Of a stretch of DNA of 64,000 bases, positions 1 to 64,000 are shown in pieces; positions within the stretch are counted from its first letter, which is position 1; each line of letters opens with the position of its first letter. A model generated the notes under the pieces. It made no database searches, had not been told where the DNA came from, and was given only the letters and a program-made list of their open reading frames with translations. Source of the DNA: Microbacterium terregens (GTDB lineage: Bacteria > Pseudomonadota > Alphaproteobacteria > Sphingomonadales > Sphingomonadaceae); NCBI RefSeq assembly GCF_027922045.1, contig NZ_BSEX01000012.1, forward strand, positions 62,001 to 126,000, in the 5' to 3' direction. The position numbers were made by a program, and so were the translations under genes.

Positions 1-1
1 A

Positions 2-163
2 GCGGGTGAGGATTTCGATGCGCCCACCTGGCTATCCCGCTGGCTGCGCGAGCCGCTGCCTGCGCTCAAAGGCGCCAAGCCGATCGATTTTCTGGATACG
101 ATGGAGGGCCAAGCTCTCGTGTCGCGTGCGCTCGCTCAGATCCAGAGCGGAGCCTATGCGTGA
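2..163 (+). CDS. Xre/MbcA/ParS-type antitoxin, C-terminal end (partial)
   Basis: The frame is open from the window edge to a TGA and encodes the last 53 residues of a protein ending ..PLPALKGAKPIDFLDT then EGQALVSRALAQIQSGAYA. This matches the C-terminal toxin-binding domain of Xre-family antitoxins paired with RES toxins: a conserved Trp-Leu region, a PL.AL.G..P.D.L.T motif and a terminal I..G.YA. The stop overlaps the GTG start of the next gene by 4 bp, the usual coupling in RES-Xre pairs. The DNA-binding half lies outside the window. The antitoxin would neutralise the toxin and repress the operon. Confidence 0.82.
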   Translation, partial: AGEDFDAPTWLSRWLREPLPALKGAKPIDFLDTMEGQALVSRALAQIQSGAYA

Positions 164-645
164 GCCAGCGGCTGTTTCGGATTGCCACGGATACCAAGAC
201 CTACACGGCCGACGACATGACGGGCACGGGCGCCAAGCTTACCGGCGGCCGCTGGAATGATGTGGGGGTCGCTGTCGTCTATTCCTCCCCCACGCGTGCC
301 CTCGCCTGCCTCGAAACTCTCGTCCATCTGAATGCTGGCGGTTTGCCGCTCAATCGGTATCTTGTCGAAATCGAGCTTCCGGACGATCTATGGGCGGCCG
401 CAGAGAGCACGGCGGCTTCGTCGCTGCCCGTAGGCTGGGATGCGGAGCCGGCGGGCCTGGTGAGCACGACCTTCGGGACCGACTGGGCCAATAGTGGCCG
501 ATCTGCGCTTCTGATGGTTCCTTCGGTGGTCATCCCGGAAGAACTGAACGTCCTGATCAATCCGGGGCATCGCGATGCCGGAAGGATTGCGGCCCGAAAG
601 GTGCGCAAATGGATCTACGATCCGAGGATGGACAGAAGAGCTTGA
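160..645 (+). CDS. RES-domain toxin (NAD+-targeting)
   Basis: 161 aa, the usual length of RES toxins. The family's signature polar residues are visible: Arg31 in GGRWN, Tyr41, Glu52 in LETL and Ser122 in PSVVIP. Characterised RES toxins degrade or use NAD+ and arrest growth. The GTG start overlaps the antitoxin stop (GTGA), so the pair is a type II toxin-antitoxin operon with antitoxin first. No frame damage is seen, so the toxin may be functional and help retain the region. Confidence 0.88.
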   Translation: MSQRLFRIATDTKTYTADDMTGTGAKLTGGRWNDVGVAVVYSSPTRALACLETLVHLNAGGLPLNRYLVEIELPDDLWAAAESTAASSLPVGWDAEPAGLVSTTFGTDWANSGRSALLMVPSVVIPEELNVLINPGHRDAGRIAARKVRKWIYDPRMDRRA

Positions 646-672
646 GTTCGAGGGCCCCAAACGTCCCCGCGA

Positions 673-1485
673 ATGACGCTCGCGTTTCCGCGAACACTCC
701 AGCTTGAGATGATCAAGCAACGCTTCATAGAATTGCAGGTCGCCAAGTGCCGCGCGGGAAAACGCACGACGCCCTTCCTGCGCCGGCTCGTCGCCGGGAC
801 CGTCGACGAAGTTGCCCGGATCCACTACGCCGAGGCCTACCCTACCAAGTGCGTGCAATCCAGTATCGCGGTCCAGCGGCTGCTCGGCCGCCTGGGGATC
901 GCGTCCCGGGTGTGGCTGGGAGCATTCTGCGCCGCGGAGGTCTTCGAAAACCCAAACGTTGCGGGATGGGGCGGCTTCTGGGGTGACGACCGTCATGCCT
1001 GGACGACGACGGAGTTCTACGAGCTCGTGGACCTCCCGGTTGGCGAAATGACCAAGCACCCCCGCTCCGCCCGATCGGATGGCATTCCGATGCCGCCGCT
1101 TTGGTGGGACGACATCTCTCAGTGGCCGCCGGTACTGCGCTACTTGCCCGATCGCGCCGTGGAGCCGGCTTTCCTGGATCCTGCCGACATGGAGGATCTC
1201 GCTCGTTTTCTGCAGCGCGTCGATCAATCGTTCGACGAGAGGCTTGCGAGCGGAAGTGTCGAAGCTGTGCGGTTCGGTCCCATGCTTCACGGCGCGGACT
1301 CGATGAACGAGCTTCACCATACCGGTCATCCGTGGCTCGAACGCGCGAGCTTGTTCCTCGACCGCGGAGCAGTTCTTCCACCCTGGATCCAGGAGCGAGA
1401 GCAGGAGCTGATCGCCGCGCATCGAGCGGGGCAGCGGGCGCCGACAAGGCTGAGCCACGTAACGGGCGAAGTAAGAAACGGCTGA
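673..1485 (+). CDS. Transglutaminase-like hypothetical protein
   Basis: 270 aa, no signal peptide or membrane segment. Residues 57-120 carry the order expected of a transglutaminase/arylamine-acetyltransferase-like Cys-His-Asp triad: Cys60 in PTKCVQSS at a helix start, then a RVWLGAF strand, His109 in DRHAWT and Asp120 in LVDLP. That suggests a papain-like fold enzyme, but the substrate cannot be told. It follows the RES toxin by 27 bp in the same direction. A second ATG at 709 is possible because no convincing ribosome site precedes 673. Confidence 0.6.
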   Translation: MTLAFPRTLQLEMIKQRFIELQVAKCRAGKRTTPFLRRLVAGTVDEVARIHYAEAYPTKCVQSSIAVQRLLGRLGIASRVWLGAFCAAEVFENPNVAGWGGFWGDDRHAWTTTEFYELVDLPVGEMTKHPRSARSDGIPMPPLWWDDISQWPPVLRYLPDRAVEPAFLDPADMEDLARFLQRVDQSFDERLASGSVEAVRFGPMLHGADSMNELHHTGHPWLERASLFLDRGAVLPPWIQEREQELIAAHRAGQRAPTRLSHVTGEVRNG

Positions 1486-1526
1486 TCCGGCCCCGGGCTT
1501 AGGCTTCTCGCACTCTCCTCCCCCGA

Positions 1527-1540
1527 CTGATCTAGCGCAG
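1527..1540. promoter_or_regulatory. CTGA-N6-TCAG-type box, one mismatch (manC)
   Basis: CTGATCTAGCGCAG. The right half is GCAG rather than TCAG; the core hexamer TCTAGC equals that of the box at 39654. It lies 152 bp before the manC start. A weak -10 candidate TCTGAT begins 20 bp downstream. Confidence 0.5.
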
Positions 1541-1692
1541 GGCGAGGCAACCACTCCGATTCTGATCGTAACGTCGCCTTGGCAGCGGATGCGGCCATCT
1601 CGATCGCCCGCCGCCGAAAGAATTCGGACCGGTGTCCCTCTTGGGAAAGCGCTGCTTTCCCCAGGGACTTAGCGAAAGAGGGGCGAGATCCC

Positions 1693-2768
1693 ATGCAGTT
1701 GATCCCTGTCATCCTGTCCGGTGGCTCTGGGACAAGGCTGTGGCCACTTTCGACCGAACAGACGCCTAAGCAGTTTCTGCCCTTGGCCGGCGAAAAGAGC
1801 CTTCTGCAACAAACCGTCCTTCGGGCCAGGAGCATGAGAGGCGCATTATCGCCGAGTTGAGTGCGGTGGGCTGCGCTCCCTCGCGACTGCTCCTCGAGCC
1901 CATTGGGCGCAACACCGCCCCCGCCCTTGCGATGGCTGCGCTCGAGAGCGTGGAGGAGGACAGCCTGCTGCTGGTCATGCCAAGCGATCATGTGATCAGG
2001 AACGCTGAAGCGTTCGGCAAGGCCGTTCATCGTGCGCTTTCATTAGCCGAAGACGGCTGGTTAGTGACGTTCGGTATCACGCCCGACCGCCCGGCAACCG
2101 GCTACGGCTACATCCACATGGGAGACTCGCTCTCCGGCCCGATATGCCGGGTGAACCGGTTCGTCGAAAAGCCCGAAGCCGCCCGCGCCGAGCGCATGCT
2201 CGCCGAAGGCAGTTATTTGTGGAACGCTGGAATATTTCTCCTGCGCTCCGACCGCCTCCTCGAGGAGCTCTCGATCCAAGCCCCCACGCTCTTGGGCTCG
2301 GTCCGCAAGGCGCTGTCCACTGGCCATCGCGAGGCAGGTCGGGTGATCCCCGATCGTGCGACCTTTGCCGCCATCGAAGCGCAATCGATCGATTACCTGG
2401 TCATGGAGCGCGCATCGCGCATGGCGGTCGTGCCTGTCGATGTGGGCTGGTCCGACATCGGGAGCTGGGACGCGCTCCACGAGGTCGAAACTCGGGACGA
2501 TAGCGACAATGCCTTCCACGGCGATGTGCTCGCCCTCGACAGCCAGGGCTGCCTGATCCGGAGCGATGGCCCCCGCGTCGCGGCCTTGGGCATATCGGAT
2601 CTTGTCATCGTTGCGACGGAGGACGTGGTCCTGGTGATACCCCGCGAGCGTGCTCAGGAAATGCGCCGGCTAGTACGCTTGGCAGCTGAGCTTCGAATCG
2701 ATCGACCTGGCCGAACTACTGGCGATGCTTTGCCCGCCAGCCGTTTCCCGCTCCTCGCTGATCCGTGA
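1693..2768 (+). pseudogene. manC: Mannose-1-phosphate guanylyltransferase, internal deletion and frameshift
   Basis: The enzyme makes GDP-mannose from mannose-1-phosphate and GTP. The first 45 residues hold the nucleotidyltransferase loop GGSGTRLWPLS and LAGEKSLLQQT. After about 1829 the reading continues in another frame at EHERRIIAEL, then ILLEP-like LLLEPIGRNTAPA, WNAGIF, FVEKP and VGWSDIGSW. Roughly 15-20 residues between these parts (the strand usually reading PLVV.N) are absent and the frame changes, so the gene yields either a 55-residue stub or a protein lacking the nucleotide loop. The C-terminal isomerase domain of bifunctional versions is also absent; a separate isomerase gene lies at 30.6 kb. 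A ribosome site GGGGCGAGA precedes the ATG at 1693. Confidence 0.8.
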
Positions 2769-3023
2769 TTTCGGGCAGGTGCGGGATCGAACGGATGCGT
2801 GATCGTCGGCAACGAGCATAAGCGCCGGATCTGGCTTCGACGCGCAATCGGTCGGTATCACCGCTCGGACCTGGCAAGAGCGAACTCTGGCCAAGCCACA
2901 ATCTCATCAAGTCGACCTCTTCCGAGAGTGGGCATCGGCTTGGGGCACCGCCTCAACGCGGCAGCCGAGGATCGAAGGCGGACAGGTGGGCTTAAGGGTT
3001 GGCCCCGGTCATAACCTTACGAC

Positions 3024-3263
3024 CTAATGCACAGTGGGCTTCAGCTCGACGCCAGCTTCAGCAATAACATACTCGTTCCCATCCCCGGCAAAGAACATCT
3101 CGACCCGCTCCTCCTCATCCTGTGGCGGAGGCTTGTCGGGGAATTGCTGCGTCCAGGCATCGTTGACGTAAGACAGGAGAAAGGACCAGGCAGTCGCGTG
3201 GCTGTGATGCGTCGACCAGAACACCTCGCCGAGATACTCAATCATGAGAACGACTACGGCCAT
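3024..3263 (-). CDS. Small hypothetical protein, 79 aa
   Basis: The start at 3263 is chosen because GGAGGT lies 6 bases upstream; an upstream in-frame ATG at 3317 has no such site. The protein starts MAVVVLMIEYLGEVFW and has an acidic middle (QDEEERVEMFF). I do not recognise a family. It follows the exported protein gene (3933-3334) on the same strand after 70 bp and may be co-transcribed with it. Confidence 0.55.
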   Translation of the reverse strand: MAVVVLMIEYLGEVFWSTHHSHATAWSFLLSYVNDAWTQQFPDKPPPQDEEERVEMFFAGDGNEYVIAEAGVELKPTVH

Positions 3264-3333
3264 TCGTCTACCTCCGCCGACGTGATCTGCGAGACCCGTT
3301 GCTTGGCCAGGTCGCAAGGAGAGGATCAGGCCA

Positions 3334-3933
3334 TCAAGGGCTTCCAGCCGGCTCGGAAGCTCGAATGCTCGACAGTATTTTCTGGACTTCGAAAGCGTCT
3401 CGCGGTGTCTCGGCGCCCGGTTGACAGAGGCGGATCAACAGGCGCCCCTCGACGACACGGTTCCCGATGCGCGAAACTGTGCCAAGGCCGAAATGGATAC
3501 CCGGCGAGGCGAGCACATTCCTGTAGAGCCGCCAGTAGCGCCGCCACTCCGCTGCGCTCCCACTCGTCGAGATCGTCATGTGACCGGATCGAAGCGGCAC
3601 GTACGATACATTGCGGTTCAGTTGTGCACGTTCGATGGCAAAGCAGTGTGCTCCGCGGCCGGCTGCGACCTGGGCGGCTTTCCGCAGCAGGCGGCTTCTC
3701 ACCGAGCGATCGCCCCAACGAGGAGGGGCGAGGATCGCGACTTCAAAGGCGGTTTGATCTCCGCTCACGACCTCGCGAACGTCGTAGACCGGGAGCCGAG
3801 CGTCGGTTGTCGCGGGCGCGGGCCTTGCCTGCCCGGCCGAGATGCCGGTCACGCTCGCTAGCGCGGCAAGCCACCAGAGCAACCCGACCGGCCATACCTG
3901 CCCTCGCTGCATATCAGGCCGGTTCCGCTGCAC
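3334..3933 (-). CDS. Exported hypothetical protein
   Basis: 199 aa with an N-terminal signal peptide: a basic start, hydrophobic GLLWWLAALASVTGI and a likely cut near SAGQA. Met8 could be the true start. The mature part has two cysteines (AAGRGAHCFAIE, LLIRLCQPG), which could form a disulfide in the periplasm. No family recognised. It lies downstream of grpE on the same strand with a 51-bp gap, so it may belong to the dnaK-grpE transcript. Confidence 0.6.
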   Translation of the reverse strand: MQRNRPDMQRGQVWPVGLLWWLAALASVTGISAGQARPAPATTDARLPVYDVREVVSGDQTAFEVAILAPPRWGDRSVRSRLLRKAAQVAAGRGAHCFAIERAQLNRNVSYVPLRSGHMTISTSGSAAEWRRYWRLYRNVLASPGIHFGLGTVSRIGNRVVEGRLLIRLCQPGAETPRDAFEVQKILSSIRASEPAGSP

Positions 3934-3984
3934 CGGAAGAATGAGGGGCGATGGCGTCCCGATGCATCGGATCCGCCCTCCCGC

Positions 3985-4524
3985 TCAGCCTGCTGAAGAT
4001 ATCACGACGCGTGCGGGGCGGATGAGCCGGCTTCCGACTTTGTATCCCCGCTGCAGGGTCTCAAGCACCAGCCCCTCAGCGGTCTCGGGCTCGGATCGCG
4101 AGGCGATCGCATCATGTCTGTTCGGGTCGAACGCCTCCCCCTTCTGTGGAGAGATCCGTTCCACCCCGGCCTTTGCCAAACCATCCACGAACGCCCTGCT
4201 CGTCGCCCTGAGCCCGTCGAGAAGGGAATCGAGGCTTGGTTGCGCCCCCTCCGTTCGAGATGCCGCCTCGATCGCCAGATCAAGGCTATCGAGCGCTGGA
4301 ACGATCATCTCGGCTAGATCCGAGATGCCGGTTTCTCGACCCTCGGCGCGTGCGCGATCGGCCCGCTTTCTGGCGTTTTCGGCATCAGCCAGTGCGCGTA
4401 GGAGCCGCTCCTGCAGTTCCTCGACCTCCGATGCAGGAACTGCGCGGTCCGGCCCGGCGTCCTCGCCGCTCGCGCCTTGGGAAGGCGCCGCCTCCCTTTC
4501 ATCAGCAGTGTCGTCTTGGTTCAT
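3985..4524 (-). CDS. grpE: Nucleotide exchange factor GrpE
   Basis: 179 aa. An acidic N-terminus leads into a heptad-rich coiled coil (about residues 33-65, EVEELQERLLRALADAENARKRADRAR) and the C-terminal beta domain with F.DGL.KAGVERI.P..GE.FDPN.H.A and VL..L..GY..G.RLIRPA.V. GrpE releases ADP from DnaK in the cytoplasm. It follows dnaK on the same strand. The 75-bp gap between them holds an 11-G tract. This gene order (dnaK then grpE, cbpA elsewhere) and its accessory setting suggest a second chaperone set besides the housekeeping genes. Confidence 0.93.
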   Translation of the reverse strand: MNQDDTADEREAAPSQGASGEDAGPDRAVPASEVEELQERLLRALADAENARKRADRARAEGRETGISDLAEMIVPALDSLDLAIEAASRTEGAQPSLDSLLDGLRATSRAFVDGLAKAGVERISPQKGEAFDPNRHDAIASRSEPETAEGLVLETLQRGYKVGSRLIRPARVVISSAG

Positions 4525-4546
4525 CTTGCCCAGCCTTCATGCTTCC

Positions 4547-4557
4547 GGGGGGGGGGG
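4547..4557. repeat. G11 homopolymer between dnaK and grpE
   Basis: Eleven consecutive G on the + strand (C on the coding strand), 22 bp before the grpE start. It is the same length as the tract at 14800. Such tracts slip readily in replication and in sequencing. Confidence 0.9.
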
Positions 4558-4599
4558 CAGGCGCCCCTCTGACCAATGGGGGCCAGCGCGCAGCGGCCC

Positions 4600-6474
4600 T
4601 CACTTCTTCGTGTCGTCCGCCTCCTCGAACTCGGCGTCCACGATTCCATCGTCCGCAGCGGATGCGCTCCCGCTCTCAGCACGCTGAGCACTGACGACCT
4701 GCTGGGTGGCGGCCTGCAGGTCCTCACTTCTCTTGCGGATCTCGTCGATCTGCTCACCCTCCATGGCCGTCTTCAGCTTCGAGACGGCTTGTTCCACCGC
4801 CTCCCGATCGGCGGCGGCTACCCGGTCACCGGCATCCGACAGGGTTTTCTCGGATAGGAAAATCAGCGCATCGGACTGGTTCCGCGTCTCCGCCAGCTCG
4901 CGGCGCTTCCTGTCCTCGCTGGCGTGCTCCTCGGCGTCTCTGACCGCGCGCTTGATGTCCTCGTCGCTCAGGCCGCCCGACGACTGAATGGTGATCTTCT
5001 GTTCGCGCCCGGTGCCCTTGTCTGTGGCAGAGACGTTCACGATACCATTCGCGTCGATGTCGAATGTCACCTCGATCTGCGGCTCGCCACGCGGCGCCGG
5101 CGCGATGTTCTCGAGGTTAAACTGGCCGAGCAGCTTGTTGTCCTCGGCCATCTCCCGCTCTCCCTGGAAGACGCGGATGGTCACGGCGGGCTGGTTGTCC
5201 TCCGCTGTCGAGAAGGTCTGGCTCTTCTTGGTGGGGATGGTCGTGTTGCGATCGATCAGCTTGGTCATCACGCCGCCAAGCGTCTCGATGCCTAACGACA
5301 GCGGCGTGACGTCGAGCAAAAGCACGTCCTCGACTTGCCCCTTCAGCACGCCCGCCTGGATCGCTGCGCCCAGCGCCACGACCTCGTCAGGATTGACGCC
5401 TTGGTGTGGCTCCCGTCCGAAGATGGACTTCACCGCCTCGACGACCTTCGGCATGCGCGTCATGCCGCCGACCAGCACGACTTCGTCGAGCTGATCGGCC
5501 TTCAGGCCGGCATCCTCGAGTGCAGCCTTGCAGGGGCCGACAGTCCGGGAGATGAGATCATCGACCAGCGCTTCGAGCTTCGCGCGGGTGAGACGGATGT
5601 CGAGATGCTTCGGGCCGGATTGGTCGGCGGTGATGAACGGCAGGTTCACGCTCGTCTGCGATGCCGAGCTGAGTTCGATCTTCGCCTTCTCAGCGGCTTC
5701 CTTCAGTCGCTGCAGGGCAAGCCGGTCCTGACGCAGGTCGATCCCCTGCTCCTTCTTGAACTCATCGGCGAGGAAGTCGATTATCCTCTTGTCGAAGTCC
5801 TCGCCGCCGAGGAACGTGTCTCCGTTCGTCGACTTGACCTCGAAAACACCGTCGCCGAGCTCCAGAACGGAGACGTCGAAGGTGCCGCCGCCGAGATCAT
5901 AGACGGCGATCGTGCCGGTCTTCTTCTTCTCGAGGCCGTAGGCCAGCGCCGCAGCAGTCGGCTCGTTGATGATGCGCAGAACCTCGAGACCGGCAATGGT
6001 GCCTGCATCCTTGGTCGCCTGGCGCTGCGCATCGTTGAAATAGGCGGGCACCGTGATGACGGCCTCGGTGACCGGCTCACCCAGGTATTTTTCGGCCGTC
6101 TCCTTCATCTTGCGCAGGATGTGGGCGGAAATCTCGCTAGGGCTGGACTTCTTGCCGTTCACTTCGACCCATGCGTCACCGTTAGCGCCGGGGACGATCT
6201 TGTAGGGCACCATGCCCTTGTCCTTCTGGACGACGGGATCGTCGTATCTGCGGCCGATCAAACGCTTGATCGCGAACAGCGTCTGCTCCGGATTGGTGAT
6301 GGCCTGGCGCTTCGCCGCGGCCCCGACCAGCACCTCTCCGTCAGGGCGAAAGGCCACCATCGAGGGGGTTGTCCGCGCCCCCTCGGCATTTTCGATAACC
6401 TTGGGCTCCTTGCCCTCCATCACGGCGACGCAGGAATTGGTGGTGCCGAGATCGATGCCGATTGCTTTCGCCAT
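4600..6474 (-). CDS. dnaK: Molecular chaperone DnaK (Hsp70)
   Basis: 624 aa from [18 protein letters not shown]; the upstream in-frame ATG at 6486 is less likely. All Hsp70 signatures are present: [42 protein letters not shown], the linker [18 protein letters not shown] and a substrate-binding domain. It ends [10 protein letters not shown], the acidic tail that helps hold unfolded clients. It is an ATP-dependent cytosolic folding chaperone working with the J protein at 8.1-9.1 kb and GrpE. A perfect CTGA-N6-TCAG box sits 58-71 bp upstream of the start, so it probably belongs to the island regulon as well as to any heat-shock control. The frame is intact. Confidence 0.97.
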
Positions 6475-6531
6475 GCCAGCCTCCATGAGAAAATCGAACG
6501 CCGACGATGGAGAGTATCGGGCCGGTGAGTC

Positions 6532-6545
6532 CTGACCTGGATCAG
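6532..6545. promoter_or_regulatory. CTGA-N6-TCAG box upstream of dnaK
   Basis: CTGACCTGGATCAG, exact. Its centre is about 64 bp upstream of the dnaK ATG. Only a weak -10 (CATCGT) lies at class II spacing. Confidence 0.75.
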
Positions 6546-6708
6546 TCGTGCTACCAGCAGTGCGGCCTGCCCTCGACAGAGCGGTGTACCAATTGCGATC
6601 GGAGGCGAGCTTACCCGGGCAATCGAACGGGCTGAACGACGTTCAAACCCCCGCCCCGACCTTGGTGTCGAAAAGCCAGGGGGTCACGGCAGGAACGCTT
6701 AGGCTCCC

Positions 6709-7561
6709 CTATTCTCCAATCTGTCGAACTTCAGCGGAGTATGGGATCGCCATCCAGAAATAGCCGGTGCCGCTCCGAACGACATGCCCCAGCCCAGGGA
6801 AGGAGATGTGGGGCGCGGCAACCAGCTCATGCGTCCTGGCGAGCTCCGCAAGCGCGGACGCTCTCGTCTTCGCCGCCAAAGCCTCGTCGGCATCGTAGTC
6901 GACCGTAATGTCGGGCCTGGGTAGCTGTACCTCGGCTGCATGGATGATGTCGCCGATTACCCGCATCCGATGTCCCCGGCTCTCGATCTCGTAGAAGCTG
7001 TGGCCGGGCGTGTGGCCCGGAGCGGCGATGACACGGATCCCTGGCAATAGCGTCGATGGCGCGGTGAAGGTGCGGATGCGACCCGCCGCGCGATAGGGTG
7101 CAAGTGCCGCCCGGCCCTCCTCGAACATCTTCTGGTGGCTGGGTTTAGCGCGTGCTCTGGCCTCATCGCTCAGCCAGTAATCAAGCTCCCGCTTCGCCAG
7201 AATTAGCGTTGCCGGAAGACGACCGCAGCAGTCACCGAAGAGGCGCCCCGCCCCTGCCTCGATCAGGATGCGACGCTCACCGGTGTCAATCAGGAAGCTG
7301 TCGATCGACGTCTCTCGATCAAGCGACTCGCCCGCTTTGCGGAAGGCGTCCGCCAGACTTTCCCTGGAGGCGCCATGGAGCACGTCTCCGAACGGAACCG
7401 GTGTGGTACCGTCGGTAAGGACGGTGATCTTATAGTCACCGAGCGCTACTCGATAGTAACCGGGCGCCTGCACCGCCGGGGGACTTTATTGCGGTTGCAG
7501 CCGCCTGCTGTGCCGAGGCTTGTACGGGTGCGAGCGCCGCGAAAAGAACGGCACCAATCAA
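6709..7561 (-). pseudogene. Metallo-beta-lactamase-fold hydrolase, metal site deleted and leader out of frame
   Basis: The main open frame (7473-6709) covers LTDGTTPVPF, SIDSFLIDTG, IEAGAGRLFG, then jumps to AKRELDYWL, APGHTPGHSFYEI, VIGDIIHAAEVQ and HISFPGLGH. The expected stretch of about 35 residues holding HxHxDH is missing at about 7200, with the frame kept. Upstream, a signal peptide (LIGAVLFAALAPVQASAQ) lies in another frame; removing one base from the C5 run near 7480 (coding strand) would join it to the mature part. The product would lack both secretion and the first metal ligands. It is divergent from the HxlR gene, a common arrangement in which the regulator controls the enzyme. 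Confidence 0.72.
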
Positions 7562-7691
7562 TATACCGACTTCACCTCAACCTTCTTTCTGATCTTGCTG
7601 CGCCGAGCCATGATTCCCCGGCCCGGCGCCTTGCGCGGCCTGAGATGCAGCTCTAACTACCCGATAGGAAGTACACACCCATGGGTAAGTA

Positions 7692-8075
7692 ATGGAGAAA
7701 GTTGATCCGTTTCGAGACCTGCAATGTGACGTCTTCCTGGCCGACTGTCCGGCGAGGAAGGTACTGGGCATCCTTGCGGAGAAGTGGACGCTGCTCGTCA
7801 TCCACGCGCTCAGCGAGCGCACGTACCGCACGGCCGAGTTGCGCCGACGTATTGGCGGCGTCTCAGAAAAGATGCTGATCCAGGCCCTTCGACGGCTTGA
7901 GGCCCATGGCCTGGTAGCGCGCCGGAGCTATCCGGAAGTCCCGCCGCGCGTGGAATATTCGCTCACACCGCTGGGCTTCTCGCTCAGCAGTGTCGTGCGT
8001 GAGCTTGATCGCTGGGTTGAGGCCCACGCTATGGAGATCGCGGACTGGACCGCGCCGCCGCCGTCAACTGACTGA
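7692..8075 (+). CDS. HxlR-family winged-helix transcriptional regulator
   Basis: 127 aa. Has the HxlR pattern: N-terminal Cys12 and Cys19, CPARKVLGILAEKWTLLVIHAL, then FxxLRRRIGGVSEKMLIQALRRLEAHGLVARRSYPEVPPRVEYSLTPLG spanning helix-turn-helix and wing. Family members sense thiol-reactive or aromatic compounds through the conserved Cys. It is divergently transcribed from the disabled MBL-fold gene 131 bp away, the probable target. Confidence 0.9.
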   Translation: MEKVDPFRDLQCDVFLADCPARKVLGILAEKWTLLVIHALSERTYRTAELRRRIGGVSEKMLIQALRRLEAHGLVARRSYPEVPPRVEYSLTPLGFSLSSVVRELDRWVEAHAMEIADWTAPPPSTD

Positions 8076-8134
8076 CCCTTCCGCGCCACCGCTTCAGGGT
8101 CGCCACTCGCAGGAGCTCCCGGCACCGCGAGCCC

Positions 8135-9079
8135 TTACACTCCCATCGAAGCGCGCGGGTTCTCGTCGTGGTGCTTTGCCCAGGTGCGTGCGAGCTCCTC
8201 GAGCTCGGCGTCGCCGGACGGCAAGTGGACCATCAGGCGTACCAGCTGGTTGCCACGGCTGCCGTCCGCGCGATGAAAGCCCTTGCCCTTGATCCGTAGC
8301 GTGCGCCCCGAACTCGAGCCTTTGGGGACGGTCAGCAGCACTGGGCCATCAACGGTCGGTACCCGCACCTTGGCGCCGAGCACGGCTTCATCCCAGCGCA
8401 CCGGCAACTCCACTCGCACATCGTCTCCTTCCCTTGTGAAGAAGCGGTGTGGCTCGATCTCGAGTATCACGATTGCATCACCGGCTCCGCCGGGGCCCTC
8501 CTCCCCCTGACCGCGCAGGCGCACCTGAGTCCCGGACTCAAAGCCGGCGGGCAGCTTCAGGTCGACTGCCTTTCCCCTTCCGAGCTCGATGTGCTGCGGA
8601 CGCAGCGCCGCTGCATCTTCGAAGCTAATGTTCAGGCGGTAGGCGACGTCCGCTCCCCGGGGACGGTAAGACCGTCGACGGCCGCCTCCAGCGGCCTCTG
8701 CTCGGCCAAACATGTCGCCGAAGATGCTGGCGAAATCGGCTTCGTCCCCGGTGAACTCGAAGGTCGTCGTGCCTCCATCGGCCCCGGCGCGGAAGCCGCC
8801 GCGGCGCGCAAAAGGACCGGCGCCGTTGAAATCGGAGAAGCCGTAGGGCGCCTTCGGATTGCCATCCTCATCGATCTCGCCGCGATCGTAGCGCGCGCGC
8901 TTCTCCTTGTCGGTGAGCAGGTCATAGGCGGCCGTAATCGCGGAGAAGCGCTCCGCCGCTCCCGGCTTATCCGCGTTGCGGTCCGGATGATATTCCTTGG
9001 CGAGCTTTCGATAAGCCTTCTTGATCGCCGCCTCGTCCGCATCGCGCGGCACGTTCAAGGTCTGGTACGGATCGGCCAT
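8135..9079 (-). CDS. cbpA: CbpA-type DnaJ co-chaperone (no zinc finger)
   Basis: 314 aa. N-terminal J domain (residues 4-69) with the HPD motif in EYHPDRN, a Gly/Phe-rich linker (about 75-140), then the two-part DnaJ C-terminal client-binding domain (about 145-300). The four CxxCxGxG zinc repeats of DnaJ proper are absent, so this is a type II/CbpA-like J protein. It would deliver clients to DnaK and stimulate its ATPase. The dnaK-grpE genes on the same strand lie 1.7 kb downstream, past two unrelated genes. Confidence 0.9.
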   Translation of the reverse strand: MADPYQTLNVPRDADEAAIKKAYRKLAKEYHPDRNADKPGAAERFSAITAAYDLLTDKEKRARYDRGEIDEDGNPKAPYGFSDFNGAGPFARRGGFRAGADGGTTTFEFTGDEADFASIFGDMFGRAEAAGGGRRRSYRPRGADVAYRLNISFEDAAALRPQHIELGRGKAVDLKLPAGFESGTQVRLRGQGEEGPGGAGDAIVILEIEPHRFFTREGDDVRVELPVRWDEAVLGAKVRVPTVDGPVLLTVPKGSSSGRTLRIKGKGFHRADGSRGNQLVRLMVHLPSGDAELEELARTWAKHHDENPRASMGV

Positions 9080-9233
9080 TTCTGTTCAGTCCCTGTGTCG
9101 GTCCCTCATCGTCTGCCGTTGCGTATGGTCGAAGATGAGATGACCAATCTTGTTGTCATAAACACCGCGCCTGGTTCTCGATCCGAAGCTTGCGCCATCG
9201 GCATGCAACTTCGCGGCGGGTCCCATGGCGAGA

Positions 9234-9980
9234 TCATGCCTCAAGCCACAGGGTGAGAGCATGAAGGATGCTCTTCGTCTCCTGCACGTCGCGGACGGCA
9301 ACTGTGTCGACGCCGACTGTGACGGCGGGATAGTCATTACCTCCCGGAAATATCGAGTCGCCGAGGAAGATCATGTCCTTGAACGCGACGCCGCTAACCT
9401 CCGCGAGTTTGCGCAGCCCGAACGCCTTGTCGATCCCTGCCCGGGTGATATCGATCGAGGTGGTCCCTCCGATATTGATCGACCAGTTAGGCAATGATTG
9501 TCGGAGCATGTCCTGCAGCTGCAGGCGCTTGCGGCGATCCGGATCCCAGGCCTCCTTCGCCTCCAGCGGCGCCTTCTGCCCGATACCCGAATAGGTGATC
9601 TGGGTTCCGCGATCCTCGATCCGGGGTCCCCACGCCGGCTCGCGATTGAGCCCGGCCACCTGTATCGCCCGTTCCAGAGCGTCCAGGATATCGGCCTTTT
9701 CGCTAGGCGTGATTGCCTCGGAATAGACCTGCTCCCAGTCTCGGGTGAAGCGGAACAGCTTCGCGCCGGCAGTGGGCAATATCCAGAGCCGACTCAAATC
9801 GGACTGGGTAGGCAGACGATCGACCACCTGCTTCTTGAACTGAGGCCAGTCGCCCCCGGATATCACCGCCACCTGGGCAAAGGAGAGGAGCGTGGCCAGA
9901 AGCCCGGCTACCTCGTCGTCGAGCGGGGCTTTGCTTTCGGCCAGGGTACCGTCGAGATCGAACGCGATCAGCTGCTTCAC
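9234..9980 (-). CDS. HAD-IIB hydrolase, phosphomannomutase-like
   Basis: 248 aa. HAD motifs: DLDGT at residues 8-12, SGGD near 41, and the terminal FLGDSIFPGGNDYPA near 205-220. The GGNDY form of motif IV and the preceding INIGGTTSIDITRAGIDKAFGL are typical of eukaryotic-type phosphomannomutases rather than of generic Cof phosphatases. The likely reaction is mannose-6-phosphate to mannose-1-phosphate, between the isomerase at 30.6 kb and the pyrophosphorylase at 1.7 kb. A sugar-phosphate phosphatase is the alternative. Confidence 0.72.
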   Translation of the reverse strand: MKQLIAFDLDGTLAESKAPLDDEVAGLLATLLSFAQVAVISGGDWPQFKKQVVDRLPTQSDLSRLWILPTAGAKLFRFTRDWEQVYSEAITPSEKADILDALERAIQVAGLNREPAWGPRIEDRGTQITYSGIGQKAPLEAKEAWDPDRRKRLQLQDMLRQSLPNWSINIGGTTSIDITRAGIDKAFGLRKLAEVSGVAFKDMIFLGDSIFPGGNDYPAVTVGVDTVAVRDVQETKSILHALTLWLEA

Positions 9981-10026
9981 ACCGCCACCGTCGGCATTGG
10001 TTCGACACAGGGGTTATCAGATGGGG

Positions 10027-10359
10027 TCACCGAGTTCGGCTGACCACATAGGCCGTCCCGTCGGCTCGAACGATGACGAGGTGGTACGACTTGTCCTCGC
10101 ACTGCGCGCGCCAAACCGGCCCCTCCTTCTCGTCCGGCAGCCGCTCTGCCTGGATGACGTTCTGGCACGCCAGACCTGCATCTCGGATCGCGCGGAAGAG
10201 CACGGCCCTCCTCGACGCGTCGTTCAGATTGATCACCGCCTGCTGGTAGTTGTTGATTGCGTCGCTCTGAGCAGTCTGACCACCGTCCGGCTGATCTGCC
10301 TTCTGCGTTCCGCATCCAGCGAGAGCAACGCACAGCGCCGCCACGATGATGCCTCGCAT
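10027..10359 (-). CDS. Small lipoprotein, hypothetical
   Basis: 110 aa from ATG 10359, preceded by AGGGGAGA. Lipoprotein signal IIVAALCVALAGC with lipobox LAGC, so it is lipidated and membrane-anchored. Two further Cys (GLACQN, RAQCED) could pair. The middle region (AINNYQQAVINLNDASRRAVLFRAIRDA) looks helical. No family recognised. Its start overlaps nothing but lies only 17 bp after the universal stress gene, so the two are probably one transcript. Confidence 0.65.
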   Translation of the reverse strand: MRGIIVAALCVALAGCGTQKADQPDGGQTAQSDAINNYQQAVINLNDASRRAVLFRAIRDAGLACQNVIQAERLPDEKEGPVWRAQCEDKSYHLVIVRADGTAYVVSRTR

Positions 10360-10376
10360 CGATCGTTCTCCCCTTC

Positions 10377-11192
10377 TCAATGAGCAAGTAACAGCGGCTT
10401 TGGGCACCGCAGAAGCATCTCGCGCGTCACGCCACCCAGGATTCGTTCGCGGATGCGCGAATGGCCGTAAGCGCCAAGAACAACGAAGTTCGACTGCGTG
10501 TCGATCGCCACGTTCAGCAGTTCCTCTCCGACACTGAGATCACCTAGCGCCACCGGAAGCAGTTCGGACTGGATGCCATGATGCGACAGGTACGCAGCGG
10601 CGCCAGAGGCAGGGAACTCAGGCGCGTCGTCTCCAATCGTGACGATCTGAACACGACTTGCCCGGCTCAGGAAGGGGACCGAGAAGCGCAGCGCCTGCGC
10701 TGCCTCGAATGACGCATTCCACGCCACAAGTGCGGTGCCATCGAGGCTCAGCGTCCCGTTGTCATAGGGCACGGACAGGATCGGAGCTCGGGAATGCACT
10801 GCGACGTCGCCGACGAGATCCAGTTCGGCGTCCCAGCCGCCTTCGTCGCTCTCGAGATGGCTGAGGATGATCAGATCATTCAGCCTGGACTGGTCCAGCA
10901 ATACGACCGCCGGAGAGCCTGCTCCGCGCACCCAGCCGAACGAAACGCCGTCGTCACGCAGTCTCTCTTCGATCGACGCCCGCGTTGCATCCTGGCGCTT
11001 CTCATGCTCGGTGAAGAGCTTCAGCGACGGATAAACCCCGCCAAAGGGATCCGCCATCGCATAGGCCGAGAGCGGCGCAGCCTGCGTGCCGGTCAGATGA
11101 AGGCCGAACGCCTTGGCCAGCTGGATCGCGGCGTCGAGCCGCGCTTCCCCGCCGCGGTCCTCGGCCACATGAAGCAACCCTGTTTTCATCAA
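10377..11192 (-). CDS. Tandem universal stress protein
   Basis: 271 aa with two Usp domains. The second keeps the ATP-binding pattern G-A-Y-G-H-S-R-I-R-E-R-I-L-G-G-V-T-R-E (G-x2-G-x9-G-[ST]) near residues 240-258. The first is degenerate and lacks a clear version. Such proteins are typical of hypoxia, starvation or redox regulons. No perfect box lies directly in front; the 144-bp gap to dps may hold its promoter or the two may be co-transcribed from the dps promoter. Confidence 0.88.
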   Translation of the reverse strand: MMKTGLLHVAEDRGGEARLDAAIQLAKAFGLHLTGTQAAPLSAYAMADPFGGVYPSLKLFTEHEKRQDATRASIEERLRDDGVSFGWVRGAGSPAVVLLDQSRLNDLIILSHLESDEGGWDAELDLVGDVAVHSRAPILSVPYDNGTLSLDGTALVAWNASFEAAQALRFSVPFLSRASRVQIVTIGDDAPEFPASGAAAYLSHHGIQSELLPVALGDLSVGEELLNVAIDTQSNFVVLGAYGHSRIRERILGGVTREMLLRCPKPLLLAH

Positions 11193-11336
11193 CCTGCTCC
11201 TTTCGATTGATAAAGCGACCGACAGCGTGGTCGCAGCAAGAAAACGGTAAGCAGCCTGAGCAAGGCGGACGCCGACATACGTCAGAGGAGATCCCCTGCC
11301 TTCCTCACGCCTGCGTCGGCAACCAGCAGCGCCGGC

Positions 11337-11810
11337 TCACGCGTCGAGGAGCGCGCGAAGCATCCATGCTGTCTTTTCATGAACCGCGACGCGCTGCGTC
11401 ACCAGGTCAGCGGTTGCCTGGTCGCCGGCGGCGTCGGCTACGGGAAAAAGGCTGCGTGCCGTTCTGGCGGTGACCTCGTGTCCCTCGACCAGGATCTTGA
11501 TCATGGCCTCGGCCTTGGGCGGAGTTTCAGGGGCGTCGGCGAGCGAGCTCAGGCTCGCGAACTGCCCATAGGACCCAGGCGCCGGCTCACCAAGAGAGCG
11601 AATTCTTTCGGCGATCGGATCAACCGCGTTCCACAGCTCGGTATACTGCACCATGAACATCGCGTGCAGGCTGTTGAACATCGGGCCCGTGACGTTCCAG
11701 TGGAAGTTGTGGGTCGTCAAATAAAGTGTGTAGGTGTCGGCCAAGAGGCGTGCCAATCCCCCCGCCACCTCTTTCCTCTTGGTCTCGTCGATCCCGATTT
11801 CGATGGCCAT
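11337..11810 (-). CDS. dps: Dps-family ferritin-like protein
   Basis: 157 aa from ATG 11810 (GCAGGA upstream); a second ATG lies at 11819. Ferroxidase ligands of the Dps type are visible: His in HNFHWNVTGP, His in SLHAMF, and Asp/Glu in AVDPIAERI. The dodecamer oxidises and stores iron and may coat DNA, protecting it from hydroxyl radicals. A perfect regulatory box lies 133-146 bp upstream, with TATCCT placed exactly 21 bp after it, giving one of the best promoters of the set. Confidence 0.88.
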   Translation of the reverse strand: MAIEIGIDETKRKEVAGGLARLLADTYTLYLTTHNFHWNVTGPMFNSLHAMFMVQYTELWNAVDPIAERIRSLGEPAPGSYGQFASLSSLADAPETPPKAEAMIKILVEGHEVTARTARSLFPVADAAGDQATADLVTQRVAVHEKTAWMLRALLDA

Positions 11811-11942
11811 TATCGTCATCCTGCCAATGCGCCGCGGGCGGCGGTGCCGATGCCGCCGATGCGGTCGCGGTTCGTGCCTGCCTCGGCCGCATGCGCGCTT
11901 GCTGAGGTCCCCGGGAGGATAGCGCCGCACTGCGGAGCGAAA

Positions 11943-11956
11943 CTGACCCAGATCAG
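11943..11956. promoter_or_regulatory. CTGA-N6-TCAG box upstream of dps
   Basis: CTGACCCAGATCAG, exact. On the minus strand TATCCT starts 21 bp beyond it, the class II activator distance. It lies 60 bp from the next box (12017), which faces the BON gene. Confidence 0.85.
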
Positions 11957-12016
11957 ATGATCATGTGGACGGCCGCAAATCACGACCAACCCTGCTCGGG
12001 CAGAATCGATCGCCGG

Positions 12017-12030
12017 CTGACATGAGTCAG
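12017..12030. promoter_or_regulatory. CTGA-N6-TCAG box upstream of the BON gene
   Basis: CTGACATGAGTCAG, exact, 87 bp before the ATG at 12117. A loose -10 (GAATAGGG region) lies 19-22 bp downstream. Confidence 0.78.
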
Positions 12031-12116
12031 CGCGCACGCGCGACTCGCTGAATAGGGAAGCTGCGGCGGAGTACCAACTGGGGCTTGAGAGCCCATCGCT
12101 GACAGGAGGATCCGAA

Positions 12117-12779
12117 ATGGTTTCACTTTTCCGCACCGATGCCACGATCAAGAAGGACGTGGAGAGCGAGATTCAATATGATCCGTCGATCCAACATTAC
12201 GAGACGATCGCCGTTGCCGTGAAGGACGGGATCGTGACGCTCAGCGGCGTCACCAAGAGCTACATGGACTCCTACTATGCCGAAAAGGCGGCGAAGCGCG
12301 TCTCGGGCGTGAAAGCGGTCGCCAACGAAATCCAGGTCAAGCTCTCGACCGACCGCCTCGACCCCGAGATCGCGGAGGAAGCGGTCAAATCCCTGAAGCG
12401 CGAGCTGCCCAGCACCGCTGACAAGATCAAGATCGTCGTCAAGAACGGATGGCTCACGCTGGAGGGCCATGTCGAGTGGAACTTCCAGAAGGAATGGGCA
12501 GAGCGCGCGGTTCGCTCGATCTCCGGCGTGAAAGGCGTCACCAACTCGATCACGGTCCAGCCCAGGGTCAATCCGAGCGACGTGAAGAAGAAGATCGAGG
12601 ACGCCCTCGTGCGCAGCGCGCAGGTCGATGCCCAGCGTGTCGACGTCGAGGTCGACGGCAGCAAAGTAACGCTCAAGGGCACCGTGAAGACCTGGGCGGA
12701 ACGCCAGGAGGCGGAGCGCTCGGCCTGGTCGGCGCCGGGCGTATCGAGCGTGGTGAACCAGATCAGGATCCTGCCCTGA
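12117..12779 (+). CDS. Triple BON-domain protein
   Basis: 220 aa with no signal peptide. Three BON repeats (about residues 8-76, 80-148 and 150-218), each with a D..I...V...L..D..i......I.V.V..G.VTL.G.V......AE.....S..GV..V.N.I pattern. BON domains bind phospholipid; OsmY-like proteins are osmotic or envelope-stress proteins. The lack of an export signal suggests it acts in the cytosol or at the inner face of the membrane. Ribosome site AGGAGGA lies 7 bases before the ATG. It has its own box and is followed by a hairpin terminator, so it is a monocistronic unit. Confidence 0.9.
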   Translation: MVSLFRTDATIKKDVESEIQYDPSIQHYETIAVAVKDGIVTLSGVTKSYMDSYYAEKAAKRVSGVKAVANEIQVKLSTDRLDPEIAEEAVKSLKRELPSTADKIKIVVKNGWLTLEGHVEWNFQKEWAERAVRSISGVKGVTNSITVQPRVNPSDVKKKIEDALVRSAQVDAQRVDVEVDGSKVTLKGTVKTWAERQEAERSAWSAPGVSSVVNQIRILP

Positions 12780-12787
12780 CCCAAGCG

Positions 12788-12815
12788 GGCGGGGATGGCG
12801 TTGACCATCCCCGCC
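12788..12815. terminator. Hairpin after the BON gene
   Basis: Perfect 11-bp stem GGCGGGGATGG / CCATCCCCGCC with a 6-base loop, 9 bp past the BON stop. There is no T run. It sits between convergent genes, so it could serve both. Confidence 0.65.
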
Positions 12816-12894
12816 TCGGCAGAATGCCGTCGCACCATTCTGGACGAGCCTCGCCGCGATGAGGGCGGCGCCTGCTTTCATCGACAGCTTCGTG

Positions 12895-13365
12895 TCAGGT
12901 CGGCGGGAAGGTCGCGTCGATCATCGTTCCGCTCGGCAGCTGACAACGTCCCTGACCTCCTCCGGCCATGCCCGATCCGGGACGCATCAGTCGAAAGTGA
13001 CAGCGCATCTGGCCGTCGGGGCCGCTCAGGTTCGCCAGCACGCGCCCGCTATAGTGCGTGAGTGTGCTCTGGGTAGGGCCCCAATAACTCCACCCCCGCC
13101 ACCGCCAGCGATTTCCCCAACCCGTCCAAAGTGGGCCGAGCTCGTCGATCGTCGTCTCGCTCGTGATCTGAAAGAAAGGCCCGGAGTAGGATGCGCCGGT
13201 ACTCAGATTTGCCGTCATCGTGCCCGATCGGGCGCTGCTCGACTTCCAGACGAAAGTGGCGGTCGTCGTACCCGCGCGCGACATGCCGACGCCGGATCCT
13301 GTCGTCGTACACCCAGCGACACCCAGCAGCAGCACGGGCAGGAGTGCAACCCTTAATGCCTTCAT
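12895..13365 (-). CDS. Hypothetical lipoprotein
   Basis: 156 aa from MKALRVALLPVLLLGVAGC, with lipobox VAGC. The mature part is rich in Trp/Gly/Ser (WTGWGNRWRWRGWSYWG). It ends with a conserved-looking block: MRCHFRL, GMAGGGQGRCQLPSG and IDATF. The two cysteines in that block may be paired. Function unknown; the repeated small strands suggest a beta-rich envelope lipoprotein. It lies just upstream of nothing on its own strand except the GT4 stop, 8 bp away, so it may be the last gene of the GT4 transcript. Confidence 0.68.
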   Translation of the reverse strand: MKALRVALLPVLLLGVAGCTTTGSGVGMSRAGTTTATFVWKSSSARSGTMTANLSTGASYSGPFFQITSETTIDELGPLWTGWGNRWRWRGWSYWGPTQSTLTHYSGRVLANLSGPDGQMRCHFRLMRPGSGMAGGGQGRCQLPSGTMIDATFPPT

Positions 13366-13372
13366 GTTTCCA

Positions 13373-14707
13373 TCATCCTCTAGTTGAGTGCGATCTCTGG
13401 TCCGTCCGCTTTGCTCGCGGGGCCCGCTGACGGGCATTAGACCGCTCCTGGCCAATGACGTCGGACATCGCCGACATCGCTGCCGCGGCCAGGCGGGGCC
13501 ACGTCATCGCCCGGCCGCGGGCATAGGCTCGCCGCGCAACGGCGCGCGCGCGGCGTTCGTCGGCGAAGATCCCTACGATTGCGCGACCAAGACCCTCAGT
13601 ATCGCCAAACCCCACGAGGATCCCGACGTCGTCGGCGAGCAGTTCACGAGCATGGGCATAAGGGGTGGATACCACCACCTTCCCTACGCCAACCGCATAG
13701 GCCAGTGTGCCCGAAGTGATCTGTGCCGGATTGGTGTAGGGGGTCACGTAGACATCCGCCGCCTGCAGGTAATCGATCAGCAGCTTGTCGTCGACGTACC
13801 GATCGATGAAGCTCACATGTGGTCCCAGACCCATCGCCTCAGCTGACGCCTGGAGGCGTCGCCGGTACGTCTCCCCCTCGGCAGCGAACAGATTCGGGTG
13901 CGTGGCGCCCAGAACAACGTAGAGAACATTCGGGGCCGCCTCGACGATCGCCGGCAATGCCGCGATCATGGCTTCGATCCCCTTGTTGGGTGCAAGCAGC
14001 CCGAAGCTCAAAATGACGGGTCGGCCAGACCATCGGAAGTTGGGTTTGAGCGTCTCGGGAGCGACAAGGACGCGGTCTGGCACGCCGTGCGGGATGACGA
14101 GCACGGCCTGCGGCTCCGCGCCATAGACTTGCTCGAGGAGCACGCGGCCCCGCTCCGCCATCACGATGATGGCCGAAGCGCGAGCCAGCAACGCCTCTGT
14201 CACCCGCTTCTGGTCTGCGTCGGGCTCCTCGAGAACGGTATGCAGCGTGATGATGACCGGCGCTGTTACGCGGTTCAGCAAATGCAGGAGGTGCTCCCCG
14301 GCAGCACCGCCGTAGATTCCATATTCGTGCTGCACCCAGAGAAGGTCGGCGGAACTCGCGTTGATGCGGTCGGCGGCGAGCGCGTAGTCCCGCAGAACGG
14401 CCTCTCGGAGGAGCACTGCCGCGGATGAGGCATGCCCCGTGTCTCCCCGTCCGAGCATGGCGTAGATGTCGACGGTGATGGCCGGGAAGGCTCTCCGCAA
14501 TGCTGAAAATGTGTCGGAAGTGAAGGTGGCGATCCCGCACCGGCGCGGGGGAAAGGTGCCGAGCAGCGCGATGTGTTCAACAGGGGGCGCTGGAGAACCG
14601 CCTCGTTCCCCCTTCCAGCTGGGCGCCCGGGAAGGCTGAACGCCAGAGGCTGGGTCCTCGAAAGGATCGATGTCGTCCGAGCGATCCAATGATGAGGTCA
14701 CCATCAT
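13373..14707 (-). CDS. GT4-family glycosyltransferase
   Basis: 444 aa from the ATG pair at 14707/14704 behind GAGGGAGA. GT-B fold: N-terminal domain with LLGTFPPRRCGIATFT, and C-terminal nucleotide-sugar domain with SFGLLAPNKGIEAMI, DRYVDDKLLIDYLQAADVYVTPY and the E-x7-E-like QITSGTLAYAVGVGKVVVSTPYAHARELL. Such GT4 enzymes are often neighbours of GH130 mannoside enzymes; a GH130 gene is present at 33 kb. The donor may therefore be GDP-mannose. Its promoter shares a box with the peroxiredoxin gene, and an 11-G tract fills the spacer. Confidence 0.85.
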   Translation of the reverse strand: MMVTSSLDRSDDIDPFEDPASGVQPSRAPSWKGERGGSPAPPVEHIALLGTFPPRRCGIATFTSDTFSALRRAFPAITVDIYAMLGRGDTGHASSAAVLLREAVLRDYALAADRINASSADLLWVQHEYGIYGGAAGEHLLHLLNRVTAPVIITLHTVLEEPDADQKRVTEALLARASAIIVMAERGRVLLEQVYGAEPQAVLVIPHGVPDRVLVAPETLKPNFRWSGRPVILSFGLLAPNKGIEAMIAALPAIVEAAPNVLYVVLGATHPNLFAAEGETYRRRLQASAEAMGLGPHVSFIDRYVDDKLLIDYLQAADVYVTPYTNPAQITSGTLAYAVGVGKVVVSTPYAHARELLADDVGILVGFGDTEGLGRAIVGIFADERRARAVARRAYARGRAMTWPRLAAAAMSAMSDVIGQERSNARQRAPRAKRTDQRSHSTRG

Positions 14708-14799
14708 TCTCCCTCGTAAGAGGACATAAGCCGTGCTTCGACGTCCCTCGCGGCTGCGCGCGACCGCGGAGGCGGACCGAACGATGTGAGTCATATTGC

Positions 14800-14810
14800 G
14801 GGGGGGGGGG
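14800..14810. repeat. G11 homopolymer in the GT4 promoter spacer
   Basis: Eleven G between the box at 14821 and a CAATAT -10 candidate for the leftward GT4 gene. On that strand the tract occupies bases 11-21 after the box, exactly the spacer that must keep its length for a class II promoter. Confidence 0.85.
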
Positions 14811-14820
14811 TGTTTGGGCG

Positions 14821-14834
14821 CTGATCTATCTCAG
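14821..14834. promoter_or_regulatory. CTGA-N6-TCAG box between GT4 and peroxiredoxin genes
   Basis: CTGATCTATCTCAG, exact. Rightward, TAGGTT begins 21 bp after it (peroxiredoxin). Leftward, CAATAT begins 22 bp after it (GT4). It could drive both. Confidence 0.85.
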
Positions 14835-14936
14835 CCCGCCGCTGTCCGGGGCGACTAGGTTGAGCCGGCGACATCAGAGCAGGTTCGTCGCGCTCACTTC
14901 CGCGAGACGGACCACGTTGCGAGCAAGGAGCCCAAC

Positions 14937-15683
14937 TTGGACAGAAACGCAGGCACACTGGACTTCCAGCCAAGTCGGTTGGAACAGCTCAGCACCGATT
15001 TCGCCGCCCTGGCGCCGAAGCTCACCGACAGTCCCGAGAAGCAGGCGCTCTCGCTGCTTCACGGCATGATCCAGGAACTGTGGCGTACCGCCGGCCAGGC
15101 TCATCCGTCCGTCGATTCGCTCGGAGCGACCCTCGATGACCTCAAACGCCTGCATGAGCATGCGCCAGCGATGGAAGGGGACGCGATCAGCACACCCTTG
15201 AGCGTCGGTACAAAGGCACCGGACTTTCGGCTCAAGGATGCTGGTGGACGGGAGGTCGGCCTCGATTCCTATGCCGGCAGGACCGTCATCCTGGTCTTTT
15301 ATCCTCTCGATTGGAGCCCTGGGTGCAGCAAGCAGCTCGACCTGTACCAGCAGGAGCTCAGCGAATTTGAAAGGCGCGGCGTGGAGATCGTCGGGATCTC
15401 GGTCGACAGCCTTTACAGCCACGGCGCCTGGGGAGCGGCTCGGGGTCTGTCGATGCCGCTGCTGGCAGACTTCAACCCAAAGGGCGAGGTCGCACGACGC
15501 TACAACGTCTGGCGTGACGCCGACGGCTTTTCGGAGCGCGCACTCTACATCGTCGATGGCGAGGGGGTGATCCGCTACGCGCATGTCTCGCCCAAGCTTC
15601 AGCACGTACCGGATATCTACGAGCTCTTCGAAAAGCTCGACGAACTATCCGGCGCACCGGCCGCTGCGGGGGGCCGCGAATGA
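14937..15683 (+). CDS. 1-Cys peroxiredoxin (AhpC/TSA family) with N-terminal extension
   Basis: 248 aa from a TTG start behind AAGGAG. Residues 1-80 form an extra helical domain (SRLEQLSTDFAALAPKL...LWRTAGQAHPS). The peroxiredoxin domain follows: GTKAPDFRLKDAGG, FYPLDWSPGCSKQLDLY with the peroxidatic Cys in P-x4-S-x-G-C, then VEIVGISVDS and LADFNPKGEVARRYNV. Only that Cys is present, so a resolving thiol must come from elsewhere. The glutaredoxin encoded in the overlapping next gene is the obvious partner. It would reduce peroxides in the cytosol. Confidence 0.85.
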   Translation: MDRNAGTLDFQPSRLEQLSTDFAALAPKLTDSPEKQALSLLHGMIQELWRTAGQAHPSVDSLGATLDDLKRLHEHAPAMEGDAISTPLSVGTKAPDFRLKDAGGREVGLDSYAGRTVILVFYPLDWSPGCSKQLDLYQQELSEFERRGVEIVGISVDSLYSHGAWGAARGLSMPLLADFNPKGEVARRYNVWRDADGFSERALYIVDGEGVIRYAHVSPKLQHVPDIYELFEKLDELSGAPAAAGGRE

Positions 15684-15967
15684 TCGCGTCACCCTACCGG
15701 TCCCGTTCCGCTTCGGCAGGCGATCCGATCATCATCTATGGCAGCCGCTGGTGCGGCATCACGATGATGATCCGTCGATATCTCGACCGAGCAGGCATCC
15801 CATACCGCTTCGTCGACTGGGAAGCCCATCCGGAGGTGAGATCCGAACTGGAGTGGCTCGCGGGCGGCAGGCTTGCCAGCCCAACGATCAAGCTGGGAGG
15901 CCAGGTTCTCGTGCAGCCCTCAATCCGCGAACTTGAGTGGGCGCTGGCACGCGCCGGATACCGCTAG
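15680..15967 (+). CDS. Monothiol glutaredoxin-like protein
   Basis: 95 aa. Thioredoxin fold with IIIYGSRWCGITMMIRRYL (single active Cys, CGIT), then AGIPYRFVDWEAHPEVRSELEWLAGG and a cis-Pro region ASPTIKLGGQVLVQPS. The ATG overlaps the stop of the peroxiredoxin gene (ATGA), so the two are translated together. It likely recycles the 1-Cys peroxiredoxin with glutathione. Confidence 0.85.
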   Translation: MIASPYRSRSASAGDPIIIYGSRWCGITMMIRRYLDRAGIPYRFVDWEAHPEVRSELEWLAGGRLASPTIKLGGQVLVQPSIRELEWALARAGYR

Positions 15968-16168
15968 TTGAAGAATACGGCTCGCATGCGCCCTTCGCCC
16001 CCCGGCCGGCGAGCCGTCGCACCGGGCAGCGTGATGTCCCACTCCGCCCGTCATGCTGTCCGGTGCTTAAATCCCACGCCCTGGGCGAGCGCCTGTCGAC
16101 GACGGTGTTAAGGGGGTTGCGCCGGCTTCGCGCGCCGCCCCCACACATCGTCGTGCCGTCGGCGTTGG

Positions 16169-16822
16169 TCAGGTAGCGAGCCAGGGATCAGGCTGGATTT
16201 GCGCTAGCGGCAATTCGTCCAACCTCTTGTTCAGTTCAATCTCGTGAATGTGGACGTTGAGCGCGCCGGCCTTTCGCATGATCTCCTGAGCGCGTTCCTC
16301 GGCTGCGGCATCCCGGGCGCGAACAAACACCACCAAGCCGCCGCCCCTGATGTCGCGCTCCAGCGCCTCCGCGCCGACGCCGCCCAGGATGACTTTGCGG
16401 ACGACCCTCGCAATGCCCGCTCCCGCCGCGCCACCTGCAGCCGTGGCGGCGAGCACCGTTGCGAGCGCCCCACCCGAGGCCACAACCGGCAAAGCGGCGC
16501 CCAGTGCAGCGAGCGACATCAGGGTTCCAAAGACCAGACCGGTAACCGTGGTTCCCTCGTCGCGCGTGACAAGCTCGCGCCTTGGAAGATCAGGGATCTC
16601 GGCCAGGGAGATCGGGTCAGCATAGATGGCCGGCAGCTTTTCCAGCACCGCCTCGCGACTCGCCATGAGGTCGATATCGCTCTTGTCGAACCCAGCCGCG
16701 CTGAGCGCCACGACCATGCTTTCGAGCAGCTCGAGATTGTGGACTGTCCCAACAACCTCCCGCACCCTCACTGTCTGGACAATGTTCAGCTCCGGACTCT
16801 CCGACACGCCGTCCTCCATCAT
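16169..16822 (-). CDS. Glycine-rich stress protein, general stress 17M-like architecture
   Basis: 217 aa. An N-terminal half (VVGTVHNLELLESMVVALSAAGFDKSDIDLMA) resembles the ferredoxin-like fold that senses or binds between subunits. A hydrophobic Gly/Ala hairpin follows (about residues 92-150, TGLVFGTLMSLAALGAALPVVASGG and ATAAGGAAGAGIARVV), then a second ferredoxin-like half (GGGLVVFVRARDAAAEERAQEIMRKAGALNVHIHEIE). This layout is typical of DUF1269/17M-like general stress proteins, with membrane association through the central hairpin. Function unknown. It starts 45 bp from a perfect box. Confidence 0.6.
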   Translation of the reverse strand: MMEDGVSESPELNIVQTVRVREVVGTVHNLELLESMVVALSAAGFDKSDIDLMASREAVLEKLPAIYADPISLAEIPDLPRRELVTRDEGTTVTGLVFGTLMSLAALGAALPVVASGGALATVLAATAAGGAAGAGIARVVRKVILGGVGAEALERDIRGGGLVVFVRARDAAAEERAQEIMRKAGALNVHIHEIELNKRLDELPLAQIQPDPWLAT

Positions 16823-16866
16823 TGACGGAAATACTTGCAGACTTCCTTCTCCGCGCTCGTAGTGCG

Positions 16867-16880
16867 CTGATCTAAGTCAG
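16867..16880. promoter_or_regulatory. CTGA-N6-TCAG box between the 17M-like and hsp20 genes
   Basis: CTGATCTAAGTCAG, exact. Rightward, TAAGGT starts 22 bp after it, giving hsp20 a leader of about 175 bases. It is also 45 bp from the leftward gene start. Confidence 0.8.
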
Positions 16881-17090
16881 TCGTTACGGCGATCGCACAC
16901 TGTAAGGTTCTCGTACCCGGAGAGAATGGATGAGAATCACTGCAATGCTCGACACAAAGGCTTGACGCCTACTTGTCGAGACCTAGCTATGTCCTAGCTG
17001 GACGCCTCAGCGGGTCTGGCAGGAAAAGAGGGCGTCGGCTCTCTCTCCGACGCCTCAGATGTTCAAATTGCTCTGAAGGAGGATTTGGCT

Positions 17091-17552
17091 ATGAGGGCCG
17101 CGAATTACTTGGATCTGGCGCCATACCGGCGCTCTACGGTCGGTTTCGACCGTCTGTTCGACCTGATAAACAATACCGCGCAGGATGCGAGCGACACCTA
17201 TCCGCCGTTCGACATTGAACGGCTCGGCGACGGCACATACCGCATTTCCCTCGCTGTCGCGGGCTTTGGCCCTGAGCAGCTCGAGGTGGTGGCTCAGCAG
17301 AACCAACTTACCGTCAAGGGCATCAGGCCGGATGCGGAGCAACAAGCGGAGTTTCTGCACCACGGCATCGACACGCGCTCTTTCGAACGGCGCTTCCAGC
17401 TGGCTGACTTCGTCATCGTCCAGTCTGCGACGCTCGAAAACGGCCTCCTGACGATAACGCTCAAGCGGGAAGTGCCTGAGGCGAAGAAGCCGCGGAAGAT
17501 CGACATCTCGTCTCCTTCTCAGACGCAGGCCGGCGAACAGCCGACGACATGA
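17091..17552 (+). CDS. hsp20: Hsp20 small heat-shock protein (IbpA-like)
   Basis: 153 aa from ATG 17091 behind AAGGAGGA; a TTG at 17085 is less likely. Class A layout: N-terminal YRRSTVGFDRLFDLI, alpha-crystallin domain from YPPFDIERLGDGTYRISLAVAGF to ENGLLTITLKREVPE, with a C-terminal pattern PRKIDI. The expected A.L.NG.L.I motif is present. The holdase keeps unfolding proteins soluble for DnaK/ClpB. It lies near trxC and clpB, as in heat-resistance islands. Confidence 0.92.
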   Translation: MRAANYLDLAPYRRSTVGFDRLFDLINNTAQDASDTYPPFDIERLGDGTYRISLAVAGFGPEQLEVVAQQNQLTVKGIRPDAEQQAEFLHHGIDTRSFERRFQLADFVIVQSATLENGLLTITLKREVPEAKKPRKIDISSPSQTQAGEQPTT

Positions 17553-17603
17553 GGAACGCGCGCCATCGCCGCGGCGATGGCGCCTTCTCTGCAGGAGTGT
17601 CTC

Positions 17604-18099
17604 ATGCGCTCGCGATTTGCCAGATATCGGGCTCAGCTACCTGCACGCCTCAGGGCGCGCTTGAACCGCCAGCTAGGGCAGCGGCGTTCACCTGCGGAGC
17701 CCTCACACGACGCAAACGCCAGCCACGACCGTAACTCGCCCGTCGACCGCTGGTGGCTCCGCTATTTGAGCTCCCTGCCCGAGGACGCAAGAGCCGTTAT
17801 CGAGCCACTGCCCACGGCGACGAACCAGGGTGGACGGGCCCGGAAGAATCAATGGAGGCTCAGGTTCCAGCAGAGAAAGAAGCCATTCGTCGATTGGTTG
17901 ATGGGGTGGAGAAGACCCATTGGTCCACATCGACCTTCGGTTTCCGAGCCGCGAGGCAGCCATACGATATTGCGAGCGCTTGGACCTGCCGTACGAGGTG
18001 CACGAGCCGCCCCCCGCCACCATCACCCCGGTCAACAAGCAGCGCTTTGAACTCGATGATGCACCGGTCCTCGAGTGGCCGGGACAGCAAAAGGAGTAG
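17604..18099 (+). pseudogene. NDUFS4-like (ETC complex I subunit region) protein, frameshifted
   Basis: The start at 17604 follows GGAG. The N-terminal 60 residues are basic and Arg-rich. Then ARAVIEPLPTATNQGGRARKNQWRLRFQ and DWLMGW fit the NDUFS4/ETC_C1 pattern (RP....QSG......W.L.F, LMGWT). The frame is lost near 17905: one extra base (or two missing) separates LMGW from EDPLVHIDLRFPSREAAIRYCERLDLPYEVHEP, the family's C-terminal half, which ends ..GQQKE at 18099. Complex I accessory subunit homologues of this sort are common in alphaproteobacteria. A second, also frameshifted, relative lies at 26.3-26.9 kb. It follows hsp20 by 51 bp. Confidence 0.62.
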
Positions 18100-18191
18100 G
18101 CTCCACTTCGGTACCGCGGGCGCGGCGGCTTTGGCACGTCGGACCAACGCCGCTCTCAACTCGCTGACCGGATCGGAGCATTGGTCCGGAG

Positions 18192-18629
18192 CTAGGACCC
18201 GAACCGCTCGGCCCAGCTTCTCAGCGTTGCAAGATCAGTGACGCCGGCCTGGCGGGCGACGACCTGGCCATTCTTGAAGACCAGCAGCGCTGGAATGCCC
18301 TGAATACCATGTTCGGACGCGATGTCCGGATTGGCATCGACATCGACCTTGATGAAGCGGGCCTTCGGCTCGAGGGTACGCGCTGCCTGCTCAAAAACCG
18401 GAGCCATCGCCCGGCAGGGGCCGCACCATGCCGCCCAGAAATCGATGATCAGAGGCAGGTCCGAGTTGCGGATGTGCTTGCGCGCGCGAGCGCCGTCGAG
18501 CGCCGCAGGAACACCTTTGAACAGCTGGTCGTGGCACCGCCCGCACTTGGCCGTGAGCGGCTGGCGATCCGTGGGCACCGCGTTGGTCGCATCGCAATGC
18601 GGGCAGACGACCCGGATCTTCTCGGGCAT
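18192..18629 (-). CDS. trxC: Thioredoxin 2
   Basis: 145 aa. N-terminal zinc-binding pair CPHC and CGRC (residues 9-12 and 29-32), then a thioredoxin domain with FWAAWCGPCRAMAPVFEQAA, KVDVDANPDIASEHGIQGIPALLVFKNG. TrxC-type thioredoxins respond to oxidative stress. It follows clpB by 61 bp on the same strand and is probably in one transcript; a TrxC near a Clp ATPase is a feature of transmissible heat-resistance loci. Confidence 0.94.
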   Translation of the reverse strand: MPEKIRVVCPHCDATNAVPTDRQPLTAKCGRCHDQLFKGVPAALDGARARKHIRNSDLPLIIDFWAAWCGPCRAMAPVFEQAARTLEPKARFIKVDVDANPDIASEHGIQGIPALLVFKNGQVVARQAGVTDLATLRSWAERFGS

Positions 18630-18690
18630 CGATCATTTCTCCAATTCCTTCGGTCATCGCGGCAGACATTCGCTGCCGCGATGGACCAGC

Positions 18691-21300
18691 TTATTCAGCC
18701 TCGGCTTCGGCAGGCTGTTCCGCGCGCGTCTTGAACACCAGTTCGCTGTCGCCCTCGTCGATCGTGACGGTCGAGCCATCCGGCACCTGGCCCCGCAGCA
18801 GGAGGTCTGCCAGAGGATCCTGAAGATATCTCTGGATCGCACGCTTCAGCGGGCGAGCGCCATAGACCGGATCGTAGCCTACGCGGCCAAGCCACGCCCG
18901 TGCGCGATCGGTGAGGTCGAGACGGATCTTGCGGTCCTTGAGCAGGTTCTGGACACGCGTGACCTGGATATCGACGATCGGCCCCATGTCGGCCTGGCCG
19001 AGGCGATGGAACAGGATGATCTCGTCGAGGCGGTTCAGGAACTCCGGCCGGAAATGGCCGCGGACCACCTCCATCACCTGTGGCTCGACGCTTTCGACAG
19101 TCTGTCCTTCAGCCAGGTTCGAGAGGAACTGGCTGCCGAGATTGGAGGTCAGGATGATCAAGGTATTCTTGAAGTCGACCGTGCGGCCCTGCCCGTCGGT
19201 CAGGCGGCCATCGTCGAGCACCTGCAGGAGCACGTTGAAGACATCGTTGTGCGCCTTCTCGACCTCGTCGAACAGGATAACCTGATAGGGCCGCCGCCGA
19301 ACCGCCTCGGTTAGAACGCCGCCCTCCTCATATCCGACATAGCCCGGTGGCGCCCCGATCAACCGGGCGACGGAGTGCTTCTCCATGAACTCCGACATAT
19401 CGATACGAACCATCGCCGCGTCGTCGTCGAACAGGAAGCCGGCGAGCGCCTTGGTCAGCTCGGTCTTGCCGACGCCGGTCGGCCCGAGGAACAGGAAGGA
19501 GCCCATCGGACGATCGGGATCCTGCAGCCCGGCTCGGGCCCGGCGAATGGCCCGACTGACCGCTGCGACAGCCTGCTTCTGGCCGATGACGCGCTTGCCA
19601 AGCGCTTCCTCCATGTGGATCAGCTTCTCGCGCTCGCCCTCGAGCATCTTGTCAACCGGGATGCCGGTCCAGCGCGACACGACCGATGCGATGTCCTGGG
19701 CGGTCACCTCCTCGCGCAGCATGGCTCCCTGGCTCGCCTGCTGGGCATCGGCGAGCTGCTTCTCGAGCTGCGGGATGCGACCGTAGGCGAGCTCGCCGGC
19801 CTTGGCCAGGTCGCCGCTGCGCTGCGCTTGGTCGAGCTCGAGACGGGCTTGATCGAGCTGCTCCTTGAGCTTGGCTTCGGCCTGGATCTTCTCCCGCTCA
19901 GCCTGCCACCGCTGGGTGAGCTCCGCCGATTCCTGCTCCAGCTGCGCAAGATCGTGCTCGAGGTGCGTCAGACGGTCCTTCGACGCTGCATCCGACTCTT
20001 TCCTGAGCGCCTCTCGCTCGATCTTCAGTTGGATGATGCGCCGATCGAGGGTTTCGATCTCCTCCGGCTTCGATTCGACTTCCATTCGGATCCGGCTTGC
20101 CGCCTCGTCCATCAGGTCGATCGCCTTGTCCGGAAGGAAGCGGTCGGTGATATAGCGGTTGGAAAGCGTGGCGGCCGCGACAATGGCGCCGTCGGTGATG
20201 CGCACCCCGTGGTGCAGTTCATATTTTTCCTTGAGCCCGCGCAGGATCGAGATCGTGTCTTCGACCGTCGGCTCGCCGACGAAGACCGGCTGGAAGCGCC
20301 GCTGCAGCGCTGCGTCCTTCTCGACATATTTCCGGTACTCGTCGAGCGTGGTCGCGCCGATGCAGTGGAGCTCGCCGCGGGCAAGCGCCGGCTTCAGCAG
20401 GTTGCCGGCATCCATCGCGCCCTCGGTCTTGCCCGCCCCGATCAGCGTATGCATCTCGTCGATGAAGAGGATGATGTCGCCCTCGCCTGCCTTGACCTCG
20501 TCGAGGACGCCCTTCAGCCGCTCTTCGAACTCACCGCGATATTTCGCGCCGGCGATAAGGCTGCCCATGTCGAGCGCCATCAGCTTCCGGTCCTTGAGCG
20601 TGTCGGGAACGTCGCCGTTGGCGATACGGAGTGCCAGCCCCTCGACGATGGCCGTCTTGCCGACGCCGGGATCGCCGATCAGCACGGGATTGTTCTTGGT
20701 GCGGCGTGCGAGGATCTGGACCGTGCGGCGGATCTCCTCGTCGCGGCCGATCACCGGATCGAGCTTGCCGTCCTTGGCGGCCTGTGTGAGGTCTCGAGCG
20801 AACTTCTTCAGCGCGTCGTAGCGGTCCTCCGCGCTCGCAGTATCCGCGCTGCGCCCACCGCGCAGCTGATTGATCGCCGTGTTGAGTGCCTCAGCAGTCA
20901 GGCCCGCGCGAGCGAGCGCCTTGCCGGCCGCTGCGGTGGAAGCGAGGGTGAGTGCCAGAAGCAGCCGCTCGACCGTGACATAGCTGTCTCCCGCCTTCTG
21001 AGCGATCTGCTCCGCCTGATCGAGAAGGCGTACGGCATCATTGTCTAGCCCCGGCGGCTGGGACGCTCCGCTTCCCGTGACCGATGGAAGCTTGGAGAGG
21101 GCCGCATCGATTTCGCTGGTCGCCAGGTCCGGATTTCCACCGGCGGCGCGGATCAGGCCCGCTGCCATGCCCTGCTCGTCCTCGAGCAGGGCCTTGAGCA
21201 TATGCTCCGGCGTGATCCGCTGGTGGTTGAGCCGAATTGCGACGGTCTGCGCAGCCTGGAGAAATCCCTTTGCGCGATCCGTATACTTTTCAAGATTCAT
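18691..21300 (-). CDS. clpB: ClpB disaggregase
   Basis: 869 aa from [17 protein letters not shown], with AGGAGGAAA upstream; longer in-frame starts lack a site. Clp N domain (1-145), AAA1 with GDPGVGKT and [10 protein letters not shown], the long coiled-coil middle domain (about 405-525), and AAA2 with GPTGVGKTE and [12 protein letters not shown]. It pulls proteins out of aggregates with DnaK/CbpA. It is ClpB rather than the plasmid ClpK/ClpG type: there is no extra zinc-finger N-terminus. The frame is intact over 2.6 kb. Confidence 0.96.
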
Positions 21301-21492
21301 CCCGTTTCCTCCTGTTCCACGAACCAGACCGGCGGAAGTGCGGAGCGAGCGGAGGCCTCGCGCGCGGACATTCCGTCGGCGCATCGATCGGCAGGTCGCT
21401 TCCGCGTTGTAGCGGAGGGACCGTCAGCCGCATGATCCAACACTCAAGGCGCGAAGAAGTGCCGGGAACCTGTTCTCCTGCCCGCCTCACGA

Positions 21493-22995
21493 TCAGGAGC
21501 GTCCCGTCAACTCGACGCCGACGAACCGCGCCGGCGCCGAGCCGCGCTTGACCAGCAGCAACACTTGCTTGCGCCCCGCCTTCCGCGCCGCCGCAATCAA
21601 GCCCACAGCATCTTGCGCGCCGCGCACGGGTTGCTGGTTGATCGAGAGGATGATGTCTCCTTCGCTGAGACCTTTGGCCGCGGCGTCGCTGGAGGGGTCG
21701 ATCCCGACGATGACGAGACCCTGCGTTGCTGGATCGACCCGGAGCTCGCCGGCCAAGGCCGGGTTTAGGGGCCTGACAGACAGGCCGAGCCCGGCCGATG
21801 CGCTCGGCTGCCCGCTGCCATCGTCCTCGAGGTCGAACTCCTCATCCTGCCCATCAAGCTTCGCCTCGGCCGGCCGTTCAGCGACGACTGCCGTCAGCGT
21901 CTTCCGTGCGCCCTGGCGAAGCACCTCGAGCGTCACCCGGGACCCGACCGGCGCGGCGGCAACCAGGCGGGCGACAGAGCTATCCGGGGTGATCTCGGTT
22001 CCGTTCACGCGCAGGATGACATCGCCCTGCTGGAGGCGCGCACGCGCCGCAGGGAGATTCGGCTGCACCTCCGCGACGATCTCACCGCGGTTTTTCTGCA
22101 GGCCGAGCGCTGCGGCGACATCCTCGGTAACAGGCTGCAGAAGGAGCCCGAGGTAGCCACGCTGCACGCGGCCGCCGGTCCTCAAAGTCTCCACGACCGG
22201 CTTGGCGATCTCCGCAGGTATCGCGAAGCCAAGACCGACATTGCCGCCCGTTGGCGAGATGATCGCCGAGTTGATACCGATGACATTGCCCTGCATGTCA
22301 AAGAGCGGACCGCCCGAATTTCCCGAGTTGATCGAGGCATCCGTCTGGATGAAGCTGTCATAGGGTCCGGCTCGCAGGTCGCGATGCAGGGCGGACACGA
22401 TGCCCGCGGTCACCGTCCCTCCCAGCCCGTAGGGATTTCCGATCGCGAGAACCCAGTCACCGGTGCGCGCACCGGATGAGTCGCCGAACCGGACGAACGG
22501 CAGGTTCTTGGCCTCGATCTTAAGGACGGCGATGTCGGAGGCCTCGTCCCGGCCGACCACGCGCGCTGGAAACTCCTGCCCTCCTGTCAGCGTGACCTTG
22601 ATCGCCTGGACCTGTACGCCTGAGCCGCGACCGGCAACGACATGGTTGTTGGTCACCACATAGCCGTCCGCCGAGATGAGAAAGCCCGACCCGAGCGACG
22701 TCGCATTGCGCGGCATGGGTGGTCCGCCCAGTCCCGGGAAGGGGAATAGCTCGCCGAACGGGAAGTCCCCCGGAATGTTCGGCATCTTGCGGGCCTTGAT
22801 GCGCGAGGTCGTCGAGATATTCACGACAGCCGGGGAGAGACGTGCCGCCAGGTCAGCGAAGCTCGCGGGAGCGCCGCGTGGGGACTCTTGGCGCTGACCT
22901 GCGCCCTGCGCGTTGAGGGGCGCTGGCTGTGCGTGACTGCGCGTGTCGCAGGCGACTGCAAGCAACAACGCTGGAACGAGAACGAAGCTTCGCAT
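21493..22995 (-). CDS. degP: DegP/Do-family periplasmic serine protease
   Basis: 500 aa. Signal sequence SFVLVPALLLAVAC; the Cys leaves a weak lipobox possible. Trypsin-like domain with His in TNNHVVAG, Asp in ASDIAVLKIEA and Ser in GNSGGPLFD. Two PDZ domains follow (about 290-375 and 405-490) separated by an acidic linker EEFDLEDDGSG. It degrades or refolds damaged envelope proteins. A perfect box with TAGCTT 21 bp beyond it lies 105-118 bp upstream of the start. Confidence 0.94.
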   Translation of the reverse strand: MRSFVLVPALLLAVACDTRSHAQPAPLNAQGAGQRQESPRGAPASFADLAARLSPAVVNISTTSRIKARKMPNIPGDFPFGELFPFPGLGGPPMPRNATSLGSGFLISADGYVVTNNHVVAGRGSGVQVQAIKVTLTGGQEFPARVVGRDEASDIAVLKIEAKNLPFVRFGDSSGARTGDWVLAIGNPYGLGGTVTAGIVSALHRDLRAGPYDSFIQTDASINSGNSGGPLFDMQGNVIGINSAIISPTGGNVGLGFAIPAEIAKPVVETLRTGGRVQRGYLGLLLQPVTEDVAAALGLQKNRGEIVAEVQPNLPAARARLQQGDVILRVNGTEITPDSSVARLVAAAPVGSRVTLEVLRQGARKTLTAVVAERPAEAKLDGQDEEFDLEDDGSGQPSASAGLGLSVRPLNPALAGELRVDPATQGLVIVGIDPSSDAAAKGLSEGDIILSINQQPVRGAQDAVGLIAAARKAGRKQVLLLVKRGSAPARFVGVELTGRS

Positions 22996-23099
22996 CCAGG
23001 ATCTCCTGTCGATCAGCTCGACCAGCCGTCCGGCGATCCTCGGCGAGCCGTTCGAGCACCAAAGACAGGCGCAAGCTAGCGGGCCGACCCGCTGAAACG

Positions 23100-23113
23100 C
23101 TGATCTTTGTCAG
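23100..23113. promoter_or_regulatory. CTGA-N6-TCAG box upstream of degP
   Basis: CTGATCTTTGTCAG, exact. Leftward, TAGCTT begins exactly 21 bp after the box. Confidence 0.85.
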
Positions 23114-23288
23114 TTCTTGCGCGAAGCCGGCGTCGAGGTGCTTCTGGGGCTCCGAAGTCCACGGACGCACACGTTAATTGGACCTTGGAGTGCCCCGCGC
23201 CGCGCACGTCCGTGGCTGCCGTCCGGATATGCGCCTTTCGCCCCTGAAGAGCCGCGGGCTACAGACGCGCCGGACCTCGGACGAACCC

Positions 23289-24020
23289 TTAGCGGCTCCA
23301 GAAGAGGTCTGGCCGGCAACGCGCGCGCGCCAGGACGATGCCGAGCGGCATCTGCGACTCTTCGCCCTCGTCGAGCGCTCGCTTGATCACCTCAAGCTTG
23401 TCTCGACCGCTGCCGGAAATGAGCAGTCGCTTGGCAGCGAGGATCGCGCTCAGGGTCAATGTCACTCTTGGCACGGGTGCCTCGGCCGGCAGCGGTTCGG
23501 GCCTGATGCCGGCGATGCGCCGCCAGTCAGGTACACGCAGCGCGTTGTCCAGATCTGGCCCTGGCAGGAGCGAGGCGACATGCCCGTCCAAGCCGAACCC
23601 CAGCCAGACAAGGTCGAGTGGCCAGGGGAGATCCGAAAGCCTCAGTTCGGAGGCGTCCGCGACCGCTGCGGAATCGTCGAATGGCGGCCTCGCGATAGGA
23701 AGCAACTGCGCCTCCCCACCCGCGAAGAACCTCTCCAGCAAACCAAAATTGGAGAGTGGGTCGCCCGGCGGCACCAAGCGATCGTCGGTGGGAATGATGG
23801 TGACCCCGGACCATCCGCTGCTGCGTGGCCCGAGGAACTCAAACGCGCGGACGGGCGATCGCCCGCCGGGGAACGCGACGAGCGCGGCTCCTCTCGCGTG
23901 CACCGCATCCGCGATGATGCCGGCCGCTTCCCGGACCAGGCTTTCAGCCATATGATCCGGAGTAGCAAAGCCGTGCCAAAGCGGATCCGGCGGGCCGAAG
24001 ACGTCCGAATCGAGCGTCAC
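23289..24020 (-). CDS. pgl: 6-phosphogluconolactonase
   Basis: 243 aa, SOL/DevB family: FPGGRSPVRAFE (PGG.S), PTDDRLVPPGDPLSNFGLLE and WLGFGLDGHVASLLPGPD are the hallmark motifs. It hydrolyses 6-phosphogluconolactone in the oxidative pentose-phosphate pathway, which makes NADPH. It begins with GTG two bases after the rhomboid stop, so it is the last gene of the long leftward operon starting at 29.5 kb; the IS701 element now separates it from that operon's promoter. Confidence 0.92.
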   Translation of the reverse strand: MTLDSDVFGPPDPLWHGFATPDHMAESLVREAAGIIADAVHARGAALVAFPGGRSPVRAFEFLGPRSSGWSGVTIIPTDDRLVPPGDPLSNFGLLERFFAGGEAQLLPIARPPFDDSAAVADASELRLSDLPWPLDLVWLGFGLDGHVASLLPGPDLDNALRVPDWRRIAGIRPEPLPAEAPVPRVTLTLSAILAAKRLLISGSGRDKLEVIKRALDEGEESQMPLGIVLARARCRPDLFWSR

Positions 24021-24022
24021 GA

Positions 24023-24221
24023 CTAAGGGCGTCGCCGATGGTGTTCGTACCAGAAGCGATGATACGGATAGGGCCTGTAGATCCAGTGCCCGCCGTACCA
24101 GACCCAGGGATCATACCAGGGTGGCGCAACATAAACGACGTGCGGGTGGACCGGCGGCAGATAGAAGGGTTCGGGCGCTGCCTTGATCACGTATCCGGGC
24201 GGGCAATCCGGGCTGGCGTTC
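24023..24221 (-). pseudogene. C-terminal tail of the IS-split rhomboid protease gene
   Basis: Encodes RNASPDCPPGYVIKAAPEP and a Pro/Tyr/Trp/His-rich end (VYVAPPWYDPWVWYGG, HRFWYEHHRRRP). If the IS701 element and one CTAG copy are removed, this frame continues exactly from GGFVSGWLA of the rhomboid gene at 25656. It is now open only from IS sequence. Confidence 0.8.
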
Positions 24222-25659
24222 CTAGCACTACTTTGGCAGAAATGTGATTTTGGGATTCCCAAGGTGGGAAATCACTGATTCATAGGGAGCCAGCTTTTGT
24301 GGAGGCTGGCGATGGAAGCGGACTGGCGGAGCGAACTGGAGGCATGGCTTGCGCCGTTCGCCGCGGCGTTACGGAACAAGACGCGGCGTCGGATGTGTCC
24401 GGCTTACATTGCGGGGCTGATCGGCCCTGGGGATCGCAAAAGCGTTCAGCCCATGGCGGCGCGAGACGCCGAGGTCAGTTACGACCGGCTTCATCACTTC
24501 GTTAGCAGTGGCGTTTGGGACGAAGCTCCGCTTGAGGTGGCGCTTCTTGCTGAGGCCGACCGGCAAGTTGGGGACGACAATGCCTGGCTGATCATCGACG
24601 ATACGGCTTTGCCCAAGAAGGGGCGGCATTCGGTTGGCGTGGCGCCGCAGTATGCCTCGGTGCTCGGCAAGAACGCCAACTGCCAGACGCTGGCGTCAGT
24701 GACGCTGGCGTCGCGCGAGGTGCCTGTGATGGTAGGCTTGCGCCTGTTCCTGCCGAAGAGCTGGACGAGTGATGTGGCCCGCCTAGATTGCGCCGGGGTC
24801 CCAGAAGAGCTGCGACATTACCGCACCAAGCCCGAGATCGCGCTCGCCGAGATCGACAGGGTCCGTGCCGCCGGTGTTCGCTTCGGCTGTGTCCTGGCCG
24901 ATGCCGGATATGGCCTCTCTGCATCCTTCCGGCAGGGCCTGACTGAGCGCGGCCTCGCTTGGGCTGTCGGCATCCCGTTCAAACAGAAGGTTTACCCTGC
25001 CGACGTCAGCATGGTCTTTCCCGTTGCCACTCGCGGACGCCCGAGAAAGAACGCGATACCCGACGTCACCTCGTTATCGGCACAGGCCACGCTGGAGGCA
25101 GCAAAATGGCGCCAGGTTAGTTGGCGGCGCGGAACCAAAGGCAAGCTCTCGGCCCGCTTCGCCGCGGTTCGCGTGCGGGTCGCAGACGGACCGCCGCAGC
25201 GTATCCACGATATGGGAGCCCAGCATCTGCCGGGCGAGGAAGTCTGGCTCGTCGGGGAACATCGCTCTACCGGCGAGCGCAAGTACTACCTCTCCAACCT
25301 GCCCGCGGACACGCCGATCAAGCAACTGGCCAGCGCCATCAAAGCCCGCTGGGTCTGCGAACAGGCCCATCAGCAACTCAAGGAAGAACTCGGCCTGGAC
25401 CACTTCGAGGGGCGGTCATGGAAAGGCCTGCACCGACACGCGCTGATGTCCATGATCGCTCTCGCCTTCCTCCAGTCCCTTCAGCTCAAGCAAGCCAAAG
25501 GGGGGAAAGAGAATCGCGGGCCCGCCGCCAAAACCGAGCCTGCCGGCAATCAGGCAAGCCATCATTGATCGCATAACCAGACCGCCGGACAAGCCATGTC
25601 CTCACTGTCGCTGCCGCCCCGCCGACCCTCCCAACCAGAATCTGCCAAAGTAGTGCTAG
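24222..25659. mobile_element. IS701-family insertion sequence with CTAG target duplication
   Basis: The element spans 24226-25655 (1430 bp), bounded by inverted repeats CACTACTTTGGCAGA and TCTGCCAAAGTAGTG. Both flanks read CTAG (24222-24225, 25656-25659), the 4-bp duplication typical of IS701 relatives. It carries one transposase gene and interrupts a rhomboid gene. Both ends are intact, so it looks recent. Confidence 0.92.
24312..25568 (+). CDS. IS701-family transposase
   Basis: 418 aa from ATG 24312 (GGAGG upstream). DDE transposase of the IS701/IS4 superfamily: first Asp in LIIDDTALPKKG, second in CVLADAGYG, Glu in CEQAHQQLKEELGLDHFEGRSW (Y/W-(2)-R-(3)-E-(6)-K-like region). Full length and intact. 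Confidence 0.93.
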   Translation: MEADWRSELEAWLAPFAAALRNKTRRRMCPAYIAGLIGPGDRKSVQPMAARDAEVSYDRLHHFVSSGVWDEAPLEVALLAEADRQVGDDNAWLIIDDTALPKKGRHSVGVAPQYASVLGKNANCQTLASVTLASREVPVMVGLRLFLPKSWTSDVARLDCAGVPEELRHYRTKPEIALAEIDRVRAAGVRFGCVLADAGYGLSASFRQGLTERGLAWAVGIPFKQKVYPADVSMVFPVATRGRPRKNAIPDVTSLSAQATLEAAKWRQVSWRRGTKGKLSARFAAVRVRVADGPPQRIHDMGAQHLPGEEVWLVGEHRSTGERKYYLSNLPADTPIKQLASAIKARWVCEQAHQQLKEELGLDHFEGRSWKGLHRHALMSMIALAFLQSLQLKQAKGGKENRGPAAKTEPAGNQASHH

Positions 25660-26292
25660 CGAGCCATCCTGAGACGAAGCCGCCGATATGCGCCCACCAG
25701 GCAACCCCGCCGGTGGCCGTATCTCCGAGCGACATCAGACCGGGGATGAGCTGCATGACGAACCAGATCATCGCGAACGCCAGCGCGCTGATCTCAAAGA
25801 ACAACGGGATGACCAGGATCGGCACGATCACGACCAGCCGCGCCGCCGGAAACATCCGCGCATAGCACCCGATCACTCCCGCGATCGCGCCTGATGCTCC
25901 GAGGGCAGGCACGACCGAGTCGGGGTTGGCGAGGGCATGCGCCAGCCCAGCGGCCAGGCCGCAGAACAGATAGAACAGTGCGAACCGCACCGGCCCTAGC
26001 CGGTCTTCGACCGCTGGGCCCAAGATCCAGAGCGTCCACATGTTGAGGATGAGATGAAGCCATCCCGCGTGCAGGAAGATGTTTGTCAGGAACGGCGTCC
26101 AATCGGACGGGGCGATGAGACGGAGCTGACCGAAGACGCGCGACGGCACCAGCGCGAAGTCGAACAGGAACCGGTTGAGCGCACGCGGCGGCAGGCCGCT
26201 CTGGTAGAGGAAAGCGAGAAGGCTGATCCCGCGACTGACCAGACGGCCACGGGGGGGTATCTGCGAGCAACGGTATCGGCCCATGGAAACAT
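25656..26292 (-). pseudogene. Rhomboid-family intramembrane protease, split by IS701 and frameshifted
   Basis: The start at 26292 (MFPWADTVARRYPPVAVW) is in a different frame from the body (FLYQSGLPPRALNRFLFDF onward). One base is missing near 26235, inside the expected first membrane helix. The body has five or six hydrophobic segments, HAGWLHLILNMWTLWILG, catalytic Ser in GASGAIAGVIG and His in WWAHIGGF, so the Ser-His dyad is present. The reading then enters the IS. The last 65-70 residues lie beyond it at 24023-24221. Function before damage: membrane-protein cleavage in the lipid bilayer. Confidence 0.82.
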
Positions 26293-26325
26293 CTCATTTC
26301 CCCGAGCGCATGCAGCTGGCCGTCA

Positions 26326-26885
26326 TCACGTCGTCTTTCTTGCAATTGTCACACCCGTCCACGCCGGAGGATCAGAGGCGGGGAAGGATTCGAGCGAGGC
26401 TTCGAGGACCGGATCGAAACTCTCCCTGTCGCTGGTAGACGGGTCGGCCGTGCTCTCATGCTGGACGCCTCTTGAGAGGCGGCGATCGGGGCGGAACGGG
26501 ACCCGGAAGGCTCCCGGGGCATCGACGCCCCTGTGCAGCCGGTGGCGCGTCTCACCCGCCCAAGGGTTCGCCATCCGGGCTCCCCCAGCGTCCTCGCGCA
26601 CGACATAATGCCAGTCCCGCCGCTCTGCGAAGTCCACGGCGCTGTCGCGATCTGGAAACTTCAGCCGGATCGGACGATAGGGATCGCCGCTGGACGTGTA
26701 TCCCATCAGCGGCTCGATCTGCGGCGGCCGGGACGGCTCGAACTCGAGGACCCAGTAGTTGGGTCGAGGCGCGATGTCATCGCGGAACGGGCAGGACGGT
26801 AGATGATTGCCGTCGGCACGTCCCAGGATGGCAGATCGGTTCCGGGAATTTTCGGCGGGAATGGTGGGCGATTATGGCCGCGCAT
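26326..26885 (-). pseudogene. NDUFS4-like protein with ESFPASDPP tail, frameshifted
   Basis: Starts at ATG 26885, one base after the stop of the previous gene. Frame 1 gives MRGHNRPPFPPKIPGTDLPSW, then AIIYRPARSAMTS. One missing base near 26755 shifts to WVLEFEPSRPPQIEPLMGYTSSGDPY then RPIRLKFPDRDSAVDFAERR, the NDUFS4/ETC_C1 core. A C-terminal extension ends in DPVLEASLESFPASDPPAW, a motif shared with the 55-aa protein at 49.7 kb. It is the fifth gene of the operon that starts at 29534. Complex I association is a family inference only. Confidence 0.7.
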
Positions 26886-26886
26886 A

Positions 26887-27507
26887 TCAGTTCTCCCGGG
26901 TGTCGGTGGATACGAGAAGGTGACGTTCGAGATCGTCGAGTTTTTCCATTCGCCTCGAATTCAGGCGAACGGCGCGTTCGGTGTTCTGCGAAGGAAAGGC
27001 AGCAGCGTGCAGGACGTCCGACCGCATCGCTATCGTGAGATCGGCGACGGCATTCATCACGCCCTCTCCGTCCCCGTCCGAGAGCGTGCCGTCACCAAAA
27101 CCGGACTGCAAGCTCTCCAGTACCTGCTCGAAGCTGGACACGACCCCTGCACCCGCGACCACAGCCAGCTTGTGGCTGAGAACACGCAGTTCATCGATCA
27201 GCTTCGCATCGTGCCTTGCGGTTTCCACGATCTCTGCGACCTTCTCGATGCAGGCCATGTAAATGTCGCATTGCTGCTGGAGGATGATGACCCTTCCTTC
27301 CTTGCGAAGCTCGAGATCGGTCTGGCGATTGAGAAGCGCCGCGGTCAGAATGATCGTCACGACAGCGCCGAGGAAGATGAGCGTCATCTCCTGCGCGAAA
27401 GGCAGTATGTCTTCGGCAAAATACATCGAACGAAAAACGAAAACGATGCCGATGCCTAAGGCAGCGGCCGCAGCAGCAAATGCCAAGTCAGGCAGGCGGT
27501 TCGACAT
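26887..27507 (-). CDS. Two-helix membrane protein, hypothetical
   Basis: 206 aa from ATG 27507, which overlaps the upstream stop as TGATG; an ATG at 27513 is also in frame. Two membrane helices (about residues 8-26 and 38-58) are followed by a long helical cytosolic part with IILQQQCDIYMACIEKVAEIVETARHDAKLIDELRVLSHKLAVV, then a Gly/Asp-rich loop (GFGDGTLSDGDGEG). No family recognised. Its stop is 1 base from the next start, so translation is coupled. Confidence 0.6.
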   Translation of the reverse strand: MSNRLPDLAFAAAAAALGIGIVFVFRSMYFAEDILPFAQEMTLIFLGAVVTIILTAALLNRQTDLELRKEGRVIILQQQCDIYMACIEKVAEIVETARHDAKLIDELRVLSHKLAVVAGAGVVSSFEQVLESLQSGFGDGTLSDGDGEGVMNAVADLTIAMRSDVLHAAAFPSQNTERAVRLNSRRMEKLDDLERHLLVSTDTREN

Positions 27508-27722
27508 CAGCACCTCGCATTTTCGGTGTCAGGTGGCATGCACGGCTTTGCATCGGCGTCCGGCGCCTCTGCGTCCCGGTGCCGCAGGAAGATTGGCGTC
27601 GGACCGCTGCCGAACGGATTGAAGCCGGTGCTCAGGCAACGGTCGAAGATCGTTTCGTCCCATCGGGTGAAATCGTGCTCCTCGCCGGCAAGTCGCCCGT
27701 CATCCACCACAGGGCACCTCAA
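27507..27722 (-). CDS. Small hypothetical protein, 71 aa
   Basis: Starts inside the last 23 bases of hdeD and ends at TGATG shared with the next gene. Third codon positions are strongly G/C, as in true genes here. Contains EEHDFTRWDETIFDRCLSTG and three Cys. No family recognised; the double overlap is the main support. Confidence 0.5.
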   Translation of the reverse strand: MRCPVVDDGRLAGEEHDFTRWDETIFDRCLSTGFNPFGSGPTPIFLRHRDAEAPDADAKPCMPPDTENARC

Positions 27723-28365
27723 GCCTTTGCCGATGGGGGAGCGTCATCGAAGGCCGCACCGTCCGAACGATCCGCCTGCGAAGCCGTAGCCCGAGGAGGA
27801 TCATCATCACCCCGAAGACCGCGGCGTAGATGCCGATCAGCCAGCCGAGCGCGAGGAAGCTTTCGACCGGGCGCGTCAGCAGCATCCAGGTCACGACGAC
27901 ACCGAGAACGACCGAGAGAAGGCCGCTCAGGATCAGCCAGATTTCGCCGTTGATTTCCTTTCGCAGGCGGATCGCTGCCGCGATCTCGAGGGCACCCGAG
28001 AACACGGACCAGAAGGCAATACTGGCCCAAAGGAACGTCGCTAGGACGAGCGTGGCAACGAAGGGCGAGATCACGACGACGATTCCCGTGGCGATGCCGA
28101 GCAGGCCGCTGACCATGAGCCAACCCCACCGCCGGCCCTTCCGGATGTTGTGAATGGCGGAGATCAGGCCTAACACGCCATCGGCGAAGGAAAAGGTGCC
28201 GAATACCAGCGTCAGAGCCAGGAGCGATTCAGCCGGCATCAGGAACGCAAGCGCGGCGATGATCAGCGCCAGCACGCCGCGCAGGATGAACAGCCACCAG
28301 TTGCGCGTCAGCGTGCAGAGCATCTCTTCGATGTCCCGGGCCGGGTTGAGCGAGTTGATGTTCAT
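27700..28365 (-). CDS. hdeD: HdeD-family membrane protein (first copy)
   Basis: 221 aa with six predicted membrane helices (from NWWLFILRGVLALIIAALAFLMP to LGWLIGIYAAVFGVMMILLGLRLR). The HdeD/DUF308 pattern W...L.RGVLA...G......P and G.....GI..... is repeated in both halves. HdeD is an acid- and stress-linked membrane protein also found in heat-resistance loci. The ATG overlaps the previous stop by 4 bp. The second copy at 51 kb is a diverged paralogue. Confidence 0.9.
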   Translation of the reverse strand: MNINSLNPARDIEEMLCTLTRNWWLFILRGVLALIIAALAFLMPAESLLALTLVFGTFSFADGVLGLISAIHNIRKGRRWGWLMVSGLLGIATGIVVVISPFVATLVLATFLWASIAFWSVFSGALEIAAAIRLRKEINGEIWLILSGLLSVVLGVVVTWMLLTRPVESFLALGWLIGIYAAVFGVMMILLGLRLRRRIVRTVRPSMTLPHRQRLEVPCGG

Positions 28366-29534
28366 TCGATGCGTCCTCCTGGATGATCGGGTGAGCTTTC
28401 GGCATGCGACAGGATGGCCGCCTCGCCGTGCATCGCAATGACGATCCGCTGCCGTTCGAGGATCGGTTGGGGCAGGCGCGCCGTGCGGGCGATTTCCTGT
28501 TCCAGGTTCGCGGTTTCGCCCGCGAACCCGGCCTCGATCAGTTTCGCGCGAAGAAAGGCGGCCGCGGACAGGGCGATCCGGTCGACCTCGGCCGGATCCA
28601 GGCCGAGCGCCGCGGCGGCCTCGGCCGGCGTGCTGTCGGCAAGGTGGATCCGCTCCAGCACGCGGCGCCAGAGCGCCGGAAGCTGGGCCATCGCGCGATG
28701 CAGCGACTGCGCCAGTTCATGCCGCTCAGCTTCTCTCTCGGGATCGGTCACGCTGTCGTCCGCGACGAGATCCTCGAGCCGCAACACGTCGTCGGGCTGG
28801 TGGAATTCGGACAATTCCTGATCGGTTTCGGTCGGATCCTCTGCGGGCTTCTCTGGCTCGGCGTCGAGCGAGGCGGCGTCCTCGGGCAGGGCCCGGCGGG
28901 CCGCACGTCCCTCCTCCTCAATGGTCTCGTGGGCCAGCCGCAAGAGCCAATCGCCGACCGAGAATTCCGTCGGCCGCGTCTCGAACCGTTCGAGCCCCTT
29001 CAGAACCATCGCATCGACCAGATCGTCGACCCCGAGCCTGCCCGGCGGCACCGATCCGCCGGCTTCGAGATAGGTCAGTTCGCGCCGGACGGCGTCATGG
29101 ACCCGGTCCAGATGATCCTCGATCAGGTCGAAATACATCGCCCGCCGGTTCGACTCGGCCGCATCGCGTGCCGGGGGCAGAAGCGCGCCGATGCGGCGGC
29201 GGCGGGCCGGGCGCTTCCAGTCCGGTTCATGCCTGATGCGCGCCACATGCCGGTCGAGCCTGTGGCGCAGGTCGGCAAAGGCTTTGCGCAGCACAGGCTC
29301 GACCTCGAATCCCTCTTCCTGCGCCGCGATCACCCCTGAGGGCAGTTGAAGGCGCAGGCTGACATGGATGCGCTTCTTGCCCTTCGTCTGCGAGACGGTC
29401 GCCTCGAGTCGCACGAGATCGTCGCGAAAGCGCTTCAGGTGCGACGCGAGCTGGCGGGCCTCCTCCTCGATCACTTCAGGGGCGCGGTGCCGGCCATGAC
29501 GGTCTAGGTTACGGAATGCCTTCAGGATTTTCAT
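28362..29534 (-). CDS. Ribosome-hibernation (HPF-like) domain fused to a sigma-70-like C-terminus
   Basis: 390 aa. Residues 20-110 look like an S30AE/HPF domain: HLKRFRDDLVRLEATVSQ, then IHVSLRLQLPSGVIAAQEEG and a helix VLRKAFADLRHRLDRHVARI. After an acidic linker, residues 150-200 (DDLVDAMVLKGLERFETRPTEFSVGDWLLRLAHETI) resemble sigma region 2, and 285-350 (LHRAMAQLPALWRRVLERI, TPAEAAAALGLDPAEVDRIALSAAAFL) match the helix-turn-helix of region 4. It could link ribosome dormancy with transcription. It is the first gene of the leftward operon and overlaps hdeD by 4 bp. Domain calls are by eye; the HPF call is firmer than the region 2 call. Confidence 0.7.
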   Translation of the reverse strand: MKILKAFRNLDRHGRHRAPEVIEEEARQLASHLKRFRDDLVRLEATVSQTKGKKRIHVSLRLQLPSGVIAAQEEGFEVEPVLRKAFADLRHRLDRHVARIRHEPDWKRPARRRRIGALLPPARDAAESNRRAMYFDLIEDHLDRVHDAVRRELTYLEAGGSVPPGRLGVDDLVDAMVLKGLERFETRPTEFSVGDWLLRLAHETIEEEGRAARRALPEDAASLDAEPEKPAEDPTETDQELSEFHQPDDVLRLEDLVADDSVTDPEREAERHELAQSLHRAMAQLPALWRRVLERIHLADSTPAEAAAALGLDPAEVDRIALSAAAFLRAKLIEAGFAGETANLEQEIARTARLPQPILERQRIVIAMHGEAAILSHAESSPDHPGGRIE

Positions 29535-29599
29535 GGGTCGCGTGCCTTTCGTGGAAGACCGGGCGCGAGATTGCGTCGCGCCCGGTCTGGGTGGCTGGC

Positions 29600-29755
29600 T
29601 CAGTCCGCCGTCTTTTCGTCCGCTGCGCCCTGCGGTGCATCCGCGCCGGCCATGCTGGAGGGTGCAGACTTCTCGGCAGCGCCGTCAGGCACTCCGGCCT
29701 GATCGGCCTGGCTGTCCTCGTCGGCACCCTTCGTGAACGTCTCGAGCGCCCTATG
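29600..29755 (-). pseudogene. C-terminal remnant of an unknown gene
   Basis: Frame reading RALETFTKGADEDSQADQ, then an Ala/Asp/Glu-rich tail ending ADEKTAD at a TGA. It opens directly out of the IS110 fragment, so the rest of the gene has been lost. Identity unknown. Confidence 0.4.
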
Positions 29756-30055
29756 CTGCTGAGCTCGTCGGCGAGGCGATCGTAGTCAGCCTTGGTGGCC
29801 ATGATCGTCATGCGCCGGCGGCGGCCGCCTTCGGGGCGTTCAATCAATACCTCTTGCCGGTGCTTCGACATATCGATGGCTACCAGCACGGCGTCGGCGG
29901 GGGTAGAACTGCGCTTGGTCATGGTCGGTCCGTCTCCAAAGGGTTGAGTCGACAACTTCACTTTAGAGACCTGCTGGCCGGTCATGGCCGCCTTCCAAGG
30001 AGCCGCTTCCCAATGTGCTACGGCACGGAGATGACCAGTCGGGCGATGCTCGAGT
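29756..30055 (-). mobile_element. IS110-family fragment (5' end only)
   Basis: Holds the start of an IS110 transposase from ATG 29922: MTKRSSTPADAVLVAIDMSK, EVLIERPEGGRRRRMTI and DYDRLADELSS, which is the RuvC-like N-terminus with the first catalytic Asp. The sequence then breaks off. About 130 bp of leader is retained. The rest of the element is gone, and the genes on both sides are truncated, pointing to an insertion followed by deletion. Confidence 0.68.
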
Positions 30056-30346
30056 GACCGCGCCAGCGGCGACGTTGCTGCGACGGTCAGCAACACAGTT
30101 TGCCGCTGCCCAGCGCTCGGCCGCGCGGCTGTAGCGATCATCCTCCTCACGCTCCCGGTCGGTTTGCACGAAGCGACCCGTGGGCGGTTTGTAGCCTGGG
30201 GGCGGCGGCACGTTGTACTGGTCATGCGGGCGTGTGCGATCGCTGTCGCCGGAGGGCGAGGCGGTCGAGGTCTGCGCTATCGCGGCATCCGCGCCCGCAA
30301 GAAGCAACGTGGCGACAATGGCACTGCGGAGCGGGCGTGCACGCAT
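29963..30346 (-). pseudogene. Exported protein truncated by IS110 sequence
   Basis: Signal peptide RPLRSAIVATLLLAGADAAIA, then a Pro-rich stretch PPPPGYKPPTGRF and RYSRAAERWAAANCVADRRSNVAAGAV. The last residues resemble the beginning of a glycine-zipper hairpin in related exported proteins. At about 30056 the frame runs into IS110 leader sequence and ends 30 codons later. The box at 30423 lies 77 bp upstream of its start. Confidence 0.5.
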
Positions 30347-30422
30347 ATGAGAGCTCTTCCGCTCGATGGGCCGACGCGACCGAGATCACTCGCTCCGCTA
30401 GGCTCGCGCTTGCTCCCCAACA

Positions 30423-30436
30423 CTGATCTAGCTCAC
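30423..30436. promoter_or_regulatory. CTGA-N6-TCAG-type box, one mismatch
   Basis: CTGATCTAGCTCAC. Leftward, TAGCGG begins 22 bp after it. It precedes the truncated exported-protein gene. Confidence 0.5.
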
Positions 30437-30571
30437 CTTGCGAGGTAATCCTGCGGGACCGGCTGACGGGTTGGCGAGCGACGACGGTCTCTCCACGGGC
30501 AGAGTGTACGCCGCGCACACAACCTATCCGACAAGCGGATGCTGCACCGCCGGTCGAGCCGACCTCAGCGA

Positions 30572-31423
30572 TCAGGCGATCAGCTGCTCGTGCACGTTGC
30601 CGCCGGAATAAGCGACGAGCAGCTCGCACGAGCCGGGCAAGCTGACGTCTACCTGCTCGGTGACGATCCAGACGCCGCCGTGCCCGATCGGCTGCGATCC
30701 CACCAAGGCCTCGCCTCGCAGCGGGATCAGCCAGACTGGCTCACCTTGCCGCGGCGACAGAACGCCCGAACATGCAAAGGACCAGCGCTCCACAACGAAA
30801 GGCCCGTCGGCGGCGAGAACGCGCCTGCCTGGTGCGACATCGAACGGGAGAAACGGCGCGACATAGGGAACCGGGCTCGCTGCCTCGATTGCCTCGTCCA
30901 GATGCAGCTGCCGTCCGCTACCATAGTCATAGAGGCGATAGGTTACGTCGACATTTTGCTGGATCTCGAGCAGGCTGAGACCGGCGCCGATAGCGTGGAT
31001 CGTGCCGGCAGGCGCGTACCAGAAGTCGCCAGCCTTGACCCTCTTCCAGTCTAGCAGGGAGACAATGGAGCCGTCTTCTGCAGCAGCGCGCAGGTCCTCC
31101 CTGGTCACCGGTTCGACAAGCCCCATGGCGATGCTCGCGAACGGTTCGGCCTCCAGGATGTGCCACGCCTCGCTTTTGCCCCGCGGCAGGCCATGCGCGC
31201 GCGCAATCTCGTCATCAGGATGCACCTGGACCGACAGTCGCTCGCTTGTGAACAAGCGCTTCACCAGGATCGCGGGGTCCACGATACCGCTGTTCGCCGG
31301 AGCCTGGAACCAGATCTCGCCGATGGGCTCTTCACCATCGGAAACCGTATCGAACCCTGGTCCGAGCACTCGTCGACCCCAGGGCTTCCTCACGACCTTC
31401 GTCTCCATGCGGACAACCTGCAC
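30572..31423 (-). CDS. manA: Class I mannose-6-phosphate isomerase
   Basis: 283 aa. Start GTG 31423 chosen because AAGGAG lies 6 bases upstream and the N-terminus then aligns with family members; GTG 31438 and ATG 31408 are alternatives. Zinc-site motifs: VKRLFTSERLSVQVHPDD, GKSEAWHILEA, and APAGTIHAIGAGLSLLEIQQ then DVTYRLYDYG. It interconverts fructose-6-phosphate and mannose-6-phosphate, feeding the GDP-mannose route. It directly follows the exported-protein gene whose stop is at 31439. Confidence 0.93.
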   Translation of the reverse strand: MQVVRMETKVVRKPWGRRVLGPGFDTVSDGEEPIGEIWFQAPANSGIVDPAILVKRLFTSERLSVQVHPDDEIARAHGLPRGKSEAWHILEAEPFASIAMGLVEPVTREDLRAAAEDGSIVSLLDWKRVKAGDFWYAPAGTIHAIGAGLSLLEIQQNVDVTYRLYDYGSGRQLHLDEAIEAASPVPYVAPFLPFDVAPGRRVLAADGPFVVERWSFACSGVLSPRQGEPVWLIPLRGEALVGSQPIGHGGVWIVTEQVDVSLPGSCELLVAYSGGNVHEQLIA

Positions 31424-31438
31424 GACGGGCTCCTTCAC

Positions 31439-31957
31439 CTAGAAGTCGGTGCGGCAGCGGCGGGCGTGATGCACCCCCCTGAGAAAGCCGCGCCTTGCAT
31501 AGCCGGCATCGATGGCGGCGTTCAGGCGGCGCTGCGCTGGTGCCGCGCCGGTAATCTCGCGCACGATGCCCCGGAAGGGGATCAAGGCGTTGACGACTGA
31601 CCGACCACCAGCCTCCGCGATCTTTCCGGCCCGGTTTTCTCGGCGTTGGCGCGCGGTCGTGAAGTCGGGACCGAGGACGTCATTCAGCTCCCGGATGGCT
31701 GCAGTCAGGGCGGTGCAATTGCCAAGCCCCTCGATGCTGTAAGGGTCATCCGCAGCCTTGAGGAGCAACGGCGGGATTTCAGTCTTGGCGACACCCACAT
31801 CGTGCGCAGGCTGGGCGACGATCTTGCCCGCTCGGTTCAGCGTCTCTGCCGCAGGGCTCTGAGGCTCCCGATCCTGGCCTGTCGCGGAGGTGCTGGCCAC
31901 CGTCGCAATCAGCGCTAGCGCAATGGAACGCGTGCGCGGTTGAGGGCCGTTCGACAC
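31439..31957 (-). CDS. Exported hypothetical protein
   Basis: 172 aa from GTG 31957 with AGGA nearby. Signal peptide RTRSIALALIATVASTSATG. The mature part carries NRAGKIVAQPAHDVGVAKTEIPPLL, LGPDF and NALIPFRGIVREITGA, then a basic end with RRGFLRG. I recognise this as a conserved exported proteobacterial protein but know no function. A perfect box with TAGCCT 21 bp beyond it lies about 87 bp upstream, and manA follows immediately, so box, this gene and manA probably form one unit. Confidence 0.65.
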   Translation of the reverse strand: MSNGPQPRTRSIALALIATVASTSATGQDREPQSPAAETLNRAGKIVAQPAHDVGVAKTEIPPLLLKAADDPYSIEGLGNCTALTAAIRELNDVLGPDFTTARQRRENRAGKIAEAGGRSVVNALIPFRGIVREITGAAPAQRRLNAAIDAGYARRGFLRGVHHARRCRTDF

Positions 31958-32043
31958 CTTCCTCGACTCCTAACCTGGGTGCTGAAGCGGACCTTCGCCG
32001 CGCTGAACACCCGCACAGGCTATAGGGCCCACCATCGGGATAA

Positions 32044-32057
32044 CTGATCCATGTCAG
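32044..32057. promoter_or_regulatory. CTGA-N6-TCAG box upstream of the 31957-31439 gene and manA
   Basis: CTGATCCATGTCAG, exact. Leftward, TAGCCT begins exactly 21 bp after it. Confidence 0.85.
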
Positions 32058-32199
32058 CCTGAAACAGGCGTCTTGCTGTCGTATCGAGATGGGCGACACC
32101 TGCCCGAACGAGACCTTCCAAGCTGGGCTAGGATCGACACCAGTGCGTTGGTTATGGTGCTTTGGTTCATGGGTGGCAACGAACAAGAGACGGCAGCAC

Positions 32200-32965
32200 A
32201 TGCGGCTGAAAATGGCACTGGTTTTAGCCATCTTCGGTGGCCACTGCTTGCGGCAAAAGCGATGAGGGGGGAAACCTGGTCAACCAGACGAGCGCCGTGG
32301 CTGGCGCCAGGAGGGACGTTGGCGGGGCTCAATCTGGAGCAATTCCCTCGCCGGCCAGGCCGTCAACAGCTCGCGCGCAATCAGAGGTGGAACCATCGAT
32401 GCGGCTCTCATGCTCGGCCGAGATCGGTGCTGCGGCCGCCGCGAAGAAGGTGGCATTGTGCCGCAACGTTTCGCCGGCCACCCATCCGCCCTGCAATGCG
32501 GCAAACAGTTGCGCCCTCATCGAGGATAAAATCGCACGCGGCTGCGCGTTCCTGGCGAGTGGCGATCGCCCGCTGCCAGCCAGTTGCAGCCCTGATCCCA
32601 GGAGCCCTGAGGCAGCTGCAGACGTTGTTCGCCGCTATTATGCCGCTATCAACGCCCACGACTACGAGACCGCATGGTCGCAGTGGGGCGCGGACGGCCC
32701 TCGCGGCCAGACTTTCGCGGCCTTCCAGGAAGGATTCGCACGCACCAGAGAGGCAGGCGTCGCAATTGGAGAGCTGGGGCCGAGCGAAGGCGCGGCCGGC
32801 ACAATATATCAGTCCGTGCCGGTCACCGTGGATGCCACTTTGGTGGACGGCACACGGCAACGCTTCCAGGGACGGTTCGTCATACGGCGGGCGAACAATG
32901 TCGACGGGGTCGTCGAGCCGCGCTGGCGGATCGATTCCGCTCAATTGCAGCCCGTAGGACCGTGA
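32200..32965 (+). pseudogene. Lipoprotein with NTF2/SnoaL-like domain, leader out of frame
   Basis: From ATG 32200 the frame gives MRLKMALVLAIFGG, a signal core, but then stops. One base inserted near 32235 would join it to VATACGKSDEGGNLVNQTSA, creating a proper lipobox (ATAC). The mature part has a Cys-rich block (ALCRNVSPATHPPCN, SCALIEDKIARGCAFLA) and a C-terminal DVVRRYYAAINAHDYETAWSQW domain of the NTF2/SnoaL type. Without the leader, GTG 32237 could give a cytosolic product of 242 aa. It faces right, divergent from the box at 32044. Confidence 0.6.
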
Positions 32966-33032
32966 ACGCCACCTGCGCCCAGCATGAGGGGCACGGACGA
33001 GCACGAGCCGATAGGCTCCAGAGAACCGGCTG

Positions 33033-34321
33033 CTACTCCATTGCTGCCAGGAGGGCATCGAGGCTCAGAGTCGAAAAGGCTGTGAAGCTGTCTGCGACAC
33101 CATAAGGCAGCAGTATCTCGTTGCCGCTGAGCAGCGCCCCACAACTGTAGACCACGTTTGGAACGTAGCCGTCCCGTTCTTCAGGTGAGGGTCGTAGCAG
33201 CGGCTCGCGTGTGCGGGCGATCACGCGGCTCGGATCCGACCGGTCGAGCAGGCATGCGCCGATGCAATATTCCCGCATCGCGCCGACGCCATGCGTGAAG
33301 ACGAGCCAGCCATGCGCAGTCTCTATCGGCGACCCGCAATTCCCCAGCTGGGTGAATTCCCACGTCCATCGGGGATCGACAATCCTGACGCCGCCGTCCC
33401 ACCGATGAAGGTCATCGGAACGCAGGAGCCAGATGTTCTCGTTGTCGTGACGACCGAGCATCGCATAACGGCCCTCGATGAGACGCGGGAACAGCGCCAT
33501 TCCCTTCGAGGCGGCGATCGGCCCCTCCAGCCGATGCATCTTGAAATCTACGAAGTTGCTTGTCGTGAGGAGCTCCTGCGCGATCCCGTGACTCCCGACG
33601 GCCGTATAGGTCCCGGCGAACAGCATCGAACCGTCCTCCCGGTGCAGCCTGGTGAGCCGGAGGTCTTCGATACCGCCGCGCTGCCGCTCCAGTATGGGAA
33701 AGAGGACGGTTTCGGACAGGTCATGACTATCTTCGCAATGGAGGTGCACGACGCCGTCCTCCGTCTCCGGGAACTCGATACGGGGCGTCGCCGCTAGCCG
33801 GCTCGCGGCGTCGAGGACAATGTCGCCGCCCGGACGCCAGCTTCCGGTTCGGAACGCAATCGAGGAGAGGTGTCCTTCGCCGATTGCGCGTAGCGACAGA
33901 ATGAATCGCAAAGACCCGGGGGCACAGCCGAACTGCTCGGGGTGCATCACGATGCGTGGATTGAACAAAGCAGCGGACTGGTAGGAATACTCCTCGCTGA
34001 AATAGGCACCGATAAACCTGGCGCGCGTTCCGCTCGCCAAGAAGCCGCCGCCAAGCAGCTCTCGCGTGTTCTCGTATCGTTGGAGGAAGACCTTCTCGAC
34101 ATCTCGATGGCGGCCACAGAGGACGGTCAGCAGCCGGGAATACTCCGCCGACAGGTCGTCTTCGGGTAGGCTGAGGACGCGTGCAATGATGCGCTGGGCT
34201 CGGGTTGGCCTGCCTCGATTGCATTCGGCGAGTCCCCGGGCATGAACGTCCGAACGACCGTTCTACGATGATCGGGTCGGATGAAGTGCGGACTCCGTCG
34301 AACCGGAACATCCGCACTCAT
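33033..34321 (-). pseudogene. GH130 beta-mannoside phosphorylase/mannosidase, frameshifted
   Basis: The start at 34321 gives MSADVPVRRSPHFIRPDHRR, then TFMPGDSPNAIEAGQ. Near 34199 one base is out and the frame changes to AQRIIARVLSLPEDDLSAEY, then LCGRHRDVEKVFLQRY and ASGTRARFIGAYFSEEYSYQ, continuing intact to 33033. The body has ESRGGIEDLR-like RGGIEDLRLTRLH, GRHDNENIWLL, WEFTQLGNCGSPIETAHGWLVFTHGV and DGYVPNVVYSCGA, all typical of GH130. The family cleaves or phosphorolyses beta-1,2- or beta-1,4-mannosides. A shortened product from the GTG/ATG near 34040 would lack the N-terminal 95 residues. Confidence 0.78.
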
Positions 34322-34347
34322 CCTTCAGGGCGCTCCCAGCGCAAGCG

Positions 34348-35256
34348 TCACTTCTTCTGCTGAGGCTGGCTCGACTCTCCCGCCTTCTTGAAGAGCCCGC
34401 GGATCTTGTCAAAGATGCTGGTCGCAGCGCCCTTGTTCTTGGTGCCGTCCTCGATCTCGTCGACCGTCTTCAGCAGATCCTTCATTTCGCTCTTGCTGGC
34501 ATATCCGAGCGCCTGGCCCAGCCGCAGCTGTTCGCGCGCCGTCGTCAGCAATTGCTGGATTTTCGCGTCGTCGCCGGCGCCCCGCTTTGCGTTCGACGCC
34601 AGCTTCCGGGCCTCCTCGATAGCCGCGCTAGCGCGCGTGAGTGGCAGCGGATGGATCACGTCGCGAATGACGATCGTGCTGAGCGCCGCCTCGAGTGCCG
34701 CCTTCGCTTCCTCCAGCTTGTTCTGCGAAACGAGAACCGCGGCCGCCTTGATCGCGTCGGGGTAGGTTGCCAGCGGGAGATTGCCGACCCGCACGACGGT
34801 TTCGCTGGCAAGCCCGTCGATCAGGTGGCGTGCCTCCTGAACGCGCCCATCCTCGAGTGCGTCCTCCGCAGACTTGCGCAGGGCGTTCACGGCGTCGACC
34901 GAGCCGAGAACGTCGTAGGTGACGACGCTCACATCGACGGGCGCAAGCGCAAGACTGGGATTGCGCGCGAGAACGATCTCCAGCTTGCCAGTGGCGCGCT
35001 CGAGTGCCGCCGTCGCGGCCTTTCCGTCCTTCTTGTCGAGGGCGGCGAGCGCGTTCTCGGTCTCCTGCAGCGCTGCGACAGCGTCCTGCAGAAGTTCTTC
35101 GCGATCGACCGGTGGGGGCGCTGTCACATTCGCCGTCGTGGTCGGCTCCGCCGTCGCATTCGTCGCGGCGGCCTGGTTCTCGTTGTCCTGTTTGGAGCAG
35201 CCCGCAACCAGGATCAGTGCCGAGGCTGCGGTCGCGGCGAATAGACTGCGTTTCAT
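34348..35256 (-). CDS. yfdX: YfdX-family lipoprotein
   Basis: 302 aa from ATG 35256. Lipoprotein signal FAATAASALILVAGC (lipobox VAGC), a Thr/Ala/Pro linker, then the YfdX domain (about residues 55-270). It is all helical, with DAVAALQETENALAALDKKD, VSVVTYDVLGSVDAVN, AALEAALSTIVIRDVIHPLPLTRA-type segments. YfdX proteins are periplasmic, acid- and heat-linked, and are present in the heat-resistance islands of enterobacteria. Membrane anchoring by a lipid is a variation. It lies 31 bp after the DUF5335 gene. Confidence 0.88.
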   Translation of the reverse strand: MKRSLFAATAASALILVAGCSKQDNENQAAATNATAEPTTTANVTAPPPVDREELLQDAVAALQETENALAALDKKDGKAATAALERATGKLEIVLARNPSLALAPVDVSVVTYDVLGSVDAVNALRKSAEDALEDGRVQEARHLIDGLASETVVRVGNLPLATYPDAIKAAAVLVSQNKLEEAKAALEAALSTIVIRDVIHPLPLTRASAAIEEARKLASNAKRGAGDDAKIQQLLTTAREQLRLGQALGYASKSEMKDLLKTVDEIEDGTKNKGAATSIFDKIRGLFKKAGESSQPQQKK

Positions 35257-35287
35257 GATCATCCCTTTGTTGGTTGAGAATACAGGC

Positions 35288-35623
35288 TCATTGGTCAGGT
35301 GCCGGCAGCGCGAGTGGCCGCTTCAGCTTGATGAGGTGGTTGGTCCCGTCCCGGTCGATCACGGCGATCGCGGAGAGACCATCGGGCGAGGCCTCGACAT
35401 AGATCGATTGCGGGTGCCGAATCATGTGGTCCAGCCCTTCGAGGGTTACTCCCACCAGGTCATCCTTATGATCGTAGAAGATGCCGGTGATCGGGAGGTA
35501 TTGCGCCTCGATCTGGTCCCCGAGCTCGAGCGATGCGACTTCGATCTCGGCTCTTAGGCCGATCATGGCTCGAGAAGCGCGGTTCAGATATTCCGACCAT
35601 TCCGCTTTAGGAACGACGTTCAC
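35288..35623 (-). CDS. DUF5335-family protein
   Basis: 111 aa from GTG 35623 with AGGAG 8 bases upstream. Has the DUF5335 run: WSEYLNRASRAMIGLRAEIEV, LELGDQIEAQYLPITGIFYDHKDD, then LVGVTLEGLDHMIRHPQSIYVEAS and DRDGTNHLIKLKRPL. A small beta-rich cytosolic protein often encoded near HdeD, Hsp20 or PRC-barrel genes. Function unknown. It is followed by yfdX. Confidence 0.72.
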   Translation of the reverse strand: MNVVPKAEWSEYLNRASRAMIGLRAEIEVASLELGDQIEAQYLPITGIFYDHKDDLVGVTLEGLDHMIRHPQSIYVEASPDGLSAIAVIDRDGTNHLIKLKRPLALPAPDQ

Positions 35624-35873
35624 TGTTCAACTCCTGTAAGTTGGCAAGAGACTTCTCGCCGATGTTTCCATCTGGCCGAGAATAAGGCCGACCAAGCCTT
35701 GCTCCTCCGTCCGAAGTGGCTCGACGCATGAAGCGTCCGCGAGCATTCGGCAGGAAGTCCGGGATCGTTGTTCCGGTTCTGTGCAGCCGATGTGGGATCG
35801 GCCGCCCGCGGCACAGGAAGCCCGTGACAGGCGAGTTCGCGATCCTGGCCGTTTTCCAGCTCAACTCTTTCAT
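35607..35873 (-). CDS. Possible small protein, 88 aa
   Basis: ATG 35873 follows GGAG at 8 bases and lies 51 bp from a perfect box, the right distance for a promoter-proximal gene. The frame (MKELSWKTARIANSPVTGF...) ends overlapping the DUF5335 start. The second half has weaker codon bias. No homologue recognised, so this remains tentative. Confidence 0.3.
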   Translation of the reverse strand: MKELSWKTARIANSPVTGFLCRGRPIPHRLHRTGTTIPDFLPNARGRFMRRATSDGGARLGRPYSRPDGNIGEKSLANLQELNSERRS

Positions 35874-35923
35874 CGAGATACTCCAGGTCGCACCTAGAAT
35901 CGCAGGGCTCGCCGTGGCCTGCG

Positions 35924-35937
35924 CTGACATACCTCAG
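35924..35937. promoter_or_regulatory. CTGA-N6-TCAG box between DUF5335/YfdX and the Crp/Fnr gene
   Basis: CTGACATACCTCAG, exact and identical to the box at 48964. Leftward, GATTCT lies 22 bp beyond it. Rightward it is about 118 bp before the regulator's start, so it may also give autoregulation. Confidence 0.78.
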
Positions 35938-35986
35938 ATTCTGAGCGGTCGGACTGTGACACCACCCTTAGAGATTGCCCTATGCC

Positions 35987-36000
35987 GTGACATATGTTAC
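35987..36000. promoter_or_regulatory. Second palindrome before the first Crp/Fnr gene
   Basis: GTGACATATGTTAC, a near-perfect inverted repeat, 55 bp before the ATG at 36055. A related string GTGACATGTGGTC lies at about 36724, before the second regulator. It could be an operator for either regulator. Confidence 0.35.
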
Positions 36001-36054
36001 GCAGCACGACATGTGGAACGCTGATCATCAGGCATGGAGAGGGAGACGCCCGCG

Positions 36055-36696
36055 ATGAATCGCGGGCGAAAGGTCGTTCCTCCGCCTCTTGGCAACGGCT
36101 TCAACTCCAAGCTCATTATGCTGAAGGACCGGCAGGAACTGCCGGCAGAGCCTGAGTCGGACGGCCTGTACTGGGTCCTCTCCGGAGCGCTTCAAACCAG
36201 CATCATCTCGGAAGACGGCCGGCGGTGGATCGGCGGCTTCTACCTGCCGGGCGAGTTTCTCCTTCTCGAGCGTGACGAGGTGCGCAGCCAGTTCGCGCAG
36301 GCTCTGTGCCCGACGTCGCTCATCATGACCCACCGAAGCGTGCTCGAGGGGCTATGGCGGTTCGATCAATTCACCTGTGTCACCATCACGACGTGGTTCC
36401 TTCGGACGTACCGCGTCGCACTTCGCACGGGCTTCCTCCTGGGCCGATCGAACGCCATGGAAAGACTGGCGTTTCTCCTGCTCGACCTCATGCAGAGGCT
36501 CGAGGGACGCCGGCACTTCCATTTGCTCATGTCCAGGGCCGATATCGGCGATCACCTAGGGCTCACGAGCGAGACCGTCACGCGGACGTTCACGCTTCTC
36601 CAGCGGCACAGCTACGTGCAGGTGAATGGTCGTCACCTGGAGATCCTGGATCCGGCCGGTCTGGCCCGCCTGGCCTCCGCAGTGGTCACAACCTGA
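36055..36696 (+). CDS. Crp/Fnr-family regulator (candidate box-binding protein)
   Basis: 213 aa from ATG 36055 behind GGAGAGGGAG; ATG 36034 is in frame. Cyclic-nucleotide-like beta-barrel with LYWVLSGALQTSIISEDGRRWIGGFYLPGEFLLLE, dimer helix, then a winged helix: RADIGDHLGLTSETVTRTFTLLQ. The recognition helix has E-T-V-T-R, matching E-T-I-S-R of Fnr, whose Glu and Arg read TGA. The N-terminal Fe-S cysteines of Fnr are missing; only two Cys exist (ALCPTS, FTCVTI). So DNA choice should be Fnr-like but signal sensing different. It is the best candidate for the CTGA-N6-TCAG boxes. Confidence 0.88.
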   Translation: MNRGRKVVPPPLGNGFNSKLIMLKDRQELPAEPESDGLYWVLSGALQTSIISEDGRRWIGGFYLPGEFLLLERDEVRSQFAQALCPTSLIMTHRSVLEGLWRFDQFTCVTITTWFLRTYRVALRTGFLLGRSNAMERLAFLLLDLMQRLEGRRHFHLLMSRADIGDHLGLTSETVTRTFTLLQRHSYVQVNGRHLEILDPAGLARLASAVVTT

Positions 36697-36783
36697 GCTC
36701 CTCTCAGCCGAGCGCCGATTATGTGACATGTGGTCCTGCCTCTGCTATAGCGCACGCGCTATGCAGAAGGGGTCGGGACACGA

Positions 36784-37518
36784 ATGAAATTCATACCGTG
36801 TGAAGACTGCGCGCTTCGCCGGTGGGCGCTGTTCAAGCAATTTACAGCGCCCGAGTTAGGCTTTGTGCGAGCGCTCAAGAGCAACCAGGTGGATGTTCCG
36901 GCCCGGCGCGTCATCATCGAGCCCGGTCGCTTCGGCGGGCAACTCTACACGCTCTATGCTGGCTGGGCTTATCGCTACAAGCTGACACCGAACGGCCAGC
37001 GACAGATCGTTGACGTCCTGCTCCCCGGCAGCCTGATCGGGCTTCAGCAGCTGATGTTGGGGGATTCCGAAAGCGGCGTCGAAAGCCTGACACCGGTGAC
37101 GCTCTGCGTGTTGACCGGCCGGCATATCGACGAGCTGTTTCAGCAGCATAGCCAGTTATCCGAGGCGATGGTCTTCGCACTCATGGAGGATCAGCGCCGC
37201 GCCGATCGGCACATGGCGCTGGTCGCCAAGCAGAACGGCCCGGAACGTCTCGCCTACTTCCTGCTTGAGCTCGTCGACCGATTAGCGGCGCTTGGCCTTG
37301 GCCAGGACGCGATGTCCTACTTCCCGCTGCAGCGCCGTCATTTGGCCGATCTGCTTGGACTGTCCGAGACGCATGTCAGCCGCTCGATGCGGGAATTGCG
37401 CCGCGATGATCTCGCGACAATCGCCTCGAACTCGCTGATCATCCGTAACCGATTGGCCATGACCACCTTGTCGGGTTATACGCTGGCCACCCGACAGCGC
37501 CCTCGCCTCCTGCTCTGA
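36784..37518 (+). CDS. Second Crp/Fnr-family regulator
   Basis: 244 aa. Begins MKFIPCEDCALRRWALFKQF with a CxxC pair at residues 6 and 9 and a later Cys near 108; a fourth cluster ligand is not obvious. Beta-barrel with LYTLYAGWAYRYKLTPNGQRQIVDVLLPGSLIG, long helix, then HLADLLGLSETHVSRSMRELRRDDL. The helix reads T-H-V-S-R, the alphaproteobacterial 'HV.R' variant rather than E-x3-R, so its operator probably differs. It follows the first regulator by 87 bp and may respond to oxygen or redox. Confidence 0.87.
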   Translation: MKFIPCEDCALRRWALFKQFTAPELGFVRALKSNQVDVPARRVIIEPGRFGGQLYTLYAGWAYRYKLTPNGQRQIVDVLLPGSLIGLQQLMLGDSESGVESLTPVTLCVLTGRHIDELFQQHSQLSEAMVFALMEDQRRADRHMALVAKQNGPERLAYFLLELVDRLAALGLGQDAMSYFPLQRRHLADLLGLSETHVSRSMRELRRDDLATIASNSLIIRNRLAMTTLSGYTLATRQRPRLLL

Positions 37519-37579
37519 GCATCGCAAGAAGCTGGCGACTTGACCCAGTTCCGCGGCCCGAACGCCGCGATCGGCGCGA

Positions 37580-37608
37580 CCCGCCCGCAGGCCCTCCCCA
37601 CGGGCGGG
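37580..37608. terminator. Hairpin between the second regulator and hsp20
   Basis: Stem CCCGCCCG / CGGGCGGG with a 13-base loop in the gap between convergent genes. No T run. Confidence 0.5.
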
Positions 37609-37614
37609 CAGTGG

Positions 37615-38127
37615 TCATGCCGCAGGCACGTTGACCGGGATACGACGAACGTTCTCGCTCGCCGCTGCGGCCTTCGGCACCGCGACGGTGAGGACGCCGT
37701 TCTTGAACGTCGCACTGGCCTTTTCCTGCTCGATGTCCCGAGGCAGGCCGATGCGCCGCTCGAAACGCCCATAGCTGCGCTCGGAGTAGCCGCGGTCCTT
37801 GTCCTCGACCTCCGACTTCTTCTCGCCGCGCAGCGTGAGGACGCCCTCCTCCACGATCACTTCAACGTCCTTCTCGTCGAGCCCGGGGAGTTCGGCGGTC
37901 ACGCGGATCTCCTTGTCGGTCTCGGCAAGCTCCACGCTCGGGGCGAGCACGCCACGGCCGGCGCCGGCGAGAGCGGGCACGCCGAAGCCGCGGAAAACGT
38001 CGTCGAACAGTCGATTCACCTCCCGGTGCAACGAAAATAGCGGGTCGCTGACGTCGCCCGCAGCGCTGACCTGCGCGGGAACGCGGTTCTCCTGACGGCT
38101 CCAGGGGATCAGATCACGAATGGCCAT
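37615..38127 (-). CDS. hsp20: Hsp20 small heat-shock protein (second copy)
   Basis: 170 aa. Starts MAIRDLIPWSR; N-terminal FSLHREVNRLFDDVFRGFG, then the alpha-crystallin domain: PSVELAETDKEIRVTAELPG, EEGVLTLRGEKKSE, YGRFERRIGLPRDI, FKNGVLTVAVPK. It belongs to the class with the RGEKK and ERxYGRFER motifs and differs from the IbpA-like copy at 17.1 kb. An IS3 element inserted 10 bp before the ATG has cut off its native ribosome site and promoter, so expression is probably reduced or now depends on the IS. Confidence 0.92.
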   Translation of the reverse strand: MAIRDLIPWSRQENRVPAQVSAAGDVSDPLFSLHREVNRLFDDVFRGFGVPALAGAGRGVLAPSVELAETDKEIRVTAELPGLDEKDVEVIVEEGVLTLRGEKKSEVEDKDRGYSERSYGRFERRIGLPRDIEQEKASATFKNGVLTVAVPKAAAASENVRRIPVNVPAA

Positions 38128-38187
38128 GAATCCTAACTGAACCGCGCCGGGTTTGTCGGAGGCCCCAACTCCTGAGAGGAAGGGGCT

Positions 38188-38514
38188 ATGACGAGCAAGA
38201 CGACGAACAAGTTCTCACCTGAGGTACGCGCCCGGGCGGTGCGGATGGTGCTGGACCACGAGAAGGATCATCCGTCGCGCTGGGCGGCTGTGGTGTCGAT
38301 CGCGGCGAAGATCGGGTGCGCGGGCCAGACGCTGCACGAGTGGGTGAAGAAGGCCGAGGTCGACAGCGGCACGCGCGCCGGGGTGCCGAGCGACGTCGCC
38401 GACCGGATGAAGGCGCTGGAGCGGGAGAACCGCGAACTGCGCCAGGCCAACGAGATCCTGCGCAAGGCGTCCGCATATTTTGCGATGGCGGAGCTCGACC
38501 GCCGAGCGAGGTGA
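38188..38514 (+). CDS. IS3-family transposase OrfA
   Basis: 108 aa. Helix-turn-helix ([37 protein letters not shown]) and a leucine-zipper-like end [26 protein letters not shown], standard for OrfA. Its TGA overlaps the orfB ATG (TGATG). Confidence 0.93.
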
Positions 38515-39419
38515 TGGTGTCGTTCATCGACGCGCATCGCAAGGTGTACGGGGTCGAGCCGATCTGCCGGGTTCTGCCGATCGCCCCGTCGACCTATCAT
38601 GCTCACACAGCCAGAAGGATTGAGCCGACCAAGAGGTCGGCTCGGGCTCGGCGTGATGATGCGCTTGGGTCGGAGGTGCGCCGCATATTCGAGGAGAACT
38701 TCCGCGTCTACGGCGTGCGCAAGGTCTGGCGGCAGCTGCGGCGCGAAGGGTTCGACGTCGCCCGCTGCACCGTTGCCCGCCTGATGCGGGCGATGGGCCT
38801 GGCCGGCGTGATCCGCGGCAAGCCGGTCCGCACCACCATCAGCGACAGAGCAGCGCCATGCCCGCTCGACCGGGTGAACCGGCAGTTCCGTGCGCCGGCG
38901 CCGAACATGCTGTGGGTGTCGGACTTCACCTATGTCGCGACCTGGGCGGGGTTCGTCTACGTCGCCTTCGTCATCGACACCTATGCCCGCCGTATCGTCG
39001 GCTGGCGCACCAGCAGGACGGCGCATGCCAGCTTCGTCCTGGACGCGCTCGAGCAGGCGCTCCATGACCGCCGACCGGTTCATCGCGGTGGCCTGGTCCA
39101 TCATAGCGACCGCGGGTCGCAATACGTATCGATCAAGTACACCGAGCGCCTAGCCGAGGCCGGGATCGAGCCCTCGGTCGGCAGCGTCGGCGACAGCTAT
39201 GACAACGCTTTGGCCGAGACGATCAACGGCCTCTACAAGGCCGAGGTGATCCACCGGCGCGGGCCGTGGCGCAACTTCGAAGCAGTCGAGTACGCTACCC
39301 TTGAGTGGGTGGACTGGTTCAACCATCGCCGGCTGCTCGAACCCATCGGCAACATCCCGCCTGCCGAAGCCGAGGAGCAATACTATGCTGCCGCGGACAT
39401 CATCGATATGGCAGCGTGA
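38514..39419 (+). CDS. IS3-family transposase OrfB (DDE integrase)
   Basis: 301 aa. HTH_21 region [20 protein letters not shown] and rve core with catalytic residues in [17 protein letters not shown] and [18 protein letters not shown] (DDE). The orfA frame overlaps, allowing either coupled translation or a frameshifted OrfAB fusion. Intact. Confidence 0.94.
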
Positions 39420-39653
39420 CTCACATCCAACGGCCTCCGGCAAACCCGGCGCGGTTCAAACTCCTTCTCACAACGTCTTCATGTGAAGGCCGCTCGAGCG
39501 CTTCTTTGGCGGCCTCAGGTGACCTCACCGGCGCGAGACTGCCCCTTCCAAGCATTTGGACGGAAAACTTGAGGCCTCACCTTCAGAACCTCTGCTTTTC
39601 AGCAACGCGGTCGGTTGAGACAGCCATTCCTAAGCTGGCGCCTCATACTCTCA

Positions 39654-39667
39654 CTGATCTAGCTCAG
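39654..39667. promoter_or_regulatory. CTGA-N6-TCAG box between hsp20 and the orphan kinase
   Basis: CTGATCTAGCTCAG, exact. Rightward, TATCCT begins 23 bp after it. Leftward, TAGGAA begins 21 bp after it; before the IS insertion this promoter would have served hsp20. Confidence 0.82.
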
Positions 39668-39750
39668 TCCAAGATCGGCAGCGGTCGCGATATCCTGCAA
39701 CGTAAGAGCGCGACCGTAGTTCGGAAGCAGCGGCCATCGAAGGAGTGGTC

Positions 39751-40491
39751 ATGGACATCGCAGTCGTCTTAAACAGTACCCCCGATCCATTCGTCGGTCA
39801 GTCGGACATGGTGATGCGCGGCATGGCGCAGGATCTCGACAACATGCTGGCGGTGATAGCCTCCGGGCTGGTCTCGATCGAACGAGGGGCTGATCCGCAG
39901 CAGCTGTCGCGGCTGCTGGCCGAAATGAGGCGCGCGATACGAAATGCTGCCTCTATGAGCGACGATATAGCGGAACTCAGTGTCGGTCCGGTAATGACGC
40001 GCGAGCAGGTTTCGCTGGCCGTGGCCCTGCGGGAGTTGGAGGACAGAGCCCGTGCCATTCTGGGAGAGGGCGTCGATCTTCGCACGGAGATCGCACGGGA
40101 CCTGTGGAGGGTTCATGTCGTGCCGAGCTACCTCCGCTTTGCCCTGTGTAATCTCCTTGCGAATGCCGCCGACGCGATGCCCAAGGGCGGCGCTCTCGTC
40201 GTTCGGGCCTTCAACACGTTCCGCCGTGCCCCCACCGCCGCCGGAGGGGCCGCCGGCGACTTCGTCCGGATCGAAATCATCGATTCCGGCGAAGGGATTG
40301 CACCGGATGTCCTGAGCCGCGTCTTCGATCCCTTCTTCACGACCCGACAATCGCTTGGCCGGACCGGCCTTGGCCTCCGCCAGGTTCAGCGGTTCGCACG
40401 TCAATTCGGCGGCGACGTCGTGATCGAAAGTGATCTCGGATCTGGAACGCGGGTCATCCTCCACCTACCTCGAGCAGCGTCTCGTACTTGA
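39751..40491 (+). CDS. Histidine-kinase-like ATPase lacking the phospho-accepting His
   Basis: 246 aa from ATG 39751 behind GAAGGAG. The H-box position reads MAQDLDNMLAVI, where related kinases have (A)HDFNNLL, so His is replaced by Gln. The catalytic domain is complete: N-box NLLANAADAMP, G1 DSGEGIAPDVLSRVFDPFFTT, G2 GRTGLGL. There is no membrane helix or PAS domain. It may bind ATP and act as a pseudo-kinase or a partner for another kinase (for instance the one at 54.7-56.7 kb). It has its own box. Confidence 0.8.
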   Translation: MDIAVVLNSTPDPFVGQSDMVMRGMAQDLDNMLAVIASGLVSIERGADPQQLSRLLAEMRRAIRNAASMSDDIAELSVGPVMTREQVSLAVALRELEDRARAILGEGVDLRTEIARDLWRVHVVPSYLRFALCNLLANAADAMPKGGALVVRAFNTFRRAPTAAGGAAGDFVRIEIIDSGEGIAPDVLSRVFDPFFTTRQSLGRTGLGLRQVQRFARQFGGDVVIESDLGSGTRVILHLPRAASRT

Positions 40492-40648
40492 AAGCGCAGC
40501 CCTTGAGCGCCTGCTCCGCACACTGGACCTGAAACCAAGACGAACGCTGCCCACCGTCCTCATGGCGCCTACTTCGGATCAAGGTACTCCCCTCACAGCC
40601 AGATCTTGGACCCCCGCCTGTGTCACTCGGGAAGCCTTCGTGCGCTGA

Positions 40649-43108
40649 TCAGGCGATCAACCGGCTCCACGATCCATAGCGCCCCACAATCGCCCCTCTC
40701 CTGACGCTCAGTCCGATCAATGCCAGGCCCAGCAGCACATCATAGACGGCGTGCGTAGCCCCTGCGCCGAAGACGAACGGCGTGACGCAAAGCGCCGCTC
40801 CGATGGGGATGAGCAGGACGCGCACGGGTCGAGCGACCTCGGCAGCCGCTATCGAGATCACCGTCAACGCGAGCGATCCGAGAAGATGATCCCAATCAGC
40901 GATCGGCGGCTCCGCGCCGAATGTGAGCCGCGTGAACGGAAGCGATGCCGCCAGCGCCGCCGCGATTGCCAGGTTCCACGGTAGGCTAACGCCCCCGATC
41001 GCCACATCCTTCATGATCACGCGGGCCGGTCGGTCGAACTCATCAGGCACATCCCGGCTGTCGCCTTCATCGGTGTCTCCGAACAGGAACACGCGAAGCA
41101 CATTCTTCCCCGCTCGTGCGCGTCGGCGGAGGAACTGGCCGACGGCCACCATCTCGTCCAGGGAGTAGGGTATCTGGATCAGCATCGCCGCGGCACCGAT
41201 CAGCGCAAGCGTGCTCCAGGTCCCGATCCAGATGGGCTGGATGATGATGAAGAAAATCGAGACCACGCCGAGCGGAGCGATCATCAGTCCGAACAGAAGG
41301 ACGAGCCATGGCATCGTTCTCCAGCGCGCACGCGAACCGACGATCCCCGTGAGGATCTCCAGAGCATAAGTGTAGCCCCCGAGTGCCGCATCCGAAACTG
41401 GCCATGCCTCGGAGACGTCACTCGTGATGATCTCCTCGGTGCCGTTCCGCGGGTCATCGGTCCTGCCCTGGAAGAACGGCTCCCAGACGTCCTCGACATA
41501 ACCAAGCTGGTAAGCCGCGAGGTAGCGCGAGACATAAAGACCAACCAGTGCGAGGCCGATGATCGGGATGCGCTGGGTCCAGCTCGAGGGGTTGTACGAC
41601 CACCCGGGAGGAACTTCGGGTCCGTTCACGCGCGCCAGCGCAGACGGTCCGACCTCGGGCTTCGTTCCGACCGCGAAGCCGAAGATCAACATTCCGACCA
41701 GCGTGTCGGACAGATAGGCGGTCGAATTGCCTGTCCACAGCACAAAGGGAGCCGCCATGACCACAGCGCCGATTGCGGCCGAGATCCAGCGCGCCCATCC
41801 CGCATGCCAACTCAGTGACAGCGCTGCGACCGCAATCAGCAGCAATCCCGAGCCGATCTCCGTCCACCGCAGCATGGGCTCGACCACGCCGATCAGTGGC
41901 GGTTGCGTGACCAACCAGGTACCCAACATGATGTTGACGAAGTGGGCCCAGCGCGTCTCGCTATGCTCCTTGCGGTAGCGCTCGTCGCTTGCGCGCCTGA
42001 CTTCCTCGGGATGGCTACCCAGCGCGGCCGCATCTACGAGGTCCTGGGGTGGCTGCAGACCGTTTCTGCGATACCAGGAAAGGGGGTCGCGCTTTAGTGC
42101 CTCGATCAGTTTCGGAAGCTCATCCTTCAACCGGTGGCGCGGTCGCCAGCCCAGGAGCTTCTCCGCGCGGCCGATATCGAGCGCGTAATGGTCGTCGGCG
42201 AGGCGGATCATGAAGGGTTTGATGAACGGCTTCTCGCCCTGATCGATCGCATCCGGCACGACCGGCTCGAGCTTGTCCTGTGCCCATACTCCGACGGCCG
42301 CGATGGGCTTCGGAACGCGAAGCGTCGGCCAGTCCTGGATACCGTGGATGAGGTATCCAATCTCATCCTGCAGCGCGTCATATCCTAGCGCCTCCGGCTC
42401 GCCGATCAGGATCTCGGTCTGCGGAGGCAGCTCGCCGCGACGTTCGACCGTAAGGCGGACCGCCTCGACAAGATCCTCGCGGTGCACCATCGACTGCCCA
42501 ACCAGGGGCGAGCCCGAATAGAAGAAGCTCTCGAACTCCCGCTCATAGATGCGGGCGATCTGATTGACGAGGGTGGGGACAGCCGTCTCCTCGTCATACA
42601 CGCCAGCAAAGCGCAAGATCGCATACGGGATCGAACCATGCTCTTCACGAATCACCTGCTCGGCCTGCGCTTTCGACTTCGGATACGCCCAGCCCGGCGC
42701 GATCGGCCAGCTCTCGTCGATCCGATCGCCTGGCGAGCAAGGCGCGTGCACGAGCATGGTGCTCGAGTATACGAACTGTTCGACCTCGAACTCCTGCAAC
42801 CCGCGGATCAGCCGGCGAGTCCCCTCCACGTTTACCGACCGGTAAAGCGGGTGCTCCTCCCCCGTGAAGTCGAAGTAGGCAGCCAGATGGATGACCGACG
42901 CGATGCGCTCGCCATAGGTTGCGCGAATGGTCGAGAGGACGTCGCGGACTGACTCGTCCGACCCCAGGTCCACCTTCATCACCGGAAAGGCCAGCGCATC
43001 TTCCCGCCGGTCGAGGCCGACGATCCGGTAATCCGACGATAGCGCAGCAGCGACCGAGCGGCCGAGATTGCCTGTGGCGCCGGTTACGATGACAAGAGGC
43101 TTCTCCAT
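40649..43108 (-). CDS. NAD-dependent epimerase/dehydratase fused to a polytopic membrane domain
   Basis: 819 aa from MEKPLVIVTG (43108). Residues 1-300 are an extended SDR: nucleotide loop VTGATGNLGRS, active-site YPKSK (Y-x3-K). Residues 390-819 hold about eleven hydrophobic segments in two groups, some resembling SPW-type repeats (WISAAIGAVVMAAPFVLW, NLAIAAALAASLPF). A quinone, isoprenoid or sugar lipid substrate at the membrane is plausible but unproven. A perfect box lies 270 bp upstream. Confidence 0.72.
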   Translation of the reverse strand: MEKPLVIVTGATGNLGRSVAAALSSDYRIVGLDRREDALAFPVMKVDLGSDESVRDVLSTIRATYGERIASVIHLAAYFDFTGEEHPLYRSVNVEGTRRLIRGLQEFEVEQFVYSSTMLVHAPCSPGDRIDESWPIAPGWAYPKSKAQAEQVIREEHGSIPYAILRFAGVYDEETAVPTLVNQIARIYEREFESFFYSGSPLVGQSMVHREDLVEAVRLTVERRGELPPQTEILIGEPEALGYDALQDEIGYLIHGIQDWPTLRVPKPIAAVGVWAQDKLEPVVPDAIDQGEKPFIKPFMIRLADDHYALDIGRAEKLLGWRPRHRLKDELPKLIEALKRDPLSWYRRNGLQPPQDLVDAAALGSHPEEVRRASDERYRKEHSETRWAHFVNIMLGTWLVTQPPLIGVVEPMLRWTEIGSGLLLIAVAALSLSWHAGWARWISAAIGAVVMAAPFVLWTGNSTAYLSDTLVGMLIFGFAVGTKPEVGPSALARVNGPEVPPGWSYNPSSWTQRIPIIGLALVGLYVSRYLAAYQLGYVEDVWEPFFQGRTDDPRNGTEEIITSDVSEAWPVSDAALGGYTYALEILTGIVGSRARWRTMPWLVLLFGLMIAPLGVVSIFFIIIQPIWIGTWSTLALIGAAAMLIQIPYSLDEMVAVGQFLRRRARAGKNVLRVFLFGDTDEGDSRDVPDEFDRPARVIMKDVAIGGVSLPWNLAIAAALAASLPFTRLTFGAEPPIADWDHLLGSLALTVISIAAAEVARPVRVLLIPIGAALCVTPFVFGAGATHAVYDVLLGLALIGLSVRRGAIVGRYGSWSRLIA

Positions 43109-43376
43109 GTGAACGCTTCCCGATCTGTCGCGCGTTTCCTGCCTGGCCAGACCGTCCCGACCGAAAGGTCGAAGCGGCGGTGGCGCGGTCACGCTGGCAT
43201 CAAGAACCAGTGTCATGCAGGAGCGCGAAGCTGGAGCTGGCGCGATCATCGCATCCGCCCCGACCCCGCGCAGCGCATCACGACCTTGCTCCGGCCCTTC
43301 ATCCCCAAGAAGCTTCGTGCTTGCGGTTCCGAAGGGGCCGGCATGGATCCCATGCCAATCGTTCGGGCACTTGGTC

Positions 43377-43390
43377 CTGAGCTATGTCAG
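43377..43390. promoter_or_regulatory. CTGA-N6-TCAG box between the epimerase fusion and cardiolipin synthase
   Basis: CTGAGCTATGTCAG, exact and identical to the box at 58260. It lies in a 572-bp gap; no good -10 at class II spacing was seen on either side. Confidence 0.72.
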
Positions 43391-43680
43391 GGCGGCTCCA
43401 TAACCGTCGTGAGACTCCTTGGCGCTTTTCCGGAGGCGACGATGAGAGAGCTGATGCCGATGAGCGCCACCTGGGCATTCGGACGCTCGCAGCCAGGCCT
43501 CCTCACCGGCGATTCCGGCAGACGCGCCTGAGTCCGCACCGTGCAGAGCGCACCACCACTCTCCTCAGCTTACGCTGCGCTGCGCTCAAGCGGACGGCCG
43601 CATTCAGCGAGCATCGTGCGACAGCGGCCCGGCGCAGGGCAAGTCGGCCGCCTCCGGGCTTTTATGTCGCCCGGTGCAGG

Positions 43681-45105
43681 GTGTTGATTGTGGCTCCGGC
43701 TCTCGAATGGTTACTCGCCGGAGCGCCTTGGGCCATTCGCATCGGTGCCTTGATCGTTGTTCCGTTCAGGCGATCGCCGGCGGCAACGCAGAGCTGGCTT
43801 CTTCTTTTCTTCGTCGCCCCTTGGGCAGCGCTCGTTCTGTACCTCGTGATCGGCCGTCCGACCCACCCTCGTTGGCGTCGGGAGCGAGTGGCGCAACTCT
43901 GGCCGATCATCGGCAGGGCAGTCGGCAGTATCGATCGGGTGGCCCTACCCGTCGATCTGCCGCTCGTCCAAGCCTCCACAGCGTCCCTCGTGAGCGGCAT
44001 CGGCCGAATGCCGCCACTACCGGGCAACGCGGTCGAGTTCCTGACGGACTACGAAGCGACCGTGGACCGGCTCGTTCAGGATATCGATGCCGCCACCAGC
44101 CACGTTCACCTCCTCTTCTACATCTTCGCTACGGACGACACCGGGTGGAAGATCATGGCCGCTCTCAAGCGAGCGGCTTCACGAGCGGTGGAGTGCAGGG
44201 TCCTGGTCGATGCGATCGGGTCGCGTGCCTGGGCCGAGCGCCTCGCCCGCGAGTTGCGGACAGCTGAGGTGGAGGTTCATGAGATCCTACCGCTCAGGGT
44301 GCTCGGCCGCACGACGCGCTTCGACCTTCGCAACCACCGCAAAATCGCCGTGATCGACGGTCGCATCGGCTATACCGGCTCCCAGAACATCATTGATGCC
44401 GATCACGGTTGGGGCTGGCCGAACCGCGAAGTGATGGCGCGAGTTAAAGGTCCCGTTGTTGGGGAACTGCAGGCCGTGTTCGTGGCTGACTGGTTCCTTG
44501 AGACCGAAATCGAACTCGCTGACGGCTACCTCTATCCCTCCATCGAGGATGCCGGCGCCAGCCTCGCCCAGGTTCTACCGAGCGGCCCCGATCTCGAACA
44601 TGGCGGCATCGACGAGCTCTTCGTTGCGCTGATCCATTCGGCCCGGGAGCGCGTCCTCATCACGACTCCCTACTTCATCCCCAGCGAGCCGCTGCTGCAA
44701 GCCCTGCAGATTGCCATCCTGCGAGGAGTCGAGGTCCATCTGCTGCTGTCCGGCCGCTCCGATCATCCGCTCGTGCACCTCGCCCAGCAGTCCTACTACT
44801 CCGAGCTGCTGTCGGCAGGCGCGGTGATCCACCTGTTCCAGCCGGGCTTTCTGCACGCCAAGCACATGAGCGTCGATGAGGCAGTCGCCGTCGTCGGATC
44901 GAGCAACGTTGACATGCGATCATTTGCCCTAAATTCGGAGATCAGCCTAGTCCTTTACGACCGCGAGGCGACACTTATCTTGCGCCAGATCGAGCGCTCA
45001 AGGCTGGAACAATCCGTCCCGCTGAGCGCAAGCGACTGGGAGCGCCGCAATCTCGCGCGCAAGTGTGCCGAGAACGTCGCGCGGCTCTTCAGCCCGTTGC
45101 TGTGA
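43681..45105 (+). CDS. cls: Cardiolipin synthase-like phospholipase D protein
   Basis: 474 aa if GTG 43681 is the start; the frame is open from 43384 but the first 100 codons lack bias and homology. Two N-terminal membrane helices (LEWLLAGAPWAIRIGALIVVP, WLLLFFVAPWAALVLYLVIG). Two HKD motifs: RNHRKIAVIDGRIGYTGSQN and HAKHMSVDEAVAVVGSSN. It condenses phosphatidylglycerols into cardiolipin, altering membranes under stress. The start is uncertain. Confidence 0.86.
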   Translation: MLIVAPALEWLLAGAPWAIRIGALIVVPFRRSPAATQSWLLLFFVAPWAALVLYLVIGRPTHPRWRRERVAQLWPIIGRAVGSIDRVALPVDLPLVQASTASLVSGIGRMPPLPGNAVEFLTDYEATVDRLVQDIDAATSHVHLLFYIFATDDTGWKIMAALKRAASRAVECRVLVDAIGSRAWAERLARELRTAEVEVHEILPLRVLGRTTRFDLRNHRKIAVIDGRIGYTGSQNIIDADHGWGWPNREVMARVKGPVVGELQAVFVADWFLETEIELADGYLYPSIEDAGASLAQVLPSGPDLEHGGIDELFVALIHSARERVLITTPYFIPSEPLLQALQIAILRGVEVHLLLSGRSDHPLVHLAQQSYYSELLSAGAVIHLFQPGFLHAKHMSVDEAVAVVGSSNVDMRSFALNSEISLVLYDREATLILRQIERSRLEQSVPLSASDWERRNLARKCAENVARLFSPLL

Positions 45106-45163
45106 TCTGCTCGGACCAGCTGAGCCGGAGAGAGAACGAGACTTTGCTTTTGATGGAATGACC

Positions 45164-46858
45164 ATGCACCATGACGCACCATTGATCGCCACGATTGTCG
45201 CCGGCCTTGTCGCTGCTTTCATCGCAGGGACCTTGGCGCATCGGCTCAAGATATCCCCGATCGCGGGCTATCTGCTCGCTGGTGTCTTCGTCGGGCCGTC
45301 GATGCCCGGCTTCGCGGCGGACCCGCAAATTGCATCGCAGCTTGCCGAGATCGGTGTCATTCTCCTGATGTTCGGCGTCGGCCTGCACTTCTCGCTGCGG
45401 GATCTCCTGTCAGTGAAGAAGATCGCGGTCCCTGGTGCCTTGATCCAGATCGTTGTCGCGACGCTATTGGGCATCGTGCTGGCCTGGGCGCTCGGGTGGC
45501 GCGCTGGCGAGGCCCTGGTTTTCGGTCTCGCGTTATCCGTTGCGAGCACCGTCGTGCTGGTGCGCGCTCTGCAGGTCCACAACCTCGTTCAGACCGATCA
45601 AGGCCGTATCGCGGTCGGCTGGCTGGTCGTCGAGGATCTGGTGATGGTGCTGGCGCTGGTGCTTCTGCCGTCCGTTGCCGCGATCCTGGCGGGCACCTCT
45701 GCGAATGCGGGCACTGCGGCCGTGAGCGCCGTGACCACCACACTCCTGAAGGTAGCAGGGTTCATAGCGCTGATGCTCCTCGTCGGCCGCCGCGCGATGC
45801 CGGCACTCCTTCACTGGGTGGCTGATACCGGGTCCCGGGAGCTGTTCCGCCTGGCAGTGCTCGCGATTGCCCTTGGCGTCGCCTTCGGCGCCGCGTTCGT
45901 CTTCGACGTCTCGTTCGCTCTCGGCGCCTTCTTCGCCGGCATGATCCTGGGCGAGACCCAGCTTAGCCGGCTTGCGACCGAGGAAATCCTTCCGTTCCGA
46001 GACGCCTTTTCCGTCCTGTTCTTTGTTTCGGCTGGCATGCTGTTCGAACCAGCGGTGATCCTCGAGCAGCCGGGGGCGTTGCTGGCGACGCTCGCGATCA
46101 TCCTGGTCGGGAAGTCCGCGGCTGCCTACGCCATCGTCCGATCGTTCGGATATCGCGACCAAACCGCGATAACGATCTCGGCGAGCCTGGCTCAAATAGG
46201 CGAGTTCTCGTTCATTCTTGCCGGCCTTGGCGTAAGCGCCGGCATCCTGCCTCCAGAAGGACGGGACCTGATCCTCGCCGCCGCTATCATTTCGATCTTC
46301 CTCAATCCCCTGCTCTTTTCGTTCGTAACCAGACAGGGGATCCGGCCGCTTCGGCACGCCGGCGCCGCGGAAGGTTCTTCAGAAGAGCCGGAGCCGGAGC
46401 AGGGCTCGCCCCCTGGGCATGTCGTTATCGTGGGCTATGGCCGGGTCGGCCGCTTCATCGCTGCAACGCTCGGGGCCTCGGGGCACCCGCTGAGCATAGT
46501 CGAGGACAGCAGAGAGGCCGTGCAAGCAGCGCAAGCGGAAGGGCTGCGCGTCGTCCTGGGTAACGCCACCGAAGCTTCCATCCTCACGCGGGCCGGCATC
46601 ACCGGGGCGTCGACGCTGCTAATCGCGATTCCTGAGGGGTTCGAAGCCGCCATCATCGCGAAACGTGCCCGCGCCATGAACCCGGACCTGCGTATCATCG
46701 CGCGTGCCCATTCAGAGGCGGAGGTGGGCCACCTGCAGGCGATGGGTGCTGACGAGATCGTCCTGGCGGAGAAGGCAGCAGCAGCCAAGATGGCGGCGCT
46801 GGTTTCCGAAGGGGGATCGGAGGACGTCGACGGACTCGTTCACATGGTGGAGAGCTGA
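45164..46858 (+). CDS. CPA2 cation/proton antiporter with TrkA-N domain (YbaL/Kef-like)
   Basis: 564 aa from MHHDAPLIATI. About twelve membrane helices with AHRLKISPIAGYLLAGVFVGP, GLALSVASTVVLVRAL and SFALGAFFAGMILGE, then a Rossmann RCK/TrkA-N domain VVIVGYGRVGRFIAATL. This is the YbaL/KefB family of NAD(H)- or glutathione-gated K+/H+ exchangers. The YbaL-like N-terminus is diagnostic. It ends 58 bp from the convergent second antiporter. Confidence 0.9.
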   Translation: MHHDAPLIATIVAGLVAAFIAGTLAHRLKISPIAGYLLAGVFVGPSMPGFAADPQIASQLAEIGVILLMFGVGLHFSLRDLLSVKKIAVPGALIQIVVATLLGIVLAWALGWRAGEALVFGLALSVASTVVLVRALQVHNLVQTDQGRIAVGWLVVEDLVMVLALVLLPSVAAILAGTSANAGTAAVSAVTTTLLKVAGFIALMLLVGRRAMPALLHWVADTGSRELFRLAVLAIALGVAFGAAFVFDVSFALGAFFAGMILGETQLSRLATEEILPFRDAFSVLFFVSAGMLFEPAVILEQPGALLATLAIILVGKSAAAYAIVRSFGYRDQTAITISASLAQIGEFSFILAGLGVSAGILPPEGRDLILAAAIISIFLNPLLFSFVTRQGIRPLRHAGAAEGSSEEPEPEQGSPPGHVVIVGYGRVGRFIAATLGASGHPLSIVEDSREAVQAAQAEGLRVVLGNATEASILTRAGITGASTLLIAIPEGFEAAIIAKRARAMNPDLRIIARAHSEAEVGHLQAMGADEIVLAEKAAAAKMAALVSEGGSEDVDGLVHMVES

Positions 46859-46916
46859 TCGACAGTGATTCCGTCGCTGAGCCCCGCCGTCTTGCAAGGC
46901 AGATTCCGGCGACGGG

Positions 46917-48623
46917 TCAGATCGTGCGCAAAGCCCGAAGCTCCGGATTGAGGCGGAGGCGGATCGCCCGGACGCGGGCGAGCGCCTCTTCCGGAGAGAC
47001 ACCGAGCGCGACGAAGGTCTGCACGGCCAGCCCCAAGCCCGCAGCCAAGTTCTCCGGGAAGATGTACGTCGCGCCGGCCTTGGCGATGGATGCCAGACCT
47101 CGATTGTCTCTTGTGCTGACAAGGACTGGCACCGCCGGATTGAGTTGCCGTACCTGGCGTACCAGCTGCTCCAGCCTCGGCTGGCTGTTCAGAAGGGCGA
47201 CCACCACTGCGGCCCTATCGATGTTCGCTGCCTCAAGCACCCCGCGGCGTGTTGCATCACCGAAAATGACCTGATGCCCCTCGCGATGGGCAGTCCGAAG
47301 CCGGTCGACGTCGCGCTCGATCGAGATATAGGGTATCCCGCTCGCCTTCAGAACCGTACCCACCAGCCGTCCGACAGGGCCGCACCCCGCCAGGATGACG
47401 TGATCGCGTAGATCGCCCGCGGAGCCGCCGATCATGTCGTCTGGCTCAGTGATCAGCTGAGGCGTCGACAGGACCTTGGCCGAGATGCGCCGATTGAACT
47501 GGATGAGGAACGGAGCCAGGAAAATGCTGACGGCCGTCCCTGCGAGTGCCGTTTGCGCCACGATCGGTGGCAGCAGGCCGCCACCGATCGCCTGGGTCAG
47601 GATGAGGAGGGAGATCTCGCCGCCGTGCGCCAGGACCAGCGCGGTCTGCAATGCCGCATTGGTTGCGATGCCGCTGAGCCGCGCGAGAGCGAAGATGATT
47701 GCGAGCTTCACGAGGACGAGGATAGCCACAGCGCCGGCCGTCGCTGCCGGCTCGGTGAGAACGATCGACCAATCGACGCTCATACCGATCGTCAGGAAAA
47801 AGAGACCGAGGAAGATATCCCGCAGCGGCCGGAGCTCGTCTGCGAGGTGATGGCGGTAGTTGCTCTCGGCGACGACCATGCCGACGATGAAGGATGCCAC
47901 CGCCAGGGAGAGTCCGATCAGCTCTGCGAGAAACGCGACGCCTGCGACCAACGCGAGCCCGGCAAGCATCAGCGACTCGTTGGATCCGGTTCGCGCGATC
48001 CAATCGAAGATACGGCCGATCGTCTTGCGCGCGAAGAGCGCGGCACCCGTGAAGAGAAGTACGGCTGCGCCCAACCGCAACATCAGGCCGACAAGGTCCT
48101 CCTCAGCGCCTGAGGCAACCGCGCCAACCAGGAGCAGGACAGGCAGGGCGGCCAGATCCTGGAAGAGGAGGATACCCGTCGTTGCTATGCCATGACTGGT
48201 CGTCACCTCGTCCTGGTCCAGCAGCTGCTTGTGAACGATGGCGCTCGATGAATGCGCCAATGCAAAGCCCAAGATCAATGATGCTGTCAGGGACAGGCCC
48301 GCGAGGGCGGCGACCCCCGCTACGAGCAGCGCGGTGACGACGACCTGAAGCGTGCCCAGCACGAAAACCAATCGTCGGGCCGCGACAATGCGTGGCCAGG
48401 AGAATTCACAGCCGATGACAAACATCAGCGCGGCGATGCCGAGCTCACCAAGGAAGCGGGTTCCCTCATTCGCTGAGACGAGGTGAAGTCCATAGGGGCC
48501 GACGACCGACCCTGCGACGAGATATCCTGCAACCGAAGAGAGGCGGAACTTCGTAAAAAGCGCGACGAACGCCAGGGAGGCGAAAATCAGGATCACCGCA
48601 TCGGCGAGAAGATGGTGAAGCAT
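46917..48623 (-). CDS. CPA2 cation/proton antiporter with TrkA-N domain (KefB-like, second)
   Basis: 568 aa from MLHHLLADAVILI. Helices with FTKFRLSSVAGYLVAGSVVGPYG, GFALAHSSSAIVHKQLLDQDE and LAVASFIVGMVVAESNYRHHL, then VILAGCGPVGRLVGTVLKASG (Rossmann). KefB/C-like; the HLADEL motif and conserved Gln/Asp after SSSAI are typical. Kef homologues are in heat-resistance islands. It is convergent with the previous antiporter; the nearest box (48964) is 340 bp upstream. Confidence 0.9.
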   Translation of the reverse strand: MLHHLLADAVILIFASLAFVALFTKFRLSSVAGYLVAGSVVGPYGLHLVSANEGTRFLGELGIAALMFVIGCEFSWPRIVAARRLVFVLGTLQVVVTALLVAGVAALAGLSLTASLILGFALAHSSSAIVHKQLLDQDEVTTSHGIATTGILLFQDLAALPVLLLVGAVASGAEEDLVGLMLRLGAAVLLFTGAALFARKTIGRIFDWIARTGSNESLMLAGLALVAGVAFLAELIGLSLAVASFIVGMVVAESNYRHHLADELRPLRDIFLGLFFLTIGMSVDWSIVLTEPAATAGAVAILVLVKLAIIFALARLSGIATNAALQTALVLAHGGEISLLILTQAIGGGLLPPIVAQTALAGTAVSIFLAPFLIQFNRRISAKVLSTPQLITEPDDMIGGSAGDLRDHVILAGCGPVGRLVGTVLKASGIPYISIERDVDRLRTAHREGHQVIFGDATRRGVLEAANIDRAAVVVALLNSQPRLEQLVRQVRQLNPAVPVLVSTRDNRGLASIAKAGATYIFPENLAAGLGLAVQTFVALGVSPEEALARVRAIRLRLNPELRALRTI

Positions 48624-49133
48624 GGACCGGACGCCTCTCGCGGGGATCAAGTGCTTTCCGCCAAGGGCGGCATGGGTCGGGGCTGCTTAGCGTGCCGTGG
48701 GATGCAGCGGCGCTCGGGCGTAAAGAGATAGTCGGTTGAAGCTGCCTTCCCACGTTCGCCGATGGCAGTGGGCACCTGCACTAAGCGTCCAGGATCGATC
48801 AGGCCGGCGCGCGGCACCATTGGAAGGGCGTCGTCGAGCCTCGTCCACTCGATCGGTGCCGCCCGTCGAGCCCTCGACGGTCTTTGGCCTCTGAGCTGGC
48901 GGCACTCGTCACCTCCGTCTTGCGCAAGCCACCGAAGAGTCGCTCAGGTGAGGAGGACGCACACTGACATACCTCAGCTGGGTTCTATCCTGCTGGGTCA
49001 AGCACCCCTCATCTTTTCGACGGGTAAAGCGGCTGCTCAAGGGTGTGAGGGCGACGTTGAACGCGATCCTGACGCCGCCGGTTCGGCTGAGCGGACGTCA
49101 ACAGCGCCCTATCCGTGCCGCAGCGTCTCTTCA
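48624..49133. other. Non-coding gap with one box
   Basis: 510 bp between an antiporter start and the YCII stop. Open frames here have poor codon bias and overlap the YCII gene in antisense. It holds the box at 48964 and nothing else I can support. Confidence 0.5.
48964..48977. promoter_or_regulatory. CTGA-N6-TCAG box upstream of the second antiporter
   Basis: CTGACATACCTCAG, exact and identical to the box at 35924. It lies 340 bp from the antiporter start; no good -10 was found, so the target is uncertain. Confidence 0.65.
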
Positions 49134-49475
49134 CTATGCTCCGGGTATTTCGAGGCACTCGACGACCTCGACCGCTTCACCTGGAAAGATCGTGAAATGA
49201 GGATGGTTCTGGAAAAGGCGGGCGGCAGCCTCGTGCGTATCCGCTTCGACGATGATGTAGCCAGTGAGGCTATTTCGTCCTGCCTCGACGCCTGACGAGG
49301 ACACCCGCATGGTCCGGCCGAGCGGGCCGCCGGCATCTTTTATATGTTCTGCATTCTTGCCCATCCATGCCCCCCACGCAGCCATACCCTCCGACTGCTT
49401 GTCAGGGCTTATCGGTGACGCAACCTTTTCCGCGTCCGTTGCTGATCCGATGTACAACGCCAGGAACTTCGCCAT
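49134..49475 (-). CDS. YCII-related (DGPF-like) domain protein
   Basis: 113 aa. Ferredoxin-like YCII fold: MAKFLALYIG, MAAWGAWMGKNAEHIKDAGGPLG, then SLTGYIIVEADTHEAAARLFQNHPHF and a final VEVVECLEIPG. Conserved His in the NHPHF region. Family function is poorly known. Confidence 0.82.
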   Translation of the reverse strand: MAKFLALYIGSATDAEKVASPISPDKQSEGMAAWGAWMGKNAEHIKDAGGPLGRTMRVSSSGVEAGRNSLTGYIIVEADTHEAAARLFQNHPHFTIFPGEAVEVVECLEIPGA

Positions 49476-49654
49476 ACCAAATCCTTTGCTCCGCTCGATC
49501 CATCCAGTTAGTAGAAGTATCGCGTGCGCCCGCCATCAGATAGCGTCGACAAAGGCAGCTTCTAGCGGTGTCCGACTAGCTCTTCGAGATCGTTGGTGGT
49601 GCATGTTCTCCTTCCGGCCCGGACCTCCGGCGCGAGAGCGCCCGCCGCCAATGT

Positions 49655-49822
49655 TCAAAGCGTCCAACTCGGCGGATCGCTTGCGGGAAAAGACTCTACG
49701 ATCGCTTCGTCGACGGGGTCGAGATCCGTCCCCTCCTGCCCTTCCTCGGCCTCGCGCTCATCAGGTGCCAATTCGGGCTTCTTGTCCTTGTCCTGATCCA
49801 TCGGCGCTTTAGGGTCCGTCAT
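49655..49822 (-). CDS. Acidic 55-aa protein with ESFPASDPP motif
   Basis: Start ATG 49822 behind GGAGGAT. Highly charged N-terminus (PMDQDKDKKPELAPDEREAEE), then DPVDEAIVESFPASDPPSW. The same motif ends the NDUFS4-like protein at 26.3 kb. A box 90 bp upstream with CAGAAT at 21 bp supports real expression. Unknown function; probably disordered apart from the motif. Confidence 0.6.
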   Translation of the reverse strand: MTDPKAPMDQDKDKKPELAPDEREAEEGQEGTDLDPVDEAIVESFPASDPPSWTL

Positions 49823-49910
49823 CCTTTCATCCTCCAGCAAAGGGAACGCGCTGCACCTGTGCATCCGCGCAAACCGACTGCACATTCTGCCTGTCAGGAT
49901 CGACGCGGCC

Positions 49911-49924
49911 CTGATTCAGATCAG
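49911..49924. promoter_or_regulatory. CTGA-N6-TCAG box upstream of the ESFPASDPP small gene
   Basis: CTGATTCAGATCAG, exact. Leftward, CAGAAT begins 21 bp after it. Confidence 0.8.
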
Positions 49925-50028
49925 CTCCGCTGGCTTGTCTGAAGCTGCCGCCGGCAAGGAGGTAGGCGCGTTCTTCCGGAAGGACGACTGCCCGAGCCTC
50001 AAGGCCGCGGATAGAGCGCGTGCAGCGA

Positions 50029-50679
50029 TTAGGCCGGTTCGCCCGTCCTTTCGATGAGGCTTGCCCAGACGGCGAGGAGAAGCGCTGCCAGCGCTGCAAA
50101 CCAGAGGCCGTCGAGACCCAATCGGTGAAAGCTAAGCGCGCCTATGATCGCGCCTGCGACGAGGCTGGACCACAGCAACAGGTGTGGGAGCCAGTCCCAT
50201 CTGGCTCCGCCCAGGAGCGCCATGCCGATCCGCTGCCCCGCCTTAACGACGGCGCCGGTCATATAGGTGAGGCCGATGCTTACTTCGCCATCGCGCTGGA
50301 AGACGAGGTTCTCCGCTCCCATCGCAGCGGCCATGAGCAGCGGTGCAAATGCGCCTGCGCCGACGTGCGCGAGCGTAGCGCTCGAGGCGAGCAGCAATGA
50401 CACTAGTGCCAGAACAGCGGACTTGCGGCGCTTCTAAACCCGGGCGGCCACGAGCGTGGCGGCGACCACTCCCGTGAGGAAAGCACCAATCAACCCCAGC
50501 GCGAGCAACGCCGTCACCGACCCTTCGGCCGCGCCGATGGCGAGCCGTGTGGAGTTGCCGCTCATGAACGACACAAACATCCCGCCTGCGGCCAGGAAGC
50601 CCAGCCCGTCGACGTAGCCCGCCAGCCCAGCAAGACAGAAGGCGAGCCACTTTCGTCGCCGTCCAAGCACGCCGATCAT
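50029..50679 (-). pseudogene. YoaK/DUF1275 membrane protein interrupted by an in-frame TAG
   Basis: MIGVLGRRRKWLAFCLAGLAGYVDG, GGMFVSFMSGNSTRLAIG and GVVAATLVAARV end at TAG (50434-50436). The same frame then goes on with SLLLASSATLAHVGAGAF, LLMAAAMGAENLVFQR and LTYMTGAVVKAG, the rest of the family. Only the one stop separates the parts, with no shift. Six or seven helices in total. Either a point-mutation pseudogene or, less likely, readthrough. Confidence 0.75.
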
Positions 50680-50965
50680 TGAACCTACATACTCCTGCTG
50701 CACGCACCTGATGCCCGTGCGAGGAGGTTGCTTCCACTCCGCATCGCCAGACTGCGCCAGCGTTAGAGGGTTCATCAGGCGGATCGCCAGCCACACAGGC
50801 GCCGGGCGCAAGCTCCCTAGGCTTTGCGACCGGGCCGATGCAATGTGAGTGTCTCGCAGGCGGCACAGCGCCTGCTGCTGGAACCGGTCGGCAGGGAACG
50901 CCGAACGCTTCCCTGCCGCCTTAGCGAGACTGCTGCGACCTCAGCCGATCGCGATGCGCCGGCTA

Positions 50966-51580
50966 TCAAGCCCGGCGAAGCTTGAACCCGAGCCCGAGAA
51001 GCACAACGCCAGTGATGATCGCGTACGTTCCGATCACCCAGGCGGCAGACGGCAAGGTCGTGAGCGGATCGATGACCAGCAGGACGACGATCATGATCCC
51101 CAGAGCGACCGATAAAGCGCCAGACAGGCCCATCAGCCATTCGCCGCGGATCACCTTGCGCAACGTCACTGCCGCAGCGATTTCGAGGGCACCGGTGACG
51201 ATCGCCCAGACCGCCAGCATGATAAGCGTAACCAAGGCGTATCCCGCGGTCATAGCTGCGGGCATCAGCACGAACAGGACCGCTGTTGCGATGCCGATGA
51301 TCCCGCGGAGCACATAGGTCCACCAGCGCTCCTCCTTGCGGCGCGCGCCGCGAACCGCGGCGACCAGGGACAAGATCCCGTCCACGCCCGCATAAGCTGC
51401 GAAAACGGTGGCAAAGGCGAACAGCGCGCTGACAGGAAACAGGAACGACACCACGCCGAGCGCGAGCGCGAGCGCACCGCGGAAGACGATCCAGCCCCAG
51501 TTCCGGCGCAAGGTCCCCAGCATCGGCAGACCGCCGGCTTCCTGCTCGTCGGATGCAGCATTGATTTTGACTCGAACCAC
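50966..51580 (-). CDS. hdeD: HdeD-family membrane protein (second copy)
   Basis: 204 aa from GTG 51580 behind GGGAGG. Six helices, beginning RRNWGWIVFRGALALALGVVSFLFPVSALFAF, with IVTGALEIAAAVTLRKVI closely matching the FSGALEIAAAIRLRKEI of the first copy. It follows the Bax-inhibitor-1 gene by 46 bp on the same strand and is probably co-transcribed with it. Confidence 0.9.
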   Translation of the reverse strand: MVRVKINAASDEQEAGGLPMLGTLRRNWGWIVFRGALALALGVVSFLFPVSALFAFATVFAAYAGVDGILSLVAAVRGARRKEERWWTYVLRGIIGIATAVLFVLMPAAMTAGYALVTLIMLAVWAIVTGALEIAAAVTLRKVIRGEWLMGLSGALSVALGIMIVVLLVIDPLTTLPSAAWVIGTYAIITGVVLLGLGFKLRRA

Positions 51581-51626
51581 GAATGCCTCCCTTCTCTGCC
51601 GCGCGCCAATCGGCGGCACGACGTCG

Positions 51627-52355
51627 CTATGCCCTTTGCCGCTCGCCGGTGAGGTTCAGCAGCAGCTGGAACAGGTTGATGAGATCAAGGTAGAGTGACA
51701 AAGCCCCCAGCACGGCGAGCTTCTCCAGCGACTGAGTGCCGGCGTAGGCAACGTACTGGCTCTTCAGGCGCTGGCTGTCCCAGGCCGTAAGGGCGGTGAA
51801 CACCAGAACCCCGATGATCGAAACGGCAAACTGCAGGGTGTCCGAGGCGAGAAACAGGTTGATCAGGCTGGCGACGACCAGACCGACAAGACCGACCATC
51901 AGGAACGTCGACCAGCGTGAAAGATCGACTTTGGTCGTGTAGCCCCATAAGCACATCGTCGCGAACAAGGCCGCGGCGGAAAAGAAGGCCAGGGCTATGC
52001 TGGTGCCGGTGAACACCAGAAAGATGCTGGCCAGCGACAGTCCCATGACGGCGGAGAATGCATAGAAGCTGATCCGCGCCGTCGCGACGCTCATGAGCTC
52101 GACGCGGAAGGAGAAGAACAGCACGAACGCAAGTGGGGCAAGAATGACCAGCCACTTGAGGGGGGTATTGAAAATGGGCTGGTAGAGCCCGGGCGTACTG
52201 GCGACGATTAGCGCGACGATCCCCGTCACCCCAAGACCCAGAGCCATCGTTCGATAGATGCCCAGCAAATACCTGCGAAGGCCCTGATCATACGCGTCGG
52301 CGTGCGCCGCCACGCCGCGCAACCCTGCACCCGGACTTCCAAGTGGCGTGTTCAT
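51627..52355 (-). CDS. Bax inhibitor-1/YccA-family membrane protein
   Basis: 242 aa. Seven helices; start DQGLRRYLLGIYRTMALGLGVTGIVALIVA, FSFRVELMSVATA, FFSAAALFATMCLWGYTTKVDLSRW, and the closing LTAWDSQRLKSQYVAYAG and SLYLDLINLFQLLLNL, all BI-1 hallmarks. Family members leak Ca2+ or modulate FtsH. A one-mismatch box lies 93 bp upstream. Confidence 0.93.
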   Translation of the reverse strand: MNTPLGSPGAGLRGVAAHADAYDQGLRRYLLGIYRTMALGLGVTGIVALIVASTPGLYQPIFNTPLKWLVILAPLAFVLFFSFRVELMSVATARISFYAFSAVMGLSLASIFLVFTGTSIALAFFSAAALFATMCLWGYTTKVDLSRWSTFLMVGLVGLVVASLINLFLASDTLQFAVSIIGVLVFTALTAWDSQRLKSQYVAYAGTQSLEKLAVLGALSLYLDLINLFQLLLNLTGERQRA

Positions 52356-52447
52356 CTGCGCTCCTCCGATCGAAGTTGCAGCGATCCAGCCAGACCGCTC
52401 CGGTCAGGGCCTTGGCAGTTGCGTAGCGAATCGCTGGCCTGAGGCTG

Positions 52448-52461
52448 CTGATCTAAATCAC
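52448..52461. promoter_or_regulatory. CTGA-N6-TCAG-type box, one mismatch (BI-1)
   Basis: CTGATCTAAATCAC. Leftward, TACGCA starts 22 bp after it. It may also serve groES, 202 bp to the right. Confidence 0.55.
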
Positions 52462-52662
52462 CCCGGTTGGGCGACTCCTGAGGCAATTTGCGCGTCGTGC
52501 GATGCGCAACGCCGCATTCGCACGCAATGCGAGTGATCTCAGTACCAACCAGCTTTGGCAGCACTCTTGATGGTCGAAAATCATCTTCCTAACTCTGCCG
52601 AAACCGACCGTTCCACGCGAACGGGAGGCCCATCACATCATGATCTGCTTAGGAGGTAATGC

Positions 52663-52959
52663 ATGCATTTCCGTCCCCTGCACGACCGTGTCGCTGTCCG
52701 TCGTATCGAAGCCGAGGAAAAGACGGCCGGCGGCATCATCATCCCCGACACCGCCAAAGAGAAGCCGCAGGAAGGCGAGGTCGTTTCCGTCGGCCCCGGC
52801 ACCCGCGACGAGAACGGCAAGCTCGTCGAGCCCATGGTGAAGGCCGGCGATCACGTCCTTTTCGGCAAATGGTCCGGAAGCGAGGTCAAGATCGGTGGCG
52901 AGGAACTGCTCATCATGAAGGAGAGCGACATCCTCGGTATCGTCGAGAGCGAAGCATAA
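52663..52959 (+). CDS. groES: Co-chaperonin GroES
   Basis: 98 aa. [40 protein letters not shown] and a mobile-loop/roof pattern are intact. AGGAGG precedes the ATG by 9 bases. It caps GroEL for folding. No full CIRCE element was found upstream, so HrcA control is not evident. Confidence 0.96.
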
Positions 52960-52968
52960 GCGAGTTAA

Positions 52969-54636
<1,668 letters not shown>

Positions 54637-54640
54637 CAGA

Positions 54641-54664
54641 AAGGGGGGCCCTCCGGCCCCCCTT
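54641..54664 (+). terminator. Rho-independent-like terminator after groEL
   Basis: Perfect 10-bp stem AAGGGGGGCC / GGCCCCCCTT with loop CTCC, 4 bp after the groEL stop. It lies between the convergent groEL and hybrid kinase genes. Confidence 0.8.
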
Positions 54665-54689
54665 CGCTTGCTGGACGAAGCGACCCAGC

Positions 54690-56678
54690 TCAGGCGACGG
54701 CTCCGGCGGCTTTGGATCGGGCCCGGATCTCGGCGAGCTTCGCTGATAGTTCGTCCTGCCGAAACGGCTTCATGAGACGCGCGAAATGCGGCTCGATCTC
54801 GCTGTTCTCTGCGTAGCCGGAGACGATCAGAACCGGGGTGCGTGGACCCAATTCGCGGCTAAGCGCCGCGCCCGACATACCGCTCATCAAATGGTCGGTC
54901 ACCACGACGGTCGGGCTCAGACCGTCCTTTACCAGCTCTAACGCCTGCTCTGCCGATTTTGCCTCGACCACCTCATAGCCGATCGCGTTCAGCATCTGGC
55001 TGACGCTCGACCGAACGAGATCGTCGTCGTCAACAAGGAGGGCTGTTCCTTCCTGCGGCGTCTGGCGCTCGACGATCGGTTCTTCACGGCGCGGGAGCTC
55101 CGTCGAGACAGGAAGAAGAATCTCCACCCTGGTTCCTGCGCCGGGAGCGGTCGTGATGGTGAGGGTCCCCCCCAGCTGTCGGGCGAGACCGTGGGCCATC
55201 GAAAGGCCGAGCCCGGTTCCCTTGCCCAGTCCCTTGGTCGAGAAGAAGGGCTCAATGGCTCGCCTGGCGGTCTCCTCATCCATGCCGCTTCCGGTGTCCG
55301 AGACAGAGAGGCTGATATACGGTCCGGGCGTCAGGCCCCTGGCGTCATCGCCGGCCACTGTCTGCGCCGATACGGCGATCTGCAACGTGCCCCCATCGGG
55401 CATGGCATCACGCGCGTTCACGCAAAGGTTGAGCAAAGCCATCTCGAGCTGGTTGTGATCGGCACGTGCGGGCGGCAGCTCCTCAGGCACTTCGAGCACC
55501 AGCTTGATCTTCGGCCCGATCGTCGAGCCGACCAAATCGGCCATGCCGCGAACCAATGCGGCCATGTCGATGGCGCGAAGCTGCAGCGGTTGCTGGCGCG
55601 CGAAGGCCAGGAGCCGCTGGACGAGGGCCCTGGCTCGTTCGGCCGACTGCATGGCGCCCTCGATCAGCCGGCGCTGGCGCTCGGTGCCCACACCGCTGCG
55701 GATCAGGATGTCCAGGCCGCCGACGATCGGCGTCAAAAGGTTGTTGAAGTCATGCGCGACTCCGCCGGTCAGCTGACCCATCGCCTCGAGCTTCTGCGCC
55801 TGCCTGAGCGCCTCCTCGGCCCTCTTGCGGTCGGTGATGTCGATGGCCTCGACGATGAGCGCCAACGTGTCGCCGTGGGGCCCGCGCATCGGTCTCATCC
55901 CGACATCGAACGTGCGGGGGCCAATCGGCAGATGGATGTTCAGCTCCCTTTGCAGGGTTTCGCCGACCGCAACACGGCCGACCCCACTCTCCACGACGTC
56001 GCACAGGTCAGGCGACCCGGCAAACCAGGGCGTTTCCCATAAGGGCTTCCCTACGACATCCTGGAGCTGCCCTCCAATCCCCGCCATGGCGGTTGCGTTC
56101 GCGTCCAGCACGGTACCGTCAACATCGATGAGCAGCTGGTACTGGTTGTTCGTCTGGAAAATCGCGCGCATCCGCGCCTCGCCTATGGTGAGCTCGGCGG
56201 TGCGCTCCTCGACCTTGCGCTCAAGGGACCCCGCCAGGCTGCGAAGTTCCTCAAGGCGCGCCCGCGCTTCGTACTGACGCCGCCGGCCGCGAAGTGCGGC
56301 GCGCGCGAGGCTGATGAGGGTCGTGGGGTGAAAGGGCCGTTCAAGAAAGGTGACGTTGTTGAGGACTTCCAGGTAGCGGGCAATTTCGGGATTCCGCTCC
56401 AGGCCACTGCCATGTTGGACCAGGAGTACGAACGGGAAGTCGGACCAGTCAGGCTGCTGCTCGATCCAGGACCTGAGCGCGCTGATGTCGGCGCTGATCA
56501 GGGCTTCGGAGGTGACCAGGGCGAGCCCCGCTCCCGCCCGAATCTCGTCGACGAGTTGCTCGATGGAGGCGCACTCGATGCCTTTCACGCCGGCATCGGC
56601 CAGAACGGTAGCGGCGACTTCCGCATCGCGCCCGAAGGGGGCGAGGATCAGCGCGCGCTCGGAAAGCTCCGGGATCAA
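54690..56678 (-). CDS. Hybrid sensor histidine kinase/response regulator
   Basis: 662 aa. N-terminal receiver-like domain (1-130, degenerate), coiled coil, PAS domain (about 165-290, NQYQLLIDVDGTVLDANATA), HisKA with GGVAHDFNNLLTPIVGG, catalytic domain with NLCVNARDAMPDGG, DTGSGMDEETARRAIEPFFSTK and GTGLGLSMAHG, and a C-terminal receiver ALLVDDDDLVR with VVVTDHLMSGMSG (phospho-Asp). Cytoplasmic, no membrane helices. Its ATG overlaps the kaiC stop by 4 bp, so it is co-translated with KaiC and probably signals with it. Confidence 0.93.
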   Translation of the reverse strand: MIPELSERALILAPFGRDAEVAATVLADAGVKGIECASIEQLVDEIRAGAGLALVTSEALISADISALRSWIEQQPDWSDFPFVLLVQHGSGLERNPEIARYLEVLNNVTFLERPFHPTTLISLARAALRGRRRQYEARARLEELRSLAGSLERKVEERTAELTIGEARMRAIFQTNNQYQLLIDVDGTVLDANATAMAGIGGQLQDVVGKPLWETPWFAGSPDLCDVVESGVGRVAVGETLQRELNIHLPIGPRTFDVGMRPMRGPHGDTLALIVEAIDITDRKRAEEALRQAQKLEAMGQLTGGVAHDFNNLLTPIVGGLDILIRSGVGTERQRRLIEGAMQSAERARALVQRLLAFARQQPLQLRAIDMAALVRGMADLVGSTIGPKIKLVLEVPEELPPARADHNQLEMALLNLCVNARDAMPDGGTLQIAVSAQTVAGDDARGLTPGPYISLSVSDTGSGMDEETARRAIEPFFSTKGLGKGTGLGLSMAHGLARQLGGTLTITTAPGAGTRVEILLPVSTELPRREEPIVERQTPQEGTALLVDDDDLVRSSVSQMLNAIGYEVVEAKSAEQALELVKDGLSPTVVVTDHLMSGMSGAALSRELGPRTPVLIVSGYAENSEIEPHFARLMKPFRQDELSAKLAEIRARSKAAGAVA

Positions 56679-58156
56679 TGCCGGTCTTCGATCAAGTCGG
56701 GCGACTCCGCGAACAGGCTGCGCACGCCTCGGGCAGCCCCTTGAAAGGCGACGACTGCTTCTCCGACGCGGACGCCTTCGGCTCCAATGCTGAGCTCCCG
56801 GACCGTGTCCTCATGAGCGCCCGTGCGCTTCTTGACGACCGAGATGGCGCGACGAATGCGGCCGCGCATTTCGAAATAGCGCAGCAGGATGACCGTGTCC
56901 GCAAGGTAGGTGACGTCAACGGGGGTCTTCGGGTCGCCCAGGAGGCCATGCTGTGCCAGGGTGACGAGGGTCGTTGCGCCCTGCCGATTCAGATACTGCA
57001 GCAGCTCATGCATGTGGAGCACCAGAGCATTTTCGCCCGGCATCGAGGCCTGGTAGCCATTGAGGCTGTCCACCACGACTGTCTTTGCGTCGTTGTCCTC
57101 GACACATCTACGAACGCGCGCCGAGAACTCGCCTGGCGAGAGTTCCGCCGCATCGATTTGCTCGGCCTTGAGGGCGCCGGATTCGATCATCGCCCCAATG
57201 TCGATTCCCAAATCCCGCGCGCGGTCAGCGAGGAGACCGATCTCCTCGTCGAACACGAACATCGCCGCCTTCTCGCCTTTGGCCACCGCCGCGGCGACGA
57301 AGGTCAATGCCAGCAGCGACTTTCCAGTGCCGGCGGGACCGAGGATCAGCACGCTCGATCCCCGCTCCAGGCCGCCGCCCAAAAGGCCGTCCAGCCCCTC
57401 CGCCTCGGTGGTAACCCTGTCGCGTTCGAAGCTGGTGCGATGCTCGGCCGAGATCAGGCGCGGGAACACGCGCGCGCCACCCTTCTCGATCAGGAAGTCG
57501 TGATAACCGCCACGGAAGCCCCGCCCCCGATACTTTACCACCCTGATCCTGCGCCGCTCCGGCCCATACTCTCTGGGAATCTCTTCCAGTCGGATGACGC
57601 CGTGGGCGACGCTATGGACCGTCTTGTCCTCGGTATCGGTGGTCATATCATCGAGCATGACGACGATCGTGCCCTGCCCGGCGAAATAGTGCTTCAGAGC
57701 GAGCACCTGGCGGCGGTAACGAAGCGAGCTCTGCGACAGCAGACGTATTTCGGACAGGCTGTCCAGCACCAGCCTGGCAGGCTTAAATCGCGTGAACGCC
57801 TCGAAAATCCATCGGGTCATCTCCACCAGCTCGAGATCTGAGGAGTAGAGCAGGCTCTGCTGCTGCTTCTCGTCGATGAGGCTGTCCGGGGAGATCAACT
57901 CGACGATCTCGACGCCATCCAGGGTCCAGACGTGTTCGGCCGCGGTCGCTCGAAGCTCTTCCTCGCTTTCCGAGAGCGTGAGGTACAAAACCTTCTCGCC
58001 CTTCCGCACGCCTTCGAGCAGGAACTGCATCGCGACCGTCGTCTTGCCGGTGCCCGGCATCCCTTCGAGGAGGAACACCCGGCCGCGGCTCAAGCCACCG
58101 CTCAGGATGTCGTCGAGGCCCGGCACCCCCGTTGCTGCAGGATCTTCGCTACTCAC
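56675..58156 (-). CDS. kaiC: KaiC-family double ATPase
   Basis: 493 aa with two RecA-like domains: Walker A GMPGTGKTT (32-40) and GPAGTGKSL (near 278), each with a DSL(S/N) Walker B region (LVLDSLSEI, VVVDSLNGY). The C-terminal block DVTYLADTVILLRYFEMRG corresponds to where cyanobacterial KaiC carries its Ser/Thr phosphosites; by eye these positions read Thr-Tyr. There is no kaiA or kaiB nearby. Non-cyanobacterial KaiC proteins with an attached kinase are linked to stress and adaptation. A perfect box lies 104 bp upstream. Confidence 0.92.
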   Translation of the reverse strand: MSSEDPAATGVPGLDDILSGGLSRGRVFLLEGMPGTGKTTVAMQFLLEGVRKGEKVLYLTLSESEEELRATAAEHVWTLDGVEIVELISPDSLIDEKQQQSLLYSSDLELVEMTRWIFEAFTRFKPARLVLDSLSEIRLLSQSSLRYRRQVLALKHYFAGQGTIVVMLDDMTTDTEDKTVHSVAHGVIRLEEIPREYGPERRRIRVVKYRGRGFRGGYHDFLIEKGGARVFPRLISAEHRTSFERDRVTTEAEGLDGLLGGGLERGSSVLILGPAGTGKSLLALTFVAAAVAKGEKAAMFVFDEEIGLLADRARDLGIDIGAMIESGALKAEQIDAAELSPGEFSARVRRCVEDNDAKTVVVDSLNGYQASMPGENALVLHMHELLQYLNRQGATTLVTLAQHGLLGDPKTPVDVTYLADTVILLRYFEMRGRIRRAISVVKKRTGAHEDTVRELSIGAEGVRVGEAVVAFQGAARGVRSLFAESPDLIEDRH

Positions 58157-58259
58157 CGTTCGACTGTCCCCCGCCCAAGCATGGCTGCATTCGCGAAATC
58201 TGCGCAGCAGCGGCCGATGCCCCGCGGGAAAGGGTGCCGGATCAGGAGTGTAACCGTCG

Positions 58260-58273
58260 CTGAGCTATGTCAG
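58260..58273. promoter_or_regulatory. CTGA-N6-TCAG box upstream of kaiC
   Basis: CTGAGCTATGTCAG, exact and identical to the box at 43377. No clear -10 at class II spacing on the kaiC side. Confidence 0.75.
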
Positions 58274-58341
58274 TCGACGATCTGCGGCGAGCGAACTGAC
58301 CCTGGCCACTACTCTAATGCGCAGCACCACAGGATGACCGC

Positions 58342-58375
58342 TCGTGGCACTTTACCCGCCGGTAAAGTGCCACGA
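58342..58375. repeat. Perfect 15-bp inverted repeat (hairpin)
   Basis: TCGTGGCACTTTACC, loop CGCC, GGTAAAGTGCCACGA. No T run follows and no gene ends nearby, so it is not an ordinary terminator. It could be an operator, a recombination end or an RNA structure. Confidence 0.8.
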
Positions 58376-58588
58376 CTGTTCATTCCTTTCAGGATCAACG
58401 CGGGTGATTGCCTGACGACCGGCAAAATGAATGATGGTCGGCGGATCGCGGCCAAACTGAAGGCTGTGCGATCCGCCCCCGCCACCCCGGACCCGGCAGG
58501 TGTATGCTCGCCGCGGATCGATCAAAAATGCCGACATAGGCGACAAGAGGGATTCACACGGGAATCGAGATGTGCTTGATTCGTTCTC

Positions 58589-59176
58589 ATGTTCCAGCCC
58601 GACTTCTTCGCCGCGTCAAAGGATGCGCAACGAGCAGCGCCGCAGGACACGCGTGCGCTGGACCTGCCGAGTCTCCTTGAGCGCCTCACCGATGTCTGCG
58701 AGCGTCCGCGCTACAGCTTCATGGTGCTCAACCTCATCGCACAAGCGAGCGCGCAGAGTGGTTCGGCCGGGCCCTATGTTCAAGATGGTGATCGCCTGGT
58801 GCCCGTACGAGACTGGCTCTGCGATGCCCTCGCTCCGGTCGCCCGGCGCGACCCGCGCCGGCTCGCTATCGCCGACAAGGTGCGATCGGAACTCGATCAG
58901 CGCAGGGAGCTTCCCTCCGACTCAGACCTAGCCGAAAAGCTGATCGCCGCGGAGGTCCAGAGACGGATCCGCCTCTCCGGTCGCACCAATGTAAGCCGAG
59001 CCGTCTCGGAGCTCGTCAAGGCCGGCTTCGTGCGACGCCATTATCAGGGGTATAGGGTCGACCACCAAAATCGCGGTGCGCAGCGTCAGGCTGTCTACAC
59101 GATCACCGACGAGGTTCGGCGCGCGCTTCATCCGCGGGCGGGCAATACACCTTCGCCGACGACCGCATCGAAATAG
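58589..59176 (+). CDS. Winged-helix-like hypothetical protein
   Basis: 195 aa. A helical N-terminus (LPSLLERLTDVCERPRYSFMVLNLIAQASAQ) and a C-terminal half SGRTNVSRAVSELVKAGFVRRHYQGYRVDHQN followed by RQAVYTITDEVRRAL, which looks like a winged helix with a wing and a GxR loop. Likely a DNA-binding protein; family not recognised. Intact frame, no RBS of note. Confidence 0.55.
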   Translation: MFQPDFFAASKDAQRAAPQDTRALDLPSLLERLTDVCERPRYSFMVLNLIAQASAQSGSAGPYVQDGDRLVPVRDWLCDALAPVARRDPRRLAIADKVRSELDQRRELPSDSDLAEKLIAAEVQRRIRLSGRTNVSRAVSELVKAGFVRRHYQGYRVDHQNRGAQRQAVYTITDEVRRALHPRAGNTPSPTTASK

Positions 59177-59302
59177 AGCGTCCATAGGATCGAGCTGCTT
59201 TTCGCCTGCTCCTACCTTGGAGCTTAAGGTGCGGGCACGCTTAAGCGCCTGAGGACGAATATGCGGATTGTGGCACAACCGTTCACTTTGCCCCAGACCG
59301 AC

Positions 59303-59338
59303 GGAATGTGGTACGGTGGACGTGATCTGCCGTATTCC
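59303..59338. promoter_or_regulatory. Possible operator before the AbrB-type antitoxin
   Basis: Nested inverted repeats GGAAT...ATTCC and TACGG...CCGTA around a GTGATCTG core, 15-50 bp before the ATG. Autoregulation by the antitoxin-toxin complex is expected in such operons. Confidence 0.35.
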
Positions 59339-59352
59339 GGACGGTAAGATTC

Positions 59353-59595
59353 ATGACGGTGCAAGTGAATATCACGCCGAGCGGCCGCATGAGCCTGCCT
59401 GCGAGCATCCGCAAACGGCTAGGCCTTGAGGGCGGCGGCGCGGTGCTGCTGGAAGAAACCGAGGACGGCGTGGTGCTGAGGACCGTACAACAGGCCGTTG
59501 CGCGGGCCCAGGCGATCGCCGAGAAATATGCGAACCATCCCGATGCGTCCGTGGACGCCTTCCTCTCCAGCCGCCGCCTGGAAAGCGGCGAGTGA
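59353..59595 (+). CDS. vapB: AbrB/MazE-type antitoxin (VapB-like)
   Basis: 80 aa. SpoVT-AbrB fold at the start: VQVNITPSGRMSLPASIRKRLGLEGGGAVLLEETEDGVVL. The C-terminal helix (ARAQAIAEKYANHPDASVDAFL) would wrap the toxin. The stop overlaps the toxin's GTG (GTGA). Confidence 0.9.
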   Translation: MTVQVNITPSGRMSLPASIRKRLGLEGGGAVLLEETEDGVVLRTVQQAVARAQAIAEKYANHPDASVDAFLSSRRLESGE

Positions 59596-59981
59596 CGGAG
59601 GCGGTCCTCGACGCGTCCGCCATCATCGCCTTGCTGAAGGGGGAACGCGGAGGGAGCAAGGTCGAAGGGGTGGTGGCCGACGCGATGGTTGGAATATTCA
59701 ACCAGGCTGAGGTGGTGAGCCATTTCGTCCGCCTCGGCGCGCCGCTCCATGAGGTCAGGGCGATGCTCGGCGCGCTGCCATATACCGTGGCGCCTGCGGA
59801 CGAGGCTCTGGCCTGGGAGGCGGGCGCCCTCCGGGCGGCAACCAGCGCGGCCGGCCTTTCGCTCGGAGACCGGTTCTGCCTCGCGCTGGCGATGCGGAAT
59901 GGCGTTCCGGCCTACACTGCCGATCGCGCGTGGAAGGAGGTCGCCGCGACCGTTGGCGCCAAGGTGATAACAATCCGCTAG
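59592..59981 (+). CDS. vapC: PIN-domain toxin (VapC-like)
   Basis: 129 aa. PIN acidic residues: Asp in LDASAIIALL, Glu in NQAEVVSHF, Asp in LSLGDRFCLALA and Asp in YTADRAW. An Mg2+-dependent ribonuclease that blocks translation when free. Overlaps its antitoxin by 4 bp. Intact. Confidence 0.92.
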   Translation: MTEAVLDASAIIALLKGERGGSKVEGVVADAMVGIFNQAEVVSHFVRLGAPLHEVRAMLGALPYTVAPADEALAWEAGALRAATSAAGLSLGDRFCLALAMRNGVPAYTADRAWKEVAATVGAKVITIR

Positions 59982-60042
59982 CTCAGAAATCGTGGTTCAG
60001 CCGCGCTTTGCGAATTGAACATTTACATCCGCCCAGAAGAGG

Positions 60043-60723
60043 ATGACGCCTGCCATGCGGCAATCGCCCGATGAGGCTCTCGCCTCTGCCTTCGAGGATC
60101 TGCTCGTCGACGAGGGCAAGGACGAGAACGACATCCAGGCGTTCCTCGAACAACATACCGAGCTGCTCGATACGAGCTCATGGCTGCTCAATCACCGGCT
60201 CCATATGAACTGCGTGATCGCGAAGTTTCCGATCGGCGGCCGCAGTGCCGACTTTGCCTATCTTACGAAATCGTCGGACCGCTGGACGCTCGTGCTCGTC
60301 GAGATCGAGCGCGCCACCAAGCCGCTCTTCACGTCCAGCAGCAAGCATTTCGGCAACTCCGCCGCGTTCAACGACGCGCTCGCGCAAACCGCGGTCTGGC
60401 GCGACCAATGGGAGCAGCATCGGTCTGAGGTGCGCGAGCGGCTGCTTCCGCTGCTCGTCCCCCGCCCATGGCGCGCAACCGCATCGAACTGCGCCGCGTC
60501 CTGATCATCGGCCGCTCCGGCGGCAAGGTCTTCAGCCAGGCGCAGCGCGATCGGATCGCGAGCATCGAAGGAGGATCAGAAGATCAAGATCCTGACCTAT
60601 GACTCGCTGTTACGAAGCTACCGCGCAGGCTGGGCCGACAAGGTAACGGAACCGGCGAAACTCAATCATCCGTCCTTTCCTCGCAGATGGAGAAACGCGG
60701 GTACATTACGGGGCAACCGCTTT
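60043..60723 (+). pseudogene. Shedu-like (DUF4263) defence nuclease, frameshifted at least twice
   Basis: Frame 1 from ATG 60043 covers FEDLLVDEGKDENDIQAFLEQHTELLD, FPIGGRSADFAYL, WTLVLVEIERATKPLF and FNDALAQTAVWRDQW, the PD-(D/E)xK-type core (Asp in SADF, Glu-x-Glu in VEIE). It is lost near 60470, where another frame gives RIELRRVLIIGRSGG, FSQAQRDRIASI, and again near 60575, where KIKILTYDSLLRSYRAGW follows, the expected family end. The break points are not at one homopolymer. An anti-phage gene in decay. Confidence 0.65.
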
Positions 60724-60725
60724 GA

Positions 60726-61922
60726 TCAGAAGTATCGATCGGCCTTCAGTTCTACCGAGCGACCGTCAGAAAGTTTGAGGCGGAAGAGCTTTCCAATCGG
60801 TGCGACATTCCAGCCGCTTGCCAGTGGAACGGCTCGCCCGGCTGGGTCCGCGATAGCTACAATGACCTCACCTGTTTTCAGCCCCGCAGCCTCGGCCGGG
60901 GAACCGGGTGCAACAAAGACGATCTGGCGACCGTCGCTCGCTGCACGGACCGAAACTCCCACATGGTCGACCGCGAACGGCGTGGCTTTATCTACAGGCG
61001 GCAACAGAAACAGCCGATCGTGCCCGAAATCGACGACTAAGTGGAAGCGTGACCAGACCGGGAGGCCGATATTCCCGTCGCTATCGTCCGGTCCTCCCAC
61101 GGAAGAGTCGCGCAGCGTGGCGGGAAGATCGCTGAAGGTCACCTTCTCAATGCGCAGGTTGCGCACCATCGCAATTTTCTGCGGGGTGGCCCCGGTGAAA
61201 CCGCCAGCATAGGTTGTCGCAACGCGGCGGCCGGCCATGAACGGCTCATTCTTCCAAAAACGGGGATGCAGATACATGGTGCCGCCGTTGCCGAGATCGA
61301 AAAGCATCGTCGCTGGACGGCCTTCCACGGAGGCATGAATGGCACGCAGGCCCTCTGCGGGTAACAAGGATAGCGACTGGGCAGCCGGGGGCGTCTTGAA
61401 GCTATCGGGCTTGCGAAACGCCAACCGCCGCCGACCGAAGTCAATGTCCACCACGGTTTGGTTGAAAAACTCGCCGCCCAGAGTGATTGATGATGGCTCG
61501 CCCATGCGATTGTTGAAGTCGGTATGGTCTGCCACCGCCACCTCGTCTGCCTTGATACGCACCTTGCCCACGGCAACGGTTACGCCACGCGCCATGCCCG
61601 TCTCTGTGGAACCGCCCACGCCGACGCCGATTTCCGTGCGCGAGGGCGCAACCCCCAGTCGCCCAGCATCCGGTGCATTGATGACGATGACGGAAGCGCC
61701 GCTATCGAGCAGCGCAGGAACCTCATGTCCGTTCACGACGGCCTTGAGGTAGATATGGTTCGCGCGGATATCGAAGGGGACCCAGCCGCTGCTGTCGGCT
61801 CCTCCGTCATAACTGACGGAGGACGAAGTGATTGTCCCGGGCGAGCTTGCCGAAGGAGAAGTTGCACCAAGCAGGGCGCTCCCGCCCAGGCACAAGCCAA
61901 GATACTTGTAGTGACGATGCAT
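60726..61922 (-). CDS. Retropepsin-like aspartyl protease with PDZ domain
   Basis: 398 aa. Signal-like start YKYLGLCLGGSALLGA. First catalytic motif LLDSGASVIVI (Asp73); the second repeat has FDLGNGGTMYL, where DTG is replaced by DLG. PDZ domain near 310-375 (IVFVAPGSPAEAAGLKTGEVIVAI). Exported aspartyl proteases with PDZ of this type are common in sphingomonads and xanthomonads. Tail-to-tail with the decayed Shedu gene. Confidence 0.85.
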   Translation of the reverse strand: MHRHYKYLGLCLGGSALLGATSPSASSPGTITSSSVSYDGGADSSGWVPFDIRANHIYLKAVVNGHEVPALLDSGASVIVINAPDAGRLGVAPSRTEIGVGVGGSTETGMARGVTVAVGKVRIKADEVAVADHTDFNNRMGEPSSITLGGEFFNQTVVDIDFGRRRLAFRKPDSFKTPPAAQSLSLLPAEGLRAIHASVEGRPATMLFDLGNGGTMYLHPRFWKNEPFMAGRRVATTYAGGFTGATPQKIAMVRNLRIEKVTFSDLPATLRDSSVGGPDDSDGNIGLPVWSRFHLVVDFGHDRLFLLPPVDKATPFAVDHVGVSVRAASDGRQIVFVAPGSPAEAAGLKTGEVIVAIADPAGRAVPLASGWNVAPIGKLFRLKLSDGRSVELKADRYF

Positions 61923-61999
61923 AAGAGGCGATACCCTGTGAAAAATGGTCCGTGCCAGTTCCCTTGGTCGTGCCTGCTAACCGCGCGACGACTTCTGTC

Positions 62000-63010
62000 C
62001 TAGCTCACCGTCAGCACGATCTTCCCTTGGATGTGCCCCTCGGCAGCTCGGGCGTGTGCCTTGCTCGCATCTTGAAGTGGAAACGTGCTGTCGATCCCGA
62101 CGCGGAGCGACCCGGCATCGAACAGCCGTGCGAGTTCGGCAAGCTGTGCGCCATTGGAGCGGACCTGGGTCGTGGACACGGTGACACCGAGCCTCGCCGC
62201 CTCGTCGTGATCCGAGAAGCCCAGGAACACTGGAAACAGCGCACCACCCCGCGTCAGGGTGCGCAGGAACCGGCCCGTTGATGGGCCGCCAAGCGTATCG
62301 ACCACGAGATCGAGATCCCGAACCACCTCTTCCGCAGGGGTCTTGGTGTAGTCGATAAACTCGTCGGCCCCGAGTCCACGCACGAACGCCTCGTGCCTGC
62401 CCGAAGCCACCGCGATCACATGTGCCCCCTTCCACTTGGCCAACTGTACGGCGAAGTGTCCGACTCCGCCGGCAGCGCCATTGACGAGCACCTTCCTGCC
62501 GTGGAGCGGAACGGGACGGTGGAGTTCGGGCTGAAGGGGATTGGGCACATCGTGACCGCGATCGATCAGGAACTGCCACGCAGTAAGCGCTGACATGGGA
62601 ACCGCCGCGGCCCGCACGTGATCGAGACGAACAGGCTTGCGCGCGACCTCTGATGCAGGTGCGGTCACGTATTGGGCATAAGCGGCGCTCTCCCCGAAGC
62701 TCGGGAAGCGAACCATGCTGTAGACTTCGTCGCCGACAGCGAAGGGCTCCTCGCCGGGGCCAACTGCCTCCACCACGCCTGACACGTCGGTCCCAGGGAT
62801 GGCGGGCAGCGGAATGGAAGGCCGCCACTCGGCAGGAAGAGCCTTCATTCCGTCGCGCAGATACCAGTCGGGCGGATTGATGCCAACCGCATGCACCCGG
62901 ATAAGCACCTCGCCGGCCTTGGGCGTCGGCTTCGGCGCATCCTCGTATCGCAGCACATCGGGGCCGCCAAACTCGTGCAGTCGAATTGCCTTCATCATCG
63001 CGGTCGACAT
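62000..63010 (-). CDS. NADP-dependent quinone oxidoreductase-like enzyme (MDR family)
   Basis: 336 aa with GGAGAT before the ATG. GroES-like N-terminus (MKAIRLHEFGGPDVLRYED, VGINPPDWYLRDG, GTDVSGVVEAVG), then Rossmann VLVNGAAGGVGHFAVQLAKWKG. No zinc ligands, so it is a QOR/zeta-crystallin-like reductase using NADPH. It is divergent from the TetR gene 90 bp away, which probably represses it. Confidence 0.92.
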   Translation of the reverse strand: MSTAMMKAIRLHEFGGPDVLRYEDAPKPTPKAGEVLIRVHAVGINPPDWYLRDGMKALPAEWRPSIPLPAIPGTDVSGVVEAVGPGEEPFAVGDEVYSMVRFPSFGESAAYAQYVTAPASEVARKPVRLDHVRAAAVPMSALTAWQFLIDRGHDVPNPLQPELHRPVPLHGRKVLVNGAAGGVGHFAVQLAKWKGAHVIAVASGRHEAFVRGLGADEFIDYTKTPAEEVVRDLDLVVDTLGGPSTGRFLRTLTRGGALFPVFLGFSDHDEAARLGVTVSTTQVRSNGAQLAELARLFDAGSLRVGIDSTFPLQDASKAHARAAEGHIQGKIVLTVS

Positions 63011-63100
63011 TGCGCTATCTCCTTGGGGCCAGGTACGCTACGATAAGCGGGTTGACGCTCCATTTATACGGAGCGCCACCCCGTTTAGCAAGGCAGATGT

Positions 63101-63700
63101 ATGCGAGCTGACGCTCGGAAGAACTACAATCAGCTTCTCGCCGCCGCGCGCGAGATCGTGGCTCGCGATGGGGCTGGCGCGTCGATGCGCGACATCGCCC
63201 GTCAGGCGGGCGTCGGTTTCGGGACCATGTACCGCCATTTCCCGACCAGGGAGGCGTTGCTGGAGGCGCTGCTTCGCACCGGGTTTGATGCCATGGCGGC
63301 ACGGGCGGATGATCTGGAGGCATCGAGCGCGCCCGATGAGGCGCTCGTGACCTGGCTGCGCGAGACGATTGCAGCAGCCCACGCCTATCGCGGCGTTACG
63401 GCATCCATGATCGCCGCCATCGAAGACCCCGAGTCCGCACTGCATGGATCTTGCGTTGCGATGCGCAGTGCGGGCGCCCGGCTACTTGCACAGGCGCAAG
63501 CCGCAGGACTGGCACGAAACGATATCGACGGGACCGACCTGTTCGCGTTGGTGGGCGCGCTGGCCTGGCTCGCGGACCAACCCGCGCTTGCGCCGCGTAC
63601 AGACCGTCTGGCCGGCGTCATCCTGGAAGCAGTCTTGATGCGGAGCCCAGGGACGCCAGGTGCCATGTCGTCCGAGACGTCGAGTCCAGTCGATGGCTAG
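63101..63700 (+). CDS. TetR/AcrR-family regulator
   Basis: 199 aa. N-terminal helix-turn-helix LLAAAREIVARDGAGASMRDIARQAGVGFGTMYRHFPTREALLEALL. The ligand half has the SBD-type fold (ALHGSCVAMRSAGARLLAQAQAAGLARNDIDGTDLFALVGALAWL). Divergent from the oxidoreductase gene, the likely target. Confidence 0.93.
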   Translation: MRADARKNYNQLLAAAREIVARDGAGASMRDIARQAGVGFGTMYRHFPTREALLEALLRTGFDAMAARADDLEASSAPDEALVTWLRETIAAAHAYRGVTASMIAAIEDPESALHGSCVAMRSAGARLLAQAQAAGLARNDIDGTDLFALVGALAWLADQPALAPRTDRLAGVILEAVLMRSPGTPGAMSSETSSPVDG

Positions 63701-63793
63701 CCAGCCCTCAATCTCAGGTTCCGCCATGGTCAACGCCGGTTGGCGACAGCCGTCAGCCGTTGCTGACATTCTACTGGCTGGCGCGCTCCGGCT

Positions 63794-64000
63794 TCAGGCA
63801 GAAAGCTGATTTAGGATTGTCGCCTCCGATACCTGGGGTGGCGATGTCTCACGCCGCCCGGCGCTCGACGGCCGATCGGCAAAGTAGCGTGATGGTGTGG
63901 TCCCAAGCGCCTTCCTGAACATGACGATGAAGGCCGTCGTGGACTCATACCCTAAGTCGCCTGCCACCTGCTGGACTGTCGCTCCGCCGGCAAGCTCCCG
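63794..64000 (-). CDS. AraC-family regulator, C-terminal end (partial)
   Basis: The frame opens from the window edge: RELAGGATVQQVAGDLGYES, TTAFIVMFRKALGTTPSRYF, then a short tail ending SEATILNQLSA. This is the second helix-turn-helix of AraC proteins. The rest lies outside. Confidence 0.88.
   Translation of the reverse strand, partial: RELAGGATVQQVAGDLGYESTTAFIVMFRKALGTTPSRYFADRPSSAGRRETSPPQVSEATILNQLSA

What the first reader, a model, noticed from the sequence alone, without database searches (positions are those of the whole stretch)
1527..58273. An island-wide palindrome, CTGA-N6-TCAG, marks a new Crp/Fnr-type regulon
I count 13 exact copies (6532, 11943, 12017, 14821, 16867, 23100, 32044, 35924, 39654, 43377, 48964, 49911, 58260) and 3 with one mismatch (1527, 30423, 52448). 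All are between genes. Eight fixed bases predict about one chance copy in 64 kb. The neighbours are chaperone, protease, redox, envelope and sensor genes. TGA-N6-TCA is the shared core of Crp and Fnr sites, but the outer C/G pair fits neither E. coli consensus (TGTGA-N6-TCACA, TTGAT-N4-ATCAA). Two pairs are identical over all 14 bases (35924/48964 and 43377/58260). My search of coding sequence was not exhaustive.
Basis: partly seen in the sequence, partly recalled or inferred. Interest (0 to 1): 0.95.

Follow-up and report, generated by a model that had tools for sequence, protein, structure and literature searches.

The report
Private FixK-like switch for stress island
A block of stress-survival genes found on plasmids of several sphingomonad bacteria carries one short DNA address in front of many of its genes, and that address is likely read by the block's own regulator, a predicted variant of the FixK/FNR family whose changed reading surface would keep it apart from ordinary FixK/FNR circuits.

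Summary
The window has 14 exact CTGA-N6-TCAG (shuffle mean 1.25, maximum 5; one copy, 10861, is inside a gene). Spacer 6 gives 14, every other spacer from 0 to 24 gives 5 or fewer. The window is a sphingomonad stress island (DnaK, ClpB, DegP, Hsp20, GroESL and others) that also occurs on six annotated plasmids, where 74 of 74 exact sites are intergenic and recur before the same genes. A -10-like hexamer peaks 22 bases after the palindrome, which predicts a class II activator site at -41.5. In 298 family genomes, the three with a homologue of island regulator P0001 (36055-36696) have the most TA-centred sites. P0001 is FixK-like, but its recognition helix reads SETVTR where FixK2 has LETVSR. 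Plasmid pNXO2 carries two such islands: one with 15 CTGA and no TTGA boxes beside a P0001-type protein, one with 10 TTGA and no CTGA boxes beside two canonical IETVSR regulators. Best reading: a dedicated FixK variant with altered specificity runs the island's own regulon. Binding and activation are inferred, not shown. New variant of a known kind.

The parts
6532..6545 (.). CTGACCTGGATCAG, upstream of dnaK (centre 64.5 bp from ATG)
   Evidence: conserved in 6 of 6 plasmid islands
11272..11285 (.).
   Evidence: orthologous position is an exact site in 6 of 6 plasmid islands
11943..11956 (.). site with -10-like TATCCT at gap 21, reading into the dps-type gene
12017..12030 (.). site upstream of the BON-domain gene
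14821..14834 (.). site with -10-like TAGGTT at gap 21, reading into the AhpC/redoxin gene
16867..16880 (.). site between hypothetical 16169-16819 (-) and Hsp20 17091-17552 (+); best -10-like hexamer in the window points to Hsp20, in L021 and L022 to the hypothetical gene
23100..23113 (.). site with -10-like TAGCTT at gap 21, reading into the DegP-like protease gene
30423..30436 (.). one-mismatch site; exact in L023 and L025, one-mismatch in the four other plasmids
32044..32057 (.). site with -10-like TAGCCT at gap 21, upstream of 31439-31957 and of 30572-31423 (orthologues annotated mannose-6-phosphate isomerase)
35924..35937 (.). site between the DUF5335/yfdX genes (-) and the regulator gene P0001 (+)
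39654..39667 (.). site with -10-like TATCCT at gap 23, upstream of the histidine-kinase-like gene 39745-40491
43377..43390 (.). site between the epimerase/VKOR gene (-) and the cardiolipin synthase gene (+)
48964..48977 (.). site upstream of the cation:proton antiporter region; same 14-mer in L023 (42490), not found as an exact site there in the five other plasmids
49911..49924 (.). site upstream of the small gene 49655-49822
52448..52461 (.). one-mismatch site between Bax1-I (-) and groES (+), conserved in 5 of 6 plasmids
58260..58273 (.). site upstream of the KaiC-like / PAS-histidine-kinase pair
36055..36696 (+). P0001, FixK-like Crp/Fnr regulator with recognition helix SETVTR; proposed reader
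36784..37518 (+). P0002, second Crp/Fnr-type protein (LSETHVSR); less likely reader
4600..6474 (-). DnaK gene, predicted regulon member
21493..22995 (-). DegP-like serine protease gene, predicted regulon member
18691..21300 (-). ClpB gene, island gene
52663..54636 (+). GroES and GroEL genes, island genes
56675..58156 (-). KaiC-like ATPase gene, predicted regulon member, next to a PAS histidine kinase gene (54690-56678)

Best explanation
CTGA-N6-TCAG recurs in the intergenic regions of a plasmid-borne sphingomonad stress island, where it is likely the binding site of the island's own FixK-like regulator P0001 (36055-36696), predicted to activate the genes from the class II position, about -41.5. 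Shown by the calls: the enrichment and spacing, the intergenic placement, the conservation before orthologous genes, a -10-like hexamer at a fixed distance for about half of the sites, and co-occurrence with P0001 across genomes. Inferred: P0001 keeps the Glu and Arg of the E-x3-R core that reads TGA, but carries Ser where FixK2 has Leu195, which contacts a thymine of the box, and Thr where FNR and FixK have Ser. This would shift the preferred half-site from TTGA to CTGA and insulate the island's regulon from the canonical FNR/FixK proteins that some of its hosts also carry. The input signal is unknown. P0001 lacks an N-terminal cysteine cluster, so its activity or its transcription is probably set by something other than an Fe-S oxygen sensor, possibly the histidine kinases whose genes also carry the site.
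For: Enrichment, spacing and outer-base controls. Six plasmid islands: 11-14 exact sites each, 74 of 74 intergenic, at matching distances before orthologues. -10-like hexamer at gap 21-23: 6 of 13 exact intergenic window sites (random-position rate 0.013) and 5 of 8 G104 sites (rate 0.021); over 190 flanks in 79 clusters the score peaks at gap 22 among offsets 0-69. Co-occurrence: 3 of 298 family genomes have a P0001-type protein at E <= 1e-35, and the same three rank first to third of the same 298 for CTGANNTANNTCAG (13, 11, 7; next 5). G104, regulator 52% identical to P0001: 8 of its 78 genome-wide copies lie in 23 kb around that regulator gene. Same-plasmid contrast on pNXO2: 15 CTGA and 0 TTGA in island 1, 0 CTGA and 10 TTGA in island 2. 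Clade-invariant TSETVTR in 11 of 11 aligned members; of 18 readable helices outside the clade 1 has Ser before the Glu (SSETVSR, P0108) and none has Thr before the Arg. L021 plasmid: no close P0002, P0001 homologue 60% identical with the same helix, 11 CTGA sites kept. In G001 the P0001 orthologue is the only one of 12 HTH_Crp_2 hits with Glu-x3-Arg in register, by my reading. FixK2 L195-thymine contact and FixK2 box: PMC9104804, passages. FNR E209/S212/R213: PMC2908626, passages.
Against: No binding or expression data. About half of the exact window sites (7 of 13) lack a -10-like hexamer at the strict score, and in the window alone the averaged profile is only modest (best gap 21, 2.29; next 31, 1.79; then 22, 1.78; mean 0.35, sd 0.8). 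The hexamer weights and cut-off are mine and were set after I had looked at the window flanks; G104 and pNXO2 island 2 had not been looked at for this. The TA-centred pattern was chosen after sites of G001 and G104 had been seen, and the borders of pNXO2 island 2 were drawn from its TTGA places. The site before P0001 has no good -10 pointing at P0001 in the plasmid islands, although it has in G104; the pNXO2 site 27441 has none either. Three of six plasmid islands also hold one TTGA palindrome, 56 bp from a CTGA site. P0002 homologues co-occur with P0001 in all three genomes, so genome-level co-occurrence does not separate the two. The chromosome that goes with L021 was not seen.
Confidence: 0.82

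Rival explanations
1. The second island regulator, P0002 (36784-37518), reads the palindrome, alone or together with P0001.
For: P0002 lies next to P0001 and co-occurs with it in G001, G059 and G104; its homologue in G104 is 65% identical and lies inside the same motif cluster.
Against: The L021 plasmid keeps 11 CTGA sites without a close P0002. In the ungapped register LGLSETHVSR has Thr, not Glu, at the position of FNR Glu209 (the register is my reading), so the usual TGA contact would be missing. P0002 gives no account of the CTGA/TTGA contrast on pNXO2.
Confidence: 0.08
2. A host chromosomal regulator, canonical FNR/FixK or of another family, reads the site.
For: Some hosts encode canonical IETVSR regulators (G059 5 of the 14 hits read out of 18, G104 1 of 4), and alphaproteobacterial FnrL and FixK2 have sites with C on one arm (CTGA-N6-TCAA entries in PMC2908626 and PMC9104804, passages).
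Against: In G001 none of 12 HTH_Crp_2 hits other than the P0001 orthologue has Glu-x3-Arg in register, yet the site cluster is there. The two canonical regulators encoded in pNXO2 island 2 sit among TTGA boxes, with no CTGA box in that island. The sites stay with the island across hosts.
Confidence: 0.07
3. The palindrome is not a regulator site but a methylation, uptake or other repeated DNA signal.
For: A short gapped palindrome repeated many times is also what such signals look like (general knowledge, no call).
Against: 74 of 74 intergenic, fixed distance to a -10-like hexamer, same orthologous gene fronts, and a lower density on the rest of the plasmids, for example 9 of 24 copies outside the 48-96 kb island of the 374-kb pNXO2.
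Confidence: 0.02

Closest known systems
FixK2 of Bradyrhizobium diazoefficiens and its FixK2 box (PMC9104804, passages; structure 4i2o)
   Same: Best sequence match in the PDB to P0001 (E 5.5e-22); 14-bp palindrome with a TGA-N6-TCA-type core; listed targets include groEL5, hspC2 (Hsp20), a universal stress protein and dnaJ. That FixK2 has no Fe-S cysteine cluster is recalled.
   Different: Box is TTGA/C-N6-T/GCAA rather than CTGA-N6-TCAG; recognition helix LETVSR rather than SETVTR; the FixK2 network is described for microoxic, anoxic and symbiotic life (abstract), not for a plasmid-borne island.
FNR / FnrL regulons (PMC2908626, passages)
   Same: Crp/Fnr fold (Foldseek top hits are FNR of A. 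fischeri, TM 0.82 by query length); Glu and Arg of the recognition helix; the same -10 gap is seen for the TTGA boxes of pNXO2 island 2 (5 of 10).
   Different: No N-terminal cysteine cluster in P0001 (cysteines at 85 and 108 only); CTGA in place of TTGA; the Ser212 position is Thr.
tLST, transmissible locus of stress tolerance, mainly of beta- and gammaproteobacteria (PMC8290217, passages)
   Same: Horizontally acquired stress islands with overlapping gene kinds: Hsp20, YfdX, HdeD-like DUF308, thioredoxin, KefB-type antiporter, DegP.
   Different: The review passages give a promoter 63 bp upstream of orf1, a Mer-like regulator gene, repression by Cpx at alkaline pH, and further promoters predicted in silico. 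Here sixteen dispersed sites (13 exact and 3 orthologue-supported one-mismatch) share one box, and a Crp/Fnr protein is encoded in the island.

Membership tests
Crp/Fnr superfamily, FixK-like | Effector-type beta domain plus C-terminal HTH_Crp | tested here: met
   Pfam HTH_Crp_2 2e-16; cNMP_binding 3.1e-5, below its curated cut-off; model pLDDT 82.9 matches FNR and FixK2 folds
Crp/Fnr superfamily, FixK-like | Glu and Arg (E-x3-R) of the recognition helix | tested here: met
   E173 and R177 invariant in 11 of 11; aligned to FixK2 ETVSR
Canonical FNR/FixK/DNR specificity group | Ser before the Arg, and a hydrophobic residue (FixK2 L195) before the Glu | tested here: not met
   Thr176 and Ser172 invariant in 11 of 11 clade members
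Canonical FNR/FixK/DNR specificity group | TTGA-N6-TCAA target boxes | tested here: not met
   Window: 0 TTGA, 14 CTGA palindromes; pNXO2 island 1: 0 TTGA, 15 CTGA; but one TTGA palindrome in each of three of six plasmid islands
FNR sensu stricto | N-terminal cysteine cluster for a 4Fe-4S oxygen sensor | tested here: not met
   P0001 cysteines only at 85 and 108
CRP | TGTGA-N6-TCACA sites and Arg before the Glu | tested here: not met
   2 GTGA-N6-TCAC palindromes in the window; the residue before Glu is Ser
Class II activator promoters | Site centred near -41.5 from the start of transcription | tested here: inconclusive
   Predicted from the -10-like hexamer peak at gap 22; no start sites mapped
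tLST | Archetypal gene order with orf1(dna)-sHsp20-ClpK and a promoter before orf1 | tested here: inconclusive
   Gene kinds overlap; order and ClpK not compared; dispersed sites differ from the promoter described

The most novel reading that the evidence does not exclude
Mobile stress islands have split one ancestral FNR/FixK code into two insulated codes that can run side by side in one cell: TTGA boxes with I/L/V-E-T-V-S-R readers and CTGA boxes with S-E-T-V-T-R readers, separated by the outer base pair and two residues of the recognition helix. pNXO2 carries both circuits on one plasmid.
Probability: 0.6. Interest if true: 0.78.

Novelty: new variant of a known kind. Interest (0 to 1): 0.68.

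Why it matters
If true, it is a naturally occurring, sequence-legible case of how a paralogous regulator escapes crosstalk: the same fold, spacing and promoter geometry, with one base pair and two helix residues changed, and both versions resident on one plasmid. It gives a dispersed regulon and a named candidate reader to a stress island that resembles tLST, whose constitutive expression is described as mediated by factors not fully elucidated (PMC8290217 passage). It makes part of the specificity code of the FNR/FixK family directly testable, and it would offer an orthogonal FixK-type promoter system.

Tried and rejected
Own-genome tests were not possible: no genome is held for the window, so G001, G002, G059, G104 and PLSDB plasmids were used instead. 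Raw CTGA-N6-TCAG counts were taken in four island-bearing genomes only (73, 70, 78, 118) and most of those copies lie outside the islands, so the family survey used the TA-centred pattern; raw counts in island-free genomes were not taken. One-mismatch sites as a class are at chance, so only orthologue-supported ones were kept. Searches of 396 order and 385 class genomes with the clade alignment at E <= 1e-45 found no member beyond G001; the samples were drawn evenly, are not exhaustive, and at most seven or eight candidates per genome were scored. Of the three genomes of G104's genus only G104 matched. In one search the loci L001 and L002 were reversed by mistake, so their rows are not used; both were left out of the -10 statistics. 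Gene limits in the window come from my own simple gene caller and the ORF list, so start codons are approximate. Phenylobacterium zucineum island (L027): 8 TTGA and 1 CTGA palindromes, regulator helix PETLCR; its -10 enrichment is weak (1 of 8, p 0.077), so it serves only as a loose comparison. In pNXO2 island 2, 8 of the 10 TTGA sites are clear of annotated genes; 240464 overlaps and 240757 lies inside the small annotated gene 240474-240770. A methylation-type or uptake signal was considered and rejected on placement. Literature: a search for five spellings of the motif found 0 papers. Searches on Sphingomonas stress islands, tLST and FixK/FNR specificity listed no paper whose title or start of abstract describes this box. 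Passages were read of PMC10434288 (no Crp, FixK or island in the text), PMC9104804, PMC2908626, PMC1802743 and PMC8290217; no paper was read whole. The library lacks most subscription journals, so this is not proof of absence.
Full report
OBSERVATION. The pattern CTGA-N6-TCAG has 14 exact matches in the 64-kb window, against a mean of 1.25 and a maximum of 5 in 100 dinucleotide-preserving shuffles. Changing the spacer from 0 to 24 gives 14 matches at 6 and at most 5 elsewhere. With the outer base varied, palindromes NTGA-N6-TCAN' number C 14, G 2, A 0, T 0. Matches with up to one mismatch are not above chance as a class (36, shuffle mean 28.15).

WHAT THE WINDOW IS. Pfam scans of 50 predicted proteins show a stress island: DnaK, a DnaJ-type co-chaperone, Usp, a ferritin-like Dps-type protein, BON, AhpC/redoxin, two Hsp20, a thioredoxin, ClpB, a DegP-like protease, rhomboid, DUF308 (HdeD-type), YfdX, a PLD-type cardiolipin synthase, two cation/proton antiporters, Bax1-I, GroES/GroEL, a KaiC-like ATPase with a PAS histidine kinase, and two adjacent Crp/Fnr-type genes. 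The same kind of island is annotated on six PLSDB plasmids: NZ_CP065714, NZ_CP018821, NZ_CP011450 (pNXO2), NZ_AP017656, NZ_CP065669 and NZ_CP119128; four of the six are typed conjugative, two non-mobilizable. Part of it is on contigs of S. paucimobilis NBRC 13935 and S. trueperi DSM 7225.

CONSERVATION AND PLACEMENT. The six plasmid islands (L021-L026) hold 11, 11, 14, 13, 14 and 11 exact sites; 74 of 74 are intergenic while 14-23% of each stretch is non-coding. They sit at nearly constant distances before the same genes: dnaK 64.5-66.5 bp, BON 92.5-93.5, redoxin 108.5-111.5, hypothetical 16169-16819 52.5-54.5, the HK-like gene 67.5-90.5 (the L001 and L002 rows of that call are mis-oriented and not used). 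On pNXO2 another site, 27441, precedes yfdX, transketolase, transaldolase, gnd and zwf, without a good -10.

PROMOTER GEOMETRY. Over 190 flanks in 79 similarity clusters, a -10-like hexamer score peaks at a gap of 22 bases after the palindrome, above all other offsets from 0 to 69. With a strict score, 6 of 13 exact intergenic window sites have such a hexamer at gap 21-23 on one side (random-position rate 0.013, binomial p 8e-9); G104 5 of 8; the six plasmids 5-6 of 11-14 each, which are orthologues and not independent of one another. Limits: the weights and the cut-off are mine and were set after I had read the window flanks by eye; in the window alone the averaged profile is modest, with its best value at gap 21 (2.29) and the next at 31 (1.79). 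G104 (best gap 22) and the TTGA boxes of pNXO2 island 2 (best gap 22, 5 of 10 sites) were not looked at beforehand. A hexamer at -12 to -7 with a gap of 22 puts the palindrome centre at -41.5, the class II activator position (family knowledge, recalled). Start sites are not mapped, so this is a prediction.

P0001 (36055-36696) is closest in the PDB to FixK2 (4i2o, E 5.5e-22). Its AlphaFold2 model (mean pLDDT 82.9) matches FNR and FixK2 folds, with the recognition helix starting at Ser172. Aligned to FixK2 LTLETVSR and to A. fischeri FNR LTVETISR, P0001 reads LTSETVTR. In an alignment of eleven clade members, the others 36-78% identical to P0001, T171-S172-E173-T174-V175-T176-R177 are invariant. 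Of 112 proteins then held, 86 carry TSETVTR; the other readable helices are TIETVSR 7, TVETVCR 4, TVETVSR 2 and five types with one each, among them SSETVSR, the one with Ser before the Glu; 8 were not matched by the pattern. A paper on FixK2 states that L195 makes hydrophobic contact with a thymine of the DNA (PMC9104804, passages). Another states that FNR Glu209, Ser212 and Arg213 are implicated in specific binding and that the Ser position is well conserved across FNR, FixK and DNR (PMC2908626, passages). From this I infer that Ser172 and Thr176 underlie the change from TTGA to CTGA.

TESTS OF THE LINK. (a) In 298 genomes of the family, 3 have a P0001-type protein at E <= 1e-35: G001, G059 and G104. 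In the same 298, the pattern CTGANNTANNTCAG is most frequent in G059 (13), G001 (11) and G104 (7); the next value is 5. If ranks were random the chance of this match is 1 in C(298,3), 2.3e-7; the TA-centred pattern was chosen after sites of G001 and G104 had been seen, so the test is not fully blind. (b) G104 carries a 52%-identical homologue on a 3.4-Mb contig; 8 of its 78 copies lie in 23 kb around that gene, among Hsp20, Dps, BON, YfdX and DUF308 homologues. (c) On pNXO2 the 24 CTGA and 11 TTGA copies separate: island 1 (48-96 kb) has 15 and 0, island 2 (208-261 kb, borders drawn from the TTGA places) has 0 and 10; the remaining 9 CTGA and 1 TTGA lie elsewhere (Fisher p 3e-7, sites treated as independent). 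Island 1 encodes the P0001-type protein. Island 2 encodes two IETVSR regulators; the N-terminus of one, P0113, reads CPGCEIRNRALC, as in FNR-type oxygen sensors (the likeness is recalled). (d) The L021 plasmid has no close P0002, keeps a P0001 homologue of 60% identity with the identical helix, and keeps 11 CTGA sites. (e) In G001, of 12 HTH_Crp_2 hits only the P0001 orthologue has Glu-x3-Arg in the right register, by my reading. In G059, 14 of 18 hits were read: 5 IETVSR and 1 SETVTR; in G104, 1 IETVSR and 1 SETVTR of 4.

AGAINST. There is no binding or expression evidence. P0002 homologues co-occur with P0001 in all three genomes. Three of six plasmid islands have one TTGA palindrome 56 bp from a CTGA site. 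Seven of 13 exact window sites lack a strict -10. The site before the P0001 gene lacks a -10 pointing at it in the plasmid islands but has one in G104, so autoregulation is open. FnrL and FixK2 target lists hold sites with C on one arm, so insulation may be partial. The chromosome that goes with L021 was not seen.

COMPARISON. It works like a FixK/FNR class II regulon, and P0001 belongs to the Crp/Fnr superfamily. It does not meet two defining features of the canonical FNR/FixK/DNR specificity group, the helix residues and the TTGA box. The FixK2 target table also holds groEL5, an Hsp20, a universal stress protein and dnaJ, so the type of target is shared while the address has changed. The island resembles tLST in gene kinds, but that locus is described with a promoter upstream of orf1, Cpx repression, and regulation that is not fully elucidated (PMC8290217, passages).

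Noticed in passing
NZ_CP011450.1 208-261 kb (L067, L068): Second stress and fermentation island on the same plasmid, with two FNR/FixK-type regulators (TIETVSR) and ten TTGA-N6-TCAA boxes: pentose phosphate genes, phosphoketolase, acetate kinase, oleate hydratase, copper genes.
   Followed up: partly
NZ_CP011450.1 27441 (L035): CTGAGATATGTCAG about 220 bp before yfdX-tkt-transaldolase-gnd-zwf; possibly a further regulon member outside the window's gene set. The same 14-mer or its reverse complement occurs outside the island on three other listed plasmids (W01, W02, W04).
   Followed up: partly
window 50029-50811: DUF1275 (YoaK-type) protein split into two ORFs in the same frame, while L023 and L024 are annotated with one gene of 651 bp.
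   Followed up: no
window 24312-25568 and 38316-39419: DDE_5 and rve-type transposase genes inside the island; 24219-24997 is 91.5% identical to a Croceicoccus plasmid.
   Followed up: no
window 56675-58156 and 54690-56678: KaiC-like ATPase gene next to a PAS histidine kinase gene with a receiver domain, with a CTGA site upstream; possible input or feedback to the circuit.
   Followed up: no
L021 14788, L022 15540, L026 17429: Single TTGATCTCCATCAA palindrome 56 bp from a CTGA site in three islands, an exception to the C/T separation.
   Followed up: no
P0001 residue 85: One cysteine (ALC motif) present in 10 of 11 clade members; possible redox switch in place of an Fe-S cluster.
   Followed up: no
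L027 (Phenylobacterium zucineum plasmid): Analogous stress island with 8 TTGA and 1 CTGA palindromes and a regulator with helix PETLCR.
   Followed up: partly
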